The translations under genes and the position numbers were made by a program. The notes below the pieces were generated by a model, which was not told the DNA's origin, did not search any database, and was given only the letters and a program-made list of their open reading frames with translations. Positions 1 through 64,000 of a stretch of DNA of 64,000 bases are shown in pieces; within the stretch, counting starts at the first letter, position 1, and each line of letters starts with the position of its first letter. The DNA lies in the IMG/VR virus record IMGVR_UViG_3300027708_002747, positions 20,682 to 84,681 of that record; one strand, written 5' to 3'. The stretch comes from a virus.

Positions 1-15
1 ACTATAATTCAAAAT

Positions 16-717
16 ATGAAAAATTATTTCTTTTCAATATCAATACCAACGTATGAGTTCAAAGGTAAGGGAGTTAAGTATTTAACTAAAAATTTTGAGA
101 TATTTAAAGAACAAACTTTTAATAATTTTGAAATTGTAATATCTGATGATAGTAAAAATGACGATATTAAAAAATTATGTGATGAATGGTCAGATGTTTT
201 AAACATTAAACATGTTTTTAACAAACCTCATAATTATAACTCACATTCCCCTAACATAAACAATGCAATATCACAATGTTCAGGTAAATGGATTAAAATT
301 TTATTTCAAGATGATTTTTTATATGGAACAAAATCTTTAGAGTTACAACATAATTTCATTAATGAAAATGAAAATTTACATTGGTTTTTTACCAAATTTT
401 ATCATTCAGTTGATGGAAACAATCTATACAATTTATATACGCCAAAATGGAACAATTCGGTGTGGTCAGGTAATAATACTTTAGGAGGTCCTAGTGGGTT
501 AACTATTAAAAATAAAAATATTCCATTATTTGATGAAAATTTAATTTGGTTAATGGATTGTGATTTTTATCAAAAATTATTTATACGGTTTGGTGTACCC
601 GGTATTTCAGATTCAATAACTGTTGTAAATAGAACAGGATTTGACCAATTAACATCAACAATTGGTGAAGAAACAAAATTAAAAGATTTAAAAATTGTTA
701 AAGAAAAATATGATTAA
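16..717 (+). CDS. Family 2 glycosyltransferase
   Basis: Predicted cytoplasmic GT-A fold glycosyltransferase that moves a sugar from a nucleotide-sugar donor. The N-terminus has the GT2 strand ISIPTYE (residues 8-14), the nucleotide-binding SDDS (43-46) and a metal-binding QDDF at about 98-101. The C-terminal half has the WLMDCDFYQKL acceptor region often seen in short phage GT2 enzymes. Length (233 aa) is typical of a single catalytic domain. It is the first complete gene of a dense rightward glycan block, and the next gene overlaps its stop by 8 bases. Donor and acceptor cannot be told from sequence. Confidence 0.85.
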   Translation: MKNYFFSISIPTYEFKGKGVKYLTKNFEIFKEQTFNNFEIVISDDSKNDDIKKLCDEWSDVLNIKHVFNKPHNYNSHSPNINNAISQCSGKWIKILFQDDFLYGTKSLELQHNFINENENLHWFFTKFYHSVDGNNLYNLYTPKWNNSVWSGNNTLGGPSGLTIKNKNIPLFDENLIWLMDCDFYQKLFIRFGVPGISDSITVVNRTGFDQLTSTIGEETKLKDLKIVKEKYD

Positions 718-1369
718 TTTAGAAAAAATAACATTAGTGGCACTTACAAGTGTAAGAATACCACAAACTATTCAAGCGTTAGAATACAGTTGTAGAGGGA
801 TAAAATTTGGGGATGTTAAACTTGTATCAGATATCAAACCTGATAATTTACCATCCTATATTAAACATGAATATACCCCAAAAAGTTCTAATATTGATGA
901 ATGGAATTATAATATAATTTATAATTTACCAAAACATGTTGAAACTGACTATGCAATTTTAATTCATGATAATGGGTTTATAGTAAATCCTGAGTCTTGG
1001 AATGATGATTTTTTAAATTATGATTATATTGGGGCACCATTTCCTCTTCCTACTGATGATATATCATATAGAGACATTTATGGTAATATTATTAGACAAG
1101 GAAATAGTGTCTCATTACGAAGTAAAAAATTATTGGATGTCGCAAATAATTTAAATTTAGAATGGAAGTCATTTTATGGTTATACAAATGAGGATGGGTT
1201 TATTTGTGCCCACTATAGACATAAGTATATTGAGGAGGGCTGCATATTTGCGCATATTGATGTAGCTAAACACTTTTCCCACGAAAGCATGATACCTGAA
1301 ATACAAGGAATTAAACCATTCATGTTCCACAATTATAACGGAACTAACATGCAATACCCTAAATTTTAA
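710..1369 (+). CDS. DUF5672 family glycosyltransferase-like protein
   Basis: 219 aa protein resembling the DUF5672 family, a group associated with glycan genes. Visible marks are the opening VALTSVR, a central LIHDNGFIVNPESWNDDF segment, YIGAPFP, GNSVSLRSK and a NEDGFIC motif near the C-terminus, which are the conserved blocks of that family. I chose the ATG at 710, which overlaps the previous stop, over the upstream TTG at 695. Its place inside a run of glycosyltransferases supports a role in the same glycan pathway; the reaction is not known. Confidence 0.75.
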   Translation: MINLEKITLVALTSVRIPQTIQALEYSCRGIKFGDVKLVSDIKPDNLPSYIKHEYTPKSSNIDEWNYNIIYNLPKHVETDYAILIHDNGFIVNPESWNDDFLNYDYIGAPFPLPTDDISYRDIYGNIIRQGNSVSLRSKKLLDVANNLNLEWKSFYGYTNEDGFICAHYRHKYIEEGCIFAHIDVAKHFSHESMIPEIQGIKPFMFHNYNGTNMQYPKF

Positions 1370-1373
1370 AAAA

Positions 1374-2141
1374 ATGAAAAAAAAGATTGCATTAGTTACT
1401 TTAGCTCATAAAGATGAATTATATATCCAAGAATGGATTAATTACAATCTTAAATTAGGGTTTGACGACATACATATTTTTCAGAATAATTGGAGGTGGG
1501 AAAACAATACTCTAAACGAAAATGTTTATCTTCATGAATATGACGGATTTTCATATATAAGTAATGAACCATTATGGGATAGAAATATACAGTCTAAATG
1601 TTTTACTCAATTTTGTAGAAATTATTATGAAAAATACGAATGGGTTGCGTTTTTTGACATTGATGAATTTTTAGTATTAAAAAAACATAAGAATATCCAA
1701 GATTTTATAAATGATTATAATAATTGTAATTGTCTAATAATAAATTGGGCAATGTTTGGAGATAATGGATTAAGTACATTTGATAAATCTCACACAAGTC
1801 AACTTAAAAGATTCACTAAGAGAAAAAAAGAATTACACAATCAGTTTAAAAGTATTTGTAAATTAGGTCCATCTGTTGAACAACACGTTCATTGGTGTGG
1901 GGATTCATGGATGGATACTCATTTTAGACAAGGTAATGGTCCATTTAATTACTCTGCAAGTGATGAAATTGCTCAATTAAACCATTATTATATTAGAACT
2001 TATCCTGAATTTTTAATTAAAAGAGAAAGAGGGGGTGTTGATAATGTAAACGTGAAAAAACCAATAGACACGTTTAATGAAAACAATCATAATGAGATTG
2101 AGGATACGTTTGCAAGAGATTTTTTATACTCAGAGGAATAA
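1374..2141 (+). CDS. Glycosyltransferase, GT92/GT2-like
   Basis: 255 aa. Starts with a GT-A strand (IALVTLAHKDE) followed by EWINYNLKLGFDDIHIFQNN, the pattern of the GT92/Glyco_tranf_2_4 group, in which an enzyme recognises a nucleotide sugar and uses the DxD at FDIDEF (residues 94-99). A late HWCGDSW and LNHYYIRTYPEF segment matches the conserved C-terminal His-Tyr region of this group. It starts 4 bases after the previous stop and its stop overlaps the next start, so it is translated as part of the block. Confidence 0.8.
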   Translation: MKKKIALVTLAHKDELYIQEWINYNLKLGFDDIHIFQNNWRWENNTLNENVYLHEYDGFSYISNEPLWDRNIQSKCFTQFCRNYYEKYEWVAFFDIDEFLVLKKHKNIQDFINDYNNCNCLIINWAMFGDNGLSTFDKSHTSQLKRFTKRKKELHNQFKSICKLGPSVEQHVHWCGDSWMDTHFRQGNGPFNYSASDEIAQLNHYYIRTYPEFLIKRERGGVDNVNVKKPIDTFNENNHNEIEDTFARDFLYSEE

Positions 2142-2893
2142 TGGAAAAAAAAATATTATATGTTAACTGGGGAGGACTCGGAGACCATTTATCATTTACA
2201 ACATTACCTGAAATTTTTACAAATTTAGGATATGAATTTTACATAAGTGATAAATCATCATTTAGAAGTCAAGAAATTTATGATTTAGTATGGGGGACAA
2301 ATCCACATGTAAAAGGTTTAACTTCAGAAATTCCAAATTGTGGTCACCTTGAAAACTGGGGTGTTTCTGACACAGTTGATTTTAATAAAGAATTTACAAC
2401 TCATAAAAATATTGAATTAATTTATGGGGTAAATAATGAAAGTAAATACGCTAAAATATATTATAACCCAAATAAGATAAATGAAGTTAATGATTTTATA
2501 GTTTTAGATTTAAATAGTGTGTCAGTTAAAGAATATGATAATGATAAAATAAAATTACATTTACTAACATATAAAAATGAGAAATTCTTAGTTATTCTAA
2601 CAAATGACTATCCTAATTTAGTGGTTTCTGATGATTTTTTTTCAGATTTAAATGTTGAGTTTATCACCACTAAAGATATTTTCCATTATGTTGATTTAAT
2701 TTTTTCATGTAAAAAATTTATATGTGTTTGGTCAGGAAGTTCAATTTTATCATCATCAATAAAAAACTATTATAAAAATGATTTGGATATTGAATGTTTT
2801 AAAAAAACAGTTGATGATAAATGTCCTGAAGGGTGGGGAGTAACAAATAAATCATACTACTGGTATGATAACATAAAATATATAATGATTTAA
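2141..2893 (+). CDS. GT-B type glycosyltransferase-like (GT9-like)
   Basis: 250 aa. The N-terminal VNWGGLGDHLSFTTLPE resembles the glycine-rich GxGD loop of ADP-heptose/LPS heptosyltransferase-like (GT9) GT-B enzymes, and the C-terminal CVWSGSSILSSSI resembles their second-domain donor-binding loop. It is shorter than bacterial heptosyltransferases (about 320-350 aa), so it may be a reduced form. It overlaps the preceding gene by one base. Function is inferred from these two loops and from the neighbourhood. Confidence 0.55.
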   Translation: MEKKILYVNWGGLGDHLSFTTLPEIFTNLGYEFYISDKSSFRSQEIYDLVWGTNPHVKGLTSEIPNCGHLENWGVSDTVDFNKEFTTHKNIELIYGVNNESKYAKIYYNPNKINEVNDFIVLDLNSVSVKEYDNDKIKLHLLTYKNEKFLVILTNDYPNLVVSDDFFSDLNVEFITTKDIFHYVDLIFSCKKFICVWSGSSILSSSIKNYYKNDLDIECFKKTVDDKCPEGWGVTNKSYYWYDNIKYIMI

Positions 2894-2894
2894 A

Positions 2895-3518
2895 ATGATT
2901 GAAAATTACAAACTAACACAAGATGGTGTTATTGAACAAATAATAAAAGAGGAATTTATTTATGACAAATCATATGGTGATAGATATGGTATGTTTAATC
3001 AAACCAGAAATATAGAAAATCTTAGGTTGGGATATATAATTGGTTCTCTTGGTAAAGTACCAAATTCATTAATGGATGTCGGATATGGTAATGGGTATTT
3101 TTTAGATTCATGTAAAAACTTAATTAAAAATTTGTATGGTAACGACATTGAGCCCGCTTATCCATTAAATGAAGGTATTGAGTTTGTCCCAAATATTTTA
3201 GAAAAAGAAGTTGAGGTTATTACATTTTTTGATTGTTTAGAACATTTTCATGATATTGAATTTGTTAAAAATTTAAAATGTAAATATATTGTTATTAGTC
3301 TTCCTTGGTGCCATAATGGGTTAGATGATGAATGGTTTACTAATTGGAAACATAGAAAACCTAACGAACATATTTTTCACTTTGATGAAAAATCTCTTGA
3401 AACGTTTATGAAACGTCAAGGTTATATTATGTTAAATTATTGTAACTTAGAAGATAATATTAGAGTTGATAAAAATCTAACTCCTAACATTTTAACCGCA
3501 ATTTTTAAAAAAATATAA
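2895..3518 (+). CDS. Class I SAM-dependent methyltransferase
   Basis: 207 aa. Contains the SAM-binding motif I DVGYGNGYFLDSC (residues 61-73), an acidic motif II near NDIEP, and post-motif VITFFDCLEHF typical of Methyltransf_23-like enzymes that modify small molecules or sugars. The HIFHFDEKSLETFMKRQGY segment is the usual C-terminal helix-strand of this group. It lies two bases after a GT9-like gene and three before another glycosyltransferase, so methylation of a sugar in the same glycan is the simplest role. Confidence 0.8.
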   Translation: MIENYKLTQDGVIEQIIKEEFIYDKSYGDRYGMFNQTRNIENLRLGYIIGSLGKVPNSLMDVGYGNGYFLDSCKNLIKNLYGNDIEPAYPLNEGIEFVPNILEKEVEVITFFDCLEHFHDIEFVKNLKCKYIVISLPWCHNGLDDEWFTNWKHRKPNEHIFHFDEKSLETFMKRQGYIMLNYCNLEDNIRVDKNLTPNILTAIFKKI

Positions 3519-3520
3519 TA

Positions 3521-4408
3521 ATGTATTTAAATTTATTTGGTTCAAGTGACAGATTAGGAGGTAATATTGGAGATATTGTTTCTCAAATATTATACTCAAT
3601 TAAAAATAATCTTTATATATTCTATAATAGAACTCATTTACGAGTATATAATTCATATAATCAATCGTACAATAATACAATTTTTTTAAAAACATTATTC
3701 GATATTGTTGATTTACATAATAGTAAATTTATTTCAGAAGATTTTACTCAAGAAGTTGATTTAGCGGCGCCGACTCATTATACAGTTTGGTCTAAAACAT
3801 TATTAAATTTAGAAACTGATTTTTTTACTTATTTTAAACAAAATGTTTATTCCGATAAATTTAGAGAAAAATTTATGGAATATGGTAAATCAATGAATTA
3901 TGATATTCCATTTGACCCTAAAAAAACAATTTTAGTTCATCTTAGACTTGAGGATGTTAAAGGTAGACCTGATTATGATGGTTCATTTTGTGCAAATCAT
4001 TTTAAAAATCATATTGAGAATGGATTTATCCCTGATGTTGGTTTTGATACTGAATTTAGAAGCAAATATCCTGACCACAATAGTCAATCACCATTACCAC
4101 CTGAAAGAATTAAAAAAATAATAGATGACGTTTTAAAATATAAACCAAATCATGAAGTCATTATTGTAACAAATCCTGGAGAATATGTGGATGAGTTACC
4201 TTATAGATACATTTCAAATGATGACCCATGTTATGATTTATTTTTATTATGTAATTCTGAAACTTTAATATTATCAAGAAGTAATTTTGCGTTAAGTTCA
4301 TTATTTTTTGGTATAGCCAACAATGTATATCTTCCATTATGGGGACAAATGACTTGTTTTGGACTTTATACAAAATACGATAAAACAAATTTTAAATATT
4401 TTATATAA
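3521..4408 (+). CDS. Predicted glycosyltransferase, fucosyltransferase-like
   Basis: 295 aa. The N-terminal GSSDRLGGNIGDIVSQILYS and the central ILVHLRLEDV (an HLR motif like the HxRRxD of the alpha-1,2/1,6-fucosyltransferase and O-fucosyltransferase superfamily), followed by EVIIVTNPGEY and the late LCNSETLILSRSNFALSSLF, follow the order of motifs in GT11-type enzymes. No DxD is needed in this group. It may use GDP-fucose or a related GDP-6-deoxyhexose, which would fit the GDP-mannose dehydratase further along. The superfamily call is moderately sure; the donor is inferred. Confidence 0.55.
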   Translation: MYLNLFGSSDRLGGNIGDIVSQILYSIKNNLYIFYNRTHLRVYNSYNQSYNNTIFLKTLFDIVDLHNSKFISEDFTQEVDLAAPTHYTVWSKTLLNLETDFFTYFKQNVYSDKFREKFMEYGKSMNYDIPFDPKKTILVHLRLEDVKGRPDYDGSFCANHFKNHIENGFIPDVGFDTEFRSKYPDHNSQSPLPPERIKKIIDDVLKYKPNHEVIIVTNPGEYVDELPYRYISNDDPCYDLFLLCNSETLILSRSNFALSSLFFGIANNVYLPLWGQMTCFGLYTKYDKTNFKYFI

Positions 4409-4409
4409 T

Positions 4410-5117
4410 ATGAGTGACAAAATTATAACATCAGGCGCGTTTTTAGTAGTGACTGACTTTGGGTTTTTACCTGAAGATTTAAGTCAATCTTGGGTTGAGG
4501 AATATACCAATAATTATTTGATTTATGACAGGGCACATAGATTTGAAGAATCAGATAAAATTAAACATCAAGTAAATGTTGGTGCTAACATATATGATAT
4601 ATTTGATTTTATTGTTACAAACTATGAAAATTTACCTGAAATAATTATTTTTTGCAAAGGTAATGTAATTCCAAGACATTGTGGATTTGAAAAATTTAAA
4701 AACATTATTAATAATACTGAATTTACAACAATTGAAAATTACATTAGGGACCACCCTAGACATAGTCCTGGAATATATTCATTTGTTGATGAAACGGATG
4801 CTTACCATGAGAATCCTAATGAGGTTAATTATACAGTTTCAAGAATACATAATTCTAAATATATTTTTAGTTATCCTGAAATGATACATAGTATATTTGA
4901 AAACCCAACGTTTGGTGAATACATTAGATTTGCCCCTGGAGGAAACCATATTATACCAAAAAAAGACATTTTAAGATATAATAAACATTTTTATGAAACC
5001 ATGAGAAATTATGTTTCTTGGCATGTTCAACCTGGTGAGGCGTATATTATAGAAAGAGCGATGTTTACTTTATTTAGTAATAATTTTACAATTAAAGAAG
5101 AATATAGAAATATTTAA
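4410..5117 (+). CDS. DUF3431-like protein
   Basis: 235 aa, start taken at ATG 4410 directly after the previous stop rather than at the overlapping ATG at 4359. The core PEIIIFCKGNVIPRHCG followed by conserved His/Tyr residues and a C-terminal WHVQPGEAYIIERAMFTLF resembles DUF3431-type proteins found beside glycosyltransferases, in which a conserved WH and ERxW-like ending occur. No catalytic reaction is established for the family. Its position between two fucosyltransferase-like genes suggests a glycan role. Confidence 0.5.
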   Translation: MSDKIITSGAFLVVTDFGFLPEDLSQSWVEEYTNNYLIYDRAHRFEESDKIKHQVNVGANIYDIFDFIVTNYENLPEIIIFCKGNVIPRHCGFEKFKNIINNTEFTTIENYIRDHPRHSPGIYSFVDETDAYHENPNEVNYTVSRIHNSKYIFSYPEMIHSIFENPTFGEYIRFAPGGNHIIPKKDILRYNKHFYETMRNYVSWHVQPGEAYIIERAMFTLFSNNFTIKEEYRNI

Positions 5118-5118
5118 A

Positions 5119-6030
5119 ATGATAACTACAAATTTAACAGGTAATTTTGGAAACCATATGTGGCAGTACTCTGTATGTAGAGCAGTTGCCGAAAAGTTAG
5201 GGTATGAATGGGGAATTAATCCAGTACCAAGTTACGACTATCATAATGGAATGAATCAAATGTATTTTATGGATGTGGATTTTGGTAAAGAAGTTATTGG
5301 TAATTTCACCAACTTTCATGAAAAATGGATTACTTACCAACACCACGACAATGTTAATATAACAATGTTTGACCCAAAGGTATATGAAATTACTGATAAC
5401 ACAAAATTAATTGGTGATAACGGAGCGTTGGGTGGGATTTATCAGTGTGAGGATTATTTAATAGATAGAAAAAAAGATATATTGAATTGGTTTAAAATTA
5501 AAGAAGAATATGTACATAAATTTGAAAATAAATTAAAGGAGTTGTCCATATTTCTTGACGATAATCTATGTGTTTTAAATTTTAGAGGTGGAGAATATCA
5601 AAACATCCCAAATGTAATATTAAGAAGAGAGTATTGGAAAGATTCTATAAATAATATGTTATTGATTAATCCAAATATGAAATTTTTAGTGGTTACTGAC
5701 GACCCAAATTGTTCAAGAATGTATATGCCATTTGATATCCCAACAATACATGATGAAATTGGTTTTGATTTTTATTTAATTTATAAAGCAAAATGGTTAA
5801 TTATTTCAAATTCAACATTTGGGTGGTGGCCGGCTTGGTTAAATCAAAATGTAAATAAAGTTATAGCCCCAAAGTATTGGTCAAGACATAATGTTAGTGA
5901 TGGATATTGGGCAACTGGTGATGTTTATACACGAGGATTTACATATATGGATAGAGATGGGTTATTATTTGATTATGAAACTTGTAAATCACAAGCATTA
6001 GAATACTATAAATTAAAAAAAATAATATAA
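5119..6030 (+). CDS. Alpha-1,2-fucosyltransferase-like (GT11) protein
   Basis: 303 aa. The start GNFGNHMWQYSVCRAVAEK matches the GxGNQ(M/L)FQY opening of GT11 alpha-1,2-fucosyltransferases. LNFRGGEYQ corresponds to the HxRRGDY donor loop, with a changed His-Arg-Arg. FLVVTDDP and SNSTFGWWPAWLN match the family's late F-(F/V)SDD and S-SFSWW-AWL motifs very well. It probably transfers L-fucose or a similar 6-deoxysugar from a GDP donor. The altered donor loop may mean a different specificity. Confidence 0.78.
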   Translation: MITTNLTGNFGNHMWQYSVCRAVAEKLGYEWGINPVPSYDYHNGMNQMYFMDVDFGKEVIGNFTNFHEKWITYQHHDNVNITMFDPKVYEITDNTKLIGDNGALGGIYQCEDYLIDRKKDILNWFKIKEEYVHKFENKLKELSIFLDDNLCVLNFRGGEYQNIPNVILRREYWKDSINNMLLINPNMKFLVVTDDPNCSRMYMPFDIPTIHDEIGFDFYLIYKAKWLIISNSTFGWWPAWLNQNVNKVIAPKYWSRHNVSDGYWATGDVYTRGFTYMDRDGLLFDYETCKSQALEYYKLKKII

Positions 6031-6896
6031 TGAAAAAAATATACGATTGTGTTTTGTTTTTTAATGAATTAGAAACATTAGAATTAAGACTAGAAATACT
6101 TAATGATATTGTAGATAAATTTGTAATAGTTGAATCTACAGTTACTTTTTCAGGTAAAGAAAAAAAATTATTCTTTAATGAAAATAAAGAAAAATTTAAG
6201 AAATTTGAAGATAAAATAATTCATGTGATTATTAATGATACTCCTGAAAATTTTGTTAATTTACCATATGTATTAAATCCAATAAATGACGTTGACAATA
6301 TTAAAAATAGAATTTTAAAATATGTTGAATTGTCTGAAGGGTGGGGAAGACATGAAAAACAATGGGGTAGAGAAACATATCAAAGAGAAGGAATATTTTA
6401 TGGTATTAATAAATGTTCTGATGACGATATTATTTTAATTTCTGATTTGGACGAAATACCAAATCCGGTAGAAGTTGAAAATCTAAAAAATAATATAAGT
6501 AATGAAATTTTTAATTTTAAACAAACAACATATTATTACTATTTTAATTTATTAAAAGAATATAATTGGAGTGGTACTAAATGTTTATTATATGGTAATT
6601 TAAAAAATAAATCAATTAATTTGATTAGACAAAATAAACATACAACAAATCATATTGAAAATGGTGGTTGGCATTTTAGTTTTATGGGTGGGGTTGAAAG
6701 AGTTAAAACAAAAATTGATGCTTATTCACACCAAGAATTTAATAACCCACATATAATTTCAAGTATTGAAAATAATATTAATGGTGAAAATGACCCATTT
6801 TTTAGGGGTAAACTTTCAAAAGTAGAAATTGATTCAACTTACCCAAAATATATTTTAGATAATTTAAATAAATATTCATACATGATTAAACAATAA
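6030..6896 (+). CDS. Glycosyltransferase family 17 protein
   Basis: 288 aa with a clear GT17 (beta-1,4-mannosyl-glycoprotein GlcNAc-transferase-like) layout. It opens with YDCVLFFNELETLELRLEIL (residues 5-24), followed by FVIVESTVTFSG, a central ISDLDEIPNP (the DxD-type motif) and a late GGWHFSFMGG. These are the hallmark blocks of the family, which in bacteria and viruses is used for polysaccharide or surface glycan synthesis. It overlaps the preceding stop by one base. Acceptor unknown. Confidence 0.88.
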   Translation: MKKIYDCVLFFNELETLELRLEILNDIVDKFVIVESTVTFSGKEKKLFFNENKEKFKKFEDKIIHVIINDTPENFVNLPYVLNPINDVDNIKNRILKYVELSEGWGRHEKQWGRETYQREGIFYGINKCSDDDIILISDLDEIPNPVEVENLKNNISNEIFNFKQTTYYYYFNLLKEYNWSGTKCLLYGNLKNKSINLIRQNKHTTNHIENGGWHFSFMGGVERVKTKIDAYSHQEFNNPHIISSIENNINGENDPFFRGKLSKVEIDSTYPKYILDNLNKYSYMIKQ

Positions 6897-6909
6897 AAAT
6901 ATTAATATT

Positions 6910-7503
6910 ATGACAAGAACAGAAATAATTAATGGTCTAATTGAGAAAAATAACTATAAATCATATTTAGAAATTGGCGTTAACACTCCAGAACAACCTG
7001 GATATAATTGGGTTGGTGTTAAAATACCTATTAAACATGGTGTTGACCCTAATGTTGATACAACATATAAAATGACTTCAGACGAGTTTTTTGATAATTA
7101 TATATCACAAAAATATGATATTATTTTTGTTGATGGTTTACATTTACACGAACAAGTTTATAGAGATATTGTCAATTCATTAAACAATCTTAACGAAAAT
7201 GGTGTAATTGTCGTTCATGATTGTAATCCAATTACAGAAATAACACAACGACGAGAACGAGCCAGTGACGCTTGGCATGGTGATGTATGGAAAGCCATTG
7301 TTCAGTTAAGGATAAAAAATCCAAATATAGAAATTAATACGGTTAATACTGATGAAGGTTGTGGTATCATCAAAAAAGGTAAACAAAAACTTTTGAGTGT
7401 TAGTGAAAATGAAAATTATTATGATTACGGTTTTTTAGAAAAAAATAGAGAAACCGCAATTAATTTGATTTCAATAGAAACATTTAAAGAAAAATATTTA
7501 TAA
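6910..7503 (+). CDS. Class I methyltransferase (Methyltransf_24-like)
   Basis: 197 aa. The N-terminal YLEIGVN corresponds to SAM motif I (ExG), GVDPN to the acidic loop, DIIFVDGLHLHEQVYRDI to the conserved D-G-H-x-Y segment of Methyltransf_24 proteins, and GVIVVHDCNP to the following strand with its HDC. These enzymes are common in glycan clusters. The TATTTAT box of the next gene overlaps the 3' end of this one (7495-7501). Confidence 0.8.
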   Translation: MTRTEIINGLIEKNNYKSYLEIGVNTPEQPGYNWVGVKIPIKHGVDPNVDTTYKMTSDEFFDNYISQKYDIIFVDGLHLHEQVYRDIVNSLNNLNENGVIVVHDCNPITEITQRRERASDAWHGDVWKAIVQLRIKNPNIEINTVNTDEGCGIIKKGKQKLLSVSENENYYDYGFLEKNRETAINLISIETFKEKYL

Positions 7504-7508
7504 TAAAT

Positions 7509-8483
7509 ATGAAAAAATCATTAATTACGGGAATTAATGGACAAGATGGGTCTTATTTATCAGAGTTTTTATTAGAAAAAGGATATGAAGTTCATGGGAC
7601 ATTAAAAAGAAACTCTGTTGCTGAAAATCAAACTGCAAGGTTAAATGAAGTTTATGATAAAATTAAATTACATTATGCGGATTTAACTGATATTTCATCA
7701 TTAATTTCAGTTATTCAAAAAACACAACCTGATGAAATTTATAATTTAGCTGCACAATCACATGTTAGAATTTCATTTGACCAACCAATTTACACATCTA
7801 ACGTCACAGGATTGGGAACTTTAAATCTTCTTGAAGCGGTTAAATTAATTAAACCTGATACAAAAATTTACCAAGCGTCATCATCTGAAATGTTTGGTAA
7901 TTCAATTGATTCTGACGGATACCAAAGAGAAACAACACCGATGAATCCCGTGTCACCATATGGGTGTGCTAAAGTATTCAGTTATAACATTTGTCGTAAC
8001 TACAGAAACTCATATGGTATGTTCATATCGAATGGTATTTTATTCAACCATGAATCTCCAAGAAGAGGAACAAACTTTGTAACTAACAAAGTGTGTAAAG
8101 AAGCGGTTAAGATTAAATTAGGGATGTCTAATGGACTCAAATTGGGTAATCTTGATGCCACACGGGATTGGGGACATGCTAAGGATTATGTTAAAGCAAT
8201 GTGGGAAATTCTACAATTAGAAAATCCTGATGATTTTGTTTGTTCAACGGGTATATCACATTCAGTTAGAGAACTATGTGATTATGTATTTTCATCATTA
8301 GGGTTAGATTATAAAGAATATGTAAATCAAGACGAAAAATTTTTAAGACCTGAAGAATTACACGATTTAAAAGGTGACTCATCTAAATTAATTAATACAA
8401 CAGGATGGTCTCATGATTACACATTTGAGACGATGTTAGATGAAATGATTGACTACTGGTTGGATTATTATACAATTAAATAA
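7509..8483 (+). CDS. gmd: GDP-mannose 4,6-dehydratase
   Basis: Converts GDP-D-mannose to GDP-4-keto-6-deoxy-D-mannose, the precursor of GDP-L-fucose, GDP-D-rhamnose and related donors. The extended SDR signatures are all present: NADP-binding GINGQDG (residues 8-14), LHYADLTD, YNLAAQSHV, the catalytic SSSE (124-127) and Y151-x-x-x-K155 in SPYGCAK, and the substrate loop NHESPRRG. At 324 aa it is a little shorter than bacterial Gmd (about 345-370). A TATTTAT box lies 7 bases upstream and its stop overlaps the phoH start. No GDP-fucose synthase is seen in the window, so the second step would be done by the host or by genes outside. Confidence 0.93.
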   Translation: MKKSLITGINGQDGSYLSEFLLEKGYEVHGTLKRNSVAENQTARLNEVYDKIKLHYADLTDISSLISVIQKTQPDEIYNLAAQSHVRISFDQPIYTSNVTGLGTLNLLEAVKLIKPDTKIYQASSSEMFGNSIDSDGYQRETTPMNPVSPYGCAKVFSYNICRNYRNSYGMFISNGILFNHESPRRGTNFVTNKVCKEAVKIKLGMSNGLKLGNLDATRDWGHAKDYVKAMWEILQLENPDDFVCSTGISHSVRELCDYVFSSLGLDYKEYVNQDEKFLRPEELHDLKGDSSKLINTTGWSHDYTFETMLDEMIDYWLDYYTIK

Positions 8484-9223
8484 TGACAAGAAGAAAAACA
8501 ATTAGCAAAGACACTCAGTATATTCCTACTGACGCTAAACCAAAAATGTCTAAGAAAGACCAAATTAGTGGTATGATTAAAAAGAGTAAGGATAAATTCT
8601 TAACTCAAAGTCAAAGAGAGTATTACGATAAATTAATTAGAAATCAAATTACAATTTGTTCAGGTCCAGCCGGTGTCGGTAAAAGTTTTATAGCTATGAA
8701 AGCGGCAGTTGATTTAATCGCGGACCACACATCACCTTATGAAAAAATTATTATAGTTAGACCCGCAGTTGAAGCTGAGGAAAAACTTGGTTCGTTACCT
8801 GGTAACGTTGAGGAAAAATTGGACCCATATATTTTTCCATCTTACTACCTGTTAAATAAAATTATAGGTAAAGAAGCGAGAGAAAAATTAAAACAAATGG
8901 AGGTTATTGAAGTTTTTGCTTTAGCGTATATGAGAGGGATGAATATTGATAATTCTATTTTAATATTTGAAGAAGCTCAAAACGCAACTCCAAAACAAAT
9001 GAAGTTATTATTAACTCGTATTGGAACAGATAGTAAATTTTTTATATCAGGAGATTTAGAACAAACTGACAGATATAAAGATAAAAAACATTCAGGGTTG
9101 TGGGACGCTATTGAAAAATTTAAAAATATTTCTGAAATTGGTGTTCATGAATTTGGTGATGAGGATGTTGTTAGAAACCCATTAATTACTGAAATCTTAA
9201 AAAGATATGAAGATAGGAATTGA
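8483..9223 (+). CDS. phoH: PhoH-like ATPase
   Basis: 246 aa P-loop ATPase of the PhoH family, widely found in phages of aquatic bacteria. Walker A is GPAGVGKS (61-68), Walker B is ILIFEEAQNATPKQ (about 155-168), and ISGDLEQTD is the sensor region, all in the expected order. The basic N-terminal 40 residues are variable in the family. PhoH proteins are thought to act on RNA, but no single role is established in phages. It overlaps the Gmd stop and the next start, inside a rightward operon. Confidence 0.9.
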   Translation: MTRRKTISKDTQYIPTDAKPKMSKKDQISGMIKKSKDKFLTQSQREYYDKLIRNQITICSGPAGVGKSFIAMKAAVDLIADHTSPYEKIIIVRPAVEAEEKLGSLPGNVEEKLDPYIFPSYYLLNKIIGKEAREKLKQMEVIEVFALAYMRGMNIDNSILIFEEAQNATPKQMKLLLTRIGTDSKFFISGDLEQTDRYKDKKHSGLWDAIEKFKNISEIGVHEFGDEDVVRNPLITEILKRYEDRN

Positions 9224-9800
9224 GATTAATGGTGTTTTAAGGGATACTATTGGTAAGTTTAAAACCACATATGAAAAATTTTTAATAGATAATAACTTAG
9301 AAAATTCTGAATCTGAGAATCCGTTTGAATATAAAATTAGTGAACCAATTGATTCATTAGATTTAACAAATCACTTTTCATTTCAATCAAAAGAAGAATT
9401 TTTTAGTTTTTTATATGAGGAGTTTCCTATGGAAATTTTTGGTCATTCTCCATCAACTGAGTTATCATCACTTAATGATTTAAATGATTTGTATATTAAT
9501 CTAAGAGATAAAGTTGATTTTATTATTATATCAGATGAAATATCAAAATCAAAACCAGCTACTTTATTTTTCTTATCCAAATTTGGTTGTCTTATTGAAA
9601 AAATATTTTTTTATAATGATATAACAAAAAATAAACTATTAGATGAATTAGATTTAATAGTTACTTCTAACCCTGATATTATTATTAATTACAAAGATAA
9701 AGTTGTTAAATATGAGACAACTTATAATAATAAACTTAATTCAAAAGTTTCAATAACAAAACTAAAAGAATTAGAACCAATAATTACTGAAAAACTATAA
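9207..9800 (+). CDS. HAD-like protein with altered catalytic site
   Basis: 197 aa. The N-terminus IGIEINGVLRDT has the layout of HAD motif I (hhhDxDGxhxD), but the nucleophile Asp is Glu6 and the second Asp is Asn8. FIIISDEISKSKPATLFFLSKFG resembles motif II plus the following helix, and LIVTSNPDIIINYKDKVVKYET resembles the C-terminal motif in phage HAD-like proteins that lack normal activity. It may bind a phosphate ligand without phosphatase chemistry. It overlaps phoH by 17 bases, so the two may be translationally coupled. Confidence 0.55.
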   Translation: MKIGIEINGVLRDTIGKFKTTYEKFLIDNNLENSESENPFEYKISEPIDSLDLTNHFSFQSKEEFFSFLYEEFPMEIFGHSPSTELSSLNDLNDLYINLRDKVDFIIISDEISKSKPATLFFLSKFGCLIEKIFFYNDITKNKLLDELDLIVTSNPDIIINYKDKVVKYETTYNNKLNSKVSITKLKELEPIITEKL

Positions 9801-10066
9801 TGTTACCCATTTTAAATGAAAATTATTATATTGATTTAGAAGAAATTAATTCTTTAATCAATATTGAGCCGACTGAACCAATATCAGGTGAAACAGGTCA
9901 ACATATTAGTGTTGTTCAGTACGAACTCATTAAAATAATGATAGAAGTCATTATGAGTGAACAAGAAGAAGTTGATGAAAAATTGGGCGCAAAATCTCAA
10001 TTATCAATCCCATTCAAATTGGCATTTAATACACTATTAAATAATAAAACTATAAAAAAATACTAA
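9800..10066 (+). CDS. Small hypothetical protein
   Basis: 88 aa, not recognised. Acidic, without membrane segments or Cys pairs; a helical C-terminal half (QYELIKIMIEVIMSEQEEVDE) is visible. It overlaps the preceding HAD-like gene by one base (TAATG) and precedes a glycosyltransferase by three bases, so it is co-transcribed with both. Confidence 0.65.
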   Translation: MLPILNENYYIDLEEINSLINIEPTEPISGETGQHISVVQYELIKIMIEVIMSEQEEVDEKLGAKSQLSIPFKLAFNTLLNNKTIKKY

Positions 10067-10069
10067 AAT

Positions 10070-11128
10070 ATGGAAGATAGAATTTTAAAGATTGGAGAAT
10101 CAATCTCAAATCTAAAAAACAAAAAAAATAAAATATATTTTTTTGTACAAGACACTAAAGGTAATGCTAAAGCGTCCGTAAGGTACATTTATCAAATGGC
10201 AAATGCTTTACTTAAGGAAGGATATAACCCGATTATTTTACATGAAAAACCTGATTATTTTGGTGTTTCTAGTTGGTTAGGTGAACAATATTCTAATTTA
10301 CCTCACCAATCAATTGAGGGTCAAAACTTACAAGTGGCACCTGAAGACTTTATTATTATTCCCGAAATTTTCGGTTATGTAATGTCACAATTAACGAATG
10401 TTAAATGTACAAAAATTGTGTTATCACAAGCGTACGACCAAATTTTTGAGACATTACAACCAGGTCAATCATGGACACAATTTGGGTTTACAAAATGTAT
10501 TACAACTTCAGACACTCAAAAAAAATATATTTCACAGTACATTAAAAATGTCTCAACCGAAATTATTGAACCTGTGACTTCTGAGATTTTTCAAAAATCA
10601 AAGTATCCTGCAAAACCAATTATTGCAATCTCCTCAAGAGAACAAAGAGATGCTATCAATGTGATTAAATCATTTTATCAAAGATATCCTCAATTTAGAT
10701 GGATTACTTTCAGAGATATGAGAGGATTAAGTGAGGAAGAATTTGCTAACACATTAAAAGATTGTATGTTATCTGTTTGGGATGATAGAACAAGTGCGTT
10801 TGGTACATTCCCATTAGAGTCCATGAAGTGTGGAGTACCTGTAATTGGTGTTATACCAAAGATGGTACCTGAATGGATGAATGAAGATAATGGAATTTGG
10901 ATACAAGACGAATTAAATTTAGTCAACTTTATTGGTGAGTATATTCAAAATTGGTTAGAAGATAATATCTCAGAAGAGATATATAATGGAATGGAAAAAT
11001 GTTCGTTAAAATATAGTGATGTTAATAATTTTGAAAATAAAATTATTTCATTATTTGACGAATATACCAAATCAAAATTAAACGTTTTTGAAACCGAATA
11101 CAATAAATTACAACTTATAGAACAATAA
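10070..11128 (+). CDS. GT-B glycosyltransferase (GT4-like)
   Basis: 352 aa. The N-terminal domain begins with IYFFVQDTKGNAKASVRYIYQMANALLKEGYNPIIL, split here by the usual glycine-rich loop; VLSQAYDQIFE and CITTSDTQKKYI mark the end of domain one. The C-terminal domain has the GT4 donor-binding signature AFGTFPLESMKCGVPVIG (E-x7-E type) and a helical tail. Such enzymes use activated sugars such as GDP- or UDP-hexoses. It belongs to the same rightward operon as PhoH and the sigma factor. Confidence 0.72.
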   Translation: MEDRILKIGESISNLKNKKNKIYFFVQDTKGNAKASVRYIYQMANALLKEGYNPIILHEKPDYFGVSSWLGEQYSNLPHQSIEGQNLQVAPEDFIIIPEIFGYVMSQLTNVKCTKIVLSQAYDQIFETLQPGQSWTQFGFTKCITTSDTQKKYISQYIKNVSTEIIEPVTSEIFQKSKYPAKPIIAISSREQRDAINVIKSFYQRYPQFRWITFRDMRGLSEEEFANTLKDCMLSVWDDRTSAFGTFPLESMKCGVPVIGVIPKMVPEWMNEDNGIWIQDELNLVNFIGEYIQNWLEDNISEEIYNGMEKCSLKYSDVNNFENKIISLFDEYTKSKLNVFETEYNKLQLIEQ

Positions 11129-11132
11129 AATT

Positions 11133-11939
11133 ATGGAGAATATTTTAGATTTAAGCGTCATCTTACCAATTAAAACAAATTTAGTTAAAGATTTTGTAGA
11201 ACTTTTTAGTAAATCGATTGAATCAATTCAATTACAACCTATTAAACCTAAAGAATTAATAATTGTTCACTCAGGTGAAGAAAATTTAATTGATTTTTTA
11301 GAATCATATGATTTTGGAGATTTAAATGTTAGAAAAATTAAATTTGAAGAGGAGCCTAATTTTTCGTCTCAAGTTAATTTAGGTATTGAAAAATCAAATA
11401 CTAAATGGGTTAGTATCTTAGAATTTGATGATGAGTATGCCAAAATTTGGTTTAAAAATGTTAAATCATATATTGAAGTTTATCCTGACGTAGATGCATT
11501 TCTACCAATAGTGGTTGATGTTGATAACAAAATGGTATTTGCAGGATTTACTAATGAGGCAACATTTGCAGCCAATTTTAGTCAAGAAATGGGTTACCTA
11601 ACAAATGAAACATTATTAAATTATCAAAATTTCCAAACCTCAGGTATGGTATTTAAGAAATTGATTGTTGAGGATTTTGGAGGATTTAAACCAAGTTTTA
11701 AATTAACATTCCCTTATGAATTTTTATTGAGAATGACTTATAACTCGGCAAAAATTATGACAATTCCTAAAATTGGTTACAAACATATGAACCTTAGAGA
11801 AGGGTCATTATTTTGGGAATACAAAAATGGTGAAAATAAAGTTGGGGAAAGTGAAGTTCAGTTTTGGGTATCTTTGGCAAAAAAAGAGTATTTCTTTTCT
11901 ACCGACAGGAACATAAAATATTCTCAAGAAAATGCTTGA
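11133..11939 (+). CDS. Family 2 glycosyltransferase-like protein
   Basis: 268 aa with a GT2-like order: LSVILPIK at the N-terminus, ELIIVHSGEE, NLGIEKSNTKWVSILEFDDEY (EFDDE as the metal site) and a late QTSGMVFKK then GFKPSFKLTFPYEFLLRM acceptor helix. The first acidic site is replaced by HSGEE, so donor binding may be unusual. Its stop TGA shares a base with the ATG of the sigma factor gene. Confidence 0.68.
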   Translation: MENILDLSVILPIKTNLVKDFVELFSKSIESIQLQPIKPKELIIVHSGEENLIDFLESYDFGDLNVRKIKFEEEPNFSSQVNLGIEKSNTKWVSILEFDDEYAKIWFKNVKSYIEVYPDVDAFLPIVVDVDNKMVFAGFTNEATFAANFSQEMGYLTNETLLNYQNFQTSGMVFKKLIVEDFGGFKPSFKLTFPYEFLLRMTYNSAKIMTIPKIGYKHMNLREGSLFWEYKNGENKVGESEVQFWVSLAKKEYFFSTDRNIKYSQENA

Positions 11940-12676
11940 TGACTATAAGTTCAAGTACTGAGATGATTGAAGTTTCTAAAAAAAAGAAACCAACCACTGA
12001 AAATTATTTTGACATAAGAGAAGAAAATGCGGTTAGAATGTTTCTAACCGCATCTACTTTTGATGAAAAAAACAAAATATATAACGACTTTTTGAGACAT
12101 CCTTTAGATAAAATGATATCCTCAATTATTCGAAGATATAAGTTGTATAGAAAAGACATGGATTTTATCGATATCCATACTGATACACATTCTTTTTTGA
12201 TGACAAAAATTGACAAATTTAGTCCCTCAAAAGAAAAAAAAGCATATTCTTATTTTGGTACAATCTGTAAAAACTATTTAATGGGACAGATTTTAAAAGA
12301 CCAAAAAGAAATGAATCGAAAAGTGTCTTATGAAGACATATCAGGTGATTTAGAAAATAGAGCTGAAATGGTTTATTACTTGGATGTTGAACCGGATGTT
12401 GAAGTAAATGTTATACCAATTTTAAAATCATACATTAAAAATGTTTTAGAAGAAAATGATTTAAATGAAAATGAAATAAAATTGGGTATTGCGTTAATTG
12501 AAGTATTAGATAATTACGAAACAATATTTCCGGCAAGCGATAATAATAAGTTTAACAAAAATGTAATTCTTTTGTCTTTAAGAGAAATGACGAATCTTTC
12601 AACTAAAGAAATAAGAGCTTCCATGAAAAAATATAAAAAAATATATTTAGGTCTTATAGAAATCAAACCAGATTAA
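11939..12676 (+). CDS. Late sigma factor-like protein (T4 gp55-like)
   Basis: 245 aa from the ATG that overlaps the previous TGA; an upstream in-frame ATG at 11864 lies deep in the neighbouring gene and is less likely. The middle contains a region-2-like helix set (MISSIIRRYKLYRKDMDF, then FSPSKEKKAYSYFGTICKNYLMGQILKD) typical of the short sigma factors of T4-like phages, which hold the core-binding part of sigma-70 and read an AT-rich -10 box. The C-terminal half (LREMTNLSTKEIRASMKKYKKIY) resembles an HTH. It is the best candidate for the factor that reads the TATTTAT boxes described in the findings. Confidence 0.68.
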   Translation: MTISSSTEMIEVSKKKKPTTENYFDIREENAVRMFLTASTFDEKNKIYNDFLRHPLDKMISSIIRRYKLYRKDMDFIDIHTDTHSFLMTKIDKFSPSKEKKAYSYFGTICKNYLMGQILKDQKEMNRKVSYEDISGDLENRAEMVYYLDVEPDVEVNVIPILKSYIKNVLEENDLNENEIKLGIALIEVLDNYETIFPASDNNKFNKNVILLSLREMTNLSTKEIRASMKKYKKIYLGLIEIKPD

Positions 12677-12702
12677 TTTTTTTTTAAAAACTATTTATTG
12701 GT

Positions 12703-13065
12703 ATGACTAAACCAAAGAAAAAACAAATTAATTTTACTAAAGACTCAATCCTTGTTTTAATGCAGGAAATTTATAATGAGTTGGTTGAGCAACGTTCAAC
12801 TGCAATCAGAATCCAAAATAAAATGGTTTCTATGATGAAGGAACCTGAAGACATGACTCTAATTGGGCCTGTTATCGAAAAACAACAGAAAATAATCAAC
12901 GACTGTGTTGATAAAAAATTACAACTTTCAAAATTACAATCAGGTATTTGGGAAAAACAAAGTTCAAAAGAAGATTCATTTGATATCTCAAATATGGATG
13001 ATGATGTTTTACAAGGTTTATTAGATAAAGATATAAATTCTGATAATCAAAAATTTAGTTTGTAA
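12703..13065 (+). CDS. Hypothetical protein, helical
   Basis: 120 aa, not recognised. Mostly helical with basic N-terminus (TKPKKKQINFTKDS) and acidic C-terminus. It starts a new rightward block: a TATTTAT box is at 12692-12698, four bases before the ATG, behind a T-run. Its last base overlaps the first of the large structural gene that follows, so it may belong to virion assembly. Confidence 0.65.
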   Translation: MTKPKKKQINFTKDSILVLMQEIYNELVEQRSTAIRIQNKMVSMMKEPEDMTLIGPVIEKQQKIINDCVDKKLQLSKLQSGIWEKQSSKEDSFDISNMDDDVLQGLLDKDINSDNQKFSL

Positions 13066-14987
13066 TGGCAATTAGTATTGAGGAAGGTTTTGAACAAAGT
13101 AAGAATAAACTTAAAGTTTATAAAACTTTTGTGCAATCAAAAGCTGAAATTAAAAAACAAAAACTCAAAAACAAACTTGACGAAAAAAAACTTGCAAGAC
13201 AACAAAAATCATTAGAAAGAGCAAAAAAAAACCAAGAAAGAAAAGAAAAAGCTCAATCAAGTTATGACCAACTTATTGATATTTTACAAATGGCCAAAGG
13301 TGCCGCAAAGCCAAAAGATAATTATATTACAAAACTTTTAATTAAAGTTGCTAAAGATATTAAACCAAAAATCTCTGAAATAGTTTCAGAAGAAATGTTA
13401 AAATCTTTAAATTGTTCTGAAGAAAGTACCTACAACAATGATGTAATATATATTAAAGTCAGTACTTTAGATTTAGGAAAAATATTACTTATAAATCCAA
13501 CAGATACCTGGGGGAAATGTATATATGAACGAAATCCTTATGACGGTGTGTCAAATTTAAAATCAACAAATCAACTTTTATATTATTTAATCCAAACACC
13601 TAACTCTCTTTCTCAGGGTGGTATTAACGGTATTACCAATCCTGTTAATACTCAATATAAAGGATTAAGTGGACAAAATCTTTTTGATATACAATTTGTA
13701 ACGTCAGATGGTAATGGTACTCCAGGTCAATATTATAAAATTACATTAGCAAATCGAGCATTACAATTAAATCGAGTTTCTGACTTTATTGTTGATTATT
13801 TTAAAACTAACTCATTATTAGATTTAAGATTTTTATTAACAACTTTAATTGATATTGTTTTAGGTAGTGTATCGGCAGATTTAAAGTTCGGAGATAACCA
13901 ACTAGACGACTCAACAAAATTTGGTTTAATAATACAAAGGATATTAGGTCAATGTCAGGATTATAATGTTGAAATTGATGTTGGGGGTCAAGCAAAATAC
14001 CCGGAAGTTGACAATTCCACAGATACTATTTTTGAAATGGAATCTAATGATTTGAGTTTTATAAATGAAAGAGTCCAATCGATTAAATCAGGTATTAGAG
14101 AATTTGTTGATTGTGGAAACATTGCATTACCAATATCAGGTACAAATTATTTATCGGACAATATTAATCAAGTAGGTGATAATGGAGAAAATTTTGAAAA
14201 TGAAATTAATAACATTATAACTAATTTAGTTAACGACCCAAGGTGGGTTGCTAATTTTCCATTCCCTGATGATTTATCATTAAGTATAAATAAAGATTTA
14301 ATACAACAATTACCGTTAGCAATAATTAAATCTATTTTAACACCAAAAGTATTATTACCATATGTTATTATGGCAAAAGCTGTAAATAATATGTTTAATG
14401 ATTCTATCGAGGGTTATAATAATTTTTTAAGAAATAATAGAGCGTTAATTGATGGGATTACAAGTAGAATAATTGCATTATTTTTAGAAGCTTTATTAAT
14501 TGAAATTAAAAAGATTGTTATTGCTCTGGCTAAAACAATTGTTCAAGACATGACTGGTGAAAAAAAGGCAACAATTGCAAGAGTTATAAATAATATTGTT
14601 TCATTATCTGTTTTTATTGCTCAAACAATTAATGATTTTAGAGAATGTAGAAGTTTAGTAGACACGTTATTAAGATTATTCCAACTAAGAATTCCACTAC
14701 CAAAACAAATCACACCGACACCAATTTTAGCATTATCTGACATATTAGATGGAGCGTCAACTAATAGAGCTTATATGAATCATTTAGAGTTTTTACAAAG
14801 TTTAGGATTACCAACAGGACCAAATCCTAATGGAACTCCAATGTATTCAAATATGGAAGGATTCTCAATAATGCAAGGATTAAATAAAGAAAAGGAAGAG
14901 AATGGTAAAACAGAAATGTTTATCAAACCAATACCTATCGCAGGATACGCAACCAGCCCAGTCAGAGTTACAGGAAAATACTTTTAA
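13065..14987 (+). CDS. Large putative virion structural protein
   Basis: 640 aa. Residues about 28-70 form a highly charged Lys/Arg/Glu/Gln coiled coil. The rest is mixed alpha/beta with two hydrophobic helical stretches around residues 425-445 and 465-500 (ALFLEALLIEIKKIVIALAK), which could be buried or membrane-contacting. The C-terminus is Pro/Gly-rich. No family recognised. It is followed within one base by a small protein and then by the OB-fold baseplate protein, so a baseplate or tail role is inferred from context only. Confidence 0.6.
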   Translation: MAISIEEGFEQSKNKLKVYKTFVQSKAEIKKQKLKNKLDEKKLARQQKSLERAKKNQERKEKAQSSYDQLIDILQMAKGAAKPKDNYITKLLIKVAKDIKPKISEIVSEEMLKSLNCSEESTYNNDVIYIKVSTLDLGKILLINPTDTWGKCIYERNPYDGVSNLKSTNQLLYYLIQTPNSLSQGGINGITNPVNTQYKGLSGQNLFDIQFVTSDGNGTPGQYYKITLANRALQLNRVSDFIVDYFKTNSLLDLRFLLTTLIDIVLGSVSADLKFGDNQLDDSTKFGLIIQRILGQCQDYNVEIDVGGQAKYPEVDNSTDTIFEMESNDLSFINERVQSIKSGIREFVDCGNIALPISGTNYLSDNINQVGDNGENFENEINNIITNLVNDPRWVANFPFPDDLSLSINKDLIQQLPLAIIKSILTPKVLLPYVIMAKAVNNMFNDSIEGYNNFLRNNRALIDGITSRIIALFLEALLIEIKKIVIALAKTIVQDMTGEKKATIARVINNIVSLSVFIAQTINDFRECRSLVDTLLRLFQLRIPLPKQITPTPILALSDILDGASTNRAYMNHLEFLQSLGLPTGPNPNGTPMYSNMEGFSIMQGLNKEKEENGKTEMFIKPIPIAGYATSPVRVTGKYF

Positions 14988-14988
14988 T

Positions 14989-15186
14989 ATGGACCAAAAA
15001 ATATTTAATATAATAAAAGAACATAAGGATAGACCAAATAGAGATTTGGAAACTGCCATGAACTATCTAAATGAAGAATTTGAAAAAACTAAAGATTTAA
15101 TAGTTAAATTATCTAAACATTTAGATAATGTTGAATTTAACTATAATAAAGTGTTAAAAGAACACGAATCTCGTAAAAAATCATGA
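14989..15186 (+). CDS. Small helical hypothetical protein
   Basis: 65 aa from the ATG at 14989, right after the preceding stop; an upstream in-frame ATG at 14902 would overlap the large gene. It is almost entirely predicted coiled coil (heptad-like from residue 18 on). It overlaps the next start by four bases. Its location between two putative tail genes suggests a small assembly factor. Confidence 0.6.
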   Translation: MDQKIFNIIKEHKDRPNRDLETAMNYLNEEFEKTKDLIVKLSKHLDNVEFNYNKVLKEHESRKKS

Positions 15187-16745
15187 TTAAAAAAATAATA
15201 TACGGTGGTAGAGTAATTGCCAACAATGACCCATGGATGATTGGACGTATTAGAATTCATCCTGATGATGAGGTTATTCAACAAATTTTAAATTCCATAA
15301 AAGGACAATATAATTCACAAGGAGTTTCAATACTAAATGATAATCAAAGTGATATTCGAGATGTTTTCCAATTTACATCTAAAGACCCATTTGTTTATTT
15401 ACCTTTATTACCTATAAATCTTTCAATTTTACCTGAAATAAATGAGTATGTTAATATCATTTATTCTAATAAAGAAGAAAATACAGGTAGAAAAAACCAA
15501 TATTATGTTGCGAGTACTAAAAGTACTGTTATGAATATTGCGTATGAACAAAATTCTGCAACAAAATCAATTTTAGCTGAAGGGTCGAATATTGCCCAAA
15601 ACTTATCAATTAAAAACTACGATGGTACATACCCAAACACAAAATCTAAAGGTGTTTTTGCGGAACCTCAAGATATTGGTATTTACTCAAAAGGAAGGTC
15701 TGATATTATTTTAAAAGATGGTGAGGTTTTAATTAGAGCCGTAAAAACAACATCACTTGAACAAACACAAAGACCTCAGGTTAATCAAAAAAGAACTTTT
15801 TTACAATTATCGTATTTTGATAAAAAATTAACTTACTTACCTGAAAAAACTATTCAAGTACCATTTTTGGTTGATAATAATGTAAAAAAATTATTAGAGT
15901 ATGATGTTATTAACATTAATAACTCAACACAGGGAAATTACACTGGTAGTATAACAATTTATAATTTACCACCTATTGATTTAACAAAAGTTTCAGTATT
16001 CAACCAAGATACATCATTACCCTCGACTGTAACAACACCGGCTTATATTGACGAATTTATTAATTTATCCGAAGAAGAATTAGTATTAAGAATTAATGAT
16101 GCGATTGGTGGATTAAATAGAGGTAAAGTTGAGGGGTATAATAAACCTGATTATTTTGCAACTGATGGTGAAAGATTTCCATTTTATTATAGACCCGGTG
16201 TTAATTTAAAAACTGCGTTACAAAACCCAATAGTGTCGGCTAGTTATATAAACGCTGCTTCAATAACTAATAAAATTAAATTTGTCGGGTCAACATTGAA
16301 TAAAGGTTATGATTTAGTATCTGAACAAAATAGAACTGGAAGGATAACTGACTACTCCAAAATTAAAACACAGGATATCCAAGTTTCACCTATACAAGAA
16401 GGTTATGCGGTTTTAGGTGGTGATAATCTTTATTTATTATCTCACAATTCGTTTATACCCGGAAAACAAAAATTAAATCTTGGTGATGATACTGTTTATG
16501 GTATTCCTGTTGATGAATTATCATTAAACTACATTAAAAATACTTCAGGGATTGTTAGAGGTGACCAATTAAAAGAACTTTTAAATTTAATAATACAGTT
16601 TTTAACTGACCATACACACCCTTGGCACAACTTACCTCCTGACGAACAACCTTTTAGTGGTAAAGGAATATCTAAATCATTAATAACTTCAGAGATGGCA
16701 TTATTCGATTCTAAAGTAATTAATCAAAATATTAGAACGAATTGA
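15183..16745 (+). CDS. Baseplate OB-fold protein (gp5/VgrG-like)
   Basis: 520 aa. The N-terminus IIYGGRVIANNDPWMIGRIRI is the start of a gp5/VgrG-type OB-fold, followed by FVYLPLLPINLSILPEINEYVNIIY, a usual second part. Later blocks (QEGYAVLGGDNLYLLSHNS, QLKELLNLIIQFLTDHTHPWHN) resemble the T4-like baseplate proteins of marine phages, where a His-rich loop may bind a metal. It is probably part of the central hub or an adjacent wedge element. No lysozyme domain is seen in it. Confidence 0.65.
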   Translation: MIKKIIYGGRVIANNDPWMIGRIRIHPDDEVIQQILNSIKGQYNSQGVSILNDNQSDIRDVFQFTSKDPFVYLPLLPINLSILPEINEYVNIIYSNKEENTGRKNQYYVASTKSTVMNIAYEQNSATKSILAEGSNIAQNLSIKNYDGTYPNTKSKGVFAEPQDIGIYSKGRSDIILKDGEVLIRAVKTTSLEQTQRPQVNQKRTFLQLSYFDKKLTYLPEKTIQVPFLVDNNVKKLLEYDVININNSTQGNYTGSITIYNLPPIDLTKVSVFNQDTSLPSTVTTPAYIDEFINLSEEELVLRINDAIGGLNRGKVEGYNKPDYFATDGERFPFYYRPGVNLKTALQNPIVSASYINAASITNKIKFVGSTLNKGYDLVSEQNRTGRITDYSKIKTQDIQVSPIQEGYAVLGGDNLYLLSHNSFIPGKQKLNLGDDTVYGIPVDELSLNYIKNTSGIVRGDQLKELLNLIIQFLTDHTHPWHNLPPDEQPFSGKGISKSLITSEMALFDSKVINQNIRTN

Positions 16746-16764
16746 TATTTATTGAAAAAAGATA

Positions 16765-18258
16765 ATGTCAATTCATCGTTCATATTTTAATAGAAACAAT
16801 ACAATTCAATATAACAGTTTCACAAACACTGGTAAATCACCATGGACTGAACTGTATTTTGGGTCAGCAAACGATTCTATAAGTCCATCAGGATTTAGTC
16901 GTTTTATATTTGATTTAGATTTGAGTTCATTAACTCAAAAGTTTTCTAATAAAACAATCTCAACAGGTTGTACAGGATTTTCAGGTATAACTCATACTTT
17001 AAGAATGACAAATACTTCGTCATTTGATAATGAGTTATTAAATGATACTACATCAATAGGTCGAAGAAGAGCCACCTCGTTTGATTTAATTTTATTTAGA
17101 ATACCATTAACTTCAGGTACTACAGGTAACCCACAACCTTGGGATGAAGGCGTTGGGTATGATTACTATAATGTAACAAAAACTTTAAATACATCTAACG
17201 GATTATTAACACCAATTGCCTTACCACAAGATAAGTCATCTTCCCAAAGGCCATCTAATTGGTTTCAAACTACAACATTAAGTGGATGGAGCACTAATGG
17301 AATATATAATAATACCAATGGTGGTAATGTTAATTATTCAGATTTAATTATTGTCGATACTCAACACTTTGAATTTGGTAATGAAGATATTGAGTTTAAT
17401 ATGACAAATGAAATTAATCAATACCTTACAGGTTCCACATCAGGATTTACAGGATGGGGTATTGCTTATTTACCTCAGTTAGAAAATTTGACAGGGTTAA
17501 CTGAAAATTATTCTGTTGGATTTTTTACAAGACACACACAAACATTTTATGACCCGTTTTTAGAAACAAACTATGATGATTTAGTCCAAGATGACAGAAA
17601 CTCTTTTTATTCTAATAAAAGTAATAGTTTATATCTTTATACTTACATTGATGGTGACCCAATTACGTTAGATAATTTACCAATAGTCACCATTGAAAAT
17701 AATAATGGCAATGTTGTTGGGGTCTATACATCTTGTACTAAAACTCAAGGTGTTTATGAAATAACTACTACATCAATGACTGCAACAACACCTTGTATGT
17801 TTACAGATACTTGGTCTAACTTATCATATAATAACGTTTCAATACCAAATGTTGTAAACGATTTAACATTACTACCGTATAAATTTGGATTTTCTTTGTC
17901 TCCAAATAGTAAAGAACCTGAATTATACGGTTTTGACTTTTATGGTATTAAACAAGATGAAAAAGTTTTAAATACAGATATTCGTAGAGTTGGTGTTGTA
18001 ATTAAAAAAGCATATACCTCATCACAGATATTAACACCTGTAAGTTCTTATTATAGAGTTTATGTTATGGAAGGAACAACAGAAGTTCAAGTTCAAGATT
18101 GGACACAAGTTAATAGAAGTTCCAATGAATATTATTTTGTGTTTGATACGAGAGATAAAATACCTAATGAATATAATATTGATATTAAAGTTTATTCTTC
18201 GGGAGAAGTTAATACTTATAAAAAAACACTAACATTCCAAATAGTCGACAAAAAATGA
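16765..18258 (+). CDS. Putative beta-rich virion/tail protein
   Basis: 497 aa, Ser/Thr/Asn-rich and beta-rich. The first 230 residues (SPSGFSRFIFDLDLSSL, then alternating strands) are like DNRLRE-type jelly-roll carbohydrate-binding modules, and the last 100 residues form an Ig-like region. A TATTTAT box lies at 16746-16752, 12 bases upstream. It follows the baseplate gene, so a tail-surface or fibre-attachment part is likely; no close family is recognised. Confidence 0.55.
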   Translation: MSIHRSYFNRNNTIQYNSFTNTGKSPWTELYFGSANDSISPSGFSRFIFDLDLSSLTQKFSNKTISTGCTGFSGITHTLRMTNTSSFDNELLNDTTSIGRRRATSFDLILFRIPLTSGTTGNPQPWDEGVGYDYYNVTKTLNTSNGLLTPIALPQDKSSSQRPSNWFQTTTLSGWSTNGIYNNTNGGNVNYSDLIIVDTQHFEFGNEDIEFNMTNEINQYLTGSTSGFTGWGIAYLPQLENLTGLTENYSVGFFTRHTQTFYDPFLETNYDDLVQDDRNSFYSNKSNSLYLYTYIDGDPITLDNLPIVTIENNNGNVVGVYTSCTKTQGVYEITTTSMTATTPCMFTDTWSNLSYNNVSIPNVVNDLTLLPYKFGFSLSPNSKEPELYGFDFYGIKQDEKVLNTDIRRVGVVIKKAYTSSQILTPVSSYYRVYVMEGTTEVQVQDWTQVNRSSNEYYFVFDTRDKIPNEYNIDIKVYSSGEVNTYKKTLTFQIVDKK

Positions 18259-18773
18259 AAAAAATAACACTAAAAGAAAACGAATACATTAAGTTATTAA
18301 AATTTGTTTTATCCGAAGTTTTACAACCAGGTGAAGATAAAATCGATATGATTTTAGATAAAATTAGTCAATCAGGTATGGAATCAATCACTCCTGAAGA
18401 AAAAGAAACTCTTGAAAAATTTACTAAAGGTATTTCAATAGAAGATGAGTCATCATCTAAAGATGATTTTATGGTTAAATCAGGTGGTTTTTGGTCTTTT
18501 GAATTCCCAGGTATGCCGTCATTTAAATTTAGATATGAGTCAACTCAAGATACTGAAGATGAAAAAATACATACAGGATATTTAACAGTTGATAATAGTG
18601 ATTACTACGGTGAAATTTATTGTGATACTGAAGGTAATTTTCAAACTTGTATGTTTGAAAATACGACTGAAGGAACTAATGTATTTGAAGATTATGAAGG
18701 TATTGAACACGATATTGAAGTGTTTTTAGATGTAGTCTGTAATGACCTAAAAGAAGATGATATGATTGCGTAA
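18255..18773 (+). CDS. Hypothetical protein with capsid-targeting-like leader
   Basis: 172 aa, acidic. The start MKKITLKE/N and the following VLSE/V give two (I/L)-x-E sites within 22 residues, like the leaders described in the findings. The C-terminal part (residues 75-170) looks like a compact beta domain (GFWSFEFPGMPSFKFRYES). It overlaps the previous stop and leads directly into another leader-bearing gene. Confidence 0.6.
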   Translation: MKKITLKENEYIKLLKFVLSEVLQPGEDKIDMILDKISQSGMESITPEEKETLEKFTKGISIEDESSSKDDFMVKSGGFWSFEFPGMPSFKFRYESTQDTEDEKIHTGYLTVDNSDYYGEIYCDTEGNFQTCMFENTTEGTNVFEDYEGIEHDIEVFLDVVCNDLKEDDMIA

Positions 18774-18774
18774 T

Positions 18775-19218
18775 ATGAAAAATTTAAATAACATAATTAA
18801 AAAAGTACTTAAAGAGGAAAATCAAAGATACATGTTTTTCTCTAACTTAGAACAAATGAAACGCCAATGCGAAATACTCCTTGGTAAAGATAAACAAATG
18901 ATAGAATCTATTTTAGATAATGGACATGATTGGGCTCAAGACCACATTGCAGAATCTAAAAATAATATGGACCAAGTTTTTGATTTTATAATGAATGAAA
19001 TCGAAGGTGAGGACTTTAGTAGTGATGACGCAGTTGATGTAATGTATGAAGGTCGTAAAAAAGCTGGTACTAAATTATGCGCTCGTGGTTTAGCATCGGC
19101 AAAGGCAAAATATGACGTATTTCCCTCAGCTTATAGTAATGGTCACGCTGTTCAAGTATGTAAAGGTAAAATCAAAGGTCTTGACGGAAAAAGACACTGT
19201 TCAGGAGCATATTGTTAA
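18775..19218 (+). CDS. Hypothetical protein with leader and C-terminal Cys domain
   Basis: 147 aa from the ATG at 18775, one base after the preceding TAA; the TTG at 18766 is rejected. Residues 1-14 (NNIIKKVLKE/E) form the amphipathic leader with L-K-E site. The C-terminal 50 residues (KKAGTKLCARGLASAKAKY then VCKGKIKGLDGKRHCSGAYC) form a basic Cys-containing module resembling small modules seen in other phage virion proteins. No enzymatic motif. It ends the rightward run that began at the baseplate genes. Confidence 0.6.
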   Translation: MKNLNNIIKKVLKEENQRYMFFSNLEQMKRQCEILLGKDKQMIESILDNGHDWAQDHIAESKNNMDQVFDFIMNEIEGEDFSSDDAVDVMYEGRKKAGTKLCARGLASAKAKYDVFPSAYSNGHAVQVCKGKIKGLDGKRHCSGAYC

Positions 19219-19226
19219 TCAATTAT

Positions 19227-19257
19227 TTTGAATTATTAAAAAATCGTAGTATATTTG
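19227..19257 (+). promoter_or_regulatory. Host-type (Bacteroidetes) promoter
   Basis: TTTG at 19227-19230, 19-base spacer, TATATTTG at 19250-19257, matching the Bacteroidetes housekeeping sigma consensus (TTG ... TAnnTTTG). It lies 19 bases before the ATG of the following gene. Confidence 0.7.
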
Positions 19258-19276
19258 TAGTCAAATCATAAATGAC

Positions 19277-19681
19277 ATGACTATAATAAAAAAACTGTGG
19301 ATTAAGTATCGTCTGTATTTACGTAAATTAGACCGAAAGGATACCGAATTTGACATTTATATGTCTAACGTGAGGAAATGTTCCACCATATGTAGAAAAC
19401 TCATTCATTCTCAAGATTCTGAACTCATAATTGCCCCCATATCCGATAAAAAATATATCCGTAATGATAAATTAGGTATTTTTGTTACAATGGATGGTGG
19501 GCAAGTTACGATAACCAATCATACATACAGTTATTTTATTAAATTAAATAAAACTCAATGGGAAAAACTGGTTATCTCATTCCGTAGAGAAATGGAATAT
19601 AGAGCGATGGAGATTGAAAAAGAATTAGAAAGTCAAATTAATCACTCACTTGATAATATTTATAATAAAATAAATTGTTAA
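19277..19681 (+). CDS. Hypothetical protein under a host-type promoter
   Basis: 134 aa, not recognised. Basic N-terminal helix (IIKKLWIKYRLYLRKLDRKD), central beta segment (LGIFVTMDGGQVTITNHTYSYF) and acidic helical C-terminus. No signal peptide. Unlike its neighbours it has a full Bacteroidetes-type promoter, which suggests expression by the host polymerase early in infection. Confidence 0.6.
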   Translation: MTIIKKLWIKYRLYLRKLDRKDTEFDIYMSNVRKCSTICRKLIHSQDSELIIAPISDKKYIRNDKLGIFVTMDGGQVTITNHTYSYFIKLNKTQWEKLVISFRREMEYRAMEIEKELESQINHSLDNIYNKINC

Positions 19682-19691
19682 TATTAAAATC

Positions 19692-19937
19692 ATGTCAAAG
19701 TTAGATACCCAAATTAAAAAAGTATTAAAAGAAATGTCAGAAGAACCAGAATACGGAAGACTTGATAGAGGTTTAGTTCAAGACGTTATTGATAGATTAC
19801 TATCAGATGAAACAGGTGGATATAAAGGAGCACTAAAAGCTTTAAATTCTGAATTTAGTACAGGACAATATTCAAGACCTGAAAGAACGTATGAACCTCT
19901 TAAGCCAGGTATTAGAGTTGGTAAAAGTATTTATTAA
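19692..19937 (+). CDS. Small protein with capsid-targeting-like leader
   Basis: 81 aa. Residues 1-14 (MSKLDTQIKKVLKE/M) are nearly the same leader as that of the protein ending at 19218, with an L-K-E site. The remaining part has no recognised fold and a basic tail with Arg-Pro-Glu repeats. It is 10 bases after the previous gene and is convergent with the next one, overlapping its end by 4 bases. Confidence 0.6.
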   Translation: MSKLDTQIKKVLKEMSEEPEYGRLDRGLVQDVIDRLLSDETGGYKGALKALNSEFSTGQYSRPERTYEPLKPGIRVGKSIY

Positions 19938-20665
19938 CCTAAAGATTTTCTAATCAAAGATATTAAGACCGATTCGTTGGTCTTTTTCTTTTTAGGTTTG
20001 TATGATGTCATCACAGGTTTTTGACCTTTACCCGTTTGAGTATCTTTTTTCTCAGCCTTTCTTTTTTGTTGACAAGCCGCCTTCTTTTGAGAATCTGACA
20101 TTTTAGACGCTACACCTACCGCCCTACATTTAGGATAACCCTTTGTATCACCTTCAGGTCTCCCACATGGTGGATGTTTACCATCTTTTTTACTACAGAT
20201 ATTAACCCACGGACCTTTAGGTTGTTTACTACCTTTTGGTTTTTTCTTAGTCCCAAACCAAACACCTAAATCTTCATTAACAATTTCTTTTTTAATTTGA
20301 TTTTTACCTAAAACTTTTTTAAGTAATTTTTTGTTAAGAGGGTTGTCATTTAAATCACTTCCGTCATCGTCATTAAGAACAGGATGTTTTTTATCGTAAT
20401 TTGAAAACTTTTTAGCAACTTTTTCTTTGGTTTTAATATTTTTAGTATCAATATTACCGTCCAATGCGTCAACATATAATTGAGCGTTATCAAATTTTTC
20501 TAACGGAACAGTAAAAGGTTCTAAAGTATTTTTATCCCATAACTTTAAACCAGGACTTAAAGGACCCCTATAAGTTCCTGAACCTGATGTTACAGTTGCC
20601 TCGTTAACCATTTCCTCGTACTCTAATAATTTTTGGAATATCTCCAAAATATTTTTACTTTCCAT
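19934..20665 (-). CDS. DUF5872-like protein with N- and C-terminal targeting-like ends
   Basis: 243 aa, very basic. The N-terminus has LLE/Y and VNE/A sites. The centre (residues 145-190) has WVNICSKKDGKHPPCGRPEG then YPKCRAVGVASKMSDSQKKAAC, a four-Cys module resembling DUF5872. The extreme C-terminus is NESVLISLIRKSLG, a short amphipathic tail like those at the ends of two other proteins here. A TATTTAT box (complement of 20693-20699) lies 27 bases upstream. Virion cargo is a reasonable inference. Confidence 0.55.
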   Translation of the reverse strand: MESKNILEIFQKLLEYEEMVNEATVTSGSGTYRGPLSPGLKLWDKNTLEPFTVPLEKFDNAQLYVDALDGNIDTKNIKTKEKVAKKFSNYDKKHPVLNDDDGSDLNDNPLNKKLLKKVLGKNQIKKEIVNEDLGVWFGTKKKPKGSKQPKGPWVNICSKKDGKHPPCGRPEGDTKGYPKCRAVGVASKMSDSQKKAACQQKRKAEKKDTQTGKGQKPVMTSYKPKKKKTNESVLISLIRKSLG

Positions 20666-20708
20666 ATTAAAAAAAAAGAATTATATTTTAATATAAATAT
20701 CTAATAAA

Positions 20709-20966
20709 ATGGAACAAAACAATTCTGAAGAATTAAAAAAAGAAATTATTGAGAAATTTGAGAATCTTAGTCCTATTGGTAATTTATTTGATGTAATCAA
20801 TTATAGTTCTTATGAAAATTTAGATAAATTCATAGTTAATATGAGTGAAGAACAGGCTCTTTATTGTATAATTGAAGCAGTTAAATGTTCTTACAGACGA
20901 GGTGTATTTACTCTTGAAGAAAGTGAGGCGATATCCAAATCTTTGAGGATTATTTCATCTAAATAA
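20709..20966 (+). CDS. Small hypothetical protein
   Basis: 85 aa, acidic, all-helical by inspection, with Cys 52 and 59. No family recognised. It is divergent from the preceding leftward gene, sharing the 43-base gap, and ends in a bidirectional terminator. Confidence 0.55.
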   Translation: MEQNNSEELKKEIIEKFENLSPIGNLFDVINYSSYENLDKFIVNMSEEQALYCIIEAVKCSYRRGVFTLEESEAISKSLRIISSK

Positions 20967-20995
20967 AAAAAGGTCAGATTTCTCTGACTTTTTTT
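20964..20995. terminator. Bidirectional rho-independent terminator
   Basis: Stem GTCAGA/TCTGAC with TTTC loop, flanked by A-run and T-run, between two convergent genes. Confidence 0.8.
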
Positions 20996-20996
20996 A

Positions 20997-21674
20997 TTAT
21001 ATTTTATTTGATTTACGAATATTTTCATCCCCCCATAACGGTTGTAAGTTTTTTAACGACCAACATTCCATAAATGACTCATCTCCAATTTCTTGTATAT
21101 TAAATGAAGAAATTGGACGTATGTGGTCAACATGCCATATACCGTAATTGTCCCACGACATTTCACCTATAAATTTTTTTTCTAAATGAGTTATTAACTC
21201 ATCAGGTGAATATTTTAAAATTTCAAAATAATGTCCATTTTTTTGTACATTACTTTCTTTCAAAACCTGATATATCGCAGTACGGAAATTATTGATTAGT
21301 TTGTAGATGGGGTCATTATGTTTACGATTTTTTTCGTAATTACGTTTATTTTCTCTATGTTTATCTATATTTTTTTCTCTCCACTCTTTATGATATTCAT
21401 TAAGATGTTCTCTGTTTTTTTCAGACCAAGTTTTGTGTTTTTGTGAAAGATATTCTTTATTACTATCTCTCCATTTTTTATCGGCAATTTTTCTACCACC
21501 AATAAACCTTCTACCTGAAGGGCCTAATTTTACACCATTTTCTTTTAATATTCTTAAAATTGTTGGTTTACTTATACCTGTTTTTTCAGAAATAGTTTGT
21601 GAACCTAGAAGTTCTTCATTATACATTTTTAATATATCAGATAATTCTTTATCATTAGGGTTATACTTTTTCAT
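20997..21674 (-). CDS. HNH endonuclease with HTH, homing-type
   Basis: 225 aa. The N-terminus (SDILKMYNEELLGSQTISEK) plus SKPTILRILKENGV is a helix-turn-helix. A long charged linker follows, then the HNH nuclease end GIWHVDHIRPISSFN, FMECWSLKNLQPLWGDEN with conserved His-Asp-His, Asn and a last His replaced by Asn-rich NIRKSNK. This is the standard free-standing phage homing endonuclease layout. It sits immediately downstream of the major capsid gene, a frequent target site. A TATTTAT box (complement of 21680-21686) is 5 bases upstream. Confidence 0.82.
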   Translation of the reverse strand: MKKYNPNDKELSDILKMYNEELLGSQTISEKTGISKPTILRILKENGVKLGPSGRRFIGGRKIADKKWRDSNKEYLSQKHKTWSEKNREHLNEYHKEWREKNIDKHRENKRNYEKNRKHNDPIYKLINNFRTAIYQVLKESNVQKNGHYFEILKYSPDELITHLEKKFIGEMSWDNYGIWHVDHIRPISSFNIQEIGDESFMECWSLKNLQPLWGDENIRKSNKI

Positions 21675-21730
21675 ATATTATAAATATAATATATTTTACC
21701 AAAAAAACAATTATTTAATGTTGTAAAATA

Positions 21731-21760
21731 AAAAAAGGGACAATTTCTTGTCCCTTTTTT
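21731..21760. terminator. Rho-independent terminator after capsid gene
   Basis: Stem GGGACAA/TTGTCCC with TTTC loop flanked by A6 and T6; positioned for leftward transcripts leaving the major capsid gene. Confidence 0.85.
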
Positions 21761-21779
21761 ATTATCAATTAAGATAAGA

Positions 21780-23654
21780 TTATCTTAATTCATTCAAATC
21801 GAATGTACGAACACCATCAACGATAATACGGCCATAGAAGCGATTGTTCACCATCTTTTTCGCGTATCTCGTCATAATACCCTTAATAGGAGTAAAGTTG
21901 AATGGGTTATACATTGTTGGAGTTAATTGTAACGGTACGTATGGAGCGTAGATATATCCAGTGTCCAATAAAGAAGTACCTTTATGACCAATCAACACAG
22001 TGTTAGCTGGGAAGTATGGGTCACGGTATACTTGATAACGACCACTTAATGTACCAACTCTCTCGATACCCATGTTGAATTGGTCCTGCTCAGGAGCCGC
22101 ATTTGATACGTGGAAGTATTCCAAGTCATCAAAGATAGCACTGATTTCAGAAGATACAACAATCCAGTTTGCTCCACCTCTTAAAGTAGATTTGTGGATT
22201 TGAGCTGAAATTTGGTTGATTGCAGTAATCAACGTTTGGTTCCAGTCCTTTTGAGTGTAAGGAGTTGATTGGTTGTTCAGACGCTTCCATCCGTTGTAAT
22301 CCCAACGTAATGTCCAAGCCGCACCTTTACGTAAGTCACGTAAGATTTCACGGTCAATTTCAGCTGCAACTTGTTCAGATAATAAAGCTGTTAATTCAGC
22401 TTCAGCATCGATGTTGTGGAATGCCGCAACGTCTTGAGCAAGTTCTGGAGACCATTGTGCTCTTAATTTTCTTTCTGTAACAGATACAGTTACTGACTCA
22501 AGGTCAAAAGAAACTTCACCAATTTTGTCTTCAAATTCTAACTCTTCGTAACGTCTCCAAGCTGCTTTGATGTTAGTTAAAGAAGTAGCTCCGCTCCATT
22601 GAGATGCGGTTAATGTCGCTCCAGAATATCCATCAGGAGTTGTTTGACCACATGATATACATGCAGGAACTTGAGTATCAATTTCTAAATAGATAAATCC
22701 TGTAGTACTACAAATGTTATCATAATAACCACCATTACCACCCGATGTTGTAGTGTTAAATCCAGCTTGAGTACGTGTGTAGTTTGGACCTACAATACCT
22801 TGACCATATTTTTGAGTAACAACACGGAATAAAAGTGGTGTAAATGTTGCAGTATTTAAGTTAGAAGCTGCCGTTGAGTTATCAGTATAAAGAATTAAGT
22901 TAGCTAAAAACTCATCAGTATCTTGTTCTTGACCGTTTGGTCCGATTAACTTACCAACACCAGCATTTGAGAAACCTGATAATGCAACGATGATTTTTCT
23001 AAATTCAGCGTTAGAACCACCTACAGTGTAAGCTGAATATACAAGAGCTCCACTAGACCAAGCAACTGTTGGAGTCGCAGATGTAATTGTAAGGAAACGA
23101 CCTTTAGAGTAATCGAACAAACCTGCTGGGTTAAGACCTGGCTCAGTTCCTTCGTAGAACATATCATAAAGGTTCTTAGGTGCTGTACCAAATGGTTGAC
23201 CTGTTCCTGTATCATATCCTGAAAGAGGATTTCCAGGATAGTTACCAGGAGAACCTACTGGCGCGTAGTGGTCACCTGATGTAACACCAAGAGTGTCAAC
23301 TGCAGAACCACCTGAATAACCTTGAATCTTAGGTATGAAGTAGAACAATTTACCAATTGGTAAGTTCATAGCTTGTACCGATACAATCTCGTTAGACAAT
23401 AATTTAGAGAACACACGTCTGATGATAGGAAATACCACAGTTTCGAATGAACCTGAATCAGCTGATGATGCAGCTTCGTTAATTAAATGTGACGCTTGGT
23501 TTTCATACAATTGTGCAACATTTTCTTTTAGGTGGCCTCTAAGACCTTCTAGGAACCCTAATTTGTCCCATTTGTTTATAGTGTCTTCTTTGATAACTTT
23601 CAAGTGTTTAAGACCGATGTTACCTACTAATCCACTTTCTAATAATGCTCCCAT
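21780..23654 (-). CDS. Major capsid protein (gp23-like)
   Basis: 624 aa, the main shell subunit. The family is recognised by the N-terminal region (KWDKLGFLEGLRGHLKENVA), the VVFPIIRRVFSKLLSNEIVSVQAM block and the C-terminal MNNRFYGRIIVDGV-like block (here VNNRFYGRIIVDGVRTFDL). Residues 57-60 LINE followed by A61 form an (I/L)-x-E site exactly where T4 gp23 is cut by gp21, so the mature protein would start at A61. Local codon use is more GC-rich than in neighbouring genes, as expected for a highly expressed gene. A terminator lies 20 bases downstream. Confidence 0.92.
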   Translation of the reverse strand: MGALLESGLVGNIGLKHLKVIKEDTINKWDKLGFLEGLRGHLKENVAQLYENQASHLINEAASSADSGSFETVVFPIIRRVFSKLLSNEIVSVQAMNLPIGKLFYFIPKIQGYSGGSAVDTLGVTSGDHYAPVGSPGNYPGNPLSGYDTGTGQPFGTAPKNLYDMFYEGTEPGLNPAGLFDYSKGRFLTITSATPTVAWSSGALVYSAYTVGGSNAEFRKIIVALSGFSNAGVGKLIGPNGQEQDTDEFLANLILYTDNSTAASNLNTATFTPLLFRVVTQKYGQGIVGPNYTRTQAGFNTTTSGGNGGYYDNICSTTGFIYLEIDTQVPACISCGQTTPDGYSGATLTASQWSGATSLTNIKAAWRRYEELEFEDKIGEVSFDLESVTVSVTERKLRAQWSPELAQDVAAFHNIDAEAELTALLSEQVAAEIDREILRDLRKGAAWTLRWDYNGWKRLNNQSTPYTQKDWNQTLITAINQISAQIHKSTLRGGANWIVVSSEISAIFDDLEYFHVSNAAPEQDQFNMGIERVGTLSGRYQVYRDPYFPANTVLIGHKGTSLLDTGYIYAPYVPLQLTPTMYNPFNFTPIKGIMTRYAKKMVNNRFYGRIIVDGVRTFDLNELR

Positions 23655-23682
23655 TTATTTTATAGGTTTTTTATTTTTAAGT

Positions 23683-25086
23683 TTATTTTATTATTTTTGA
23701 CATAATGTCTTTCATTCTCAAGAATTGAGGGTTCTCGTAAGTTTTAGATTCAATTAGATTAACTGCTGAACCTGACTGTGGAGATTTATCAATTACTTTT
23801 TCGATTGACTCAGTCATGAACTTTTTGGATTCTCCTCCAAGTTCTTCTTTTATTGTTCTATATAAAGCTTTAGATTCTTTAAGACTTTCTGCAGAATCAA
23901 ATCTTCTTAAAACGTTAATTTTTTCTTGCTTTGATGTAGAATGTTCAGTGAACAATCTTGTAGCATATGCTAAATTTGAATTAAATACAGCAACTTCGTT
24001 AAGTTTATCTCTAAACATATTTAGAGCTTTTCTGTATTCTTCATTTTTAACTTTTAACATTTCAAGTTCTTCAACCATAGATTCAGTGTAAAGACGTGCT
24101 TGTTTTTGTCCAGCCTGAGCTCCTTTTTTAAGTGCTCCTTCTCTCCATCCCATACCATAAGTACGAGCAGCTTCTTTAGCTTCTTCCTTAGATAATTTTG
24201 GAGTTCTTGACGGCATTTCAAAACTCTCACTTTCTTTAAATTCAAACTTAGGTTTACCTGTTCCCATAGTTGGGTTAGCACGCTTCTCAATTTTACTAAA
24301 CCCCCCTTTAGTTAAAGGAGTATTCTTATGCCATCCGTATTGTTTAGCGTCACCACCAATTTTAGCATTTTTACCAATTTTTGGTTTCATTGATGCTTTT
24401 CCTTTAGTAGTTTCTTCTTTAAACCCTTTTGAAAGTCCAACTAATTGTGCAGATTCTGTCATGTATTCTTCATCTTCTTCAGCTTCCTCATCCATTTCAA
24501 TTTCGTAAACGACTTCTTCATTTTCTTCTTCTTCTTCTTCATTAAAGTCACCCATTTCATACTCTTCCTCTTCAGATTCAGTTTGAATAAGATATTCATC
24601 TTCTTCATCTTTCAAATGAATAAAATCACCATCTTTCTTAATTTCGAAAGTGTCGGTAGGTTTCATTTCTTTAAAAGCTTTTAAAACTGTGTCCATTGAC
24701 TCGTCAGATAAATCTTGGATTCCCATAGAATCGAAGTCATCGTCACCACTCATATCAGATAAATTTGACATGTCAAACATTTCATCAGAATCTTCTTCAT
24801 CTTCAGTTTCAAATTCGTCTTCTTCCTCTTCAGATTCGTCTTCTTCAGACTCGTCTTCTAATTCAAATTCGTCTTCTTCTTCCTCAGAATCATCTTCAGA
24901 TTCCATTTCGTCTTCAACTTCAAATTCATCTTCTTCTTCAGCCTCATTTTTCATAGACTCTTTTACTAATTCGCTAATTTCTTCTTTCATTGTAGAATGA
25001 AGTATTTCTTTTGCATTTTCATTGATTGCTTCTTCCAAATTTTGTATTTGGATTAATGCTTCTTCAACTAAGTTTTTTTCTGCCAT
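23683..25086 (-). CDS. Prohead core scaffold protein (gp22-like)
   Basis: 467 aa between protease and capsid genes, as gp22 is in T4. Residues about 45-210 are an extreme Glu/Asp/Ser tract, followed by a basic middle (PKIGKNAKIGGDAKQYGWHK) and a helical C-terminus (LKVKNEEYRKALNMFRDKLNEVAVFNSN, given in two parts by its breaks) resembling the conserved end of T4-type scaffold cores. Several (I/L)-x-E-like sites occur, as expected for a protein degraded by the prohead protease. A TATTTAT box (complement of 25106-25112) is 19 bases upstream. Confidence 0.8.
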   Translation of the reverse strand: MAEKNLVEEALIQIQNLEEAINENAKEILHSTMKEEISELVKESMKNEAEEEDEFEVEDEMESEDDSEEEEDEFELEDESEEDESEEEEDEFETEDEEDSDEMFDMSNLSDMSGDDDFDSMGIQDLSDESMDTVLKAFKEMKPTDTFEIKKDGDFIHLKDEEDEYLIQTESEEEEYEMGDFNEEEEEENEEVVYEIEMDEEAEEDEEYMTESAQLVGLSKGFKEETTKGKASMKPKIGKNAKIGGDAKQYGWHKNTPLTKGGFSKIEKRANPTMGTGKPKFEFKESESFEMPSRTPKLSKEEAKEAARTYGMGWREGALKKGAQAGQKQARLYTESMVEELEMLKVKNEEYRKALNMFRDKLNEVAVFNSNLAYATRLFTEHSTSKQEKINVLRRFDSAESLKESKALYRTIKEELGGESKKFMTESIEKVIDKSPQSGSAVNLIESKTYENPQFLRMKDIMSKIIK

Positions 25087-25154
25087 TTGTGCGTTATTTT
25101 ATTAAATAAATATATAGATGTTTAGAAAAATTAATTTTTTTTAGTATATAAATG

Positions 25155-25179
25155 AAAAAAGGGACTTTCGTCCCCTTTT
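25155..25179. terminator. Rho-independent terminator
   Basis: Stem GGGAC/GTCCC with TTTC loop, A-run on one side and T4 on the other; separates the protease/DUF4494 unit from the scaffold gene. Confidence 0.75.
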
Positions 25180-25201
25180 AAATTCTTTTTTAACTTTGTG
25201 A

Positions 25202-25417
25202 TTACTCAAACACTTCGTCAATTTTACTCTCACTTACTGAAGTAATTCTCCAATCATAACTAAATGATTTGTAAGCTTCAGTAACTTTAGCTTCGACATC
25301 AGTAACAGAATAACCTCTTACAAGTTTTTCTTCTCTTACTTTTTTAATTTTTCCTGTGTTTTCATCTGGTAAATCGTATTGGATTTTAGCCACAAAGTAT
25401 TTTTCGTCCATTTCCAT
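25202..25417 (-). CDS. DUF4494-like small protein
   Basis: 71 aa. The order KYFVAKIQYDLPDENTGKIK, EEKLVRGYSVTDVEAKVTEA and a final ITSVSESKIDEVFE resembles DUF4494, a small alpha/beta family known mainly from Bacteroidetes genomes and their phages. Function unknown. It follows the protease gene by six bases. Confidence 0.65.
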   Translation of the reverse strand: MEMDEKYFVAKIQYDLPDENTGKIKKVREEKLVRGYSVTDVEAKVTEAYKSFSYDWRITSVSESKIDEVFE

Positions 25418-25423
25418 AATTAT

Positions 25424-26143
25424 TTATTTTCCTAAATAATCGGTAAGTCTTCCCATTAAATCAAGCGATTTGTTAACTGTTCTAGAAGCTTTTAGTTCAT
25501 TTTCTTCTTGAAGGTTCTCTTCAAACGCAAATCGACCATCAGGTTCAGTAAATAAATAAGCTCCTGGTGTTGATGGTGAGGATACCAAGTCAAAACAAAT
25601 TAATTCAAAATCGTCTTGTACTTCGTTTTGGTCACCAACTTTTTTAAGCGAACCTACCCCTCTTGATGATATACCTAACGTTACACCCAATCTTAATAGG
25701 TTTGCCGCTTGGTCACCCTTTGTTGATACGATACCTCTTTCATGGAACCCTGGAGAAGTCAAAAGTAATAGTTTACCCAATAGAACATTACCATCCCACC
25801 ACATCTCTGTAATCATGTGTGATACTCTATCTAAATCTATCAATGAAGACTCAGGGTGATTGAGTTCAGATAAAGAGGTTTTTTTACCTATATAATTTTT
25901 TATATAATTTTCAGACTCTCTCTTTAAAATTCTTTCAGGATATGTTCTACCGTTTCTATTTGGTGTATTGTATTTTTGTAGAACGGCGTAGAATTCAAAT
26001 GGTTTTGAATAATCTTTAAAATCCTTACTTTCTTGCAAGAAGGTTTGATTATTTTTTTCTGTTGGGGAAACATATCCAGCATCCATCTCAATTAAAATAC
26101 CTTTTCCTGTTTCTCTTGGACCTAATATTTTGTAATTTTGCAT
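25424..26143 (-). CDS. Prohead maturation protease (gp21-like)
   Basis: 239 aa serine protease of the T4 gp21 family, which cuts scaffold, capsid protein and internal proteins after (I/L)-x-E. Visible marks are FEFYAVLQKYNTPNRNGRTYP, LSELNHPESS with the catalytic His96, and GVTLGISSRGVGS with the catalytic Ser at 159/160. The final segment ICFDLVSSPSTPGAY is also conserved. A TATTTAT box (complement of 26159-26165) lies 15 bases upstream. Its presence gives the basis for reading the leaders of other proteins as processing signals. Confidence 0.9.
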   Translation of the reverse strand: MQNYKILGPRETGKGILIEMDAGYVSPTEKNNQTFLQESKDFKDYSKPFEFYAVLQKYNTPNRNGRTYPERILKRESENYIKNYIGKKTSLSELNHPESSLIDLDRVSHMITEMWWDGNVLLGKLLLLTSPGFHERGIVSTKGDQAANLLRLGVTLGISSRGVGSLKKVGDQNEVQDDFELICFDLVSSPSTPGAYLFTEPDGRFAFEENLQEENELKASRTVNKSLDLMGRLTDYLGK

Positions 26144-26165
26144 TTTATCTTTTTATAGATAAATA

Positions 26166-26630
26166 TTAAATACTTTCTATTTTATCGATTGTTTTTGTTT
26201 TACTAGATTTTGTAAGGTAAAATTTAAAATAATTTGATTTTTTAAACGATTCTGTTTCAATATAATTTATAATATTTTTAATAGAATTTTTTAACTCAGT
26301 AGATTTAAAATCGACATCTTTTTTCAAAAAGAATGTTACCTCTAAATTCATGAAAGACCTTTTTTTAACTGATATCCCACTTGTTCTCAAATCTAAATCA
26401 ACTATAAATTTTTCATTTAATAATTCATTGTCGATAATTTCTATTAAATTTGTTTTAATATTTTTATTAAAAACTGATACAATTCTATTCCAACTTTCTT
26501 CGTGTGTTTTTGGTTTGACCCAAGATTGGATATTTAAATAAATTGATTTTAAATTTTTCGAGTCAACCGTACCATATGAACATTTTATTTGTTTATATCC
26601 TCTAACCACACAACTTTTTCCTTTTTTCAT
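26166..26630 (-). CDS. Hypothetical head-cluster protein
   Basis: 154 aa, basic, mixed alpha/beta (FIVDLDLRTSGISVKKRSFM). Not recognised. It lies upstream of the protease gene in the same direction and is separated from the portal side by the opposite-strand bS21 gene. Confidence 0.6.
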   Translation of the reverse strand: MKKGKSCVVRGYKQIKCSYGTVDSKNLKSIYLNIQSWVKPKTHEESWNRIVSVFNKNIKTNLIEIIDNELLNEKFIVDLDLRTSGISVKKRSFMNLEVTFFLKKDVDFKSTELKNSIKNIINYIETESFKKSNYFKFYLTKSSKTKTIDKIESI

Positions 26631-26698
26631 TTACAAGTTTTCCATATCTTCGTTTATTTATGTAAGTAATAATAATCAACAAAAACCGAGTTGTCAAA

Positions 26699-26884
26699 AT
26701 GTTAATAATTCCCGTTAAAAATAATGATTTAGAAAAATCTTTAAAAAATTTTAAATCAAAAGTTTTAAAAACTAAAATGATTGTAGAGTTGCAAAACAGA
26801 AAAAACTACAAAAAAAAATCTGACATAAAACGTCAGATTTTAAACGATGCTATTTATAAAAATTCAAAAAATAATGAATTATAA
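26699..26884 (+). CDS. rpsU: Phage ribosomal protein bS21
   Basis: 61 aa. The start MLIIPVKNNDLEKSLKNFK follows Bacteroidetes bS21 (MLIIPVK..., then xxL+xFK+K), then VELQNRKNYKKKSDIKRQ and a helical tail, with the same length as host S21 (about 64 aa). In Bacteroidetes, bS21 with bS18 and bS6 helps sequester the 3' end of 16S rRNA, so a phage copy could change start-site choice on host ribosomes. It is alone on the + strand among leftward head genes and overlaps the end of the next gene by 6 bases. No Shine-Dalgarno is seen; a TATTTAT box is at 26655-26661. Confidence 0.8.
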   Translation: MLIIPVKNNDLEKSLKNFKSKVLKTKMIVELQNRKNYKKKSDIKRQILNDAIYKNSKNNEL

Positions 26885-27589
26885 ATTTTGAGTTAAATTC
26901 ATCAATTTAATATATTCTTTTTTAGAATGTTTTACATTTGTAAGTCTTTCTTTTGTTTCTAATAAAACTTTTGATAATTCTTCATCTGATTCAGAGATAA
27001 GAGTATCAATTTTTTGAATTGCAGTTTCTTTTAATTCAGTAAATTTTGTTTTTAAGTTTTCATCATTTGACGTTAAAACTTCTTTTACAGAATTTCTTTC
27101 AGACTCAGTTAAGTTTTCTAAATATTTTTCAGCAGTCTTATTAGCAACTTTCAACATTGAGCTAATTGGGACATTTGAAGATTTGTTTTCTTTAATTATT
27201 GGTTTTTTACCTAAAGACTCAACAATTGATTTTTTAGCAATTGATTTCTTTTCAGGTTTTAGTAAATCGCCATAAAATAGTTCATCAATTGTTTTGTATT
27301 TGTTTTCAAGTACAATATCTTTAGTCCAACTTTTGACAAAACTTACTGTATTCTCAGATAATTTAATTTGTCTAAATTCATTAGATAAATCATCAACCAA
27401 ATAAGTTGCAGTTTCTTTATCTAATTCTTTATTTTCTTTTAAATTATCATATATCGACATTAATTTACAAAAATCACTATTTTTAAGTAATTTTCTTTCA
27501 AAAAGTCTCATATCAGTTTTAAGAGTTCCTTTAACAAAGGAATCAATTAATTTATTTTCTACTAATGTTTTTATTAATCCGAATCTCAT
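26879..27589 (-). CDS. Putative prohead core protein
   Basis: 236 aa, highly charged and almost wholly helical, with many Glu/Lys. Not recognised by family. It lies between portal and protease genes, the place of the small core proteins gp67/gp68 in T4, and its composition is scaffold-like. Several L-x-E sites are present (for example SKVLLE/T near the C-terminus), consistent with digestion by the protease. A TATTTAT box (complement of 27606-27612) is 16 bases upstream. Confidence 0.55.
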   Translation of the reverse strand: MRFGLIKTLVENKLIDSFVKGTLKTDMRLFERKLLKNSDFCKLMSIYDNLKENKELDKETATYLVDDLSNEFRQIKLSENTVSFVKSWTKDIVLENKYKTIDELFYGDLLKPEKKSIAKKSIVESLGKKPIIKENKSSNVPISSMLKVANKTAEKYLENLTESERNSVKEVLTSNDENLKTKFTELKETAIQKIDTLISESDEELSKVLLETKERLTNVKHSKKEYIKLMNLTQNL

Positions 27590-27612
27590 ATCTATATTTT
27601 TTTATATAAATA

Positions 27613-29466
27613 TCAACCTTTAAGTAGTTTATCCAGTTGATTACCCATTTCTCCTAAGGATTCTTGTACTCGACTTAAATCAATAATGTCATCTTCATTC
27701 AACATACCCGAATTTTCTAAAATAATATTTAAATTTTCTTTGTTTCTTTCATTGTTTTCAGGTACTGTACCACCTTCAGCTGTTGGTGGTGATGGTGATG
27801 ACGGTGGTGCCGGTGATTCTCCTCCCATATCTCCCATTCCTCCTAAATCAGGTGGTGCTCCTAATCCACCTCCTGTATCAGTAGACCCTCCTTCAGTAGG
27901 TGTTCCTGCCGGTTCCCCTTCTTTCTTACCATATAACTTATCTAAGTTATCGAATATACCTGTATGAGTAATTACTTCAGCAGTTTTCTTAAGTTCTTCA
28001 CCTACAGCTCTTTCAATACGTTGTTGTTGTAAATCAAGTTTAATCTCATCATCAGAAAATCCAAGAATATGTTTTTTCGCCCATGACATAGATACTGCAG
28101 CAACACCACTACCTGGGTCAGCAACCATATCTTTATACAATAGAATTTTTTCTTTCCAAACATCTATCTTCATCAAATCAGCTTGAGTTGATGGATTTGT
28201 TAAACTTAAGTTAAAGTTTGATATCTCATCTTCAAAACCTAAAATGAATAAATGTATGATTGCAATTTTATTTAATTCAGAAATCATATTCTTTTGAATA
28301 CGATTGATAGTACGAGCAAAACGAATATCTTGTAATGATAAGTTCTTACCGTCACCAACAGTTTCTTCAAACCCTAAAAACGCTTTAGGAACACGAAGAG
28401 CTGTTAACAATTTCTTTTGGATATACTCGATGTCGGCAATCTCAGATAAGTTTTGAGCTCCCGGTAATGTCTCTATCGGTGACGCTTGTGCAGTATCTCT
28501 AACAGGAACAAAATAATCTTGGTCAACTGCCATTTGATTAAATCTCATATCGACATTACCTGTCTTATGGTCAACCGTTTGACTTCTCTTAAACTTGTTT
28601 GCAAATCTTTGGATATATGGTTCAACATCTGCGTCATCCATGTTTCCAACGAATACTTTGAATACACGTCTTTCAGGCGCTCTTGATGTTCTATAAATCA
28701 ACATAGCGTCTTCAGATAACAATAATTGTTTCCAAATACGACGTGCTTTTTCTAACATAGAAGTTCCATAAGGTAATCTTCTATCATCACCCAATAATCT
28801 AAAGTGAGCGACTTCCCATGTGTTAAACTCTAAATCTTTTTGTTTCCATTTGAACTTCAAATGTTTTTTTTCAGGATTGGTTGTTGAATCTGTTGAGTGA
28901 GCTCCCATACCCGCTTCCAATCTTTCAATCTCAATGATTGGTAATTGCATACATCCTATAATACCTTTTTCAGGGTCTAATTTAAGATACACAAAATTAT
29001 CACCATACTTACATGTGTTTCTTGTCCACATAGGTAAGTTAGTATTAATATCCAAAGCGTTATTAAATAAATCACCTAAAATTGATTTAATTCTTGATGA
29101 CTCAGAATAGATTTGCAACATATAACCATCCTGATTAATTGTTGTTGACTCTTCGGCATAAATGTCTAAAGCCGCACCAATTTCAGGAGTAAATTCCATT
29201 GACTCGTAGTCATAAAAAGACGATAAACGAGTTGGTTCATAAAAAACCGCTTGTGTGTATAGATTATTTTCAACCCTACCCCATTGGTTCGCTAAATAAT
29301 AAGTTTGTTGGGCTTGAAGTTTTTCTCTGTCGAATTCTGACTTGGAAGTTGTTTTTAATAACTCACTTTTATCATATTTGTACGTAGGGTAATCCTGGCC
29401 CAATAAAGAATTAGGCCCAAATGTCTGGGATAACCTCTGCCATACCGTTAGTTTATTTTCACTCAT
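27613..29466 (-). CDS. Portal vertex protein (gp20-like)
   Basis: 617 aa, forms the dodecameric ring for DNA entry and exit. Recognisable blocks include WGRVENNLYTQAVFYEPTR, MEFTPEIGAALDIYAEEST, FRLLGDDRRLPYGTSMLEKAR, MLIYRTSRAPERRVFKVFVG and RTINRIQKNMISELNKIA, all in gp20 order. The C-terminal 90 residues hold a Gly/Pro-rich linker (about 525-575) not usual in T4 gp20. A TATTTAT box (complement of 29475-29481) is 8 bases upstream. Confidence 0.93.
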   Translation of the reverse strand: MSENKLTVWQRLSQTFGPNSLLGQDYPTYKYDKSELLKTTSKSEFDREKLQAQQTYYLANQWGRVENNLYTQAVFYEPTRLSSFYDYESMEFTPEIGAALDIYAEESTTINQDGYMLQIYSESSRIKSILGDLFNNALDINTNLPMWTRNTCKYGDNFVYLKLDPEKGIIGCMQLPIIEIERLEAGMGAHSTDSTTNPEKKHLKFKWKQKDLEFNTWEVAHFRLLGDDRRLPYGTSMLEKARRIWKQLLLSEDAMLIYRTSRAPERRVFKVFVGNMDDADVEPYIQRFANKFKRSQTVDHKTGNVDMRFNQMAVDQDYFVPVRDTAQASPIETLPGAQNLSEIADIEYIQKKLLTALRVPKAFLGFEETVGDGKNLSLQDIRFARTINRIQKNMISELNKIAIIHLFILGFEDEISNFNLSLTNPSTQADLMKIDVWKEKILLYKDMVADPGSGVAAVSMSWAKKHILGFSDDEIKLDLQQQRIERAVGEELKKTAEVITHTGIFDNLDKLYGKKEGEPAGTPTEGGSTDTGGGLGAPPDLGGMGDMGGESPAPPSSPSPPTAEGGTVPENNERNKENLNIILENSGMLNEDDIIDLSRVQESLGEMGNQLDKLLKG

Positions 29467-29537
29467 ACTAAAATATAAATACTTTTAAATTAAATTAAAG
29501 TTTAATCAAAAATATGATACATAGGTTATAGTGGTTT

Positions 29538-30830
29538 TTAGTACCCAAATCTTGTCTTATACAATGCATGTTGTGCTTGTATTTGGGATAACGATAATAC
29601 ACCATTCCAAACTTTAACAAATCCTATGCTGGCAGTCTGTACTTCACTACCTAATGAACGACTAAATAATCTTAATTGATTAAATCCTCCTCCTCCGGCA
29701 TTAATTACAGAATATGCAAAATTACTTGGAGCAATACTTGTTGAAGTATACAGTGTACCTGTATTAGTTCCGGTATCCCAAGTTGCCCAATCTAAATGCC
29801 AAACTGTGTCAGCTCCAGATGATGGTAAGTTTACAGTAAAGTTTGGATAGAAAGTATTTGGGTTACCATTATAAGCCCCCATTAACCAATCTTTAACCGC
29901 CTCATTTTGAGTATTCAGCAATCTACCAGCAGATGTTACAGATAGTTTATAAGCCATAAATACTGTGTAACTTTGACTAGTAACATAATTTGGGCCTCCA
30001 TATATAGCATCCGTACCAACATTATTTGATTTAACAAAAGTTCCACCATTCGCGCTGTTCCAAGATATACTACTACTAGCGTTAGTCACTGTAACTGAAT
30101 ACGCTCCTGTTCCGGATACTGTAGAACCATTAGTTGGCATTGCCGAGTAGTACGCGGCATCTAAATCATAAACTAACGATGGTAGTCTTGTAGGTGTAGG
30201 TGTAGTAGTTGGTGTAGGTGTTTTAGTTGTAGTATTAGTTGGTGTTTGAGTAACCGTTGGAGTTACAGTTTTAGTTGGTGTAATTGAAGGTGTTGGGGTT
30301 ATTGTTGGTGTAATTGAAGGTGTTGGGGTTATTGTTGGTGTAATTGAAGGTGTTGGAGTTATAGTGTTAGTAGGAGTTTGAGTAACCGTTGGAGTTACAG
30401 TTTTAGTTGGTGTAATTGAAGGTGTTGGCGTATTAGTTGGAGTAATTGAAGGGGTTGGTGTAATAGTATTAGTCGGAGTTTGAGTGTTAGTTGGAGTTTG
30501 AGTGTTAGTTGGAGTTTGAGTGTTAGTTGGTGTTTGAGTATTAGTCGGAGTTTGGGTATTAGTTTGGGTAGGTGTCGGAGTTTGAGTATTAGTTTGGGTA
30601 GGTGTTATAGTATTAGTTGGTGTTACAGTTGGGGTAGGTGTTGTAGATGGTATTGGTGTTGGGGTAGGTGTGGGTGATAAAGGTGGACCAGGTCCATCAT
30701 TTGGTGTTTTAAAAATATTGTTAAAACCATTACTTTTATTTCTTAAAACACCAGAATTACCCTGACCATCGACAACCAGTCTTGAACCTGTGAATAAATT
30801 ACCCGATTTTTTTCTATCTCCTGTTCCCAT
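29538..30830 (-). CDS. Thr/Pro-repeat protein with C-terminal LamG-like lectin domain
   Basis: 430 aa. Residues 1-50 form a short N-terminal module, 51-222 are a mucin-like tract made of TPTNTQ and TPTPSI units, and 223-430 are a concanavalin A/LamG-like sandwich ([10 protein letters not shown] at the start, [12 protein letters not shown] and [20 protein letters not shown] at the end). This looks like a stalked surface adhesin, perhaps displayed on the head or tail to bind glycans. It sits between terminase and portal genes, an unusual place for such a gene, with a 6-base gap to terminase. The Thr-rich stalk is a possible glycosylation target. Confidence 0.75.
30190..30678. repeat. Tandem repeats encoding the Thr/Pro stalk
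   Basis: Coding minisatellite. Units of 18 bases (complement of GTTGGAGTTTGAGTGTTA) run around 30475-30540, and 30-base units run at 30271-30300, 30301-30330 and 30331-30360 with at most a few mismatches. A longer segment repeats with a 132-base period (about 30244 and 30376). Copy number could change by slippage without shifting frame, since all units are multiples of three. Confidence 0.85.
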
Positions 30831-30836
30831 ATAATA

Positions 30837-32582
30837 TTATCTTCGTCCCCCGAATAACCATAAATAGTTTTCGTAGTCACTTTTAGTCGCTTCTCGTTTA
30901 AAGTTTTCTTGTTGATGTGAAATTACTGGGTCTGTAAATTGTCTTCTGTTAAATTCATTTGTATTAACAGTCCACGAATCAATCATCGCCTTTGTTTGAT
31001 TTGTTACCTTATTCAGAGATGAAAATGATGTTTCACCAACATAAAGAGCCATGGCAACTGACATAATCAAGTCATCATGTTGTCCCTTTTGGTGGTCAGG
31101 TCGTCCATTCACATAAATAAATGTGTTCATTTCATTTAACAACCTACTTGAATTTATTCTAAATCCATGTCTTAAATATTCTTCAAATGTTGCAATAATT
31201 TGAACTCTTTTAGCATTAAAGTTAATTCCCGGTATTTTTTCTGTTGCCTTTGGGTCGTATTGCCACTTATTTGAAATATCAACTCCATCAACATACACAT
31301 TTCTATATCCCAACTCTCTCAATCGTAAAGATGTTGTAACTCCCATACCACCAGTAATATCCACAACAATAAATGCGTTATACATATTACCCCATTTATA
31401 ACATATTTCAGCCAAAGTGTCAGGAGGAAGTTTACCAACATACTCAGCGACCTGTTCTCTTGTATCAAAATCAACAATTTGAAATGTTGAGAAGTCCTCA
31501 CTGTCACCACGAGATACGTCAACACCCATAATATATTTTTTACCTATTTCAGGTTCTTTCCAAATCCATAGTCCACCACCCATCATCTTTGTAGGCGGCT
31601 CCTTAACCATATTTACTCTTAAATCTTCTAACATATCAGAATTAAATACATTATCCCCCGAACCAAGAAACGCACATTCCAACTCCTGATTAACCTTACG
31701 TTTATCGTATTTAAGTTTCTTTACCATTGATTCATACCAAGAAGAACTTGGTTTGTACCCCTGAGAAATTAATTCTTTTATTTCATCAAAGTTTTTTTCC
31801 TTATTGTTATATTCAATAATTTCAACATTTGGGTATTCATTACGATTTAAATAATAATGAATAACATCTTTAACGTTGATTAATGATAAATCTTTAGCAT
31901 ATCTTGGGTCTTTCCACCAAACCATTGGGGAAATTTTAAATTCATTCATTCCCTTTAACGCTTGGTCGTAAATTTCATAATAGATTGCGTCATATCCGTT
32001 TGGTGTTGATACAACTATCACCTTACCACCTGTTGATAAGGATGCCATACAAGCCGCCCAAAAATCACTATCGGCCTCAATGTACGCAGCCTCATCAAAT
32101 ATTAATATTGTGGGGGTATAACCACGAAGAGCATCCTTAGATGTTGCAACCGCCTTAACTTCACATCCATTTGTTAATTTAAAATGTCTTTGTGAGTTTT
32201 TTTCAGATGAAAAACCAACACCAACCCAACTAGGCCATTGGTCGGTAAATCCTCTAATCTTATTTGCAACTTCAACCGCAGTATCCAACTTATTTGCAAT
32301 AATCAAAACTTTTTCAGGACTATTCTTTTTAGCAAAAACAAGTTTTTTTGATGACCAAGCGGCAGTTACCGTAGATACACCAGCTTGTCTATACTTTAAT
32401 GCAATATTTTCATTATAATTTTCGTAATCCTCAACCAAACTAATTTGGTCAGGGAATAACTCTAACGGGACATACTTTGAAACAGTGTTGTCATATGTCT
32501 GTAAATAAGTTTTAAGGGCGTATGGTGTTGATTTCATACACTTGGCATACTCCATTAAAACGGCTTCTCTAGATAAACTCAT
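30837..32582 (-). CDS. Terminase large subunit (gp17-like)
   Basis: 581 aa DNA-packaging motor. The ATPase has Walker A RQAGVST (65-71), Walker B ILIFDEAAYIE (about 160) and the coupling motif VVSTPNG. The nuclease has MGVDVSRGDSEDFS (about 350), IVVDITGGMG and the final HDDLIMSVAMAL. Length and order match T4-type TerL. A TATTTAT box (complement of 32588-32594) is 5 bases upstream, and a terminator stands before it. Confidence 0.95.
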   Translation of the reverse strand: MSLSREAVLMEYAKCMKSTPYALKTYLQTYDNTVSKYVPLELFPDQISLVEDYENYNENIALKYRQAGVSTVTAAWSSKKLVFAKKNSPEKVLIIANKLDTAVEVANKIRGFTDQWPSWVGVGFSSEKNSQRHFKLTNGCEVKAVATSKDALRGYTPTILIFDEAAYIEADSDFWAACMASLSTGGKVIVVSTPNGYDAIYYEIYDQALKGMNEFKISPMVWWKDPRYAKDLSLINVKDVIHYYLNRNEYPNVEIIEYNNKEKNFDEIKELISQGYKPSSSWYESMVKKLKYDKRKVNQELECAFLGSGDNVFNSDMLEDLRVNMVKEPPTKMMGGGLWIWKEPEIGKKYIMGVDVSRGDSEDFSTFQIVDFDTREQVAEYVGKLPPDTLAEICYKWGNMYNAFIVVDITGGMGVTTSLRLRELGYRNVYVDGVDISNKWQYDPKATEKIPGINFNAKRVQIIATFEEYLRHGFRINSSRLLNEMNTFIYVNGRPDHQKGQHDDLIMSVAMALYVGETSFSSLNKVTNQTKAMIDSWTVNTNEFNRRQFTDPVISHQQENFKREATKSDYENYLWLFGGRR

Positions 32583-32614
32583 ATACTATAAATATAAAAT
32601 TTATATAAAAATAG

Positions 32615-32640
32615 AAAACCCTTCATCTCTGAAGGGTTTT
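32615..32640. terminator. Rho-independent terminator upstream of terminase
   Basis: Stem AAAACCCTTCA/TGAAGGGTTTT with TCTC loop, ending the leftward unit that finishes at 32648. Confidence 0.8.
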
Positions 32641-32647
32641 AAAGTTT

Positions 32648-33955
32648 TTAGTTGATACCTAATCCTTTTAAAAAGTCATCAAAATCCTCATCATCATCGT
32701 CGTCATCATCATCCTCATATTTTTTCATAGTATCTTCATACTCATATCCTTTTAGTTCTTCAACAATTTCATCAACCATGTCTTTCACCATTTTCTTTCC
32801 TTTTGGTGAACCTGATAAAATTTCACGAGCCATCGCAAAAAATTCGTTTGGAGTAAGTTCAGCAAACTTAACAAGGAAATATTGTTGTAAGTTTCTCTTA
32901 TCGTCATCAAATAACTCATCAGGATAAGACTCACGGAACTTTTGCCAAATAACTGGACCTAATCTCATATCCCAAATTTCACCGACAACAGTATCTTGTG
33001 AGTTAATCACCGCCTCTTGTCTTGTCTTATCTTTTGGTAATCCGTATGTTCCCGCAATTTCCATAACACCTTTAGCAAGTTCATGAATAAGGATTGGTAA
33101 GTTAACACCACGAGCCTTTACTGTTGGTGGGTCAGTCTTAGCATCCAATTCAGACATACCAAAAGTAGATTCTCCATCACCCGCCATACCTTGAACCATT
33201 GAGTCAGGCATTAACCAATAAAGTGAATCCGCAAATGACATAAACACACCATACAAATTTAATAACCTTGGGTTAATAGCATTTAACTCTCTGTTTAATA
33301 ATTCAAACATATAAGAAGATTGTTTAGCAGCACCTTGAATAAGTGAGTTAATAAATCTTCTTTTAGCCTTCTCTAAATCAAATTGTTCAAATGAGTCCAT
33401 GAAATCTTCAAGTTGTTCTTGTTCTTCTTCAGAACCAAACATATTTTCAATTTCTTCTTCACTTGGTTCCTCACCTTTAGGTGATAACTTACTTGAATCA
33501 ATGTCATTTGGTTTAACCAACTTTACATCATATTGTAAAGCTCCTTCAGGAATTGCAAATTCTTTTTGAACAACTTCAATTGCAAGTTCTTCCAAATATT
33601 CTTTATTTTCAGATTCAATTTGAGCAATTTCTCGCATTGCGTTCATCACCATCATTTGAAGTTGCATCATCGAATTTTCTGATGTAACATCTTGAAGACC
33701 TGTATATCTTTTTAATCTGTTGATAACCTCTTTAAATCTTTGTGATGCAATAAGTTGCTCAAAGTTAGATGGTTTATCGGGACCTTCAGGTGTAATTTCA
33801 GGAAATGCTTTACTACCTGAATGAGGAGTTTCACCTTTTTCAAATTTAGATTGAATATCAGGAGCCATTCTTTCAGGACCTTCGTACCCAATAGGAGCCT
33901 CATTAATTCGGCTAATCAATCTTTTAACTAATTGTTCTTTTTTCATCTTACTCAC
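32648..33955 (-). CDS. Putative virion protein with leader and Asp-rich tail
   Basis: 435 aa. Residues 1-19 (KRLISRINE/A at the end) form a targeting-like leader whose site I-N-E/A equals the one in the capsid protein. The middle is helical (QLQMMVMNAMREIAQIESEN and similar) and the last 25 residues carry a run of about eight Asp. A region around residues 270-330 (LPILIHELAKGVMEIAGTYG) contains HELAK, which lacks the second His of a zincin. It overlaps its upstream neighbour by 8 bases. Not recognised by family. Confidence 0.6.
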   Translation of the reverse strand: MSKMKKEQLVKRLISRINEAPIGYEGPERMAPDIQSKFEKGETPHSGSKAFPEITPEGPDKPSNFEQLIASQRFKEVINRLKRYTGLQDVTSENSMMQLQMMVMNAMREIAQIESENKEYLEELAIEVVQKEFAIPEGALQYDVKLVKPNDIDSSKLSPKGEEPSEEEIENMFGSEEEQEQLEDFMDSFEQFDLEKAKRRFINSLIQGAAKQSSYMFELLNRELNAINPRLLNLYGVFMSFADSLYWLMPDSMVQGMAGDGESTFGMSELDAKTDPPTVKARGVNLPILIHELAKGVMEIAGTYGLPKDKTRQEAVINSQDTVVGEIWDMRLGPVIWQKFRESYPDELFDDDKRNLQQYFLVKFAELTPNEFFAMAREILSGSPKGKKMVKDMVDEIVEELKGYEYEDTMKKYEDDDDDDDDEDFDDFLKGLGIN

Positions 33956-34841
33956 CTTTTAATTTAATATTCATTTTACCAAAACTTAAATATTTTGGTA
34001 ATTCACCTTTTGGTCTTGGGTCTGTGTTAGGAGCTGGTTGGTAAGGATTTTTTCTAGGAGTTATTGTTGTCCTTTCCTTTTCTTTAGTTTTTTCCTTTTC
34101 CTTAGTTCCTGAACCTTTTGGTCTTGGTTCAGTATTAGGAGCTGGTTGATAAGGATTTTTTCTAGTTGGAGTTGTCGTTCTTTCCTTTTCTTTAGTTCTT
34201 TCCTTTTCTTTTGTTCCTGAAGATTCTTTCATTTCGGTCATTTCAGAGGATTCTTTAGTCATTTTTTTTCTCATTAAATTCATTAAATCTTTTTTAGTAA
34301 TTGCTGGTCTTATGTTAGCTTCAACAATCTCTCTCATTTTTTGTTCCAAAATTACTTCATATGGATTTTTACCTTCTTTTAATGACTTTTTGACATCAAG
34401 AACACATCTTTCAAATTTCTTATCTTCACCTTTAGTGTAATCATCTTTCTTTTTACCATTTAAACCTAATGATGATGTACAGATTGCCCAAGGATTTTTT
34501 TCAACTTTTTTCTTTGGTTTTTTATTTTCTTCCATTGGGGTTGCGGTAACCGTATTATCAGTATTTTTCTTTATTGAATACCCTTTATCGTTTGCGGGAA
34601 CTACTCCACCTTTGTCTCCAATCTTATATGATGGTTTTCCAGGTACTGGCGTAACTTGTTCTTTAGATTCAGTTTTTTTAACTGAAGCCATTCTACCAAT
34701 AGGTTTATCCATTCCAACAAACCCTTGAGCATTTACCATACCCTCATGTAAGTTTTTAATTTCTCTTAATGTCATCTTTGATAGAGTGCTTTTACTAACA
34801 CCCATCTTAAGAATTTCTTGGATTTGTTTTTCTGTTACCAT
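33948..34841 (-). CDS. Basic virion-associated protein with 36-aa repeat
   Basis: 297 aa from the ATG at 34841; the TTG at 34868 is less likely. Residues about 110-165 hold the module NPWAICTSSLGLNGKKKDDY plus FERCVLDVKKSL, found in several phage virion proteins. The C-terminal third has two copies of a 36-residue unit rich in Thr-Lys-Glu-Lys and ending RKNPYQPAPNT-PRPKG. No enzyme motif. It overlaps both neighbours, so all are in one operon. Confidence 0.6.
   Translation of the reverse strand: MVTEKQIQEILKMGVSKSTLSKMTLREIKNLHEGMVNAQGFVGMDKPIGRMASVKKTESKEQVTPVPGKPSYKIGDKGGVVPANDKGYSIKKNTDNTVTATPMEENKKPKKKVEKNPWAICTSSLGLNGKKKDDYTKGEDKKFERCVLDVKKSLKEGKNPYEVILEQKMREIVEANIRPAITKKDLMNLMRKKMTKESSEMTEMKESSGTKEKERTKEKERTTTPTRKNPYQPAPNTEPRPKGSGTKEKEKTKEKERTTITPRKNPYQPAPNTDPRPKGELPKYLSFGKMNIKLKGE
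34006..34221. repeat. 108-base direct repeat, two copies
   Basis: Copies at 34006-34113 and 34114-34221, in phase with the reading frame (36 residues each), differing at a small number of bases. Confidence 0.8.
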
Positions 34842-35226
34842 TTTCTTCAAATTCTTTATAATACTCAAGGATTATATCCTTTTCGTATAGTTTATCTTTA
34901 ACTTGTTGTTCACTCATTCCAAAGTGAAACACTAATCTATTATCTATATCACTATCTTTTTCCCAACCTAACGCAACAACATTATCAATTGCGTCTTTCA
35001 TACAAAAAAAATCGGAGTTTTGAACGAGCTCCATATCTATTCCGTCTCTATTCAATACTCCTACTTTTTTAATTTCTTCAGTGTCAGGTGGTGTTGGGTT
35101 TCCATTTGCAGGATTTGTGTCCCAATCATCACCAAATACATCAGTGGTTTCTGAGAAAATAAACTCGTAAGTTTTATTCCCTCTATAATTTGCCCCTAGT
35201 CCGTTAATAAAAACTAAATAACTCAT
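34807..35226 (-). CDS. Hypothetical virion-cluster protein
   Basis: 139 aa, acidic, beta-rich at the start (SYLVFINGLGANYRGNKTYE) with FIFSETTDVFGDDWD and a helical C-terminus. Not recognised. It overlaps its upstream neighbour by 4 bases and its downstream neighbour by 35, which implies tight coupling in the head/neck operon. Confidence 0.6.
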   Translation of the reverse strand: MSYLVFINGLGANYRGNKTYEFIFSETTDVFGDDWDTNPANGNPTPPDTEEIKKVGVLNRDGIDMELVQNSDFFCMKDAIDNVVALGWEKDSDIDNRLVFHFGMSEQQVKDKLYEKDIILEYYKEFEENGNRKTNPRNS

Positions 35227-36452
35227 AGGATATTACCTTGTGGAGATACCTTAAGTTGTTTGTTATTATTTTCAAAAACTAAATTACCTTTATTTGTTTT
35301 ACCAACAAAAGTTATAAATGGGAAATTATTAACAATCTTTTTTGATATCTCAGATTGGGATTCAGTTAAAGATAATCTTTCAATTTCTTTATTGTATTTT
35401 GCCTTTCTTGATTCAGAAATAATTTTTTGTTCTTTCTTTTTTTCATTAACAAACTTCTTTTCATTTTCGTTAACTACAACATATTTCTTTAAAATTTTGT
35501 CAACTTGAGATTCTCCAAAAACTTTAGAGAACATTCCGTCTAAATAATCTGCTTCACCCATTTCCTCAGGTTTTGGCTCTTCTTCAGTTGAAGTTTCTTC
35601 TGAATCAACATTAAATTCATCACTTTCTTCATCTTCTGAACCCATATCTTCCATTCCGTAATTAGATTCTTCTTCACTATCAAATCTTGTTAAGATTTCT
35701 TCTTTATCTTCTTCATCTAATGAATTTAAATCTAAAGAAGATAATATAGAATTAATAACATATTTTACATCTTTACTTGATAATTCTTCTTCATTACCCG
35801 AATAATCTCTAATTTTTTGAGCCAACTTACCAGTTAACTTTTGGATAGATTTAAATGTAACGGGTTCACCACCTTCTGAAGGTTCTCCACCCATATCTTC
35901 CATATCAGTATCCATTTCTTCACCTTCAGGTGATGTTGGCATTTCATCTGATGACGGTCCCATATCTAAAGATGTGTCCTCAGGTGCAGGAGCCGGTGAT
36001 GGCTCAGGTGATGGTGATGGAGCCGGTGGTGGTAAATCTGAAGGAGCTTCAGTCGGAGCTTCAACCTTAGGTTGAGGTGTTTTCAACATATACTTTTTAT
36101 CTTCAGTGAATAAAGATATACCTTCGCTAATACCATTGACTCTATTAATTTCACCAGCCATTAAATTTAATTTTCTCATTGCCGATGAATATGACGAAAA
36201 ATGTTTTCTATTTTTAATATTGTCAATATATTCAGATGTTGATTCATTAATTGATTTCTTAATGATGTAACCCAATCTTTCTTTAACAATTGCATATGTG
36301 TTACCATCTGCTAAAGTTATTTTATAATCAACAGAGGATGTTTCATTTATAGAATTTGGAATTACTTCTTTATACTTAGCAATCTCCATGATTCTTTGTA
36401 ATTTTTCATTTCCTTGTAGTTTTTCACTACCTATTGGTTTTAATTTACTCAT
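35223..36452 (-). CDS. Acidic Pro-rich putative structural protein
   Basis: 409 aa. The N-terminal 125 residues are a folded domain (KITLADGNTYAIVKERLGYI), residues about 127-205 are Pro/Ala/Ser/Asp-rich, 205-320 are very acidic, and the last 80 residues form a basic helix plus a small beta tail (ITFVGKTNKGNLVFENNNKQ). Composition is scaffold-like. No family recognised. Confidence 0.6.
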   Translation of the reverse strand: MSKLKPIGSEKLQGNEKLQRIMEIAKYKEVIPNSINETSSVDYKITLADGNTYAIVKERLGYIIKKSINESTSEYIDNIKNRKHFSSYSSAMRKLNLMAGEINRVNGISEGISLFTEDKKYMLKTPQPKVEAPTEAPSDLPPPAPSPSPEPSPAPAPEDTSLDMGPSSDEMPTSPEGEEMDTDMEDMGGEPSEGGEPVTFKSIQKLTGKLAQKIRDYSGNEEELSSKDVKYVINSILSSLDLNSLDEEDKEEILTRFDSEEESNYGMEDMGSEDEESDEFNVDSEETSTEEEPKPEEMGEADYLDGMFSKVFGESQVDKILKKYVVVNENEKKFVNEKKKEQKIISESRKAKYNKEIERLSLTESQSEISKKIVNNFPFITFVGKTNKGNLVFENNNKQLKVSPQGNIL

Positions 36453-36457
36453 TTTTT

Positions 36458-36643
36458 TTAATTATTTAATCCGTTAAATCCGCCAAGGGTTATTGCATTT
36501 AATTGAACAACAGTATCTGCAGAACTTGCCATACCATTATAAATTGGGTGGGGTTGAATTGCTGAGACACAACCCTCGCAGTTTGTTGCTCCAGTGAAAT
36601 TAATTAACTTATACGTATAAGTTCCAGACGAAAATACTGCCAT
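36458..36643 (-). CDS. Small hypothetical protein
   Basis: 61 aa, Gly/Ala/Asn-rich, with a CEGC pair (residues 22-25). Beta-rich by inspection and likely a small virion component given its place. A TATTTAT box (complement of 36658-36664) lies 14 bases upstream. Confidence 0.55.
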   Translation of the reverse strand: MAVFSSGTYTYKLINFTGATNCEGCVSAIQPHPIYNGMASSADTVVQLNAITLGGFNGLNN

Positions 36644-36673
36644 ATTATTTTTTCTTTATAAATATACAGAAAA

Positions 36674-37435
36674 TTAGGATTTTTTTAGATTAAGTAAAAA
36701 ATCTACGTTTTGTTCCATTAAAGATAGCTCTTTATCTAAAAGATTATTTTCTAAATTAAATAATTTCTCTAAATAATCACTTCTTCTTAAGTATTTAAAC
36801 ACCAAATTCTCGTAAGAATATTCACCTTCTTTCTTAAGACCTGAACTACGATATTTTTTAAGTTTTTCTTTAAACTTTTTAATATATTCTCTTGCTTCGT
36901 CAATATCTTTTTCAGTTGCGTTATCTACAACAGTATCAATTTGACTTTTCCAATGATTAATTTTTGATTTAAGAATTTTTGTATCAATGTTTGAATCTTC
37001 TTTTTCAGGTTTTACATCCCATTCATCATATAGAACTGAATAAACTCCTGAACTAAAATGTGCTTCAGTCTCGTTTTGAACATATAACTCAACTTCATAT
37101 CCAAAGATTTTAATATCGTGATTGGTATTAAAAATAGTTTTTTTAACTTTAAACAACTCTTCGTAAAGTGATAGTTCAGTGTCTGAGAATTGAATAAAAT
37201 CACAAACAACGTGAAGGTCAATATCAGAATACTCTGACCAATTATAATTGGCTAAAGAACCTGTGAAAATAACGTCCTCAATTAATAAAGGAACTCCAAT
37301 AAAATCAATAAATTCATTAGCAGTTTGAAGTAGTTTTTCCCTAACTTCTTTTCTCAATTGCATATTCTCATCCCAAATTTTTGAGTTGAGCTCATCCTTA
37401 GAGAAAAAACTTTTGATTATATTATTATCTTTCAC
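36674..37435 (-). CDS. Pol-beta superfamily nucleotidyltransferase-like protein
   Basis: 253 aa. DVIFTGSLANYNWSEYSDID followed by LHVV is the GS-x9-D-x-D active site of the Pol-beta nucleotidyltransferase superfamily, which moves an NMP to a protein, RNA or small molecule. The C-terminal 110 residues are a helical, charged domain. The start is a GTG at 37435, chosen because a TATTTAT box (complement of 37441-37447) sits right before it. Substrate unknown. Confidence 0.7.
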   Translation of the reverse strand: MKDNNIIKSFFSKDELNSKIWDENMQLRKEVREKLLQTANEFIDFIGVPLLIEDVIFTGSLANYNWSEYSDIDLHVVCDFIQFSDTELSLYEELFKVKKTIFNTNHDIKIFGYEVELYVQNETEAHFSSGVYSVLYDEWDVKPEKEDSNIDTKILKSKINHWKSQIDTVVDNATEKDIDEAREYIKKFKEKLKKYRSSGLKKEGEYSYENLVFKYLRRSDYLEKLFNLENNLLDKELSLMEQNVDFLLNLKKS

Positions 37436-37455
37436 AAATAATAAATATCAACTAA

Positions 37456-37698
37456 TTACAATCTTTTATACTTATAAACTTTTGCAATGTTTTTATTAAA
37501 AAAACTTCCTTGTGATTCAGCCATTCTAAATCTTGTATACACCTCGTGTGGAACTCCCTCATATTCATACTGAATACCTGTTTTAAAATCAACAATTAGT
37601 TTTTTACTCTCTGTATTGAAATCAGTTTTACTGATGTTTGATGATTCAATTTCACAAATAATGTTTGTTCCACTGATTGTTTCTTTTTTAATTGCCAT
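37456..37698 (-). CDS. KTSC domain protein
   Basis: 80 aa. The second half (IQYEYEGVPHEVYTRFRMAE, then SQGSFFNKNIAKVYKYKRL) matches the KTSC domain, a small beta domain found next to phage and bacterial RNA-related genes. It is divergent from the ClpC-like gene. A TATTTAT box (complement of 37715-37721) is 16 bases upstream. Confidence 0.75.
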   Translation of the reverse strand: MAIKKETISGTNIICEIESSNISKTDFNTESKKLIVDFKTGIQYEYEGVPHEVYTRFRMAESQGSFFNKNIAKVYKYKRL

Positions 37699-37730
37699 AA
37701 CTTTTTTTTTAATGATAAATAATTTTGAAT

Positions 37731-37738
37731 TACATTTG
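37731..37738 (+). promoter_or_regulatory. Possible host-type -7 element (TACATTTG)
   Basis: Matches TAnnTTTG; the upstream -33 region is T-rich rather than a clear TTTG. It lies 48 bases before the ATG chosen for the ClpC-like gene. Confidence 0.4.
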
Positions 37739-37786
37739 TAGTTGAATTTAAGAACAAATTCATTTAATTTTAATAAAAACTATTTT

Positions 37787-39850
37787 ATGACAGATTCAGT
37801 TGAAGAGGGTGGGAAACTACCAAAAAAGACAGAGGTAAACTCAAGTACCCCTGTTTTAGATAATTTTAGTCGTGACCTTATCAAACTTGCCGAAGAAGGT
37901 AAGTTAGACCCCGTTGTCGGTAGGGAAGATGAAATATTACGTATTGCTCAAATTCTTTCAAGAAGAAAGAAAAATAACCCAATTATCATCGGTGAACCTG
38001 GTTGTGGTAAGACGGCGATTGTTGAGGGATTGGCAATGAAGATTTTTGAAGGTGATTGTCCAAGAAACTTGGTCGATAAACGTATTCTATCATTAGAGAT
38101 GAATTCAGTTGTTGCAGGAACAAAATATCGTGGTCAATTTGAAGAACGATTAAAGGTTATCTTGGAAGAAATTCAAGCGAACCCAAATGTTATTCTATTC
38201 ATTGACGAAATTCATACCATTGTAGGAGCAGGTAACGCCTCAGGTTCTATGGATGCCTCCAACATCTTAAAACCAGCGTTATCAAGAGGTGAAATACAAT
38301 GTATTGGAGCCACCACATTGGATGAATACAAAAAACAAATTGAGAAAGATGGGGCGTTAGACAGACGCTTCCAAAAAGTAATTGTCAGTTCATCAACAAA
38401 AGAAGAAACATTACAAATTCTTAAGAATGTTAAAGACAAATACGAAAATTATCATAAAGTAAATTATACTGATAATATTCTACAAATCTGTGTTGATTTA
38501 GCAGAACGATATATCACCGACAGAGAGTTCCCTGACAAAGCATTTGACATCTTGGATGAAGTCGGTGCAAGAGCTCAGGTAGATGTGAAAAATCCTGAAA
38601 TAATTGACGAATTAAAACGTCAGGCCTTAGAGATTAAACAACAAAAATTACTTGTTGTTAAAAAACAGAATTACGAAGAAGCCGCAAACTTAAGAGATAA
38701 AGAAAAGAAAGTTTTATCACAACTTGATATTGAAAAGAAAAAGTTTGAACAAACTCTTTTGGATAATAGAAAAACAATTTCAGAGGAATTGGTTTATGAG
38801 GTGGTGTCAACAATGACAAAAATACCTCTAACAAAACTTAATTTAGATGATAAGATTGCTCTTATTAATTTAGAAGAAGAATTAAATAAATCAGTCATTG
38901 GACAAAAAGAGGCGGTTACAAAGATTGCAAAATCTATTCGTAGAAATAGATTAGGTATTAAAGACCCAAATAAACCAATTGGTTCATTTATATTCTTAGG
39001 TTCAACAGGTGTTGGTAAGACATTATTGGCAAAAGAATTGGCAAAACAAATCTTTGGAAGCGATGAAAATCTTATTCGAGTTGATATGTCTGAATACCAA
39101 GATAAACATACCGTATCTCGTTTAATTGGTTCACCTCCTGGTTATGTAGGATATGATGAAGGTGGACAACTTACAGAACAGGTAAAAACCAAACCATACT
39201 CTGTAGTATTATTTGACGAGGTTGAGAAAGCTCACAAAGACATATTCTCAGCATTACTTCAACTATTGGATGAAGGTTACATGACAGATAGTTTTGGAAG
39301 AAAAATCAATTTCAAAAACTGTTTAATCATTATGACATCAAATCTTGGGGTAAAAAAGATGCAAGAGTTTGGAGCAGGGGTTGGATTTAGTAAGACAGGT
39401 AATGTGTATACCAATGAAGAACTTAAGAAAACAATGTTAAACAAAGAATTAAAGAACCATTTCGCGCCTGAGTTTATCAATCGTTTGGATGAAGTAATTG
39501 TATTCAACACACTTCAAAATGACGATATCCAAAAGATTGTTTTGGTCGAAGTCAACAAATTAAAATCTCGTTTATCAAAATTGGGATATAACATTAACTT
39601 CGGTCAGTCAGTAATTGATTTTGTTTCAAAAGTTGGATTTGATGATGTTTACGGAGCACGTCCTTTGAAGAGAGCAATTCAAGAAAAGATTGAAGACTAC
39701 ATTTCAGATGAAGTATTACGTGAAAAAATTGTAATGGATAAAACCTACAATATTGAAATTAATGAAGAGGAAGTGTCGATATCGGAGGTTGAGGTCCAAC
39801 CTGATGAAACGCCAAAAGTGAAAAGAACAAGAAAGAAAAAGGGGGAATAA
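37787..39850 (+). CDS. ClpC/ClpA-like AAA+ unfoldase
   Basis: 687 aa from the ATG at 37787; an in-frame TTG at 37742 is less likely because it would leave almost no leader after the -7 element. Two AAA+ modules: D1 with Walker A GEPGCGKT (69-76) and [16 protein letters not shown]2 with GSTGVGKT and [12 protein letters not shown] short UVR-like middle segment ([19 protein letters not shown]) points to the ClpC type. The usual N-terminal substrate domain is missing. [11 protein letters not shown] in D2 contains a VGF that corresponds to the ClpP-docking loop, so it may work with host ClpP. Ends in a strong terminator. Confidence 0.88.
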
Positions 39851-39862
39851 ACCCCCTTTTTT
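39836..39862 (+). terminator. Rho-independent terminator after ClpC-like gene
   Basis: GGGGG/CCCCC stem extended by A5/T5, overlapping the stop codon; T-run follows. Confidence 0.85.
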
Positions 39863-39866
39863 ATTT

Positions 39867-40685
39867 TTAGAAATTATATAATTGTGACCTATGGATAAAT
39901 TCGTATTTCTGATTACCAAGTTCTTCAATCAGTTTTTTACCTGTATTCATACCAGCAAAAACTTCATGAACAACAACATATTCATTTGGTGTGTGATAAT
40001 TGTGATAACCAATTGAAAAGTTAATACAAGAGAAGTCAAACTTCTTACGAAGTTGCCAAACATCGGTGTAAGGGTGTTGCATATATTGTGGTTCAGACAA
40101 CATACCTTCAGAAAGAACTTTTTTAGCCTTTGACTCAAATTCAGAGTCCGTTTCAAAAACTTTAACACCATAACAATATTCTGTCACCATAAAATCGTGA
40201 GGTGCGTCAAACTGAATTGCATAACCCACATTACTAAAAAATTCAGGGTCTGCTTCTTTTGAACCCAAACAACCAACTTCTTCAGATACAAACAAAGCAA
40301 CTTTAATTACATCAAAAACTTCCAATAACTGAAGACAGGCAAACACTCCACACTTATCATCACCACCAATACCTGTTGGGTCACCAAAATCGTTATATGC
40401 TTTAAGTGATAAACTTGGATTACCTTTTGAGTCTTTAAGTTGTTCTTCATGGATATTGATTGTATCAATGTTATGAACCGTATCGGTATGTGCAACAATA
40501 CAAGGATAGGATTCACCCTCATTTATTTCACCCTTTGTAACATAAACATTTCCAAAGTCATCAACTTTGAAATTGTGTTTTTTTTCGGTTAAGTATTCAA
40601 CCAAAAATTCAATCATTAAATCTTCTTTAAATGATTTTGTAGGTATTGACAATACCTTTTTTAAGAAATTAACATTTTCTATCAT
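39867..40685 (-). CDS. M20-family (peptidase T-like) metallopeptidase
   Basis: 272 aa. Metal ligands are seen in order: AHTDTV (His66, Asp68), GIGGDDKCG, VSEEVGCLGS (Glu pair), IQFDAPHD and the final FSIGYHNYHTPNEYV with its His. Bacterial peptidase T is about 400 aa with a lid/dimerisation domain between residues about 200 and 320; here this part is nearly absent, so it is a single-domain form. It would release amino acids from short peptides in the cytoplasm. It is convergent with the ClpC-like gene. Confidence 0.85.
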   Translation of the reverse strand: MIENVNFLKKVLSIPTKSFKEDLMIEFLVEYLTEKKHNFKVDDFGNVYVTKGEINEGESYPCIVAHTDTVHNIDTINIHEEQLKDSKGNPSLSLKAYNDFGDPTGIGGDDKCGVFACLQLLEVFDVIKVALFVSEEVGCLGSKEADPEFFSNVGYAIQFDAPHDFMVTEYCYGVKVFETDSEFESKAKKVLSEGMLSEPQYMQHPYTDVWQLRKKFDFSCINFSIGYHNYHTPNEYVVVHEVFAGMNTGKKLIEELGNQKYEFIHRSQLYNF

Positions 40686-40712
40686 AGCTCATAAAGATAA
40701 GCTATTTTTTAA

Positions 40713-41792
40713 TTAAAACAATTCAGGATGATATAAAAAATTTAAGAAAGTATCATAATCAATTTTAACGGTTTGGTTAAATTCATTTTTACTATGATTA
40801 CTATATGTAATAAGTATTTTTCCGTCATCAACATCTCGAATTATGAATTTGTTTGGTGTCTTTTCCCCAAATGTTTTTTGTGAAGGAAATTCATACCATT
40901 TATTAAATTCACCATACTTTAACTTTGATAATTTTTCAAGTACTTCAGAGTTTTTACGATAAGAATCAATATTATCACTATTTTCAATTTTTTCCATGAT
41001 TTTATCAAGATTCCAAGTTACACTTCTGTTAAAACTTTCATCATCATAATTTTGATTATCAAAATAAGAATAATAATCTTCATATAAATCTTCATCAAAT
41101 TCTATCCCCAATTGCTCAATACTTGTTTTTAACATATCTGAAAGTTTAGCGTCTTTGTCTTCACCAGACTTATCCCAAGTATTTAAAAGAATTGACACAG
41201 TTGTCATGTAGAGATTGGTACATTTTTTCTCAAAGATATTTAAAGGAAGTAAAGCGTTACATAATTTAGATGTAACATATTGTCTTAATCCTTTAACCAA
41301 GGCTTCATCATATTCACTTGAATAATCGTAAATAATACTATCTATCTCATTTGAAAAATTATTTTTTAACCACTTACAAATTTCCATAACCTTATCGTTA
41401 TGTTCTGTTAAATTTTCTACGGAAAGACTAGGTCGTAATATTTTTACTATTTGTTTGACCCTATCTAAATTATCGTCATTGAAATAGTGTAGTAAATAAC
41501 CCTCATCCCAATCATAATCCATGGAATAATCATCAACAAAAACATTACCTCCATAATACGCCCCTTGGAAAGCAACTCTAATTAAATAACCGTTATTATT
41601 TTCATTACTATTTCTAGTGAAAAGGTCAATATAATCATTAGTATCAAATGTTAAATAAACCAAAGATTTACCAAGATTTTTTTCATTTACTCTCGTAATA
41701 CGTAAAATATCCTCATCGTCTTCGTACCTAACAAAATTTGCAGTAACTAAACCTTCCGTAAAATCTTTTAATGCCTGATAAAGTTGACTCAT
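40713..41792 (-). CDS. Hypothetical protein
   Basis: 359 aa, acidic, not recognised. The N-terminal half is beta-rich (GKSLVYLTFDTNDYIDLF, YLIRVAFQGAYYGGNVFVDD) and the middle helical. No membrane segment or leader of the (I/L)-x-E type. A TATTTAT box (complement of 41807-41813) is 14 bases upstream; it starts divergently from the tmRNA. Confidence 0.6.
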   Translation of the reverse strand: MSQLYQALKDFTEGLVTANFVRYEDDEDILRITRVNEKNLGKSLVYLTFDTNDYIDLFTRNSNENNNGYLIRVAFQGAYYGGNVFVDDYSMDYDWDEGYLLHYFNDDNLDRVKQIVKILRPSLSVENLTEHNDKVMEICKWLKNNFSNEIDSIIYDYSSEYDEALVKGLRQYVTSKLCNALLPLNIFEKKCTNLYMTTVSILLNTWDKSGEDKDAKLSDMLKTSIEQLGIEFDEDLYEDYYSYFDNQNYDDESFNRSVTWNLDKIMEKIENSDNIDSYRKNSEVLEKLSKLKYGEFNKWYEFPSQKTFGEKTPNKFIIRDVDDGKILITYSNHSKNEFNQTVKIDYDTFLNFLYHPELF

Positions 41793-41831
41793 TAAACTTT
41801 TTTTTAATAAATACTTGGTAAAAGAAGAATA

Positions 41832-41838
41832 TATTTAT
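41832..41838 (+). promoter_or_regulatory. TATTTAT box upstream of tmRNA
   Basis: Sense-oriented box 28 bases before the mature tmRNA 5' end; a second candidate, TTCTTTG (41854-41860), resembles the host -7 element and is 6 bases before the 5' end. Confidence 0.4.
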
Positions 41839-41866
41839 ATCTTTACAACATAGTTCTTTGATTTAT

Positions 41867-42261
41867 GGGGATGTTTTTGGATTTGACAGGTATGAATCTG
41901 TCATAAAACGCACGTCGGGGCTAAACTAACCCTGTAAAACTGGTTTAAAACACAAACGGCAACACAATTGCAAAACTTTCTACACTCGGTTTAATCCGTA
42001 CTGAAGAAGTAACTGTAGCCTAATCTAAGATTAGTATACAACGGGGTCGGTGAGCATATAACCTTGCAACAGAAGCTTGTACCGTGGTGTGGTTTCTATC
42101 CGAAAAGGAACAAAGTGGAGGATTAGTTCTCAGTAAACCGAACCACTATAAAATAAGGGAATTGTGAAGTTTCGGATTGTTTAGAAAAACAATGACCTAA
42201 ACGTGTAGTGTTTTATGGTCGACATATTTGGACCGGCGTTCGAGTCGCCGCATCTCCACCA
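41867..42261 (+). ncRNA. ssrA: Phage tmRNA (transfer-messenger RNA)
   Basis: 395-base one-piece tmRNA that rescues stalled ribosomes and tags nascent chains. Acceptor stem GGGGATG pairs with CATCTCC (42251-42257) and has the G3-U70 pair read by alanyl-tRNA synthetase; the CCA is encoded. The T arm CGGCG-TTCGAGT-CGCCG and the D-like GGATTTGACAGG are conserved. PK1 is visible: GGG (41918-41920) with CCC (41930-41932), and TAAAC (41922-41926) with GTTTA (41943-41947). Ten bases later comes GGC at 41958, offset 92 from the 5' end, near-identical to E. coli (90). Reading from there gives 21 codons (GNTIAKL ... TEEVTVA) and TAA at 42021-42023 inside a hairpin. Confidence 0.93.
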
Positions 42262-42265
42262 ATTT

Positions 42266-42292
42266 AAAAGGGACTTTTCAGTCCCTTTTTTT
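42266..42292. terminator. Bidirectional terminator after tmRNA
   Basis: Stem AAAAGGGACT/AGTCCCTTTT with TTTC loop and T-run, four bases after the encoded CCA and abutting the stop of the leftward M15 peptidase gene. Confidence 0.85.
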
Positions 42293-43244
42293 ATTTTATA
42301 AATCTTTTAAAGTTTTTTAGTTCTTCTGTTAAACTTACCTCTTTTTCTTCTTCTTTTTTCTTAGCTTCCTCTTCTTTTTTCTTAGCTTCCTCTTCTTTTT
42401 TCTTAGCCTCCTCTTCTTTTTCTATTTCTTTTGTAATTTCTTTAGCGGAATCAACAAATTCCGAAATTGGAATACCTAAAAACAAAGAACTACAAAACTT
42501 ATCTTTTTTTGTTACATATTTTTCACCAATATATTTAACTAAATCATTAAAGTGTTTTTCACAATCAGATTCAGTTTTTATTTCAGCTATTTTTTTAACA
42601 CCAAAATTATTTAACATTTTATTAAATTCAGAATCAATTTCTGATTGTGACATAGTCAACCATTCTGGTTCAGGTTCAGGAAATTCAAAGTTCACTAAAT
42701 CTGATGATGGGACTGAATTACAAAATTGTGAGGTGTATCTACTTTCGTCACCCTTACTCTCAGAATATGAAATATGAAAATGAACTTCTGTTGAATGTGG
42801 TGTAGGGTGTCGATACTCATCAATAAAAGTAAATCCAGGTATAGATTTTTTAGCAGCACATAAAAGAGTTGATATTTTATCCAACATTTCATCATCTGAT
42901 TTTTTAACACCTGTAAAAACTATATCATTTGCATTACCCTTATTATGTCGACTGCTTGGATAATCACTATGGAATTTATCCCTACCAGAACCAAAAGTTA
43001 TTTCTAAATCAGGCATTTCTTTTTTAAACGCTGAGGATACTTTTTTCAAAACATTTGCAAATTCAGGAGTAATATCCCCAATTTCATCTAGCGTTGGTTT
43101 AACTTTATACCCTATATTACTTAAATGTGTTCTAACACCATTAGCATTAACGTGAGTTGATTTATCAACTTCCGCTTCAAGTAAAACATTTCTTAATTTT
43201 TTAATTTCAGAAATAACTTCTTTATGACTATTAATCTTATTCAT
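42291..43244 (-). CDS. M15-like D,D/L,D-peptidase with leader
   Basis: 317 aa. Residues 1-23 end in LRNVLLE/A, a targeting-like leader. The catalytic part has GSGRDKFH, SRHNKGNANDIVF (the SxHxxGxAxD zinc site) and EVHFHIS (ExHxH), which is the M15 peptidase pattern; these enzymes cut peptidoglycan stem peptides. The C-terminus has three AKKKEEE repeats and a final SLTEELKNFKRFIK tail. With its leader it may be carried in the virion. Its promoter is shared with the divergent DnaJ-like gene. Confidence 0.78.
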   Translation of the reverse strand: MNKINSHKEVISEIKKLRNVLLEAEVDKSTHVNANGVRTHLSNIGYKVKPTLDEIGDITPEFANVLKKVSSAFKKEMPDLEITFGSGRDKFHSDYPSSRHNKGNANDIVFTGVKKSDDEMLDKISTLLCAAKKSIPGFTFIDEYRHPTPHSTEVHFHISYSESKGDESRYTSQFCNSVPSSDLVNFEFPEPEPEWLTMSQSEIDSEFNKMLNNFGVKKIAEIKTESDCEKHFNDLVKYIGEKYVTKKDKFCSSLFLGIPISEFVDSAKEITKEIEKEEEAKKKEEEAKKKEEEAKKKEEEKEVSLTEELKNFKRFIK

Positions 43245-43256
43245 ATATTTTTTTGT

Positions 43257-43270
43257 ATATTTATAAATAT
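43257..43270. promoter_or_regulatory. Palindromic divergent promoter box
   Basis: ATATTTATAAATAT presents a TATTTAT box to both strands, 18 bases from the leftward start (43244) and 7 from the rightward ATG (43272). Confidence 0.5.
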
Positions 43271-43271
43271 T

Positions 43272-44039
43272 ATGGAAAACAATAAATTAATTAGAATAGC
43301 TCAAAAGTTATCTTTATCCATTAAAGATACAAATGTAGCACAAATATCAATAAAATTAAATCACAGTAAAGGCCCGTATCAACAAATGATGTCCGTGTTA
43401 GAAGGATGGGATTTTGTTAAATTGGTATTTTTAATCGGCGCCATTAATAATGGTGAAAAAGAATTTGAATCAATATTATGGAAAGTAGATAACGAAAGAT
43501 TTACCTACGCAATTGCCAATGTATTTGATGATGAAGTTCAGGAAAGCTGTGATTACTGTGGTGGTGATGGTGAGATTAGTTGTAGTGACTGTGATGGTGA
43601 TGGTGAAGTAGAATGTTCTGATTGTGGTGGTAGTGGTGAAGACGATGAAGGTGAAACATGTTCAAATTGTGATGGTAGTGGTAAACTTGAGTGCGATACC
43701 TGTGGGGGTAGCGGTCATGAAGATTGTTATGACTGTGGTGGCACAGGTGAACAACAAAAAAGTGATGCTTACGAATTAAAATTAGACATTTATTTTAGCA
43801 TTAATGAAGAATTAAAATTAGAACTTAGTAAACTTAACAGATATGACAAAATTGACTCTGACACAATCACAGATTATGAAGATACAAATGAAACTATATT
43901 AGTATATGCACTACCGATGGCAATAGAAGTTGAGACAAATGAAGAATTAGAATATAATACCGAATATTTTTATGAAATAGATACTACAGGATGGGTTGGA
44001 GGTAAATGTGACAAACTAAACTTTGATTTAGATTATTAA
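43272..44039 (+). CDS. Protein with DnaJ-type zinc-finger repeats
   Basis: 255 aa from the ATG at 43272 (an earlier in-frame ATG lies in the divergent gene). Residues about 92-170 hold six CxxCxGxG-like motifs (CDYCGGDG, CSDCDGDG, CSDCGGSG, CSNCDGSG, CDTCGGSG, CYDCGGTG), the Cys-rich zinc domain of DnaJ but without a J domain. DnaJ itself has four; six is unusual. It may bind unfolded proteins or act as an adaptor. Flanks are unrecognised alpha/beta. Confidence 0.75.
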   Translation: MENNKLIRIAQKLSLSIKDTNVAQISIKLNHSKGPYQQMMSVLEGWDFVKLVFLIGAINNGEKEFESILWKVDNERFTYAIANVFDDEVQESCDYCGGDGEISCSDCDGDGEVECSDCGGSGEDDEGETCSNCDGSGKLECDTCGGSGHEDCYDCGGTGEQQKSDAYELKLDIYFSINEELKLELSKLNRYDKIDSDTITDYEDTNETILVYALPMAIEVETNEELEYNTEYFYEIDTTGWVGGKCDKLNFDLDY

Positions 44040-44653
44040 ATCAAAAAGTTTTTTACTGATTCGGTGTCTTTTCTAAAATCTTCTTTGAAATTCTTTGTAA
44101 ACTCTTCATTTTCACAATATACTTCAACATGTTCACTGAACACCCAATCCATACAAAGAAGAGCAATTAAATGATTTTCTCTGTCCATAATTGGTAATGA
44201 AACCATAGATTGTGTTCCAAATTTTTTAATTAAAGCTCTTGTTGCAATATCAGGGATAAGTTCACAATCGTGAATAAATAATCCGTCGTTCATAGTTTGT
44301 TTAATCAACCAATTATAGTGACTTACAAACACATTTTGTATTTTTTCAGTTATTCTTTCAAGTCCATCAGAACATCTTTCATATGTTACAGACGCTTTTT
44401 GCATTGCTGATGATGTATAGAAATTTCCACCATTATGAAATTGGATAACATATATTCTATCCGCATTATATTTTCTTCTTATTTCTCTTAAAGTAGAGTG
44501 AACAATTTCGTCTGTCTCTATTTGTTGTGAAAGTTTGTTTCTTGAGTTTTGTTTCGCTCTTTTTTCTTTCATCATGTTAAAAAACCCCGCAGTTATTAAT
44601 GCAATGACAATTGATGTAACTGAGGTAATGATTGTTGGTATTATTTCCTTCAC
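44036..44653 (-). CDS. Membrane-anchored GAF-like protein
   Basis: 205 aa. Residues about 5-27 (PTIITSVTSIVIALITAGFF) are a transmembrane helix followed by a positive MKEKRAKQNSRNK, so the rest faces the cytoplasm. DRIYVIQFHNGGNFYTSSAM and MVSLPIMDRENHLIALLCMDW form a GAF-like fold. The start is GTG 44653, preceded by GAAAGAAAGG. GAF domains sense small molecules; ligand unknown. A TATTTAT box (complement of 44687-44693) lies 33 bases upstream. It overlaps the end of the DnaJ-like gene by 4 bases. Confidence 0.65.
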   Translation of the reverse strand: MKEIIPTIITSVTSIVIALITAGFFNMMKEKRAKQNSRNKLSQQIETDEIVHSTLREIRRKYNADRIYVIQFHNGGNFYTSSAMQKASVTYERCSDGLERITEKIQNVFVSHYNWLIKQTMNDGLFIHDCELIPDIATRALIKKFGTQSMVSLPIMDRENHLIALLCMDWVFSEHVEVYCENEEFTKNFKEDFRKDTESVKNFLI

Positions 44654-44705
44654 CTTTCTTTCTTTAAATTTTTATATCACTGATTAATAAATATTAGTGA
44701 AAATA

Positions 44706-44731
44706 AAAAAGGGTAAAAAATTACCCTTTTT
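44706..44731. terminator. Rho-independent terminator after tRNA
   Basis: Stem AAAAAGGGTAA/TTACCCTTTTT with A4 loop; placed for leftward transcripts that include the tRNA. Confidence 0.8.
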
Positions 44732-44741
44732 AAAACAATAG

Positions 44742-44813
44742 TAGTTCCGCTTGGACTCGAACCAAGAATAGAAGATTAGAAATCTACTGTGATATCCCTT
44801 TCACCACGGAACC
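44742..44813 (-). tRNA. tRNA-Arg (anticodon TCT)
   Basis: 72 bases. Acceptor GGTTCCG/CGGAACT (G1-U72 at the end), D stem GTGA/TCAC with GG in the loop, anticodon loop TTTCTAA, T stem CTTGG/CCAAG with TTCGAGT loop, discriminator A. The anticodon TCT (44778-44780 on the complement) reads AGA and AGG, frequent in this AT-rich genome. CCA is not encoded. The anticodon stem has a T28-T42 mismatch. Confidence 0.85.
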
Positions 44814-44848
44814 ATATGTCACAAATATAGGTAAAATTTGTTACAATA

Positions 44849-45025
44849 TTAAAGTTGTTTGACAATATACTTATGACCTGAATCAGAATTTTTCTCAAAT
44901 AATTCTTTTGTTATTTCAGCTTCTTCATAGGTATTAAACTCCAAGATTTCATCATGGATGTTTAGAAGGATGACAGGCATCTCAACCCCTTTTTTGTTTT
45001 TTATAAATTTAACGATTACAAACAT
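44849..45025 (-). CDS. Short hypothetical protein (58 aa)
   Basis: ATG at 45025 to TAA at 44849. Starts MFVIVKFIKNKKGVEMPVIL and continues with an NIHDEILEFNTYEEAEITKE segment; it ends YIVKQL. Strand-strand-helix-strand pattern. It lies two bases after the stop of the upstream leftward gene, which supports translation. Confidence 0.6.
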   Translation of the reverse strand: MFVIVKFIKNKKGVEMPVILLNIHDEILEFNTYEEAEITKELFEKNSDSGHKYIVKQL

Positions 45026-45027
45026 AA

Positions 45028-45279
45028 TTAATATCCAAAATGTGTTCCACTATAATTATCCCATTCGTCATCAAACGAAAATTTCACTTTATCATATTTT
45101 TCAATAATAACAGATGATTGTTCTTCTATAAAGTTTGGATTTAGAACAAATTCTTTCCATGTATAAAAATCATATAAACTTTCTAATACTTCCAAAGGAA
45201 CTAATATAAGTTTATCATGAGTCAATCCCTTAACATCATTTCTGTATTTTTCTGATATTTGTATTTTGTTTTCTGACAT
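45028..45279 (-). CDS. Hypothetical protein
   Basis: 83 aa, acidic, not recognised; two Trp in the last 30 residues and a WDNYSGTHFGY end. It is the first gene of a small leftward unit with the 58-aa gene and tRNA-Arg, and is divergent from the HNH gene. Confidence 0.55.
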   Translation of the reverse strand: MSENKIQISEKYRNDVKGLTHDKLILVPLEVLESLYDFYTWKEFVLNPNFIEEQSSVIIEKYDKVKFSFDDEWDNYSGTHFGY

Positions 45280-45317
45280 AACAATTTAAGTATAATTATA
45301 CTTATTGGTAAATTCAA

Positions 45318-45349
45318 TTTGTCCTAATAAATTTTTATTAATATCTTTG
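45318..45349 (+). promoter_or_regulatory. Host-type promoter, near-leaderless
   Basis: TTTG at 45318-45321, 20-base spacer, TATCTTTG at 45342-45349; the ATG at 45355 is only 5 bases later, so the transcript may start at or next to the start codon. Confidence 0.65.
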
Positions 45350-45354
45350 TGATT

Positions 45355-45843
45355 ATGAATGGAGTATTAGTTCTTAATTCAGATTATAGTCCCTTAAATG
45401 TAACATCGTTTAATCGTGGGTTTAATTTAGTCTATAAAGGAAAAGCAGAGGTTGTTAAATCATCTGACGAGCCAGTCGTATGTGGTATTGTAAAACTTGT
45501 TAGACCCGTTATTATTAGGCTTTTAAACTACGTTTCAATCACTCGTAGACGTATTCGTGTTAATCGTCACAGAATCATGAGACGTGACAACAATGCTTGT
45601 GTTTATTGTGGTAGTAAAAAAGACCTTACAATCGACCATATCGTGCCTAAATCAAAAGGTGGAGGTAATACATGGGATAACCTAGTTACGTGTTGTATAA
45701 CGTGTAATTCAAAGAAAGGAGACAAGTTATTGGGTGATACTAATATGAGGTTAATGAAAAAACCCACAGAACCTACCATATTTTCGGATTCCGTGGGTCA
45801 GTCTTTACAAAAAATTTGGGTTGATTTCCAAAAAAGTTTTTAG
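45355..45843 (+). CDS. HNH endonuclease of Bacteroidetes type
   Basis: 162 aa from the ATG at 45355; the in-frame GTG at 45349 overlaps the -7 element and is rejected. NGVLVLNSDYSPLNVTSFNR and a basic RRRIRVNRHRIMRRD precede the zinc-containing HNH core ACVYCGSKKDLTIDHIVPKS, NTWDNLVTCCITCNSKKGD (CxxC, DH, N, CxxC). This whole arrangement is the same as chromosomal HNH proteins of Flavobacteria, so it may have come from a host. It is convergent with the next gene. Confidence 0.85.
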   Translation: MNGVLVLNSDYSPLNVTSFNRGFNLVYKGKAEVVKSSDEPVVCGIVKLVRPVIIRLLNYVSITRRRIRVNRHRIMRRDNNACVYCGSKKDLTIDHIVPKSKGGGNTWDNLVTCCITCNSKKGDKLLGDTNMRLMKKPTEPTIFSDSVGQSLQKIWVDFQKSF

Positions 45844-47279
45844 ATTGAACTTTTTAATTTTTCAATGTAACTTTTTTTCATATCTGAAGAAGTTTCAATT
45901 GTTGTGTTTTTTAAATCTTCTAATGATTGTTTAACCTTTTGAGATATTTGATGTGTTAAATCGTCCAAAGTTGTTCTTGAGGCAGCAAGTTTAGCGATTG
46001 TGTTTCTAACAATAGTTTCCAATCCATCACCTGATGGGTCACTAATTTCAATAAAACTTTCAGGTAAAATTGATACAATTGTTTCTGAGACATACTGAGG
46101 GTCAATCATTTTTTTAGCATCTTCTTTTGGTAAATTTTTAAATGTATCACTAATTTTTTTACCAATTTCTGAATTTGGCTCAATTTGTAATTTATTTAAA
46201 ATAAATTGTATACCTTTTTCAATAAAAGTTTCTTCATGTCCTCCAAACACTGAATTAAATGCAATATCAAAATCACCTAATTCTGACTCATTTAATGTCT
46301 TTAAAACACCACCATTAAAGTAGGTGTCAAAAAATTTTCTGTATGATTCGTTGAAGAAATATTTTGAATTTTCTTTTAAACTTATTTTTTTGTTTAATTT
46401 AGATATTTTTAATTTTTCTTTAACATTTTCAGAAATTGTTTTATTTGTTTTCATTTCTTTTAATTTTTTCTTAATTTTTAGTTTTCTCTCAATTAAATGA
46501 GTAGTTACTGACTCTTGTAACGTTTGTATCCATTCATCGTACCATTTAACTCCTTCAGGTTTTGTATTCGCAATCCATTTAACAACAGGATTTTTATGTA
46601 ATCCTTTTTTGTTTTTTTCAGCCCATTTTAAATCGTTATCAATAGTTGGGTCACACAAATCCATCATTTTGCTATCTAAAAGATACTTGTATTTAGTATT
46701 AAAATTAACGACCATTTTATATGCGGCATCATCTCTTTCATCATCGGTACTATAATCATTAATAAAATAATTATCTGTTTCCCATGGATTACAATCCATT
46801 TCAAGTACACTAGGTTTTAAACTATTTGTATAAATGTCACTAATTGTATGACCCTTTAAACCTGGAAACGTGTTAGAATCATAAACATGATTCCAAACTT
46901 TTTTCATTGTTGAATTACAATAACTTAATGTTTTAGTACCTTTTTCACTTAGTTCATATTTTTTTGCAATTTCAGGAAATTGTTTGTTTACATACTTTCT
47001 AAAAATATCACCTGCTTCTGTGTCACAATCTTTAGAGTCATTACATCTAAAAACCATTCCTTCACTCGGTTTCCATTCACATCCTGTAATGTCATTTTTT
47101 TCAGGTGACGGAGATGGTTTTGGTGGAGATGGTTTTGGTTTTGTTTTACATGATGAAGGACTATAATAAAATTTTCCATCAACTTGTTTTGTTTTACAAT
47201 GTGAAAATTTTTTAATCGAATCAGGAGCGACAAGAACCCAATCACTTTGTTCTAATAATATTTTATTTATCAAATTCAT
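45840..47279 (-). CDS. Large putative internal virion protein with leader
   Basis: 479 aa. The leader MNLINKILLE/Q is followed by a Lys/Pro/Ser linker (about 48-64), then a domain with several Cys (CEWKPSEGMVFRCNDSKDCD) that may hold disulfides, and a long helical, charged C-terminal half from residue 260 on. No family recognised. It is the last of three large leftward genes with leaders, which suggests that they act together. Confidence 0.6.
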   Translation of the reverse strand: MNLINKILLEQSDWVLVAPDSIKKFSHCKTKQVDGKFYYSPSSCKTKPKPSPPKPSPSPEKNDITGCEWKPSEGMVFRCNDSKDCDTEAGDIFRKYVNKQFPEIAKKYELSEKGTKTLSYCNSTMKKVWNHVYDSNTFPGLKGHTISDIYTNSLKPSVLEMDCNPWETDNYFINDYSTDDERDDAAYKMVVNFNTKYKYLLDSKMMDLCDPTIDNDLKWAEKNKKGLHKNPVVKWIANTKPEGVKWYDEWIQTLQESVTTHLIERKLKIKKKLKEMKTNKTISENVKEKLKISKLNKKISLKENSKYFFNESYRKFFDTYFNGGVLKTLNESELGDFDIAFNSVFGGHEETFIEKGIQFILNKLQIEPNSEIGKKISDTFKNLPKEDAKKMIDPQYVSETIVSILPESFIEISDPSGDGLETIVRNTIAKLAASRTTLDDLTHQISQKVKQSLEDLKNTTIETSSDMKKSYIEKLKSSI

Positions 47280-47285
47280 ATATAA

Positions 47286-49745
47286 TTAGTATGGTATAAA
47301 TGTATTATTTTTATATATAAAATTAACTATTGTTTTATTTGTATCATCATTTTTATAAGCAGTTCCGACACCTGTTTCATTATATGGGGTTGCAATCGTA
47401 TAACCATTTATTCTTGCCCAATTTTCAAATCCTTTTGGTGTACCGTCAATTTTATTTAATTCTTTCTCCGCCATTTTTTGTTTTCTTTTGTTCATTAAAC
47501 AATTATACATATTAACTTCTGCCGACTTACCATTTTTATCGACAAAACAATAATCTTCTTGTAACATCTTGTCATATTTTTTCTTCGTTGCGTCAATCTG
47601 TTTCATTAATTCATTTAGAGCGATTGTTTTTGCTTCTGGAACACCACCCCCACCAATCATAACACGCCAAATTTTATCACTCCAAAACTTTATATCATCT
47701 ACGTAAGTTTCTGTAACTATACCGGCCATATCTAAACCTGCTCGAATAAGTGTTGGTCGATACGATGCTTCAATTTCGTCCGGATTTGGAGCAACATATA
47801 ACTGTTGAAGTAAGTCATTTATTTCTTTGCATTCTTCATCAGTTCCGATTTTTTCAATAGTTTCACCATCCACAACAGTTGGTTCACAAATTAATTTTTT
47901 AAAGTCCTCAAAGTTTTTAAGAGCTTCAAGTCTTTGAGAATTTTCTAAACCACCAGTACCCAAAGACGCTAACCAAGGATATGCTAAAGTAGTCCAAACC
48001 AAAAGTTTAAACCCTCTCTCAAAATATATTCCTGACCTACCACCTAACGCAAATATTTTTCTATAAACATCAACACTGTTAGGACTTGTTGTTAATGCAA
48101 ACCTTCCCCAACTTTTAAGGAAATCACCAAAAAAATAACTTCCAACCTTTAATTTGTTTACTTTTCCTTCAGTTAAAAATAATTCTTTCCATCTGTTTAT
48201 ATTTAATATTCCTGTCATTTCTCCATAACCTCTAAACATTATTTTTACCGCCTTACCAAAGTTTTTTTGGAAATCCACACTAAGTGAATCGGCCAGTTCT
48301 TTAAATTCAGGTGATTCAATAAGTCTTTTAAATTCAACACTTTCTTTTTCTAAACCATATGATAAAAGATTATTTTCTAACCAGCTTGCCGCAGATTTAC
48401 CTGATATGTCACTTTTGTTTAATAAAACCATTAAATTTCTTATAGTATCAAAATTACCGGAAATAGTTTTTGGACCCTTTTCGTCACCGATTATTTTTTT
48501 CGCCATTAATTGTACTTCCCTATCTAATCTTTGATATAGTTCTTCTAATGTACCATACGGTGTCATTAGTTTTATTCTAGTTATAACATTCTCTAAAAAG
48601 TACTTAAGGAAATTTGGACCTTCCAATGACCCAAAAGTTTTTAAACCTTCTATCGCTTTTTGTAAACCTTCAATTTTATCAAAAGGTAACTTACTCGCCA
48701 ATTTATACACTTTAGCAATATTTTCAAATTCTTTTGTCAATATTTCGTCTACAATATTATAATCAAAATCAGAAATTTCTTCTTTAACGACTGAATCCCA
48801 CTCTTTATTTTTTGAAGTTTTTGACATAATTGATTTTAAAAACCCAGGTAGATTTACTTCACCCGCAGAATTAACATAACCTAATTTTTTTAATAAATTT
48901 TTAAAATATTCATTTACAAATTCTGAATTTTTTTTAAGTGCTGGAATTATTTTACTTAATAAACTTTCTGGTAAATCGTTAAATGCTATTTTTTTATCAA
49001 TAAATTTTTTTAGTTGTTCAAACTCTTGAACAGTAAATGTAGTTCCATTACTCAATATATCAGTACTACCTCTAATTGGTCCGTAATTAGTTAAAAATAA
49101 GTCATTAATTTTATCACGTAAGAAATTTCTATTTTGAGTTATAAATTTAACAGTATCAATATTATTAGGTAAATCATTTAGTTTAAAAACATCAATTAAT
49201 ATTTTTTTATATTCTTCATCAACACCTTTTAAATTATTAATCTCTTTTTTAAGTTTTTTTAATGCGTTTAAAGTATCTTGATATAAAACAGCATCTTTTT
49301 TTGCTACTGTAGTAGTTAGTTTAGTAACTAATGTTGAACATTCATCCGCTAACTCAGATAAATCAGGATATATTTGACGTAATGTTCCTCTCATTACCGT
49401 TTCAATTTCTTTTCTTAAAGTAACATCAGAGTTTTTAATTAAATTCTTAAACATTTCTTCAAGAGGTACCTCATTCAAAATATCATCTCCCCACTTTTCA
49501 TACTTAATTGCACTAATAATCTTATTAACTAAATTAGTTTCAACAGATTCGCTACTAGCCGATAATAAACTTTCTCTAACTGTTCTCCCAAGTTTTTGTA
49601 AGTCCATATTTTTTAGAGCGTCAATATCAAAAAGATTTTTTAATATTTTTTGAGTTAAACTTTTTGGTAGACTAACTTCCAAAATTAATGTTAATCCCAT
49701 TATTTCTCTAACTCTATTAACTTCGTTTAATAATTGTGTTTTCAT
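47286..49745 (-). CDS. Very large putative internal virion protein with leader
   Basis: 819 aa from ATG 49745; the ATG at 49751 is part of a TATTTAT box (complement of 49750-49756), so the second ATG is preferred. Leader MKTQLLNE/V with a second site LILE/V at residue 23. The body is mostly helical; hydrophobic segment at about 590-620 (LLVWTTLAYPWLASLG) could insert in a membrane. No enzyme motif seen. Its features (large, helical, leader, membrane-like patch) are those of proteins ejected with DNA in other phages; this is inference. Confidence 0.6.
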   Translation of the reverse strand: MKTQLLNEVNRVREIMGLTLILEVSLPKSLTQKILKNLFDIDALKNMDLQKLGRTVRESLLSASSESVETNLVNKIISAIKYEKWGDDILNEVPLEEMFKNLIKNSDVTLRKEIETVMRGTLRQIYPDLSELADECSTLVTKLTTTVAKKDAVLYQDTLNALKKLKKEINNLKGVDEEYKKILIDVFKLNDLPNNIDTVKFITQNRNFLRDKINDLFLTNYGPIRGSTDILSNGTTFTVQEFEQLKKFIDKKIAFNDLPESLLSKIIPALKKNSEFVNEYFKNLLKKLGYVNSAGEVNLPGFLKSIMSKTSKNKEWDSVVKEEISDFDYNIVDEILTKEFENIAKVYKLASKLPFDKIEGLQKAIEGLKTFGSLEGPNFLKYFLENVITRIKLMTPYGTLEELYQRLDREVQLMAKKIIGDEKGPKTISGNFDTIRNLMVLLNKSDISGKSAASWLENNLLSYGLEKESVEFKRLIESPEFKELADSLSVDFQKNFGKAVKIMFRGYGEMTGILNINRWKELFLTEGKVNKLKVGSYFFGDFLKSWGRFALTTSPNSVDVYRKIFALGGRSGIYFERGFKLLVWTTLAYPWLASLGTGGLENSQRLEALKNFEDFKKLICEPTVVDGETIEKIGTDEECKEINDLLQQLYVAPNPDEIEASYRPTLIRAGLDMAGIVTETYVDDIKFWSDKIWRVMIGGGGVPEAKTIALNELMKQIDATKKKYDKMLQEDYCFVDKNGKSAEVNMYNCLMNKRKQKMAEKELNKIDGTPKGFENWARINGYTIATPYNETGVGTAYKNDDTNKTIVNFIYKNNTFIPY

Positions 49746-49766
49746 TACCATAAATATACAGGTCGA

Positions 49767-52700
49767 TTAATCTTCAATATTACTTTCTATTTGTTTATTT
49801 AACTCATCAATTCTTCTATTTAATTCTTTAACTTCATTAATGAGTTTATCTAATTTTTCATCAGACAATTGTTCTTTTATTTTTTTAGTCTGTTCCCCAA
49901 AGATTTTTTTACCAACATTCTCTAAAAAAATTTTCTGTTCTTTTTTGTTACTTGATAGAATATTTTCAAAAAAATTGTCAGCCTCTTCAGGAGTATTTAT
50001 ACCTCTGTTATTTAATTCCCATTCAAAAGCTTTCCATTTAGTTTCATCTAATTCGACATTAAATATGTCTTGTGACACCTGATTTGCATAAATAAACATA
50101 TTATATCCCATATTTAACATGACTGGTGAAAACACAATAGGAACTTTTACTCCAACTTCCTTTAAAATTTTAACAGCAATATTTTTCCACTGAGAACCAA
50201 ACTGTTGTTTTAACCATCTGTCCATAATTTCTTTTCCGTAAACCTGAATTTGTCTTGTAAATCTTGGAGTGTTGATGATATCATATAAATGTCTTCTTTC
50301 AACATCTGTTAACGACCTTACAAAATTATTCAATTTCTTACCTGTATTTGGGTTAGCTTTTTTTAATTTATTAAATACTGATATTTCTGCCCAATCCCCA
50401 AATCCTGATAAGAATTTTTTCTCAAATCCTGGTGTGTCCACAATAAATGATAACACAGCACACGCCATATCAATTTTAGCGGCCTCTTCATTTCCCGCCA
50501 TTTTATTTCTGTAGGCGGAATAAATATTAAGTCCAGCATCAACTGATATTCTCGCGACAATCGCCAATTCAAGTTCCCATCCTACAGCCATAAATAAAGG
50601 TGGAAATACAAGTGATGCTAAAAGTACTCCCCCCATAACAATTTTCCATCCGTTTTCATCCCACCACTCATCAGGGCAAGGAATAGTATACTTAACATAA
50701 CCTGATGGTAATGAAGAATAATATTGACCAACAATATAACCTTTATATTCTCTTTGACCCGCAGCAATTGATTGTAATTCTTTATACATTCCTGGACATT
50801 CAAGTAGTTTTTTTAGGGTTAATTCAACGAGTGAATCAGGTATCTTATCAATTGTTTTATAACCACCCCCCAAGGCATCGGATAATGTACCTAAAAATCC
50901 TGGGTTCATAAAAATATGCATTTTAACCGCATTTTTAACCAAAGGATTATTAAGATAAAAATCTTTAGAACCAGGAGCACCCGGTAAATAAGTTTGTATT
51001 AAATCGTAATCCTCAGGATAAAACTGAAGTAATAAATCTATTTGTTCTTCAGGTAATTTTAAAAATTTAATCATCCATTTACCAACATCACCATTTGTTT
51101 CTTTATTTGCAAAATCAACAACACAGTTAGGATATAACGATTCGTTTTCTACCAAATCCTTTACAAAATTAGGGAACTTAGAATATAAATCAAAGTCAAA
51201 ATTAAGACCACTTCCTCCTTTAGTAACAATTTGTCTTCCTTTAATACCATCAAATTCAAAAGGTTCTGTACACCATTCAGTTAACCAATTTACTAAAGTA
51301 TTAACTTGTTCATCATTTAAAATACTAAAAATTGGACCTAAATTAATTATTTGAGGTTTAAATCCTGAATCTTCATTTTTTCCTGAAATAACTTGGTTAA
51401 TATTTTTTTGAATATTTCCAATTGAGTACGACGGTAAATCAGGGTCATCACCTCTACTATAAATTGGTATTATTTTACCATCAACATCATAAATACTTAT
51501 TTTTAAAAACTTGGAATTATTAACACCTTGTTCAAATTTTTCTTGTTGTTCTTTTGGAGTTTGGCCTGTTTCATATAACCATTCATCCGCAGGAACATTT
51601 GGATATGCATTAGCCCTTAAAAATGAAAGAAAAGGTTCTACCCAATCATGTTTGTTAGTTTTAAAAAACTTATATGCCGGCATATTCTCTTCATTTATAG
51701 TGGACCCTTTACAAACTCGATAAGTTTTAAGTAAACAAATATAATTTTCAATATACCCATCTAGTTTAGGATTGTTAGGAGTAAGTCCTAAAGCTTCCGC
51801 AAAATTATAGTTACCACTTTTTAAATAATCCCTCAATGAATCATGCCAAGGATAACTGGTATTAACACCCCTCTCTCGTACTACATCTTTTTGTTTTAAA
51901 TAACCAAGTTCTACTAACGCCATTTGTAAATTTGTAACTGAACTTTCCGTATTTTCTTTTACATAGGTTGGATATCCTTTTTTAGTATACCCTACTAAAC
52001 CTTGTTCCTTTTGTTTAATATTTGTTAAATATTGTGTAGGTGAATATTGATATTGAGTAAGATAAGTCAAACTAGGAAACTTTAATGTTAAATCTTTCCA
52101 ATTTGGTTTAATAGGGGGTTGATAATTAAATTGTTTTGGATTTTTATTATATTCACCAATTTTTCTCTCAAATATTTCATAATCGAGTAATACAACGAAT
52201 GGACCCAAAACTTTAACATTACCTTTAAAACTTTTTTTACTTCTTGGTTGTTGTATTGAACTACCTGTTGGTGAATCGGAAAAATATAAACTATCTCTAA
52301 AAACTTTATTGTTTTTTAATAATTTTATTAAATCATCATAATTCATTTCAGATATTTTCTCCGCAAAAACAGTTATAATCTTATCTTTATTTGTGTTAAT
52401 ACTAACTCGAGCCTCACCTTCACTACTGTTAGATTCATATAATTTAATTAATTGGTCAATAGAATATTTTCTAAGTTCTTCTTTTGTTAAAACTTTTGGT
52501 TTTGGAGTTGTTTGAGGATTTGTATTATTGGTTATTGGAGTTTTAGAATAAAATGATGGGTAATTTAATTGTAAACTATTACAAAATTTATCAACAGTTT
52601 CTTTAGTTCTTGGCACAAACCAATCGTAATTTCTTGGTTGCATTTTACAATTTTTAATTGCGTCTTTATCATATTGATTTTTTGGGACTTTATTTGGGTC

Positions 52701-52814
52701 TTGTTGTTCTGTTAATATTTTAACTTTTGAAATATTTTCAGACAAAGTTTCCTTATTATCGTATTTCATCAATAACAAAACTCTTTCCAATAATTCTTGT
52801 TGTTTCTTTTCCAT
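49767..52814 (-). CDS. Giant multi-domain putative virion protein with leader
   Basis: 1015 aa, the largest gene here. Leader sites at LSE/N (residue 26) and LTE/Q (36). Residues about 290-345 (SSVTNLQMALVELGYLKQKD, then DGYIENYICLL) look like a degenerate peptidoglycan-binding domain. Residues about 730-800 hold hydrophobic helices (VMGGVLLASLVFPPLFMAVG, then ELAIVARISVDAGLNIYSAY). The C-terminus is a coiled coil (INEVKELNRRIDELNKQIES). It may contact the cell wall and membrane during DNA entry. Its stop is 15 bases before the next gene of the same set. Confidence 0.6.
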   Translation of the reverse strand: MEKKQQELLERVLLLMKYDNKETLSENISKVKILTEQQDPNKVPKNQYDKDAIKNCKMQPRNYDWFVPRTKETVDKFCNSLQLNYPSFYSKTPITNNTNPQTTPKPKVLTKEELRKYSIDQLIKLYESNSSEGEARVSINTNKDKIITVFAEKISEMNYDDLIKLLKNNKVFRDSLYFSDSPTGSSIQQPRSKKSFKGNVKVLGPFVVLLDYEIFERKIGEYNKNPKQFNYQPPIKPNWKDLTLKFPSLTYLTQYQYSPTQYLTNIKQKEQGLVGYTKKGYPTYVKENTESSVTNLQMALVELGYLKQKDVVRERGVNTSYPWHDSLRDYLKSGNYNFAEALGLTPNNPKLDGYIENYICLLKTYRVCKGSTINEENMPAYKFFKTNKHDWVEPFLSFLRANAYPNVPADEWLYETGQTPKEQQEKFEQGVNNSKFLKISIYDVDGKIIPIYSRGDDPDLPSYSIGNIQKNINQVISGKNEDSGFKPQIINLGPIFSILNDEQVNTLVNWLTEWCTEPFEFDGIKGRQIVTKGGSGLNFDFDLYSKFPNFVKDLVENESLYPNCVVDFANKETNGDVGKWMIKFLKLPEEQIDLLLQFYPEDYDLIQTYLPGAPGSKDFYLNNPLVKNAVKMHIFMNPGFLGTLSDALGGGYKTIDKIPDSLVELTLKKLLECPGMYKELQSIAAGQREYKGYIVGQYYSSLPSGYVKYTIPCPDEWWDENGWKIVMGGVLLASLVFPPLFMAVGWELELAIVARISVDAGLNIYSAYRNKMAGNEEAAKIDMACAVLSFIVDTPGFEKKFLSGFGDWAEISVFNKLKKANPNTGKKLNNFVRSLTDVERRHLYDIINTPRFTRQIQVYGKEIMDRWLKQQFGSQWKNIAVKILKEVGVKVPIVFSPVMLNMGYNMFIYANQVSQDIFNVELDETKWKAFEWELNNRGINTPEEADNFFENILSSNKKEQKIFLENVGKKIFGEQTKKIKEQLSDEKLDKLINEVKELNRRIDELNKQIESNIED

Positions 52815-52817
52815 TTT

Positions 52818-53072
52818 TTACCAAACTTGATTTGCAGGGCCTCTTTTAATACCGGTCTCCCATTTTTCACCTTTTTTACCCAACATGTTGGCTTTACCTC
52901 TTGTGGTCACATAAAGTTCATCCCAATTACTACCTCTTTTATTTGTATTAGATGTTGCACCTCCACCACCTGAGGCAGCGTCTTGTTCACCTAACTCATC
53001 TTTCTTACCTTTTTTACTATTGGTAGTCAGATTTTTAAGCAAATCAATTATATAGTCAACGTCCTGTGTCAT
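52818..53072 (-). CDS. Small Gly-rich hypothetical protein
   Basis: 84 aa: helical first 20 residues, a Lys-rich stretch, a Gly-rich linker (SGGGGATSNTNKRGSNWDEL) and a basic end GIKRGPANQVW. A TATTTAT box (complement of 53079-53085) is 6 bases upstream, so this gene heads the leftward unit of the giant proteins. Confidence 0.55.
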   Translation of the reverse strand: MTQDVDYIIDLLKNLTTNSKKGKKDELGEQDAASGGGGATSNTNKRGSNWDELYVTTRGKANMLGKKGEKWETGIKRGPANQVW

Positions 53073-53087
53073 TTTTTTATAAATATC

Positions 53088-53119
53088 TTTGGTTAGATAA
53101 AAAAGTGTAGTTATATTTG
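53088..53119 (+). promoter_or_regulatory. Host-type promoter
   Basis: TTTG at 53088-53091, 20-base spacer, TATATTTG at 53112-53119; ATG of the lipoprotein gene follows after 5 bases. Confidence 0.7.
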
Positions 53120-53124
53120 TAGAT

Positions 53125-53610
53125 ATGAAACAATTACTTTTTTTATTCCTATTATCTATAACATTATTATCTTGTGAGAGATATGAACAACCTACTTACC
53201 CATCATTATCAGGTAACTATGTAATTGATGTTATTACAGTTTCAACCGATTCTTACACTGATGTATTATATCCTGGTGATACACTATTTCTAAACGATAC
53301 TAACTTTCCAATGGACACAATTGCCGTTGGTTTTACCAAATTAGGTTTTAATAACACACACATGGGATTTAATATTGTTGAGAACCAATGGGGTGATTAT
53401 TATTTTGAAGATAAATTCCCGTATACCTGTACTAACTTCGAATATCAAGGAAATGGATTTTTTTGGGTAATAATTAATGGAATACAATACTCATTTGATA
53501 TTGTACAAGATGGTCTTGAAAATTTAATTATTCGTTCTAAAACAGGTAGATTTAGAGATTCCAACAACAATGAAATGGAATTAACATTTACTATGACTAT
53601 GACATATTAG
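53125..53610 (+). CDS. Phage-encoded lipoprotein
   Basis: 161 aa. The start MKQLLFLFLLSITLLSC is a signal peptide with lipobox LLSC (Cys17), so the mature protein begins CERYEQ and is lipid-anchored. The rest is beta-rich (NYVIDVITVSTDSYTDVLYP), lipocalin-like in length, with no known family. A host-type promoter suggests expression outside the phage programme. Possible roles are exclusion of related phages or shielding of a receptor; neither is proven. Confidence 0.75.
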   Translation: MKQLLFLFLLSITLLSCERYEQPTYPSLSGNYVIDVITVSTDSYTDVLYPGDTLFLNDTNFPMDTIAVGFTKLGFNNTHMGFNIVENQWGDYYFEDKFPYTCTNFEYQGNGFFWVIINGIQYSFDIVQDGLENLIIRSKTGRFRDSNNNEMELTFTMTMTY

Positions 53611-53942
53611 AATAAAAACGAAGGTGGAATTTTATTTGGATTTAATTTATAATACTCATCCATAAAATCCTTTAACTCAATTTTATCAACCTCGTATTCC
53701 CTTTCGTCTAACGCTTCTTCATCAATAATTAACTCGTCAGTGTCTTCTTCATATATGATAGGAAAATCACTTGATTCATAATCATAGTTCTCTAAAATGA
53801 AAAAACCGGACTTCTCAACAAAGTCCAGTTCAAATTCATGTTCTCTTATCTCGTCCTCACCATCTTCTTTTAATCTAAAACTAACTTGTATAATTTCAGA
53901 TTTTGGATTATAATAGTAATCAACAATTTCTTTGATTTTCAT
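53607..53942 (-). CDS. Hypothetical acidic protein
   Basis: 111 aa from the ATG at 53942, placed 4 bases after the upstream stop with AAGGAA before it; a longer form from 53981 would overlap the neighbour. Beta-rich first half (EIIQVSFRLKEDGEDEIREH) and acidic end. Not recognised. Confidence 0.55.
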   Translation of the reverse strand: MKIKEIVDYYYNPKSEIIQVSFRLKEDGEDEIREHEFELDFVEKSGFFILENYDYESSDFPIIYEEDTDELIIDEEALDEREYEVDKIELKDFMDEYYKLNPNKIPPSFLF

Positions 53943-53946
53943 TTCC

Positions 53947-54405
53947 TTAAAGAATTTTCTTAAACCACTTAAGTGATTCATTGATTTGTTCTTGTACTAA
54001 CGAAGCTTTTGATTTAATTTTAATACCTTCTTCAATCTCTTCCATAGTATACCCTTTAGTTCCACACTCACACGTTTCACCTTCTTTCATTTCACCACCA
54101 CACTCTTCACATGTTTCACCCTCATACATACCACTACATTCACACATTTCACCTTCATATAAACCTCCACACTCATCACATTGTTTTTTCATTTTTTGAT
54201 TAATGTTTGTGTTCTTATATTCAGTAACCTCATTTTTATTATTAACGGTAATACCACCCTTATCCTGAGCCAAATCCTCAACATTAAGCATTTGTTCTTT
54301 TGGTGTGTCAAATCCACGAGTGACATAACCATCATATGGTTTTCTATGTTTATCTTTAATTGAATTTTTTTCTTGTTCTGAAATACCTAAAAAATATGGA
54401 TTCAT
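53947..54405 (-). CDS. Cys-rich zinc-ribbon-like protein with leader and tail
   Basis: 152 aa. The N-terminus GISEQEKNSIKDKH is related to other leaders here. Residues about 73-117 have five CxxC/CxC units in Glu-Gly repeats (CDECGG, CECSG, CEECGG, CECG), probably metal-binding. The C-terminus ends QINESLKWFKKIL, like the tails of two other proteins in the window. A TATTTAT box (complement of 54422-54428) is 16 bases upstream. Confidence 0.6.
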   Translation of the reverse strand: MNPYFLGISEQEKNSIKDKHRKPYDGYVTRGFDTPKEQMLNVEDLAQDKGGITVNNKNEVTEYKNTNINQKMKKQCDECGGLYEGEMCECSGMYEGETCEECGGEMKEGETCECGTKGYTMEEIEEGIKIKSKASLVQEQINESLKWFKKIL

Positions 54406-54468
54406 AATAATTGTTTTCTAGATAAATATATGGTTGATTGAATAATATTAATTTATTATACTTTACCC

Positions 54469-54978
54469 ATGGAAAAACCTTACCAACTATTACAACCAGT
54501 TTTTAAAGACCATCGTGGGTCTTTTACTCCAATCAAACTTTCTGACAAGTGGGTTCAATCAAACATTAGTATAAACGATGATATATTCGTATTTCGTGGA
54601 TTACATTATCAAGACGAACCAATGTCTCAAACGAAGTTAGTTTCTGTTATTCAAGGAAAGATTATTGATTTTGTTGTTAACTTGGATAAAAAAAGTGAAG
54701 AGTTTGGTAAACTTGAAACATTTGTTTTAACATCAGGTGAATCGGTATATGTCCCCAAAGGATACGCTCACGGATTTTTAACACTTCAAAGTGGGACAAT
54801 CGTTAACTACTTGGTAGACAATGAATATTCTAAAGAACACGAAGGATGTATTCAATGGGATACTATAGAAGAAGTAAAAGACATTATCACCAAATACATG
54901 AGAGGATTTAACTTTAAAGTTAAGATTAGTGATAAAGACACCGAAGGAATTACATTAGAAGAATATAAAAACAAATGA
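54469..54978 (+). CDS. RmlC-like dTDP-sugar 3,5-epimerase
   Basis: 169 aa cupin. Family blocks are seen in order: FKDHRGSFTPI, FRGLHYQDEPMSQTKLVSVI (HYQ with the catalytic His), GKIIDFVVNL, YVPKGYAHGFLTL. This is dTDP-4-dehydrorhamnose 3,5-epimerase or a close relative; other steps of dTDP-rhamnose synthesis are not in the window, so it may redirect host intermediates. It could serve the glycan block at the left end. The next gene overlaps its stop. Confidence 0.85.
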   Translation: MEKPYQLLQPVFKDHRGSFTPIKLSDKWVQSNISINDDIFVFRGLHYQDEPMSQTKLVSVIQGKIIDFVVNLDKKSEEFGKLETFVLTSGESVYVPKGYAHGFLTLQSGTIVNYLVDNEYSKEHEGCIQWDTIEEVKDIITKYMRGFNFKVKISDKDTEGITLEEYKNK

Positions 54979-55211
54979 CAAAAGAAGAAGTAGAAGAATT
55001 GGCCGAAGGAGCAATTCTATTAGATGGATTTGATGAATGTATCACAGGAATTGTTGAAGAGTTTGGCAATGGTGTGAGAATACTTTATTCACGTGATAAA
55101 ATACTTGAGTCATTACAAAAAGATATGTCTTATGAAGATGCTTTAGAATATTATTACTACAACATTGTTGGTGGACATTTTGGTGAAAGAAATCCTTTGT
55201 TTTTACTTTAA
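54975..55211 (+). CDS. Small conserved phage protein
   Basis: 78 aa, acidic. EGAILLDGFDECITGIVEEF, then ILYSRDKILESLQKDMSYEDA and a final FGERNPLFLL make up a pattern I know from T4-like phages of aquatic bacteria, where it has no established function. It overlaps the epimerase gene by 4 bases. Confidence 0.65.
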   Translation: MTKEEVEELAEGAILLDGFDECITGIVEEFGNGVRILYSRDKILESLQKDMSYEDALEYYYYNIVGGHFGERNPLFLL

Positions 55212-55810
55212 AAGTAATTTGCGTAAAACGAAATAATTTTTGGAGCATATCTTTTTAAATAAGAATTAATTCTTTCTACGGTCACTTCTTTATTTTCTTC
55301 TTCAATTATACTTATTACTCCGTTCACCATTTCACCTTGAACTTTATCGGCCATATCAACTAATTCATCGAACGCTTCGTTAGTATCATTATACTTATGT
55401 TCGTGAGCCAATCTTTCTTTACCCATATAAAGATACGGTGAAGCCGCCAACATGTTAACGACACCAGATTCTCTTAATTTATTTAAATATCGTTTTAAAA
55501 ACAACATGTTGAAATGTTTTATTAACTGAGCATGTTGTGTTAAATCAGTTGACAGATTTTCTTGAATATTTCTTTTTTGTTTTCTTTCCTTCATTTCATC
55601 AAACTCAGATTCATACATCCATTTATCTTCATCCAATAAATAAAGACCCGACCCGTTGTCCCATTTAACAACATATTGAATAAATCCAGGCCCTTTTTGT
55701 ATTCCTTTAACAGTTCCTCTGTCACCAAACGATAATTGAGGTTCACCGAAAAGTTCAATGATAACAATTCTATCACCAGGTTTAAGTTCAGGATTTAATT
55801 TCTTACTCAT
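55208..55810 (-). CDS. DUF4314-like protein
   Basis: 200 aa from ATG 55810. The N-terminal 65 residues (LKPGDRIVIIELFGEPQLSF, GDRGTVKGI, KWDNGSGLYLLDEDKW) resemble DUF4314, a small SH3-like barrel. The rest is helical and basic. The promoter region is shared with the divergent membrane protein gene. Confidence 0.65.
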   Translation of the reverse strand: MSKKLNPELKPGDRIVIIELFGEPQLSFGDRGTVKGIQKGPGFIQYVVKWDNGSGLYLLDEDKWMYESEFDEMKERKQKRNIQENLSTDLTQHAQLIKHFNMLFLKRYLNKLRESGVVNMLAASPYLYMGKERLAHEHKYNDTNEAFDELVDMADKVQGEMVNGVISIIEEENKEVTVERINSYLKRYAPKIISFYANYF

Positions 55811-55824
55811 ATATTTATAAATAT
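55811..55824. promoter_or_regulatory. Palindromic divergent promoter box
   Basis: ATATTTATAAATAT, the same 14 bases as at 43257-43270, serving a leftward start at 55810 and a rightward ATG at 55826. Confidence 0.5.
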
Positions 55825-55825
55825 A

Positions 55826-56446
55826 ATGAAATATATAATTAAAGAATCTCAAAAGCAAATTATCCTTGAAACAATAAATGATAGGATTAAAGAAGTTCAA
55901 GAAGATGGTGTTGAACTAACAAAAAAGATTGTAGAAGACACTAAAACTCACGTTTCAATAAACTTAAAGATGATGCTCACATGGGGAGCGGCAATCGGAG
56001 GGTTTATGGGCCCAATTATGCAATGGTTAAATGGACAGGTACCTGAGTTAACAGAAAAAGATTCATCATTAATTGCTGCCGGTATTGCGTCAGTAATATT
56101 CTTTCAAGAAAGAAGTTTTACCAAATCAATTATTAAAAAGATTAAAGAAGACGGACTTGAAGAATCATTTAAATTGGGGGCAATTAAAGCCAATCAACTT
56201 AAAACTGTTTTGGCAGGTTTTTTAAAGAGTTTGAATTTATCTGCGTTCAGTGTAACAAATATGTTAAGTTACGCATTCTTGGTTCCAATCATACCAATGA
56301 TATACGACGCTATCTCTGAAGGTATATGGGATATGAAAGATACTGAAATGTTAGTTAAATCATTATCAGCGTTTGGATTAATAACAATTTCAGGTAATTT
56401 CTTAAAACGACTTATGGATTTAATCGTTGACAGGATTACTAAATAA
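55826..56446 (+). CDS. Membrane protein with capsid-targeting-like leader
   Basis: 206 aa. Leader MKYIIKE/S with a second site IILE/T (residue 15). Membrane segments at about 50-70 (MLTWGAAIGGFMGPIMQWL), 85-100 (LIAAGIASVIFF), 145-170 (LSAFSVTNMLSYAFLVPIIP) and 180-195. A holin-like or membrane-pore role is possible; with its leader it could also be delivered from the virion. Not recognised by family. Confidence 0.6.
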   Translation: MKYIIKESQKQIILETINDRIKEVQEDGVELTKKIVEDTKTHVSINLKMMLTWGAAIGGFMGPIMQWLNGQVPELTEKDSSLIAAGIASVIFFQERSFTKSIIKKIKEDGLEESFKLGAIKANQLKTVLAGFLKSLNLSAFSVTNMLSYAFLVPIIPMIYDAISEGIWDMKDTEMLVKSLSAFGLITISGNFLKRLMDLIVDRITK

Positions 56447-56705
56447 AATCAATCTTTAATTCCAAATCAGACGTTCCTCTGAATATTCTGTGATAAGTCC
56501 CTTCAGGAATTAATAATACTTGTCCTTCAGTTAACTCTATTGGCAATTGATTATCCATTTGAAATTTCCATCCATCACCTTGTACCACTTCAATCAATCT
56601 ATCTTCTCTATCACGATGCCATTGTAGTTCACCACTATCAACATCGGATTTAAAAACTCTAATCTTTGAGGTTTCTGTTAGTTTTCTATCTTTATACGGT
56701 TTCAT
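56439..56705 (-). CDS. Cupin-like protein
   Basis: 88 aa from ATG 56705, directly after the neighbour's TAA. LQWHRDREDRLIEVVQGDGW and GQVLLIPEGTYHRIFRG are the two cupin motifs, with His/Glu as likely metal ligands. Small cupins bind sugars or small acids. Substrate unknown. Confidence 0.7.
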   Translation of the reverse strand: MKPYKDRKLTETSKIRVFKSDVDSGELQWHRDREDRLIEVVQGDGWKFQMDNQLPIELTEGQVLLIPEGTYHRIFRGTSDLELKIDFI

Positions 56706-56706
56706 A

Positions 56707-57306
56707 TTACCAAAATCCTGGATAAGTTTTACCGCCCCAGAGGTAACCAAAGCGATTGAGTCTACATGCCCAGTACCCCGCAGTTAATCTGTCTTTCTTT
56801 TTAGAACACTGATGTCTAGCCGCAAATGATTTACGAGCTTTAGGATTAGATACCTTAGCAGTTAAACCACCATGAACATCACCAAATGAAATTTTCTTAA
56901 CTCTACCTGTTGATGGGTTTTTAACATAGACAACATATTTCTTACCACCACCACTATTTCTTCTTGGTTTACCGAGTTCAACTTTCTTTCCGTTATACTC
57001 AGCTTCAGAGATAAATGTTTCTTCCATTGGAGTATCCAAATAAACTACTCTACCATTTGATAATCTAACCTGTGTTCCAAAATCAGATTCAACAAGTTCA
57101 ACATCATCTTCATTTAATTCAACCATTCCTTCGTAATATAACTCACGTGCTTCTTGAATAACGTTAAAGAATTCCTCAGAACCAAATCTGAAGATATTAT
57201 CATTTAATGGTACATCATTTGTTATATGATAATTAAGGTGTTCCGAGATAAGTGGTTTTTCCACTGATTCTGTAAGAACTTTTTTGATAAGTTTTTTGAT
57301 ATTCAT
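56707..57306 (-). CDS. Basic protein with leader and C-terminal Cys domain
   Basis: 199 aa. Leader MNIKKLIKKVLTE/S, nearly the same as those at 18775 and 19692, with a second site LISE/H (22). The last 85 residues are basic: KYVVYVKNPSTGRVKKISFG, KARKSFAARHQCSKKKDRLT and AGYWACRLNRFGYLW, a module often seen in T4-like phage virion proteins. No enzyme motif. Confidence 0.65.
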   Translation of the reverse strand: MNIKKLIKKVLTESVEKPLISEHLNYHITNDVPLNDNIFRFGSEEFFNVIQEARELYYEGMVELNEDDVELVESDFGTQVRLSNGRVVYLDTPMEETFISEAEYNGKKVELGKPRRNSGGGKKYVVYVKNPSTGRVKKISFGDVHGGLTAKVSNPKARKSFAARHQCSKKKDRLTAGYWACRLNRFGYLWGGKTYPGFW

Positions 57307-57506
57307 TTTTTACTTCGTAATAAGAAATACAACCCAAAGAACAATGCTGAAGTACAATAGAAAATTCCTGTGGTAATCCAATAAGAACTTGTGTAATCTA
57401 AGATTGCTTTGAACATTATGTCGAATCCTAGTGGATTGAAAAACATTGCGAGCATAAGGCAATAAGTGGCAACATTTTCCTTTAGAATTCGTTTCATTTT
57501 CGTCAT
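57303..57506 (-). CDS. Small two-helix membrane protein with leader
   Basis: 67 aa. MTKMKRILKE/N leader followed by two hydrophobic helices (about 12-30 and 44-62) and a basic RSKK end. Topology is holin-like, and a lysozyme is encoded 5 kb away, but the leader argues against a plain holin. Overlaps the next gene by 4 bases. Confidence 0.55.
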   Translation of the reverse strand: MTKMKRILKENVATYCLMLAMFFNPLGFDIMFKAILDYTSSYWITTGIFYCTSALFFGLYFLLRSKK

Positions 57507-57563
57507 TATCCATTAACGTGGGTTTAAAGTTTATGAACAAAGTTCATTTTATTTATAAATATA

Positions 57564-57594
57564 TTTGTGTAGACAAATATTTTGTGTATATTTG
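57564..57594 (+). promoter_or_regulatory. Host-type promoter
   Basis: TTTG at 57564-57567, 19-base spacer, TATATTTG at 57587-57594, 26 bases before the ATG of the secreted protein. Confidence 0.7.
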
Positions 57595-57620
57595 TATAAA
57601 TAATTAAATAATCAAGTCCT

Positions 57621-58052
57621 ATGAAAAACTTATTTCTTTCTCTTGTTTTGGTGATGGTTGGTTTGGTAGCTAACTCACAAGTAATTACTGTTAATGTTCA
57701 CAAAGTTCAAAATTTCAATCATTCGTCATCTATGTCAACAGTTCAAGCAAGACAATTGGATTTGATTGAATACCCAAATTATACTACTGGTGAAAATGTC
57801 TACACATTTGACTTGGATAAAAAAATTCTAACATTAAAGAATTGTAAAGGATTTTTTACGTGTAATATTATTGAAGTTAATAAAAATGAAAACATTCTTG
57901 ATTGTATTGTTTTTGATGGTGTTAGGAATGTTTTATTTATGTTAGGAGTAAATAAAAATAACGAAAGAGAGTTTTTAACTGAATTTGTTGATAATGATAA
58001 AGTATTTGGTCAATTCTCTTTAAATTCAGATTTTGATTATAGTGTAAAATAA
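57621..58052 (+). CDS. Secreted protein of unknown function
   Basis: 143 aa. MKNLFLSLVLVMVGLVANSQ is a Sec signal peptide with likely cleavage after NSQ or after Ala17, in a style usual for Flavobacteria. The mature part is beta-rich with Cys pair (CKGFFTC). It has its own host-type promoter and terminator, like an independent cargo gene. Function unknown; a periplasmic or surface effect on the host is inferred. Confidence 0.7.
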   Translation: MKNLFLSLVLVMVGLVANSQVITVNVHKVQNFNHSSSMSTVQARQLDLIEYPNYTTGENVYTFDLDKKILTLKNCKGFFTCNIIEVNKNENILDCIVFDGVRNVLFMLGVNKNNEREFLTEFVDNDKVFGQFSLNSDFDYSVK

Positions 58053-58078
58053 AAAAGAGGGTATAACCCTCTTTTTTT
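58051..58078. terminator. Bidirectional terminator
   Basis: Stem AGAGGGT/ACCCTCT with three-base ATA loop flanked by A5 and T6, overlapping the upstream stop and between convergent genes. Confidence 0.85.
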
Positions 58079-58096
58079 GTAAAAAAATTATTTAAA

Positions 58097-58717
58097 TTAA
58101 GCTTTACAAACTCCTGGAAATTTAGCTAATTGTTCTTTAAGCGCTCTTTTAGTTGCGGCTTGTAATGCTTTTTTTCCATTTTCAGCACTATTATTTCCAA
58201 AATACTTGTATAAGTAATCTAAATCTTCGGGCTTATATTTTCCATCTTTAAATCTCCATTCAGCCCCACTAACATTTGCGTCAATATTACATGTACCATT
58301 ACATAAACATTTAGTATTAAGACTTTCGTCGGCAGCAATTGATGTTAAATAATATCTAATAAAATCAAATGCCATTGACTCAGCATTATGTTTTGGATTT
58401 TCTCCACCCCCACCACCGGTTATATTTGGTTCAGATTGAGGTCTTAAACCAATAATTGCCAATGAGGATTTACTAATTGTTGGTGTGTTAGGCCACCCAA
58501 CAAACTTATTTAATGAAGTTTCGTCTTTAATTATTTCAGGTAAATAATATGTTTTACCATTTGACGTAAAACCTGCTGTAGATGTTATGGATGCTGGGGG
58601 TTGTCTTTGATTTTGTTGAACTGGTTGTTCACTTAAATAATTCTTTTTGGTTGCACTTTCATGCATTTCCAATATTCTTTGTTTTTCTTCTAAAGAAATT
58701 TCAAATAGTTTTTTCAT
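58097..58717 (-). CDS. Hypothetical protein with leader
   Basis: 206 aa from ATG 58717; an upstream in-frame ATG at 58744 touches the TATTTAT box (complement of 58735-58741). The leader has ISLEEKQRILE/M and, at residue 30, LSE/Q. A Gln/Pro-rich linker follows, and the C-terminal half has four Cys (CLCNGTC and the end) and a KRALKEQLAKFPGVCKA tail. Not recognised. Confidence 0.6.
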   Translation of the reverse strand: MKKLFEISLEEKQRILEMHESATKKNYLSEQPVQQNQRQPPASITSTAGFTSNGKTYYLPEIIKDETSLNKFVGWPNTPTISKSSLAIIGLRPQSEPNITGGGGGENPKHNAESMAFDFIRYYLTSIAADESLNTKCLCNGTCNIDANVSGAEWRFKDGKYKPEDLDYLYKYFGNNSAENGKKALQAATKRALKEQLAKFPGVCKA

Positions 58718-58789
58718 AATCTTAATTTTATTTAATAAATACATGATATTTTTAAAAAATTATATACTTATTGCCAAATAAATGAAATA

Positions 58790-58921
58790 ATGGCAGCTAA
58801 ATCAACAGGTTCAACGAAATTATCATTCGGAGTTAAAAAATCAGGTAAATCAACAAAGAAATTTACCTCAAATAAAAGAAGTAAAAATTATAAGAAGCCT
58901 TATAACGGCCATGGGAGGTAA
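58790..58921 (+). CDS. Small very basic protein (43 aa)
   Basis: Starts MAAKSTGSTKLSFGVKKSG and ends KKPYNGHGR; about one third Lys/Arg. No acidic residue is present, so it would bind nucleic acid. Its last codons contain GGGAGG, which also acts as a strong Shine-Dalgarno for the next gene, a rare sight in this window. Confidence 0.55.
   Translation: MAAKSTGSTKLSFGVKKSGKSTKKFTSNKRSKNYKKPYNGHGR
58913..58918 (+). promoter_or_regulatory. Shine-Dalgarno (GGGAGG)
   Basis: Five bases before ATG 58924; most other genes here have no such site. Confidence 0.5.
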
Positions 58922-58923
58922 AC

Positions 58924-59238
58924 ATGAAAGAATACATTAAAAAACAAATCGGAAACATCAAACAGTTTTCATTCGCAGAGATGACTTCCAATAGTTCAGG
59001 AAAGACATCAGGAAGTGGTACTGCAGGTCTTTACATCGTCTTTATTGGAGGTTTGACATTCCTTATGGGTTGTGTGGATAAAATGTTTTTAAACAAAGAT
59101 ATGGACGTTATAACACAGTCAATAATCCTTGTTGGAATTGGGGCAACTCTTTTAGGATATAGAAAATCAAAAGATAAGACAGAAGAACCTACGGTAGAAG
59201 AAGTAACAGAAACTACTGAAGAAGAAATTAACGGTTAA
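58924..59238 (+). CDS. Two-helix membrane protein
   Basis: 104 aa. Charged N-terminus (MKEYIKKQIGNIKQFSFAE), Ser/Gly linker, then hydrophobic helices at about 34-52 (AGLYIVFIGGLTFLMGC) and 62-80 (IILVGIGATLLGY), and an acidic tail. Possible membrane/holin-type role; not recognised. It overlaps the end of the convergent gene. Confidence 0.55.
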   Translation: MKEYIKKQIGNIKQFSFAEMTSNSSGKTSGSGTAGLYIVFIGGLTFLMGCVDKMFLNKDMDVITQSIILVGIGATLLGYRKSKDKTEEPTVEEVTETTEEEING

Positions 59239-59831
59239 TTCCACCAACGTTCAATATTTTCACTCAAAACTTTGAAAAGTAATTTCCTTGCCCTTTCGTG
59301 ATTGTATCTTCCGATATTCAAAGCAATTCTTGATTTAACCTCGTATGAAGTTAAGTCATCATTGTCCATTTTAAAAACATGATATTTTTTATCGGTAATA
59401 ATTTTCTTATACACCAATGGATATTTTTTGAAAAAATCATTTAAGTTTTCTTTTTTCAAACGTGTCTCCATATAATATCCACCTAAATCATCTTCAATAT
59501 CATCACCTGTTGGGACAAAGAAAAAATCTTTATCTTCATAGTCCATATACTCCATTGTATAAAACTCTTCTTGAACTTTTTCCATCAGTTTGACACACAA
59601 CATCATCCTTTTGGCATCAAGGTCAGAATTCATGTGAAAACCTTTTTCTTTAATGTACTTAGCCTGTTTCTCTAACTTAAACTTGAATACCTCAAAAATA
59701 TAATGGTCATCCCAATCACGGTCTTTCCAAATAACAGGAAACCACTTGATTAGATTACCAACAGAGGTAAAAAAGTTTCTAACAGGATTTCTAAAATATT
59801 TCCAAATAAAATCATTTATTTTTTCAATCAT
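59235..59831 (-). CDS. Hypothetical protein
   Basis: 198 aa, Trp/Tyr/Phe-rich (IWKYFRNPVRNFFTSVGNLI), with DRDWDDHYIFEVFKFKLEK and a central DDDL region. It looks like a T4-like conserved hypothetical of the kind found near structural genes, but I do not know a function. Overlaps its upstream neighbour by 4 bases. Confidence 0.55.
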   Translation of the reverse strand: MIEKINDFIWKYFRNPVRNFFTSVGNLIKWFPVIWKDRDWDDHYIFEVFKFKLEKQAKYIKEKGFHMNSDLDAKRMMLCVKLMEKVQEEFYTMEYMDYEDKDFFFVPTGDDIEDDLGGYYMETRLKKENLNDFFKKYPLVYKKIITDKKYHVFKMDNDDLTSYEVKSRIALNIGRYNHERARKLLFKVLSENIERWWN

Positions 59832-60049
59832 AACTCAAGGATTGTTTTTTTACTAACTAAATCTTTTTTTAAGGAAACAATACTACATTCAAAGTCCAAA
59901 GAATACTGTGTTAATTCTTCAGATTCTTCATACTTTTTAACATATAATTCAACCAGATTTTCTGCAGATTGAATCTGTCCGAAATGAGTTATTGAACCAA
60001 TAACTTTACGTATCCATTGAAAGTCCCTATCCATAGGACAAATATACAT
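59828..60049 (-). CDS. Small hypothetical protein
   Basis: 73 aa, mostly helical, with two Cys near the N-terminus and middle (MYICPMDRD). Not recognised. It is followed by its neighbour with a 4-base overlap. Confidence 0.5.
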   Translation of the reverse strand: MYICPMDRDFQWIRKVIGSITHFGQIQSAENLVELYVKKYEESEELTQYSLDFECSIVSLKKDLVSKKTILEL

Positions 60050-60057
60050 AATTTTTC

Positions 60058-60441
60058 TTAATTATACAATAACGCAGTTAATTGCGGATTACTTTTTTCA
60101 TACATACGTATCATAATCCCTGCTTCAGAGTTTGCGAAGTTTTCTTGAGATATGGTATTAAACCCTTGTAACTTAATATTTCTTTGACGTGCAAACTCAT
60201 GAACCCACTCGTGAGCAATTGTTCTTAAAACATCAATTAACATTCTTCCAAATGCAAGAACTTTAATTTTACCCGTAATTTCACTTCCTGTGGTCATTTT
60301 ACCAAAACGTTCACCAAGAAGTTGGATATCAACGTCTTTCTTAAGTGGAGAGTTTTTTTGACAAAATCTCAAGAAGTCCTGAATAACATCTATTTGTTCA
60401 GAACTAAGTCCACTAGATTTATCATACAAATTTACTTTCAT
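60058..60441 (-). CDS. HExxH metallopeptidase-like protein
   Basis: 127 aa. DVLRTIAHEWVHEFARQRN holds the HExxH zinc site (HEWVH). The third ligand could be the Glu in SEAGIM about 35 residues on. The small size recalls phage SprT/ImmA-type minimal zincins. Substrate unknown. A TATTTAT box (complement of 60449-60455) is 7 bases upstream. Confidence 0.7.
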   Translation of the reverse strand: MKVNLYDKSSGLSSEQIDVIQDFLRFCQKNSPLKKDVDIQLLGERFGKMTTGSEITGKIKVLAFGRMLIDVLRTIAHEWVHEFARQRNIKLQGFNTISQENFANSEAGIMIRMYEKSNPQLTALLYN

Positions 60442-60482
60442 CTTAACAATAAATATCTTATATTTCTTTTGTATATATAATT

Positions 60483-60752
60483 ATGAAAAAGAGTTTTTTT
60501 GAAAAAGTCCTAAATAAAATAAACAAACAAGACATCGACCAATGGTTTGGTGAAAATTCCGAAATCAAAGTTACGGAATTTTCTCATTCAATTAGTCAGA
60601 AAAAAAACATTTTATCAATAAAATTATACCCAACAGATTATGAATACGCTATCGAACTTTTTCCGGAAGGCTTGGAAATTCTTGTCTCCCATACTGTCAA
60701 AATTCTTTCACTTCCTGAGGATTATATATTAACAACATCAATAGAACATTAA
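60483..60752 (+). CDS. Hypothetical protein
   Basis: 89 aa; no family seen. Alternating strands in the second half (LSIKLYPTDYEYAIELFPEG). Precedes the DUF6915-like gene by 3 bases, so it forms a small operon with it. Confidence 0.5.
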   Translation: MKKSFFEKVLNKINKQDIDQWFGENSEIKVTEFSHSISQKKNILSIKLYPTDYEYAIELFPEGLEILVSHTVKILSLPEDYILTTSIEH

Positions 60753-60755
60753 ATT

Positions 60756-61109
60756 ATGCCACACCCAATCGTACACGCTAAATCCTCAGCAAAAAAATTT
60801 GGAGGAAAATGGGAAGATTATATTGAAATCCATGAATGGTTTGATAATACGAAATCATGGTATGGACATTCATTACACAGAATTTTTCGACATCATTCAG
60901 AGGGTATTTTTGAAATGGAGCAAAAATTTGGTCCGGAATTTAAAAATAGTGATGGAAAAACTGTATATACCCGTTATGTCGGTGAACAACATGTAATGGA
61001 AGATTGTAACGGATATATTCCGTCTGGAAAAGAATGGGTGTTAGCATTAGAAAATAAACAAAGACCTTTATGGATGATTAAAACCATGAAGTTAGAAATT
61101 GATGATTGA
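60756..61109 (+). CDS. DUF6915-like protein
   Basis: 117 aa. HPIVHAKSSAKKFGGKWEDY, IHEWFDNTKSW and HRIFRHHSEGIFEMEQKFG, then VGEQHVMEDCNGYIPS match the DUF6915 pattern, with many His residues that could bind metal. Function unknown. Found in phage and bacterial genomes. Confidence 0.7.
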   Translation: MPHPIVHAKSSAKKFGGKWEDYIEIHEWFDNTKSWYGHSLHRIFRHHSEGIFEMEQKFGPEFKNSDGKTVYTRYVGEQHVMEDCNGYIPSGKEWVLALENKQRPLWMIKTMKLEIDD

Positions 61110-61120
61110 TATTTATTATT

Positions 61121-61816
61121 ATGAAAGAATTATTAAATAACCCTGATACTATAAAAAAATTTAAACTTTTACATTACATCTTATTAAGTAATGGTCTTAC
61201 TCATATCAGTAATGACTTTTATATTGATTACGATGGAAATGTTGATTATCACTTTGCTCCTTGGACTGGAAGAGGTAATGCTTATGATATTATACCTAAT
61301 AAATTATTTGATTTTTTAGATAATTTTTTTGATTCTATTAAAGATAAAGTTTTAGATTCATTAGAAGGTGATGGTGATTCTAGAGCAACGGTATCATGTG
61401 AGTATTCAACAACAGATAAAACTTTTACAATTGAAGAAGGTATTCAAACTATGGGTTATGAATCATATTACCATGAGTTTGAAATTGACGAAAAAGAATT
61501 ACTTGAAGATATGGTTCAATGGAAAGAAGAAGGTAAACTTAAAATTACAGTTGATTTTAACGGTGGTGGTGATTCAGGTTATATTGACGATGTTGGATAT
61601 TACAATGACGGTAACGACAAACATGATTTATCAGCAGTTTGGGAAGATAAGTTATACAAAATCTTGGAAAAAAATCATGGTGGATGGGAAATAAATGAAG
61701 GCTCTGAGGGAACGTTCATAATTAATAATGAAAACCAAACTATAGAATTAGATTTTCGTATGAATGTTGAAGAAACTTCAACAGGTTACGAATTTACACA
61801 CCAATTTGAGTTTTAA
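61121..61816 (+). CDS. Hypothetical acidic protein
   Basis: 231 aa from ATG 61121, which follows a TATTTAT box at 61110-61116; the ATG at 61106 overlaps the box. Very acidic, beta-rich with WTGRGNAYDIIPNKLF and a long Gly-Asp middle (FNGGGDSGYIDDVGYYNDGN). Not recognised. Confidence 0.55.
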   Translation: MKELLNNPDTIKKFKLLHYILLSNGLTHISNDFYIDYDGNVDYHFAPWTGRGNAYDIIPNKLFDFLDNFFDSIKDKVLDSLEGDGDSRATVSCEYSTTDKTFTIEEGIQTMGYESYYHEFEIDEKELLEDMVQWKEEGKLKITVDFNGGGDSGYIDDVGYYNDGNDKHDLSAVWEDKLYKILEKNHGGWEINEGSEGTFIINNENQTIELDFRMNVEETSTGYEFTHQFEF

Positions 61817-62130
61817 TAAACCTGAATAGTTCTTTGTGGTCTGTCATCACCAAAGTCAGGACAGAAATAAGTATTGTTACCGTCGTGATAAATTGTTCCA
61901 CCAACTCCATTAGGAATTTTGTGTGTTTCATGGAATTTTTCATCCAAGTCAATTTGGTGATTTCCATCATGAATGATAAAACATAAGTTTTCATAACCAC
62001 ACTTATATTGTTGGTCTTTGTTCTTATGTTTCATAAACTCGTCAAAAGACATTACATATCTTGCATCTTCGTTAAGGTATCTTTTAACGATAAATTCTAA
62101 TTGGTTCTCTGTGATAATAAACTTTTTCAT
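61813..62130 (-). CDS. Small protein with capsid-targeting-like leader
   Basis: 105 aa. MKKFIITE/N and a second site RYLNE/D at residue 21. The body is beta-rich with several His/Asp (CFIIHDGNHQIDLDEKFH). Not recognised. A TATTTAT box (complement of 62136-62142) is 5 bases upstream. Confidence 0.6.
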   Translation of the reverse strand: MKKFIITENQLEFIVKRYLNEDARYVMSFDEFMKHKNKDQQYKCGYENLCFIIHDGNHQIDLDEKFHETHKIPNGVGGTIYHDGNNTYFCPDFGDDRPQRTIQVY

Positions 62131-62148
62131 ATTCTATAAATATAAGGG

Positions 62149-62898
62149 TTAAGAATAAATTCCTTGACTATAAATCTTCCATTCTTTTTGTCTTCTATCA
62201 GGATGAGTAAAATCTAAAAAATTAGATTTAACACCATTCAAAGAATTTGGATTAGTTTTTAAAGAATTACTTAATTTTGGAGCTTTTGTTGTACAACCTG
62301 CAAATCCAACTTGATAACATAATGACGATAATGCATCAACTTGATTTTGATTCAAATTAGGATACAAATTTAGTAACTTATTTGCTAATTTATCTAAGTT
62401 TGTTTTTAAAAATACTTTAGCTTTATCTTTTGTTATTGATGGGTCTTTAGGTGTTACTTTTCTACCATCAGGATAATAAACCGTACCATAACCAATTGTG
62501 GGTGTTCCTGATGGTGTTTTACCTTTTAAACAACAATCAACTTCACCCCTAACACATTTCCCACCTTTAGCATCATCATAAACACAAGGAACAAAAAACT
62601 CAATATTACCAACAAAATTAACAAGTTTGTCTGAAACACCTGTAGGTTTTTGAATACTCTTTGGTGTTTTTGTTCTTATCATCTTAAGTGCATTATCAAT
62701 AACACCTCCTGATTCTGGTTTTATTTGGTCTTTTGGTGGAGCCATAGAAGACCATTTATCCATAAAATTTGGTTCTTGGTTTGAAGGTTTATATCCCGCA
62801 ATTTTATTAATATCATCAAAAACTGATTGCTCATTAATATTTGGATTTAAACCCATCATTGATTTTATCTTACTAACTTCAGTTAATAAATTTCTCAT
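62149..62898 (-). CDS. GH24-like lysozyme with leader
   Basis: 249 aa. Residues 1-23 contain MRNLLTE/V and NINE/Q. The GH24 lysozyme domain spans about 85-249: NIEFFVPCVYDDA (catalytic Glu), GTPTIGYGTVY and NQNQVDALSSLCYQVG are its marks. Cys residues (CCLKGK, CTTK) may form disulfides, so it is probably built to work outside the cytoplasm. It has no signal peptide. A leader plus lysozyme suggests a virion-borne enzyme rather than a classical endolysin. Two TATTTAT boxes precede it (complement of 62903-62909 and 62917-62923). Confidence 0.78.
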   Translation of the reverse strand: MRNLLTEVSKIKSMMGLNPNINEQSVFDDINKIAGYKPSNQEPNFMDKWSSMAPPKDQIKPESGGVIDNALKMIRTKTPKSIQKPTGVSDKLVNFVGNIEFFVPCVYDDAKGGKCVRGEVDCCLKGKTPSGTPTIGYGTVYYPDGRKVTPKDPSITKDKAKVFLKTNLDKLANKLLNLYPNLNQNQVDALSSLCYQVGFAGCTTKAPKLSNSLKTNPNSLNGVKSNFLDFTHPDRRQKEWKIYSQGIYS

Positions 62899-62971
62899 AC
62901 TGATAAATACTTTTTAATAAATATTTTGCTAATGTTGATTATTTTTAATAAAGAGCATATATTTAATTTTA

Positions 62972-63040
62972 ATGATAACAAAAAAAGTTAAAACAAAACT
63001 ACGAAATTTAAATAACAATAATATTTTTAAGAAATCCTGA
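62972..63040 (+). CDS. Possible micro-ORF (22 aa)
   Basis: ATG to TGA, basic (MITKKVKTKLRNLNNNNIF plus KKS). It ends within the stem of the terminator at 63033-63060. Could be a tiny protein or only part of a short RNA. Confidence 0.25.
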   Translation: MITKKVKTKLRNLNNNNIFKKS

Positions 63041-63060
63041 CATTTGTCAGGATTTTTTTT
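63033..63060 (+). terminator. Rho-independent terminator
   Basis: Stem AATCCTGACA/TGTCAGGATT followed by T8. It ends a rightward transcript that has no large gene upstream. Confidence 0.85.
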
Positions 63061-63095
63061 GCCCTTTTAATAAATAAAATAAAAAAAAACAAAAA

Positions 63096-63920
63096 ATGAA
63101 AAACACAGAAACTTACAACGAGTTAGTTCAAAAAATGAGAACATTCTTCCAAAACAAAGGTTTTAAAGAAGTTCCAACCCAATCAAGATTATCAATCTTG
63201 GCGGCGTGTGAAAATCCACACTCAATAACAACATTTAATTATCAAGGAGAAGTATGGCCACTACCACAGACAGGTCAAATGTGGTTAGAATACGAACTTC
63301 TTAAGAATCCTGAATGGAACGGTGTCTATTGTATTTCAACGTCTTATAGACAAGAAAAAGACCCAATTCCAGGTCGTCACGAAATGATTTTTCCCATGTT
63401 TGAGTTTGAATCAAAAGGTGGAATGAAAGAAATGTTAAAACTTGAATTTGAACTTTTAGATTATTTAGGTTTTGATTCACCTGTAGAAGTTAACTACGAT
63501 GATGTATGTGAAGAATATGGTGGAGTTTCAATCTTAGAAAACGAACACGAAACAAGAATGTGGGAAGAAAAAGGACCGGTAGTATCACTTCAAAATTTCC
63601 CATACAGAACAAACCCATTTTGGAACATGAGAGAAAGTGAAAACAAAATATTCAACAAAGTTGATGTAATCCTTTACGGGCAAGAAACAATTGGTTCTGC
63701 AGAAAGAAGTTCCAACGTAGAAGAAATGAGAAATAATTTCTACACAATAGAAAATGGAAAATATTCTGAAAAACTATTTGAACTATTTGGTAAAGAAAGA
63801 GTTGAAAAAGAATTAGAAGAATTCTTATCACATGATTTCTTCCCAAGATTTGGTGGAGGGATTGGAATGACTCGTTTATCAAGAGCTTACGAACTACTAC
63901 AACAAGAAGTAACAGTATAA
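63096..63920 (+). CDS. Class II aminoacyl-tRNA synthetase-like protein (AsnRS/AspRS core)
   Basis: 274 aa, catalytic core only. Motif 2 is TSYRQEKDPIPGRHEMIFPM and then FEFE; motif 3 is FGGGIGMTRLSRAY at the C-terminus. These and VILYGQETIGSAERS belong to the AsnRS/AspRS type. The N-terminal OB-fold that binds the anticodon is absent (normal AsnRS is about 430-470 aa), so it is not a full tRNA synthetase. The family includes stand-alone cores that make amino acids or amidate them, such as archaeal asparagine synthetase-related proteins. It has its own terminator downstream. Confidence 0.8.
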   Translation: MKNTETYNELVQKMRTFFQNKGFKEVPTQSRLSILAACENPHSITTFNYQGEVWPLPQTGQMWLEYELLKNPEWNGVYCISTSYRQEKDPIPGRHEMIFPMFEFESKGGMKEMLKLEFELLDYLGFDSPVEVNYDDVCEEYGGVSILENEHETRMWEEKGPVVSLQNFPYRTNPFWNMRESENKIFNKVDVILYGQETIGSAERSSNVEEMRNNFYTIENGKYSEKLFELFGKERVEKELEEFLSHDFFPRFGGGIGMTRLSRAYELLQQEVTV

Positions 63921-63926
63921 ACCATA

Positions 63927-63954
63927 AATCCCCTCATTAGAGGGGATTTTTTTA
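63927..63954 (+). terminator. Rho-independent terminator
   Basis: Stem AAATCCCCTC/GAGGGGATTT with ATTA loop, followed by T-run; ends the synthetase-like gene. Confidence 0.88.
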
Positions 63955-63955
63955 T

Positions 63956-64000
63956 TCTTTAATTTCTTTCATCAACTTACCCCACAAAGCCGTCTGTAAT
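63956..64000 (-). CDS. Possible 3' end of a leftward gene (partial)
   Basis: The complement of the last bases reads LQTALWGKLMKEIKN in one open frame, a plausible protein end, but that frame stays open through the terminator. The stop is therefore not clear, and the gene lies mostly outside the window. Confidence 0.25.

Follow-up and report, generated by a model that had tools for sequence, protein, structure and literature searches.

Recurrent terminal leaders on unrelated proteins of large T4-like phages resemble capsid-targeting propeptides

Results

A few recurrent classes of short leader, each with a conserved Glu, stand at the ends of unrelated proteins in large T4-like phages whose predicted hosts are Bacteroidota, and their occurrence is linked to that of an S77 protease. 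The likely explanation is that the leaders act as T4-type capsid-targeting propeptides, greatly expanded in number and modular across the clade. A sequence-only reading of the window (the whole 64-kb stretch analysed, which belongs to a T4-like phage fragment of 84.7 kb) had proposed that the leaders send proteins into the prohead and are then removed by proteolysis. Sequence comparison supports this proposal, because the position of the leaders, a P3-P1 chemistry like that of the capsid site, the unrelated bodies and the conserved Glu all fit targeting followed by removal.

The protease and the capsid site on which that proposal was built are both borne out. The protease scores 92.5 bits against Pfam Peptidase_S77 (curated cut-off 27), and the capsid column of LINE/A reads [ILVMF]xE in 99% of 80 sequences. 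Between the two genes lies one for an acidic protein, by position a probable scaffold or core protein, whose xE sites at 364, 381, 404, 426 and 446 are kept in 99% of 70 sequences.

25424..26143, minus strand: gp21-type prohead protease (S77; PF03420, E 9.9e-28)
21780..23654, minus strand: major capsid protein gp23, with site LINE/A at residue 60
23683..25086, minus strand: acidic protein in the protease-capsid gene interval, with conserved xE sites

Leaders and their proteins

Three leader classes emerge from HMMs that were built on relatives. Matches to these HMMs were N-terminal in 110 of 116 cases, with 1 match in shuffled proteins and none in ten outgroup phages (including T4, P-SSM2 and RM378). 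At least 16 leader proteins had been claimed for the window; all 16 N-termini are present in the sequence, and 14 are supported by orthologue comparison or by HMM.

18255..18317, plus strand: class-1 leader MKKITLKENEYIKLLKFVLSE/V of the 18255-18773 protein (class-1 HMM E 2.1e-9)
18775..18816, plus strand: short class-1 leader MKNLNNIIKKVLKE/E of 18775-19218 (body orthologues, n=50)
19692..19733, plus strand: short class-1 leader MSKLDTQIKKVLKE/M of 19692-19937 (only 6 close orthologues)
20600..20665, minus strand: N-terminal leader MESKNILEIFQKLLEYEEMVNE/A of 19934-20665 (orthologue family)
19937..19972, minus strand: C-terminal tag NE/SVLISLIRKSLG of the 19934-20665 protein (mirror tag in orthologues)
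33899..33946, minus strand: leader MKKEQLVKRLISRINE/A of 32648-33946 (gene adjoins terminase)
43176..43244, minus strand: leader MNKINSHKEVISEIKKLRNVLLE/A of 42291-43244 (M15-like by motif only)
47250..47279, minus strand: short leader MNLINKILLE/Q of 45840-47279 (leader forms in relatives)
49677..49745, minus strand: class-3 leader MKTQLLNEVNRVREIMGLTLILE/V of 47286-49745 (class-3 HMM E 2.2e-13)
52707..52814, minus strand: class-3-like leader MEKKQQELLERVLLLMKYDNKETLSENISKVKILTE/Q of 49767-52814 (same type in relatives)
55826..55870, plus strand: leader MKYIIKESQKQIILE/T of 55826-56446 (orthologues MKIIITESQKKILLIE/S and MKIVITESQKRRILLE/S)
57268..57306, minus strand: short class-1 leader MNIKKLIKKVLTE/S of 56707-57306 (orthologue comparison)
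58628..58717, minus strand: class-2 leader MKKLFEISLEEKQRILEMHESATKKNYLSE/Q of 58097-58717 (class-2 HMM E 3.7e-18)
62068..62130, minus strand: class-1 leader MKKFIITENQLEFIVKRYLNE/D of 61813-62130 (class-1 HMM E 2.2e-10)
62830..62898, minus strand: class-3 leader MRNLLTEVSKIKSMMGLNPNINE/Q of phage lysozyme 62149-62898 (class-3 HMM E 1.2e-15)
53947..54405, minus strand: listed protein, leader unsupported (site lost in the G007, G010 and G021 orthologues)
57303..57506, minus strand: listed protein, leader unsupported (G001 and G021 orthologues without Glu at the site)

Several details of the sequence-only reading needed adjustment. The leader of the protein placed at 33955 stands, with 33946 as the better start, and the start chosen at 18775 is indeed better placed than the TTG at 18766. 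At 18255 and 20665 the leaders hold and the proposed cuts are probably wrong: the end-of-leader site is FVLSE/V rather than TLKE/N in the former, and the conserved site is MVNE/A rather than KLLE/Y in the latter. The M15 identity suggested for 42291-43244 found no Pfam match and no useful PDB match; its single orthologue, in G049, carries IFEE/E and an Amidase_2 domain, and its own C-terminus reads SLTE/ELKNFKRFIK. Orthologues were few or absent here for the proteins at 43244, 19692, 49745 and 58717, of which 49745 (whose body yielded no orthologue when one was looked for) and 58717 are backed by HMM. A further leader, MKLYNILKKVIVE/A, occurs beyond the window in L002:10306-10707.

Among the remaining bodies, that of 18255-18773 is Pfam DUF6576, that of 56707-57306 is phrog_7595 and that of 62149-62898 is a lysozyme (PF00959). 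The leader of 61813-62130 is retained in G049 and G001, and the leader type of 49767-52814 recurs in G001, G021, G007 and G049.

Conservation of the leader site

What persists when a leader diverges? Two orthologue families have hypervariable leaders with a conserved terminal (I/L/V)xE. In the 20665 family, P3 is I, L or V in 44/44 of the N-termini used and E22 is nearly invariant; AF2 places a helix at residues 5-22 ending at E22 (low-confidence model, pLDDT 55). For 32648-33946, E16 is among 14 invariant columns, and the AF2 model has a detached low-confidence helix at 2-15 with a folded body from about residue 25 (best E against PDB folds 0.48, no match). The xE of 18255-18773 lies at the same place in its orthologues; those of 18775-19218 alternate between full and short class-1 forms, with the Glu in nearly all. 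Relatives of 45840-47279 begin MKKIILE/Q, MKNIIILE/K or MKKNIKE/Q, and orthologue leaders of 56707-57306 read MKNINLLVKKILKE/A, KKVLRE/S and KKVLKE/S.

These patterns bear on whether the tags are cut at all. They might instead attach to the prohead or a different part of the virion and stay uncut, the glutamates belonging to the binding helix. Such a reading draws on the first Glu of class-1 leaders (LTE-S, to which TLKE/N of 18255 corresponds), which is invariant and located where a helix cap is expected; that it could be a helix cap and not a cut site is a point against propeptides. We nevertheless regard uncut tags as unlikely, since the end-of-leader Glu and the aliphatic P3 persist where the helix is reduced to 7-10 residues (MEQQLNE/D, MAKKKLQE/A), and since the same site recurs away from any leader, between the PPK2 and lysozyme domains of a fused protein. 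Leaders as short as MEQQLNE and MTNKINE cannot act as targeting helices, a second point against the propeptide reading, so some proteins must be recruited otherwise or bear a relict site only.

C-terminal and internal copies

The leader was rightly recognised as an N-terminal element, and its classes as well as its C-terminal and internal versions had been missed. The class-3 core is about 15 times commoner at C-termini than inside proteins; the class-1 core gave 1 C-terminal match at threshold 14, with no clear excess. The 20665 protein has a C-terminal helix at 231-242 in the same AF2 model (low confidence, pLDDT 55), and its L010 orthologue ends in a complete class-1 motif, RLTESDLVRLVKKIINE. 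The idea that long N-terminal tags in this family are traded off against C-terminal ones was rejected (Fisher p 0.76). A generic test for C-terminal basic helices gave 14 against 5.5±2.2 in the record itself. It was also mildly positive in T4 (15 versus 8.0) and some other controls, which counts against the propeptide reading, and only the sequence-specific class-3 result was therefore retained. The internal site, in G049, is NINE/Q, as in the 62149-62898 leader; split forms of the PPK2-lysozyme fusion also occur.

Linkage to the S77 protease and nature of the putative cargo

IMG/VR was scanned blind for the class-1 leader and the S77 status of each record was then compared. S77 was present in all 13 leader-bearing records of 145 kb or more and, with the limit lowered to 100 kb, in 16/18; of 11 random control records that reach 100 kb, none had it. 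Because the first control set was rich in prophages, a second one of AT-rich records was included. Of the S77-negative leader records, 25/26 also lacked a capsid gene; the largest two are fragmentary and come from the same clade. The leader HMMs had 0 matches in five Bacteroidota phages without S77, in a test that the sequence-only reading had itself named as able to refute its proposal.

Recognisable cargo consists mostly of peptidoglycan hydrolases and binders; on 92 leader-lacking proteins, Pfam gave no peptidoglycan-related family among the 25 listed of 68. Because this cargo acts on peptidoglycan, the leaders could send proteins elsewhere, for example to the tail, the baseplate or the host envelope, and the frequency of such domains in annotated cargo speaks for this. 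Most cargo, however, has no wall-related domain, and class-1 leaders lack the hydrophobic core of a Sec signal peptide (mean maximal 10-residue Kyte-Doolittle hydropathy 0.72, highest 1.82). Leaders are also strongly linked with the S77 protease and with the cut motif of the capsid protein, and are absent from the S77-less phages tested; another destination is on these grounds slightly less likely even than uncut tags.

The bodies do differ completely, as had been claimed: 108 leader proteins of the relatives fall into 77 unrelated body families. A motif-free test for similar N-termini on unrelated bodies found 80 pairs versus 1 at mid-protein in G049, 74 versus 3 in G021 and 33 versus 1 in G001; it also finds the T4 IPII/IPIII pair. 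A cultivated relative, Flavobacterium phage immuto (host Flavobacterium sp. LMO8), bears leaders of a type of its own, FDLKKFLVENKLTxNSxLLxE, on four proteins. The largest close relative has 18 leader proteins by HMM alone. Leader genes are clustered (18/109 genes in the first 80 kb of G049, 0/141 in the remainder), as would be expected if the common N-termini were functionless relics of gene duplication or domain shuffling. Such an origin is very improbable given the unrelated bodies, the exchange of leader classes between orthologues of one body and a site that is kept while the rest drifts.

Defined mechanically, as (I/L)xE within residues 9-32 preceded by a net basic stretch, leader-like N-termini occur in 30/102 proteins of the record (analysed as joined stretches), against 9.9±2.7 for internal windows and 13.6±3.4 for shuffled N-termini; most S77-less phages are near their own nulls, with phi38:1 somewhat above. 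Chance occurrence of so short a motif, which 2 of the 16 listed proteins do resemble, is negligible, being already contradicted by the roughly three-fold excess over internal windows and by HMM E-values that reach 1e-19.

Discussion

How would capsid-targeting propeptides of this kind work? The tag, a short basic amphipathic helix at the N- or C-terminus, would bind the prohead core during assembly and take its cargo inside. The S77 protease would then cleave after (I/L/V)-x-E, as in the capsid protein, releasing the cargo into the maturing head; in one relative, the inter-domain site would split the fused PPK2-lysozyme. Ejected along with the DNA, the cargo would provide peptidoglycan hydrolases, one or more energy-metabolism enzymes and numerous unknown proteins as infection begins. 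A few interchangeable tags on dozens of unrelated proteins suggest that far more proteins are loaded and trimmed inside the head than in T4. More tentatively, and with rather less than even confidence, the tags could form a general head-loading code, in which interchangeable N- and C-terminal helices and domain-separating cut sites load dozens of proteins per virion, and a kit of peptidoglycan hydrolases is delivered with the DNA, along with a polyphosphate kinase, for the first minutes of infection.

If the propeptide interpretation is right, leaders allow a prediction from sequence of the unknown proteins that large Bacteroidota phages package in the virion and probably eject. They would give many unannotated proteins a likely location and timing, point to early-infection effectors, suggest tags by which foreign proteins could be loaded into phage heads, and offer a test of how protein delivery evolved in T4-like phages. 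In the literature searched we found no virion proteomics for the clade, and a text search of papers for the leader letters returned nothing relevant.

A bS21 gene lies inside the capsid/protease/portal module on the opposite strand, so the leader phages are likely the same group as the bS21-encoding Bacteroidota myophages (PMC9723584), the available portion of whose description says nothing on leaders or cargo. In the phiKZ/SPN3US prohead, as far as the accessible parts of the reports go, a gp21-related protease with a short cut motif ending in Glu acts on propeptides of several head proteins, ejected ones included; there the nine substrates have mostly 111-254-residue propeptides and the motif A-X-E, and a recurring short tag, unlike in the leader phages, is not described (PMC10052503, PMC7411985). 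The N-terminal 30 residues of DarB, a large antirestriction protein of phage P1, target a reporter to the capsid, a likeness to our leaders; they differ in that the study found P1 Dar N-termini to lack a consensus and gives no shared cut motif (PMC9024508).

The closest parallel is T4, where IPI, IPII, IPIII and Alt carry capsid targeting sequences (CTS) cut by gp21. The T4 cargo proteins of this kind number about four, their propeptides are about 10-20 residues long, and the CTS itself, MKTYQEFIxE, spans 10 residues (PMC9026906). Here too, a short N-terminal peptide is common to proteins with unrelated mature bodies, and its L/I-x-E end matches, as a sequence pattern, the motif of the phage's own S77 protease as seen at the capsid site. 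T4 Alt is also processed C-terminally (PMC9026906), and the leader phages have C-terminal tags. The leader HMMs have no match in T4, and the likeness of the leaders to the T4 CTS would be one of function rather than of evident descent. The leader phages go beyond T4 in having at least three helical classes, about 10-36 residues long, in bearing 14 supported leader proteins within a single 64 kb window, and in placing the element also at C-termini and at an internal junction.

Leader-bearing proteins of the record

Of the 102 proteins of the record (our own gene calls, with starts predicted by a simple caller), 30 begin with a basic stretch and then carry (I/L)xE within residues 9-32, against 9.9±2.7 expected from internal windows of the same proteins and 13.6±3.4 from shuffled N-termini. 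This N-terminal excess is real, and T4, P-SSM2, Mel-JY01, RM378 and most tested Bacteroidota phages without S77, the gp21-type prohead protease, were near their own nulls. The bare motif arises by chance as well; thus, we compared each of the 16 leader proteins proposed by the sequence-only reading (named by window start) with orthologues or leader HMMs. Fourteen held, and two were not supported: 57506, whose orthologues have no such Glu, and 54405, whose site is not conserved. The cut positions named for 18255 and 20665 were probably misplaced, the end-of-leader site being another Glu in each.

The predicted gp21-like protease is indeed encoded; its gene belongs to a T4-like head module carried by the minus strand of the window (bases 20682-84681 of the 84,681-bp record):

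21780-23654, minus: capsid protein (gp23)
23683-25086, minus: probable scaffold
25424-26143, minus: S77 protease (PF03420, E 9.9e-28)
26699-26884, plus: ribosomal protein S21 (PF01165), inside the module on the opposite strand
27613-29466, minus: portal
30837-32582, minus: terminase

The same layout is reported for bS21-encoding large freshwater Bacteroidota myophages (PMC9723584), and the S21 gene position ties this phage to them. Among cultivated phages, even the nearest capsid relatives are remote, with Flavobacterium phage immuto at 41.6% identity.

Elsewhere, the window carries a full-length tmRNA gene (41867-42261, plus; Rfam E 5.1e-49; predicted tag peptide AKLSTLGLIRTEEVTVA); tmRNA genes are uncommon in phage genomes. 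It also encodes a ClpB/ClpA-type AAA ATPase (37787-39850, plus; AAA_2 E 1.2e-68) and a class II tRNA-synthetase-like protein (63096-63920, plus; PF00152, E 2.1e-12), whose start is resembled by that of a P-SSM2 protein. Record bases 1-33000 (window -20680 to 12700) hold a long gene run resembling, by eye, glycosyltransferases and sugar enzymes.

Leader classes in relatives

The leaders are far more regular in several larger relatives than in the window and fall into three classes, with these consensuses:

class 1: MKKIIRLTESDLxRIVKRVIxE
class 2: MKKLYxLxESEKxRILxLHExxTKxQYLxxEQ
class 3: MKxxLLxEINRxKxLMGLxxxLNEQ

Run against whole proteins of 28 records, several of them genome fragments, the class 1/2/3 HMMs gave 75/30/11 matches, 71/29/10 of them N-terminal; these counts come from related sequences rather than independent events. 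Some of the genomes counted also went into the HMMs; the independent controls are shuffled proteins (0/0/1 matches) and ten outgroup phages, T4, P-SSM2, RM378, Mel-JY01, immuto, phi38:1, phi17:2, phi14:2, phi18:3 and crAss001, in which no match was detected. Class-1 leaders are amphipathic, with a moment of 0.76 (all N-termini, 0.49), and show no signal-peptide core.

In a motif-free test, we compared N-terminal 30-mers between proteins with unrelated bodies. Similar pairs, N-terminal versus mid-protein, numbered 80 versus 1, 74 versus 3, 33 versus 1 and 42 versus 2 in the relatives G049, G021, G001 and G028, and the known T4 IPII/IPIII pair was recovered. The window's own record gave no pairs at the same threshold; its leaders were identified via relatives.

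In cultivated immuto, four proteins (L084-L087; record positions 1803, 103806, 117631 and 118632) share a leader of the phage's own, FDLKKFLVENKLTxNSxLLxE, which opens the leader idea to laboratory testing.

Conservation of the site

Orthologues of protein 19934-20665 (the 20665 family) differ in both the length and the sequence of their N-terminal stretch, yet E22 is near-invariant in a general alignment. P3, which lies two residues N-terminal to the body-side Glu, was I/L/V in all 44 N-termini used, which were selected with a pattern that included this Glu and not P3. In the family of 32648-33946, the gene adjoining terminase, E16 is among only 14 invariant columns in sequences down to 23% identity; AlphaFold models the leader of 32648-33946 as a low-confidence helix set apart from the rest (residues 2-15, stopping at E16), and the body is modelled confidently from residue ~25 onwards. 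The site is retained even in leaders as short as MEQQLNE. The LINE|A site noticed in the capsid protein was confirmed and is conserved in 99% of 80 sequences.

Unrelated bodies and gene location

As proposed, the leaders sit on unrelated bodies: 108 leader proteins of relatives form 77 families (BLAST, E 1e-3), 65 of them singletons. Few carry a recognised domain, and in most of those it is peptidoglycan-active: six proteins have PG_binding_1, and VanY plus M23, phage lysozyme and GH19 also occur. PPK2 is found in two and WYL in one. Among the 25 of 68 families listed, 92 genome-matched proteins lacking leaders are chiefly nucleotide/sugar metabolism proteins, portal, protease, methyltransferases and HNH nucleases. 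In G049, HMM-detected leader genes make up 18 of 109 genes in 0-80 kb and 0 of 141 in the other 160 kb.

Copies also lie elsewhere in proteins. With a matrix trained on N-terminal leaders only, C-terminal class-3 copies (e.g., LNEEIERIKNLIK) were about 15 times more frequent than internal ones, and a 20665-family protein (L010) ends in a full class-1 motif. At one locus in three records, G049 encodes a single leader-PPK2-NINE|Q-lysozyme protein (L304:8908-10692; G049 28908-30695; class-3 leader), G001 a class-3 leader-PPK2 ending TNE|NS (L089:2325-3434), and the window a leader-NINE|Q-lysozyme. Thus, the site is a junction between separable pieces. Leader-bearing polyphosphate kinase 2 is possibly a virion-borne energy enzyme.

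Association with the S77 protease

We scanned IMG/VR with a class-1 DNA pattern and tested 50 large records among the matches listed. S77 was present in 24, including 16 of 18 of at least 100 kb and 13 of 13 of at least 145 kb, versus 1 of 25 and 0 of 23 controls (0 of 11 at or above 100 kb; Fisher 2e-6), the controls being few and the first set prophage-heavy. The gp23 gene is also absent from 25 of the 26 S77-negative leader records, the largest of which, G032 and G028, have 110 of 120 and 78 of 150 proteins in common with clade members. If all leader records were fragments of ~250-kb S77 genomes, ~22 would be expected to bear S77, in agreement with the 24 observed. Among bacterial and archaeal genomes (257 Gb), the pattern matched once, on a 3.2-kb MAG contig labelled Alphaproteobacteria (L478:1436-1730).

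Proposed mechanism

How might the leaders act? The tag classes, their location, the conserved site, the unrelated bodies and the S77 tie are demonstrated by this analysis, and their best-supported reading is T4-type capsid targeting with subsequent cleavage (PMC9026906), scaled up. Leaders would bind the prohead core, tagged proteins would be imported into the head, the leaders would be cut at the site and the cargo ejected. We found no virion proteomics for this clade in the literature searched. Individual steps of this proposed mechanism have known precedents in T4, P1 and SPN3US.

Follow-up and report, generated by a model that had tools for sequence, protein, structure and literature searches.

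Why a phage should keep a gene for a ribosomal protein amid its head genes, and on the opposite strand to them, is the question raised by the plus-strand open reading frame at positions 26699-26884 of the window, by which we mean the whole stretch of 64,000 nucleotides analyzed here from the virus record IMGVR_UViG_3300027708_002747. Its 61-aa product, MLIIPVKNNDLEKSLKNFKSKVLKTKMIVELQNRKNYKKKSDIKRQILNDAIYKNSKNNEL, scored above the curated cut-offs of both Pfam PF01165 (E 3e-10, 40.1 bits; cut-off 27) and NCBIfam TIGR00030 (37.6 bits; cut-off 28.95), matched PHROG 21469 ('ribosomal protein S21'), and could be aligned over residues 1-55 with the bS21 chain of the Flavobacterium johnsoniae ribosome (7jil). 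These results confirmed the bS21 identity put forward in the original prediction, and its assignment to the Bacteroidia form of the protein was equally upheld; Tyr53 (codon at 26855-26857, plus strand) corresponds to F. johnsoniae Tyr54. The AlphaFold2 model comprised three helices with a mean pLDDT of 84, and a Foldseek search with this model returned three PDB matches in all, each of them a ribosome chain (one being bS21c) and each weak, none reaching significance. No second bS21 was present in the whole 84,681-base virus record containing the window.

The genes surrounding bS21 all lie on the minus strand and, according to PHROG matches, encode the major head protein (21780-23654; phrog_138, E 4.6e-65), the head maturation protease (25424-26143; phrog_207, E 2.7e-43), the portal protein (27613-29466; phrog_213, E 7.3e-65) and the large terminase subunit (30837-32582; phrog_2, E 1.1e-39), so that the coordinates and the strand contrast noted at the outset both stand. 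Immediately adjacent to bS21 are two further minus-strand genes, namely a divergent one encoding 154 aa (26166-26630), separated from the bS21 start by 68 bases, and a convergent one encoding 236 aa (26879-27589), which overlaps bS21 by 6 bases. Family searches including PHROG gave no match for the former and sub-threshold matches only for the latter. Scans of IMG/VR yielded 129 viral loci with bS21, some of their contigs having been fetched twice, and among the loci long enough to show the respective neighbor the divergent gene was in place in 124 of 127 and the convergent gene in 120 of 122. Departures from this order were seen in L229, in L248 and L258, both distant, and in L238, on whose contig little sequence follows bS21.

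A phylogeny with host bS21, which the original prediction had proposed as a check, placed the phage copies in one group (support 80/98) that was distinct from every host sequence; the tree comprised 115 proteins, was built on 64 columns, does not settle the deeper branching order and had a bootstrap that had not converged. The only phage sequence falling outside the main phage group was the distant L248. Comparison of the window copy with the other genes of its clade gave dN/dS values of 0.05-0.27, which indicates purifying selection on the protein; together with the retention of bS21 and both neighbors in place across viral loci, this argues that the gene is there by more than chance. The window gene is a real, conserved phage bS21. 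A search for cultivated relatives in the phage collection gave no close bS21, the best matches being uncultured huge phages at 43-47% identity, and the terminase large subunit was only 27% identical to those of Flavobacterium phages; by sequence resemblance, the host of the virus would be a member of the Bacteroidetes.

One viral-labelled contig, L229, carries a bS21 that differs very little from a host copy and was considered as a phage that had freshly captured a host gene. This was rejected, as its bS21 clusters with the host copy L270 (100/98) and the contig has none of the phage neighbors; L229 is probably a host or prophage sequence. Both L229 and L270 lack an extended Shine-Dalgarno (SD) sequence and have a His close to position 54, and the pair is probably a sign that rpsU autoregulation has been lost in some hosts.

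We next considered the residues that the phage protein has kept. In F. johnsoniae, the anti-Shine-Dalgarno (ASD) tail of 16S rRNA sits in a pocket formed by bS21, bS18 and bS6, where Tyr54 stacks on A1534 (PMC9976891). The equivalent position was aromatic in all 49 distinct aligned phage proteins, with 45 Tyr, 3 Phe and 1 His; in a broader sample of the phylum, chosen by profile score and uneven, 25 of 29 copies had Arg at position 54. Since the ASD-hiding residue is kept, the phage bS21 would be expected to maintain initiation that is blind to the SD and not to bring SD reading back, and it is uncertain whether it re-tunes the reading of SD versus non-SD messages, as had been suggested.

We then turn to the messages themselves. 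Pairing energies were computed against the 16S tail GGAUCACCUCCUUUCU, which we take to be that of Flavobacterium 16S rRNA. Only 4 of 79 phage genes had leaders at or below -7 kcal/mol, which is no more than base composition gives (4.4 in shuffles of the same leaders); the claim that this phage almost lacks SD sites is thereby borne out, and the phage does not use them. Mock regions taken 60 bases further upstream reached -7 kcal/mol in 15 of 79 cases, the start-proximal pairing being far weaker (P 6e-8). This difference arises because the mock regions are richer in G and the leaders G-poor, and active avoidance of SD sites was rejected given the agreement with the shuffles. The window contains a single gene whose leader is strongly SD-like, at 58924-59238 (plus strand; GGGAGGT, -11.6 kcal/mol); about 1.5% of 26-base segments drawn at random from the window show pairing of this strength, so chance may account for it.

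A further difference between phage and host was found in the leader of bS21 itself. An extended SD was present in every one of the 80 rpsU loci from Flavobacterium and its near relatives, with energies from -17.6 to -24.8 kcal/mol, and in none of the 130 phage bS21 leaders, all of which paired at -5.2 kcal/mol or weaker; the window leader (26673-26698, plus strand), included in this count, reached -4.6 kcal/mol. In F. johnsoniae, rpsU is almost alone in having an extended SD, and ribosomes free of bS21 thereby boost bS21 synthesis (PMC9976891). The phage leader thus lacks the sole element through which rpsU is known to respond to the level of bS21, and from its sequence the phage gene looks deaf to host feedback. 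A few Bacteroidota hosts (L270, L275 and L278) likewise lack the extended SD, so the donor of the phage gene may have lacked it as well; alternatively, the extended SD may have been lost incidentally when the gene was captured.

The reversed orientation had been taken to suggest a timing separate from that of the head genes, a view that was not supported. Transcripts of bS21 in related phages appear late, together with those of the head genes (Chen et al. 2022, PMC9723584), and the window gene shares an upstream motif with them. Of the 35 genes whose upstream space is free, 17 had TATTTAT within the 60 bases before the start, compared with 2.9 +/- 1.6 after shuffling, an approximately sixfold excess, and the head protease, portal and terminase were among these genes. 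The motif stands mostly 11-27 bases before the start codon; the bS21 copy (26655-26661, plus strand), at -44, is farther than most, and the region holding it also serves the divergent gene. This copy is kept throughout the window clade, whereas among sister clades several have TATATTTATA at about -25 to -33 and others have no exact copy. TATTTAT looks like a phage promoter element, possibly a late one, and its presence at both bS21 and head genes fits a shared late control. Read in the sense direction, TATTTAT matches the reverse complement of the T4 late promoter core, TATAAATA; its reading as a T4 late promoter was rejected on account of this inversion, and homology is not claimed.

Taken together, we favor, with a probability of roughly 0.6, the reading that the gene encodes a functional bS21 captured long ago from a Bacteroidetes host, which would be made late in infection alongside the head proteins, occupy the bS21 place on host 30S subunits and escape host feedback. 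On such subunits the aromatic residue would keep the 16S tail away, leaving ribosomes SD-blind in a manner suited to phage messages that have no SD and may be preferred. With its SD-less leader, synthesis of the phage protein would be untied from the pool of bS21-free ribosomes. As host rpsU is best translated by these ribosomes, filling them with phage bS21 should lower its expression, and the phage protein would come to replace that of the host. The identity, position, conservation, selection, aromatic residue and SD absence on which this account draws come from the present analysis, and the late transcription in relatives, the uptake by E. coli ribosomes of a bS21 from a different phage and the host autoregulation from published work. 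Combining the published host mechanism with our leader comparison, a stricter form can be put forward as a tentative possibility, namely a one-way switch in which a late, SD-less and ASD-hiding phage bS21 would fill the bS21-free ribosomes and shut off host bS21 synthesis while its own synthesis continues; if true, host ribosomes would change over to the phage form with no protease involved.

In a simpler account, the bS21 supplied by the phage would be an ordinary one that keeps 30S subunits from running short of the protein when late protein synthesis is heavy, message choice being unchanged and the SD absence without special purpose. This agrees with the ASD-hiding residue of the phage copies and with the finding that bS21 is essential for growth and that ribosomes short of bS21 are inefficient at initiating on messages without an SD (PMC9976891). 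We nevertheless consider it rather doubtful, as the phage copies form a group of their own with shared changes in the first-helix region (also seen in PMC9723584), where the host Arg21, Phe23, an acidic residue and Gly/Thr near positions 24-28 are replaced by phage-type residues, and such changes go beyond the needs of a plain substitute. The same replacements lie at the heart of the proposal by Chen et al. (PMC9723584) that ribosomes containing phage bS21 favor phage leaders owing to the altered first helix, which lies beside the path of the mRNA. This proposal appears equally doubtful for the window, in which no phage-specific leader element beyond A/T-richness was seen, host leaders being SD-less too. 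A role off the ribosome, with bS21 packaged in the virion (a possibility raised in PMC9723584) or acting as an RNA-binding protein in head assembly, would account for the constant place in the head cluster but is highly unlikely, as such work would demand neither the ribosome-contacting aromatic residue nor the three helices of the model.

Besides bS21, the window harbors other genes related to translation and proteolysis. A tmRNA is located at 41867-42261 (plus strand; Rfam RF00023, 126 bits), with the predicted tag AKLSTLGLIRTEEVTVA. The tmRNA tags of relatives end in VTVA or VSVA, whereas those predicted for four Bacteroidota hosts are short and end in ALAA or AMAA. With such an altered terminus, tagged proteins may escape host ClpXP; alternatively, the tag reading frame may have been mispredicted. 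A large AAA+ protein of the ClpA/ClpB type is encoded at 37787-39850 (plus strand; phrog_4871, E 3e-237) and falls below the curated cut-offs of ClpA and ClpB; it is a possible partner in phage-directed proteolysis or disaggregation. Additionally, a 274-aa protein resembling class II aminoacyl-tRNA synthetases (63096-63920, plus strand; PF00152, 47 bits) gave weak matches only, to AsnRS, AsnA and EpmA, and reached no NCBIfam whole-protein cut-off, and a tRNA-Arg with the anticodon TCT (44741-44813, minus strand) adjoins other translation-related phage genes.

The clearest candidates for viral alteration of host ribosome composition are ribosomal proteins encoded by phages. The gene, its arrangement and the idea of ribosome hijacking are already known. 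Chen et al. (2022) described Bacteroidetes phages with a reverse-strand bS21 amid terminase, capsid, protease and portal genes, flanked by two conserved hypothetical genes, in which position 54 is aromatic in every phage copy and the mRNA-facing part is divergent (PMC9723584). Wherever that study can be checked from sequence, the window agrees with it: like those myophages, this AT-rich Bacteroidetes phage has its bS21 strand-opposed to the same four head genes and between two conserved hypothetical flanks, with an aromatic residue 54 and no difference in gene arrangement. A search of the text of PMC9723584 found no mention of promoters or autoregulation. The pelagiphage HTVC008M likewise encodes a bS21, and this protein, expressed in E. 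coli, was shown to be incorporated into ribosomes (Mizuno et al. 2019, PMC6375957); HTVC008M, however, infects a host from another phylum, where the ASD-hiding context of the Bacteroidia is missing. Flavobacterium rpsU and its product share with the phage gene the protein family, the Bacteroidia-type start and the ASD-stacking residue, but the host gene is autoregulated and preceded by an extended SD, which the phage gene lacks; the latter also carries phage-type first-helix residues. McNutt et al. (2023) discussed phage bS21 and proposed the host autoregulation as a counter-defence (PMC9976891). What is new here is that the phage bS21 leader lacks the host rpsU control sequence, a testable point: since the flavobacterial circuit of ASD hiding and rpsU autoregulation has been worked out, a phage copy without the regulatory element allows rewiring of ribosome composition during infection to be tested directly and at little cost.
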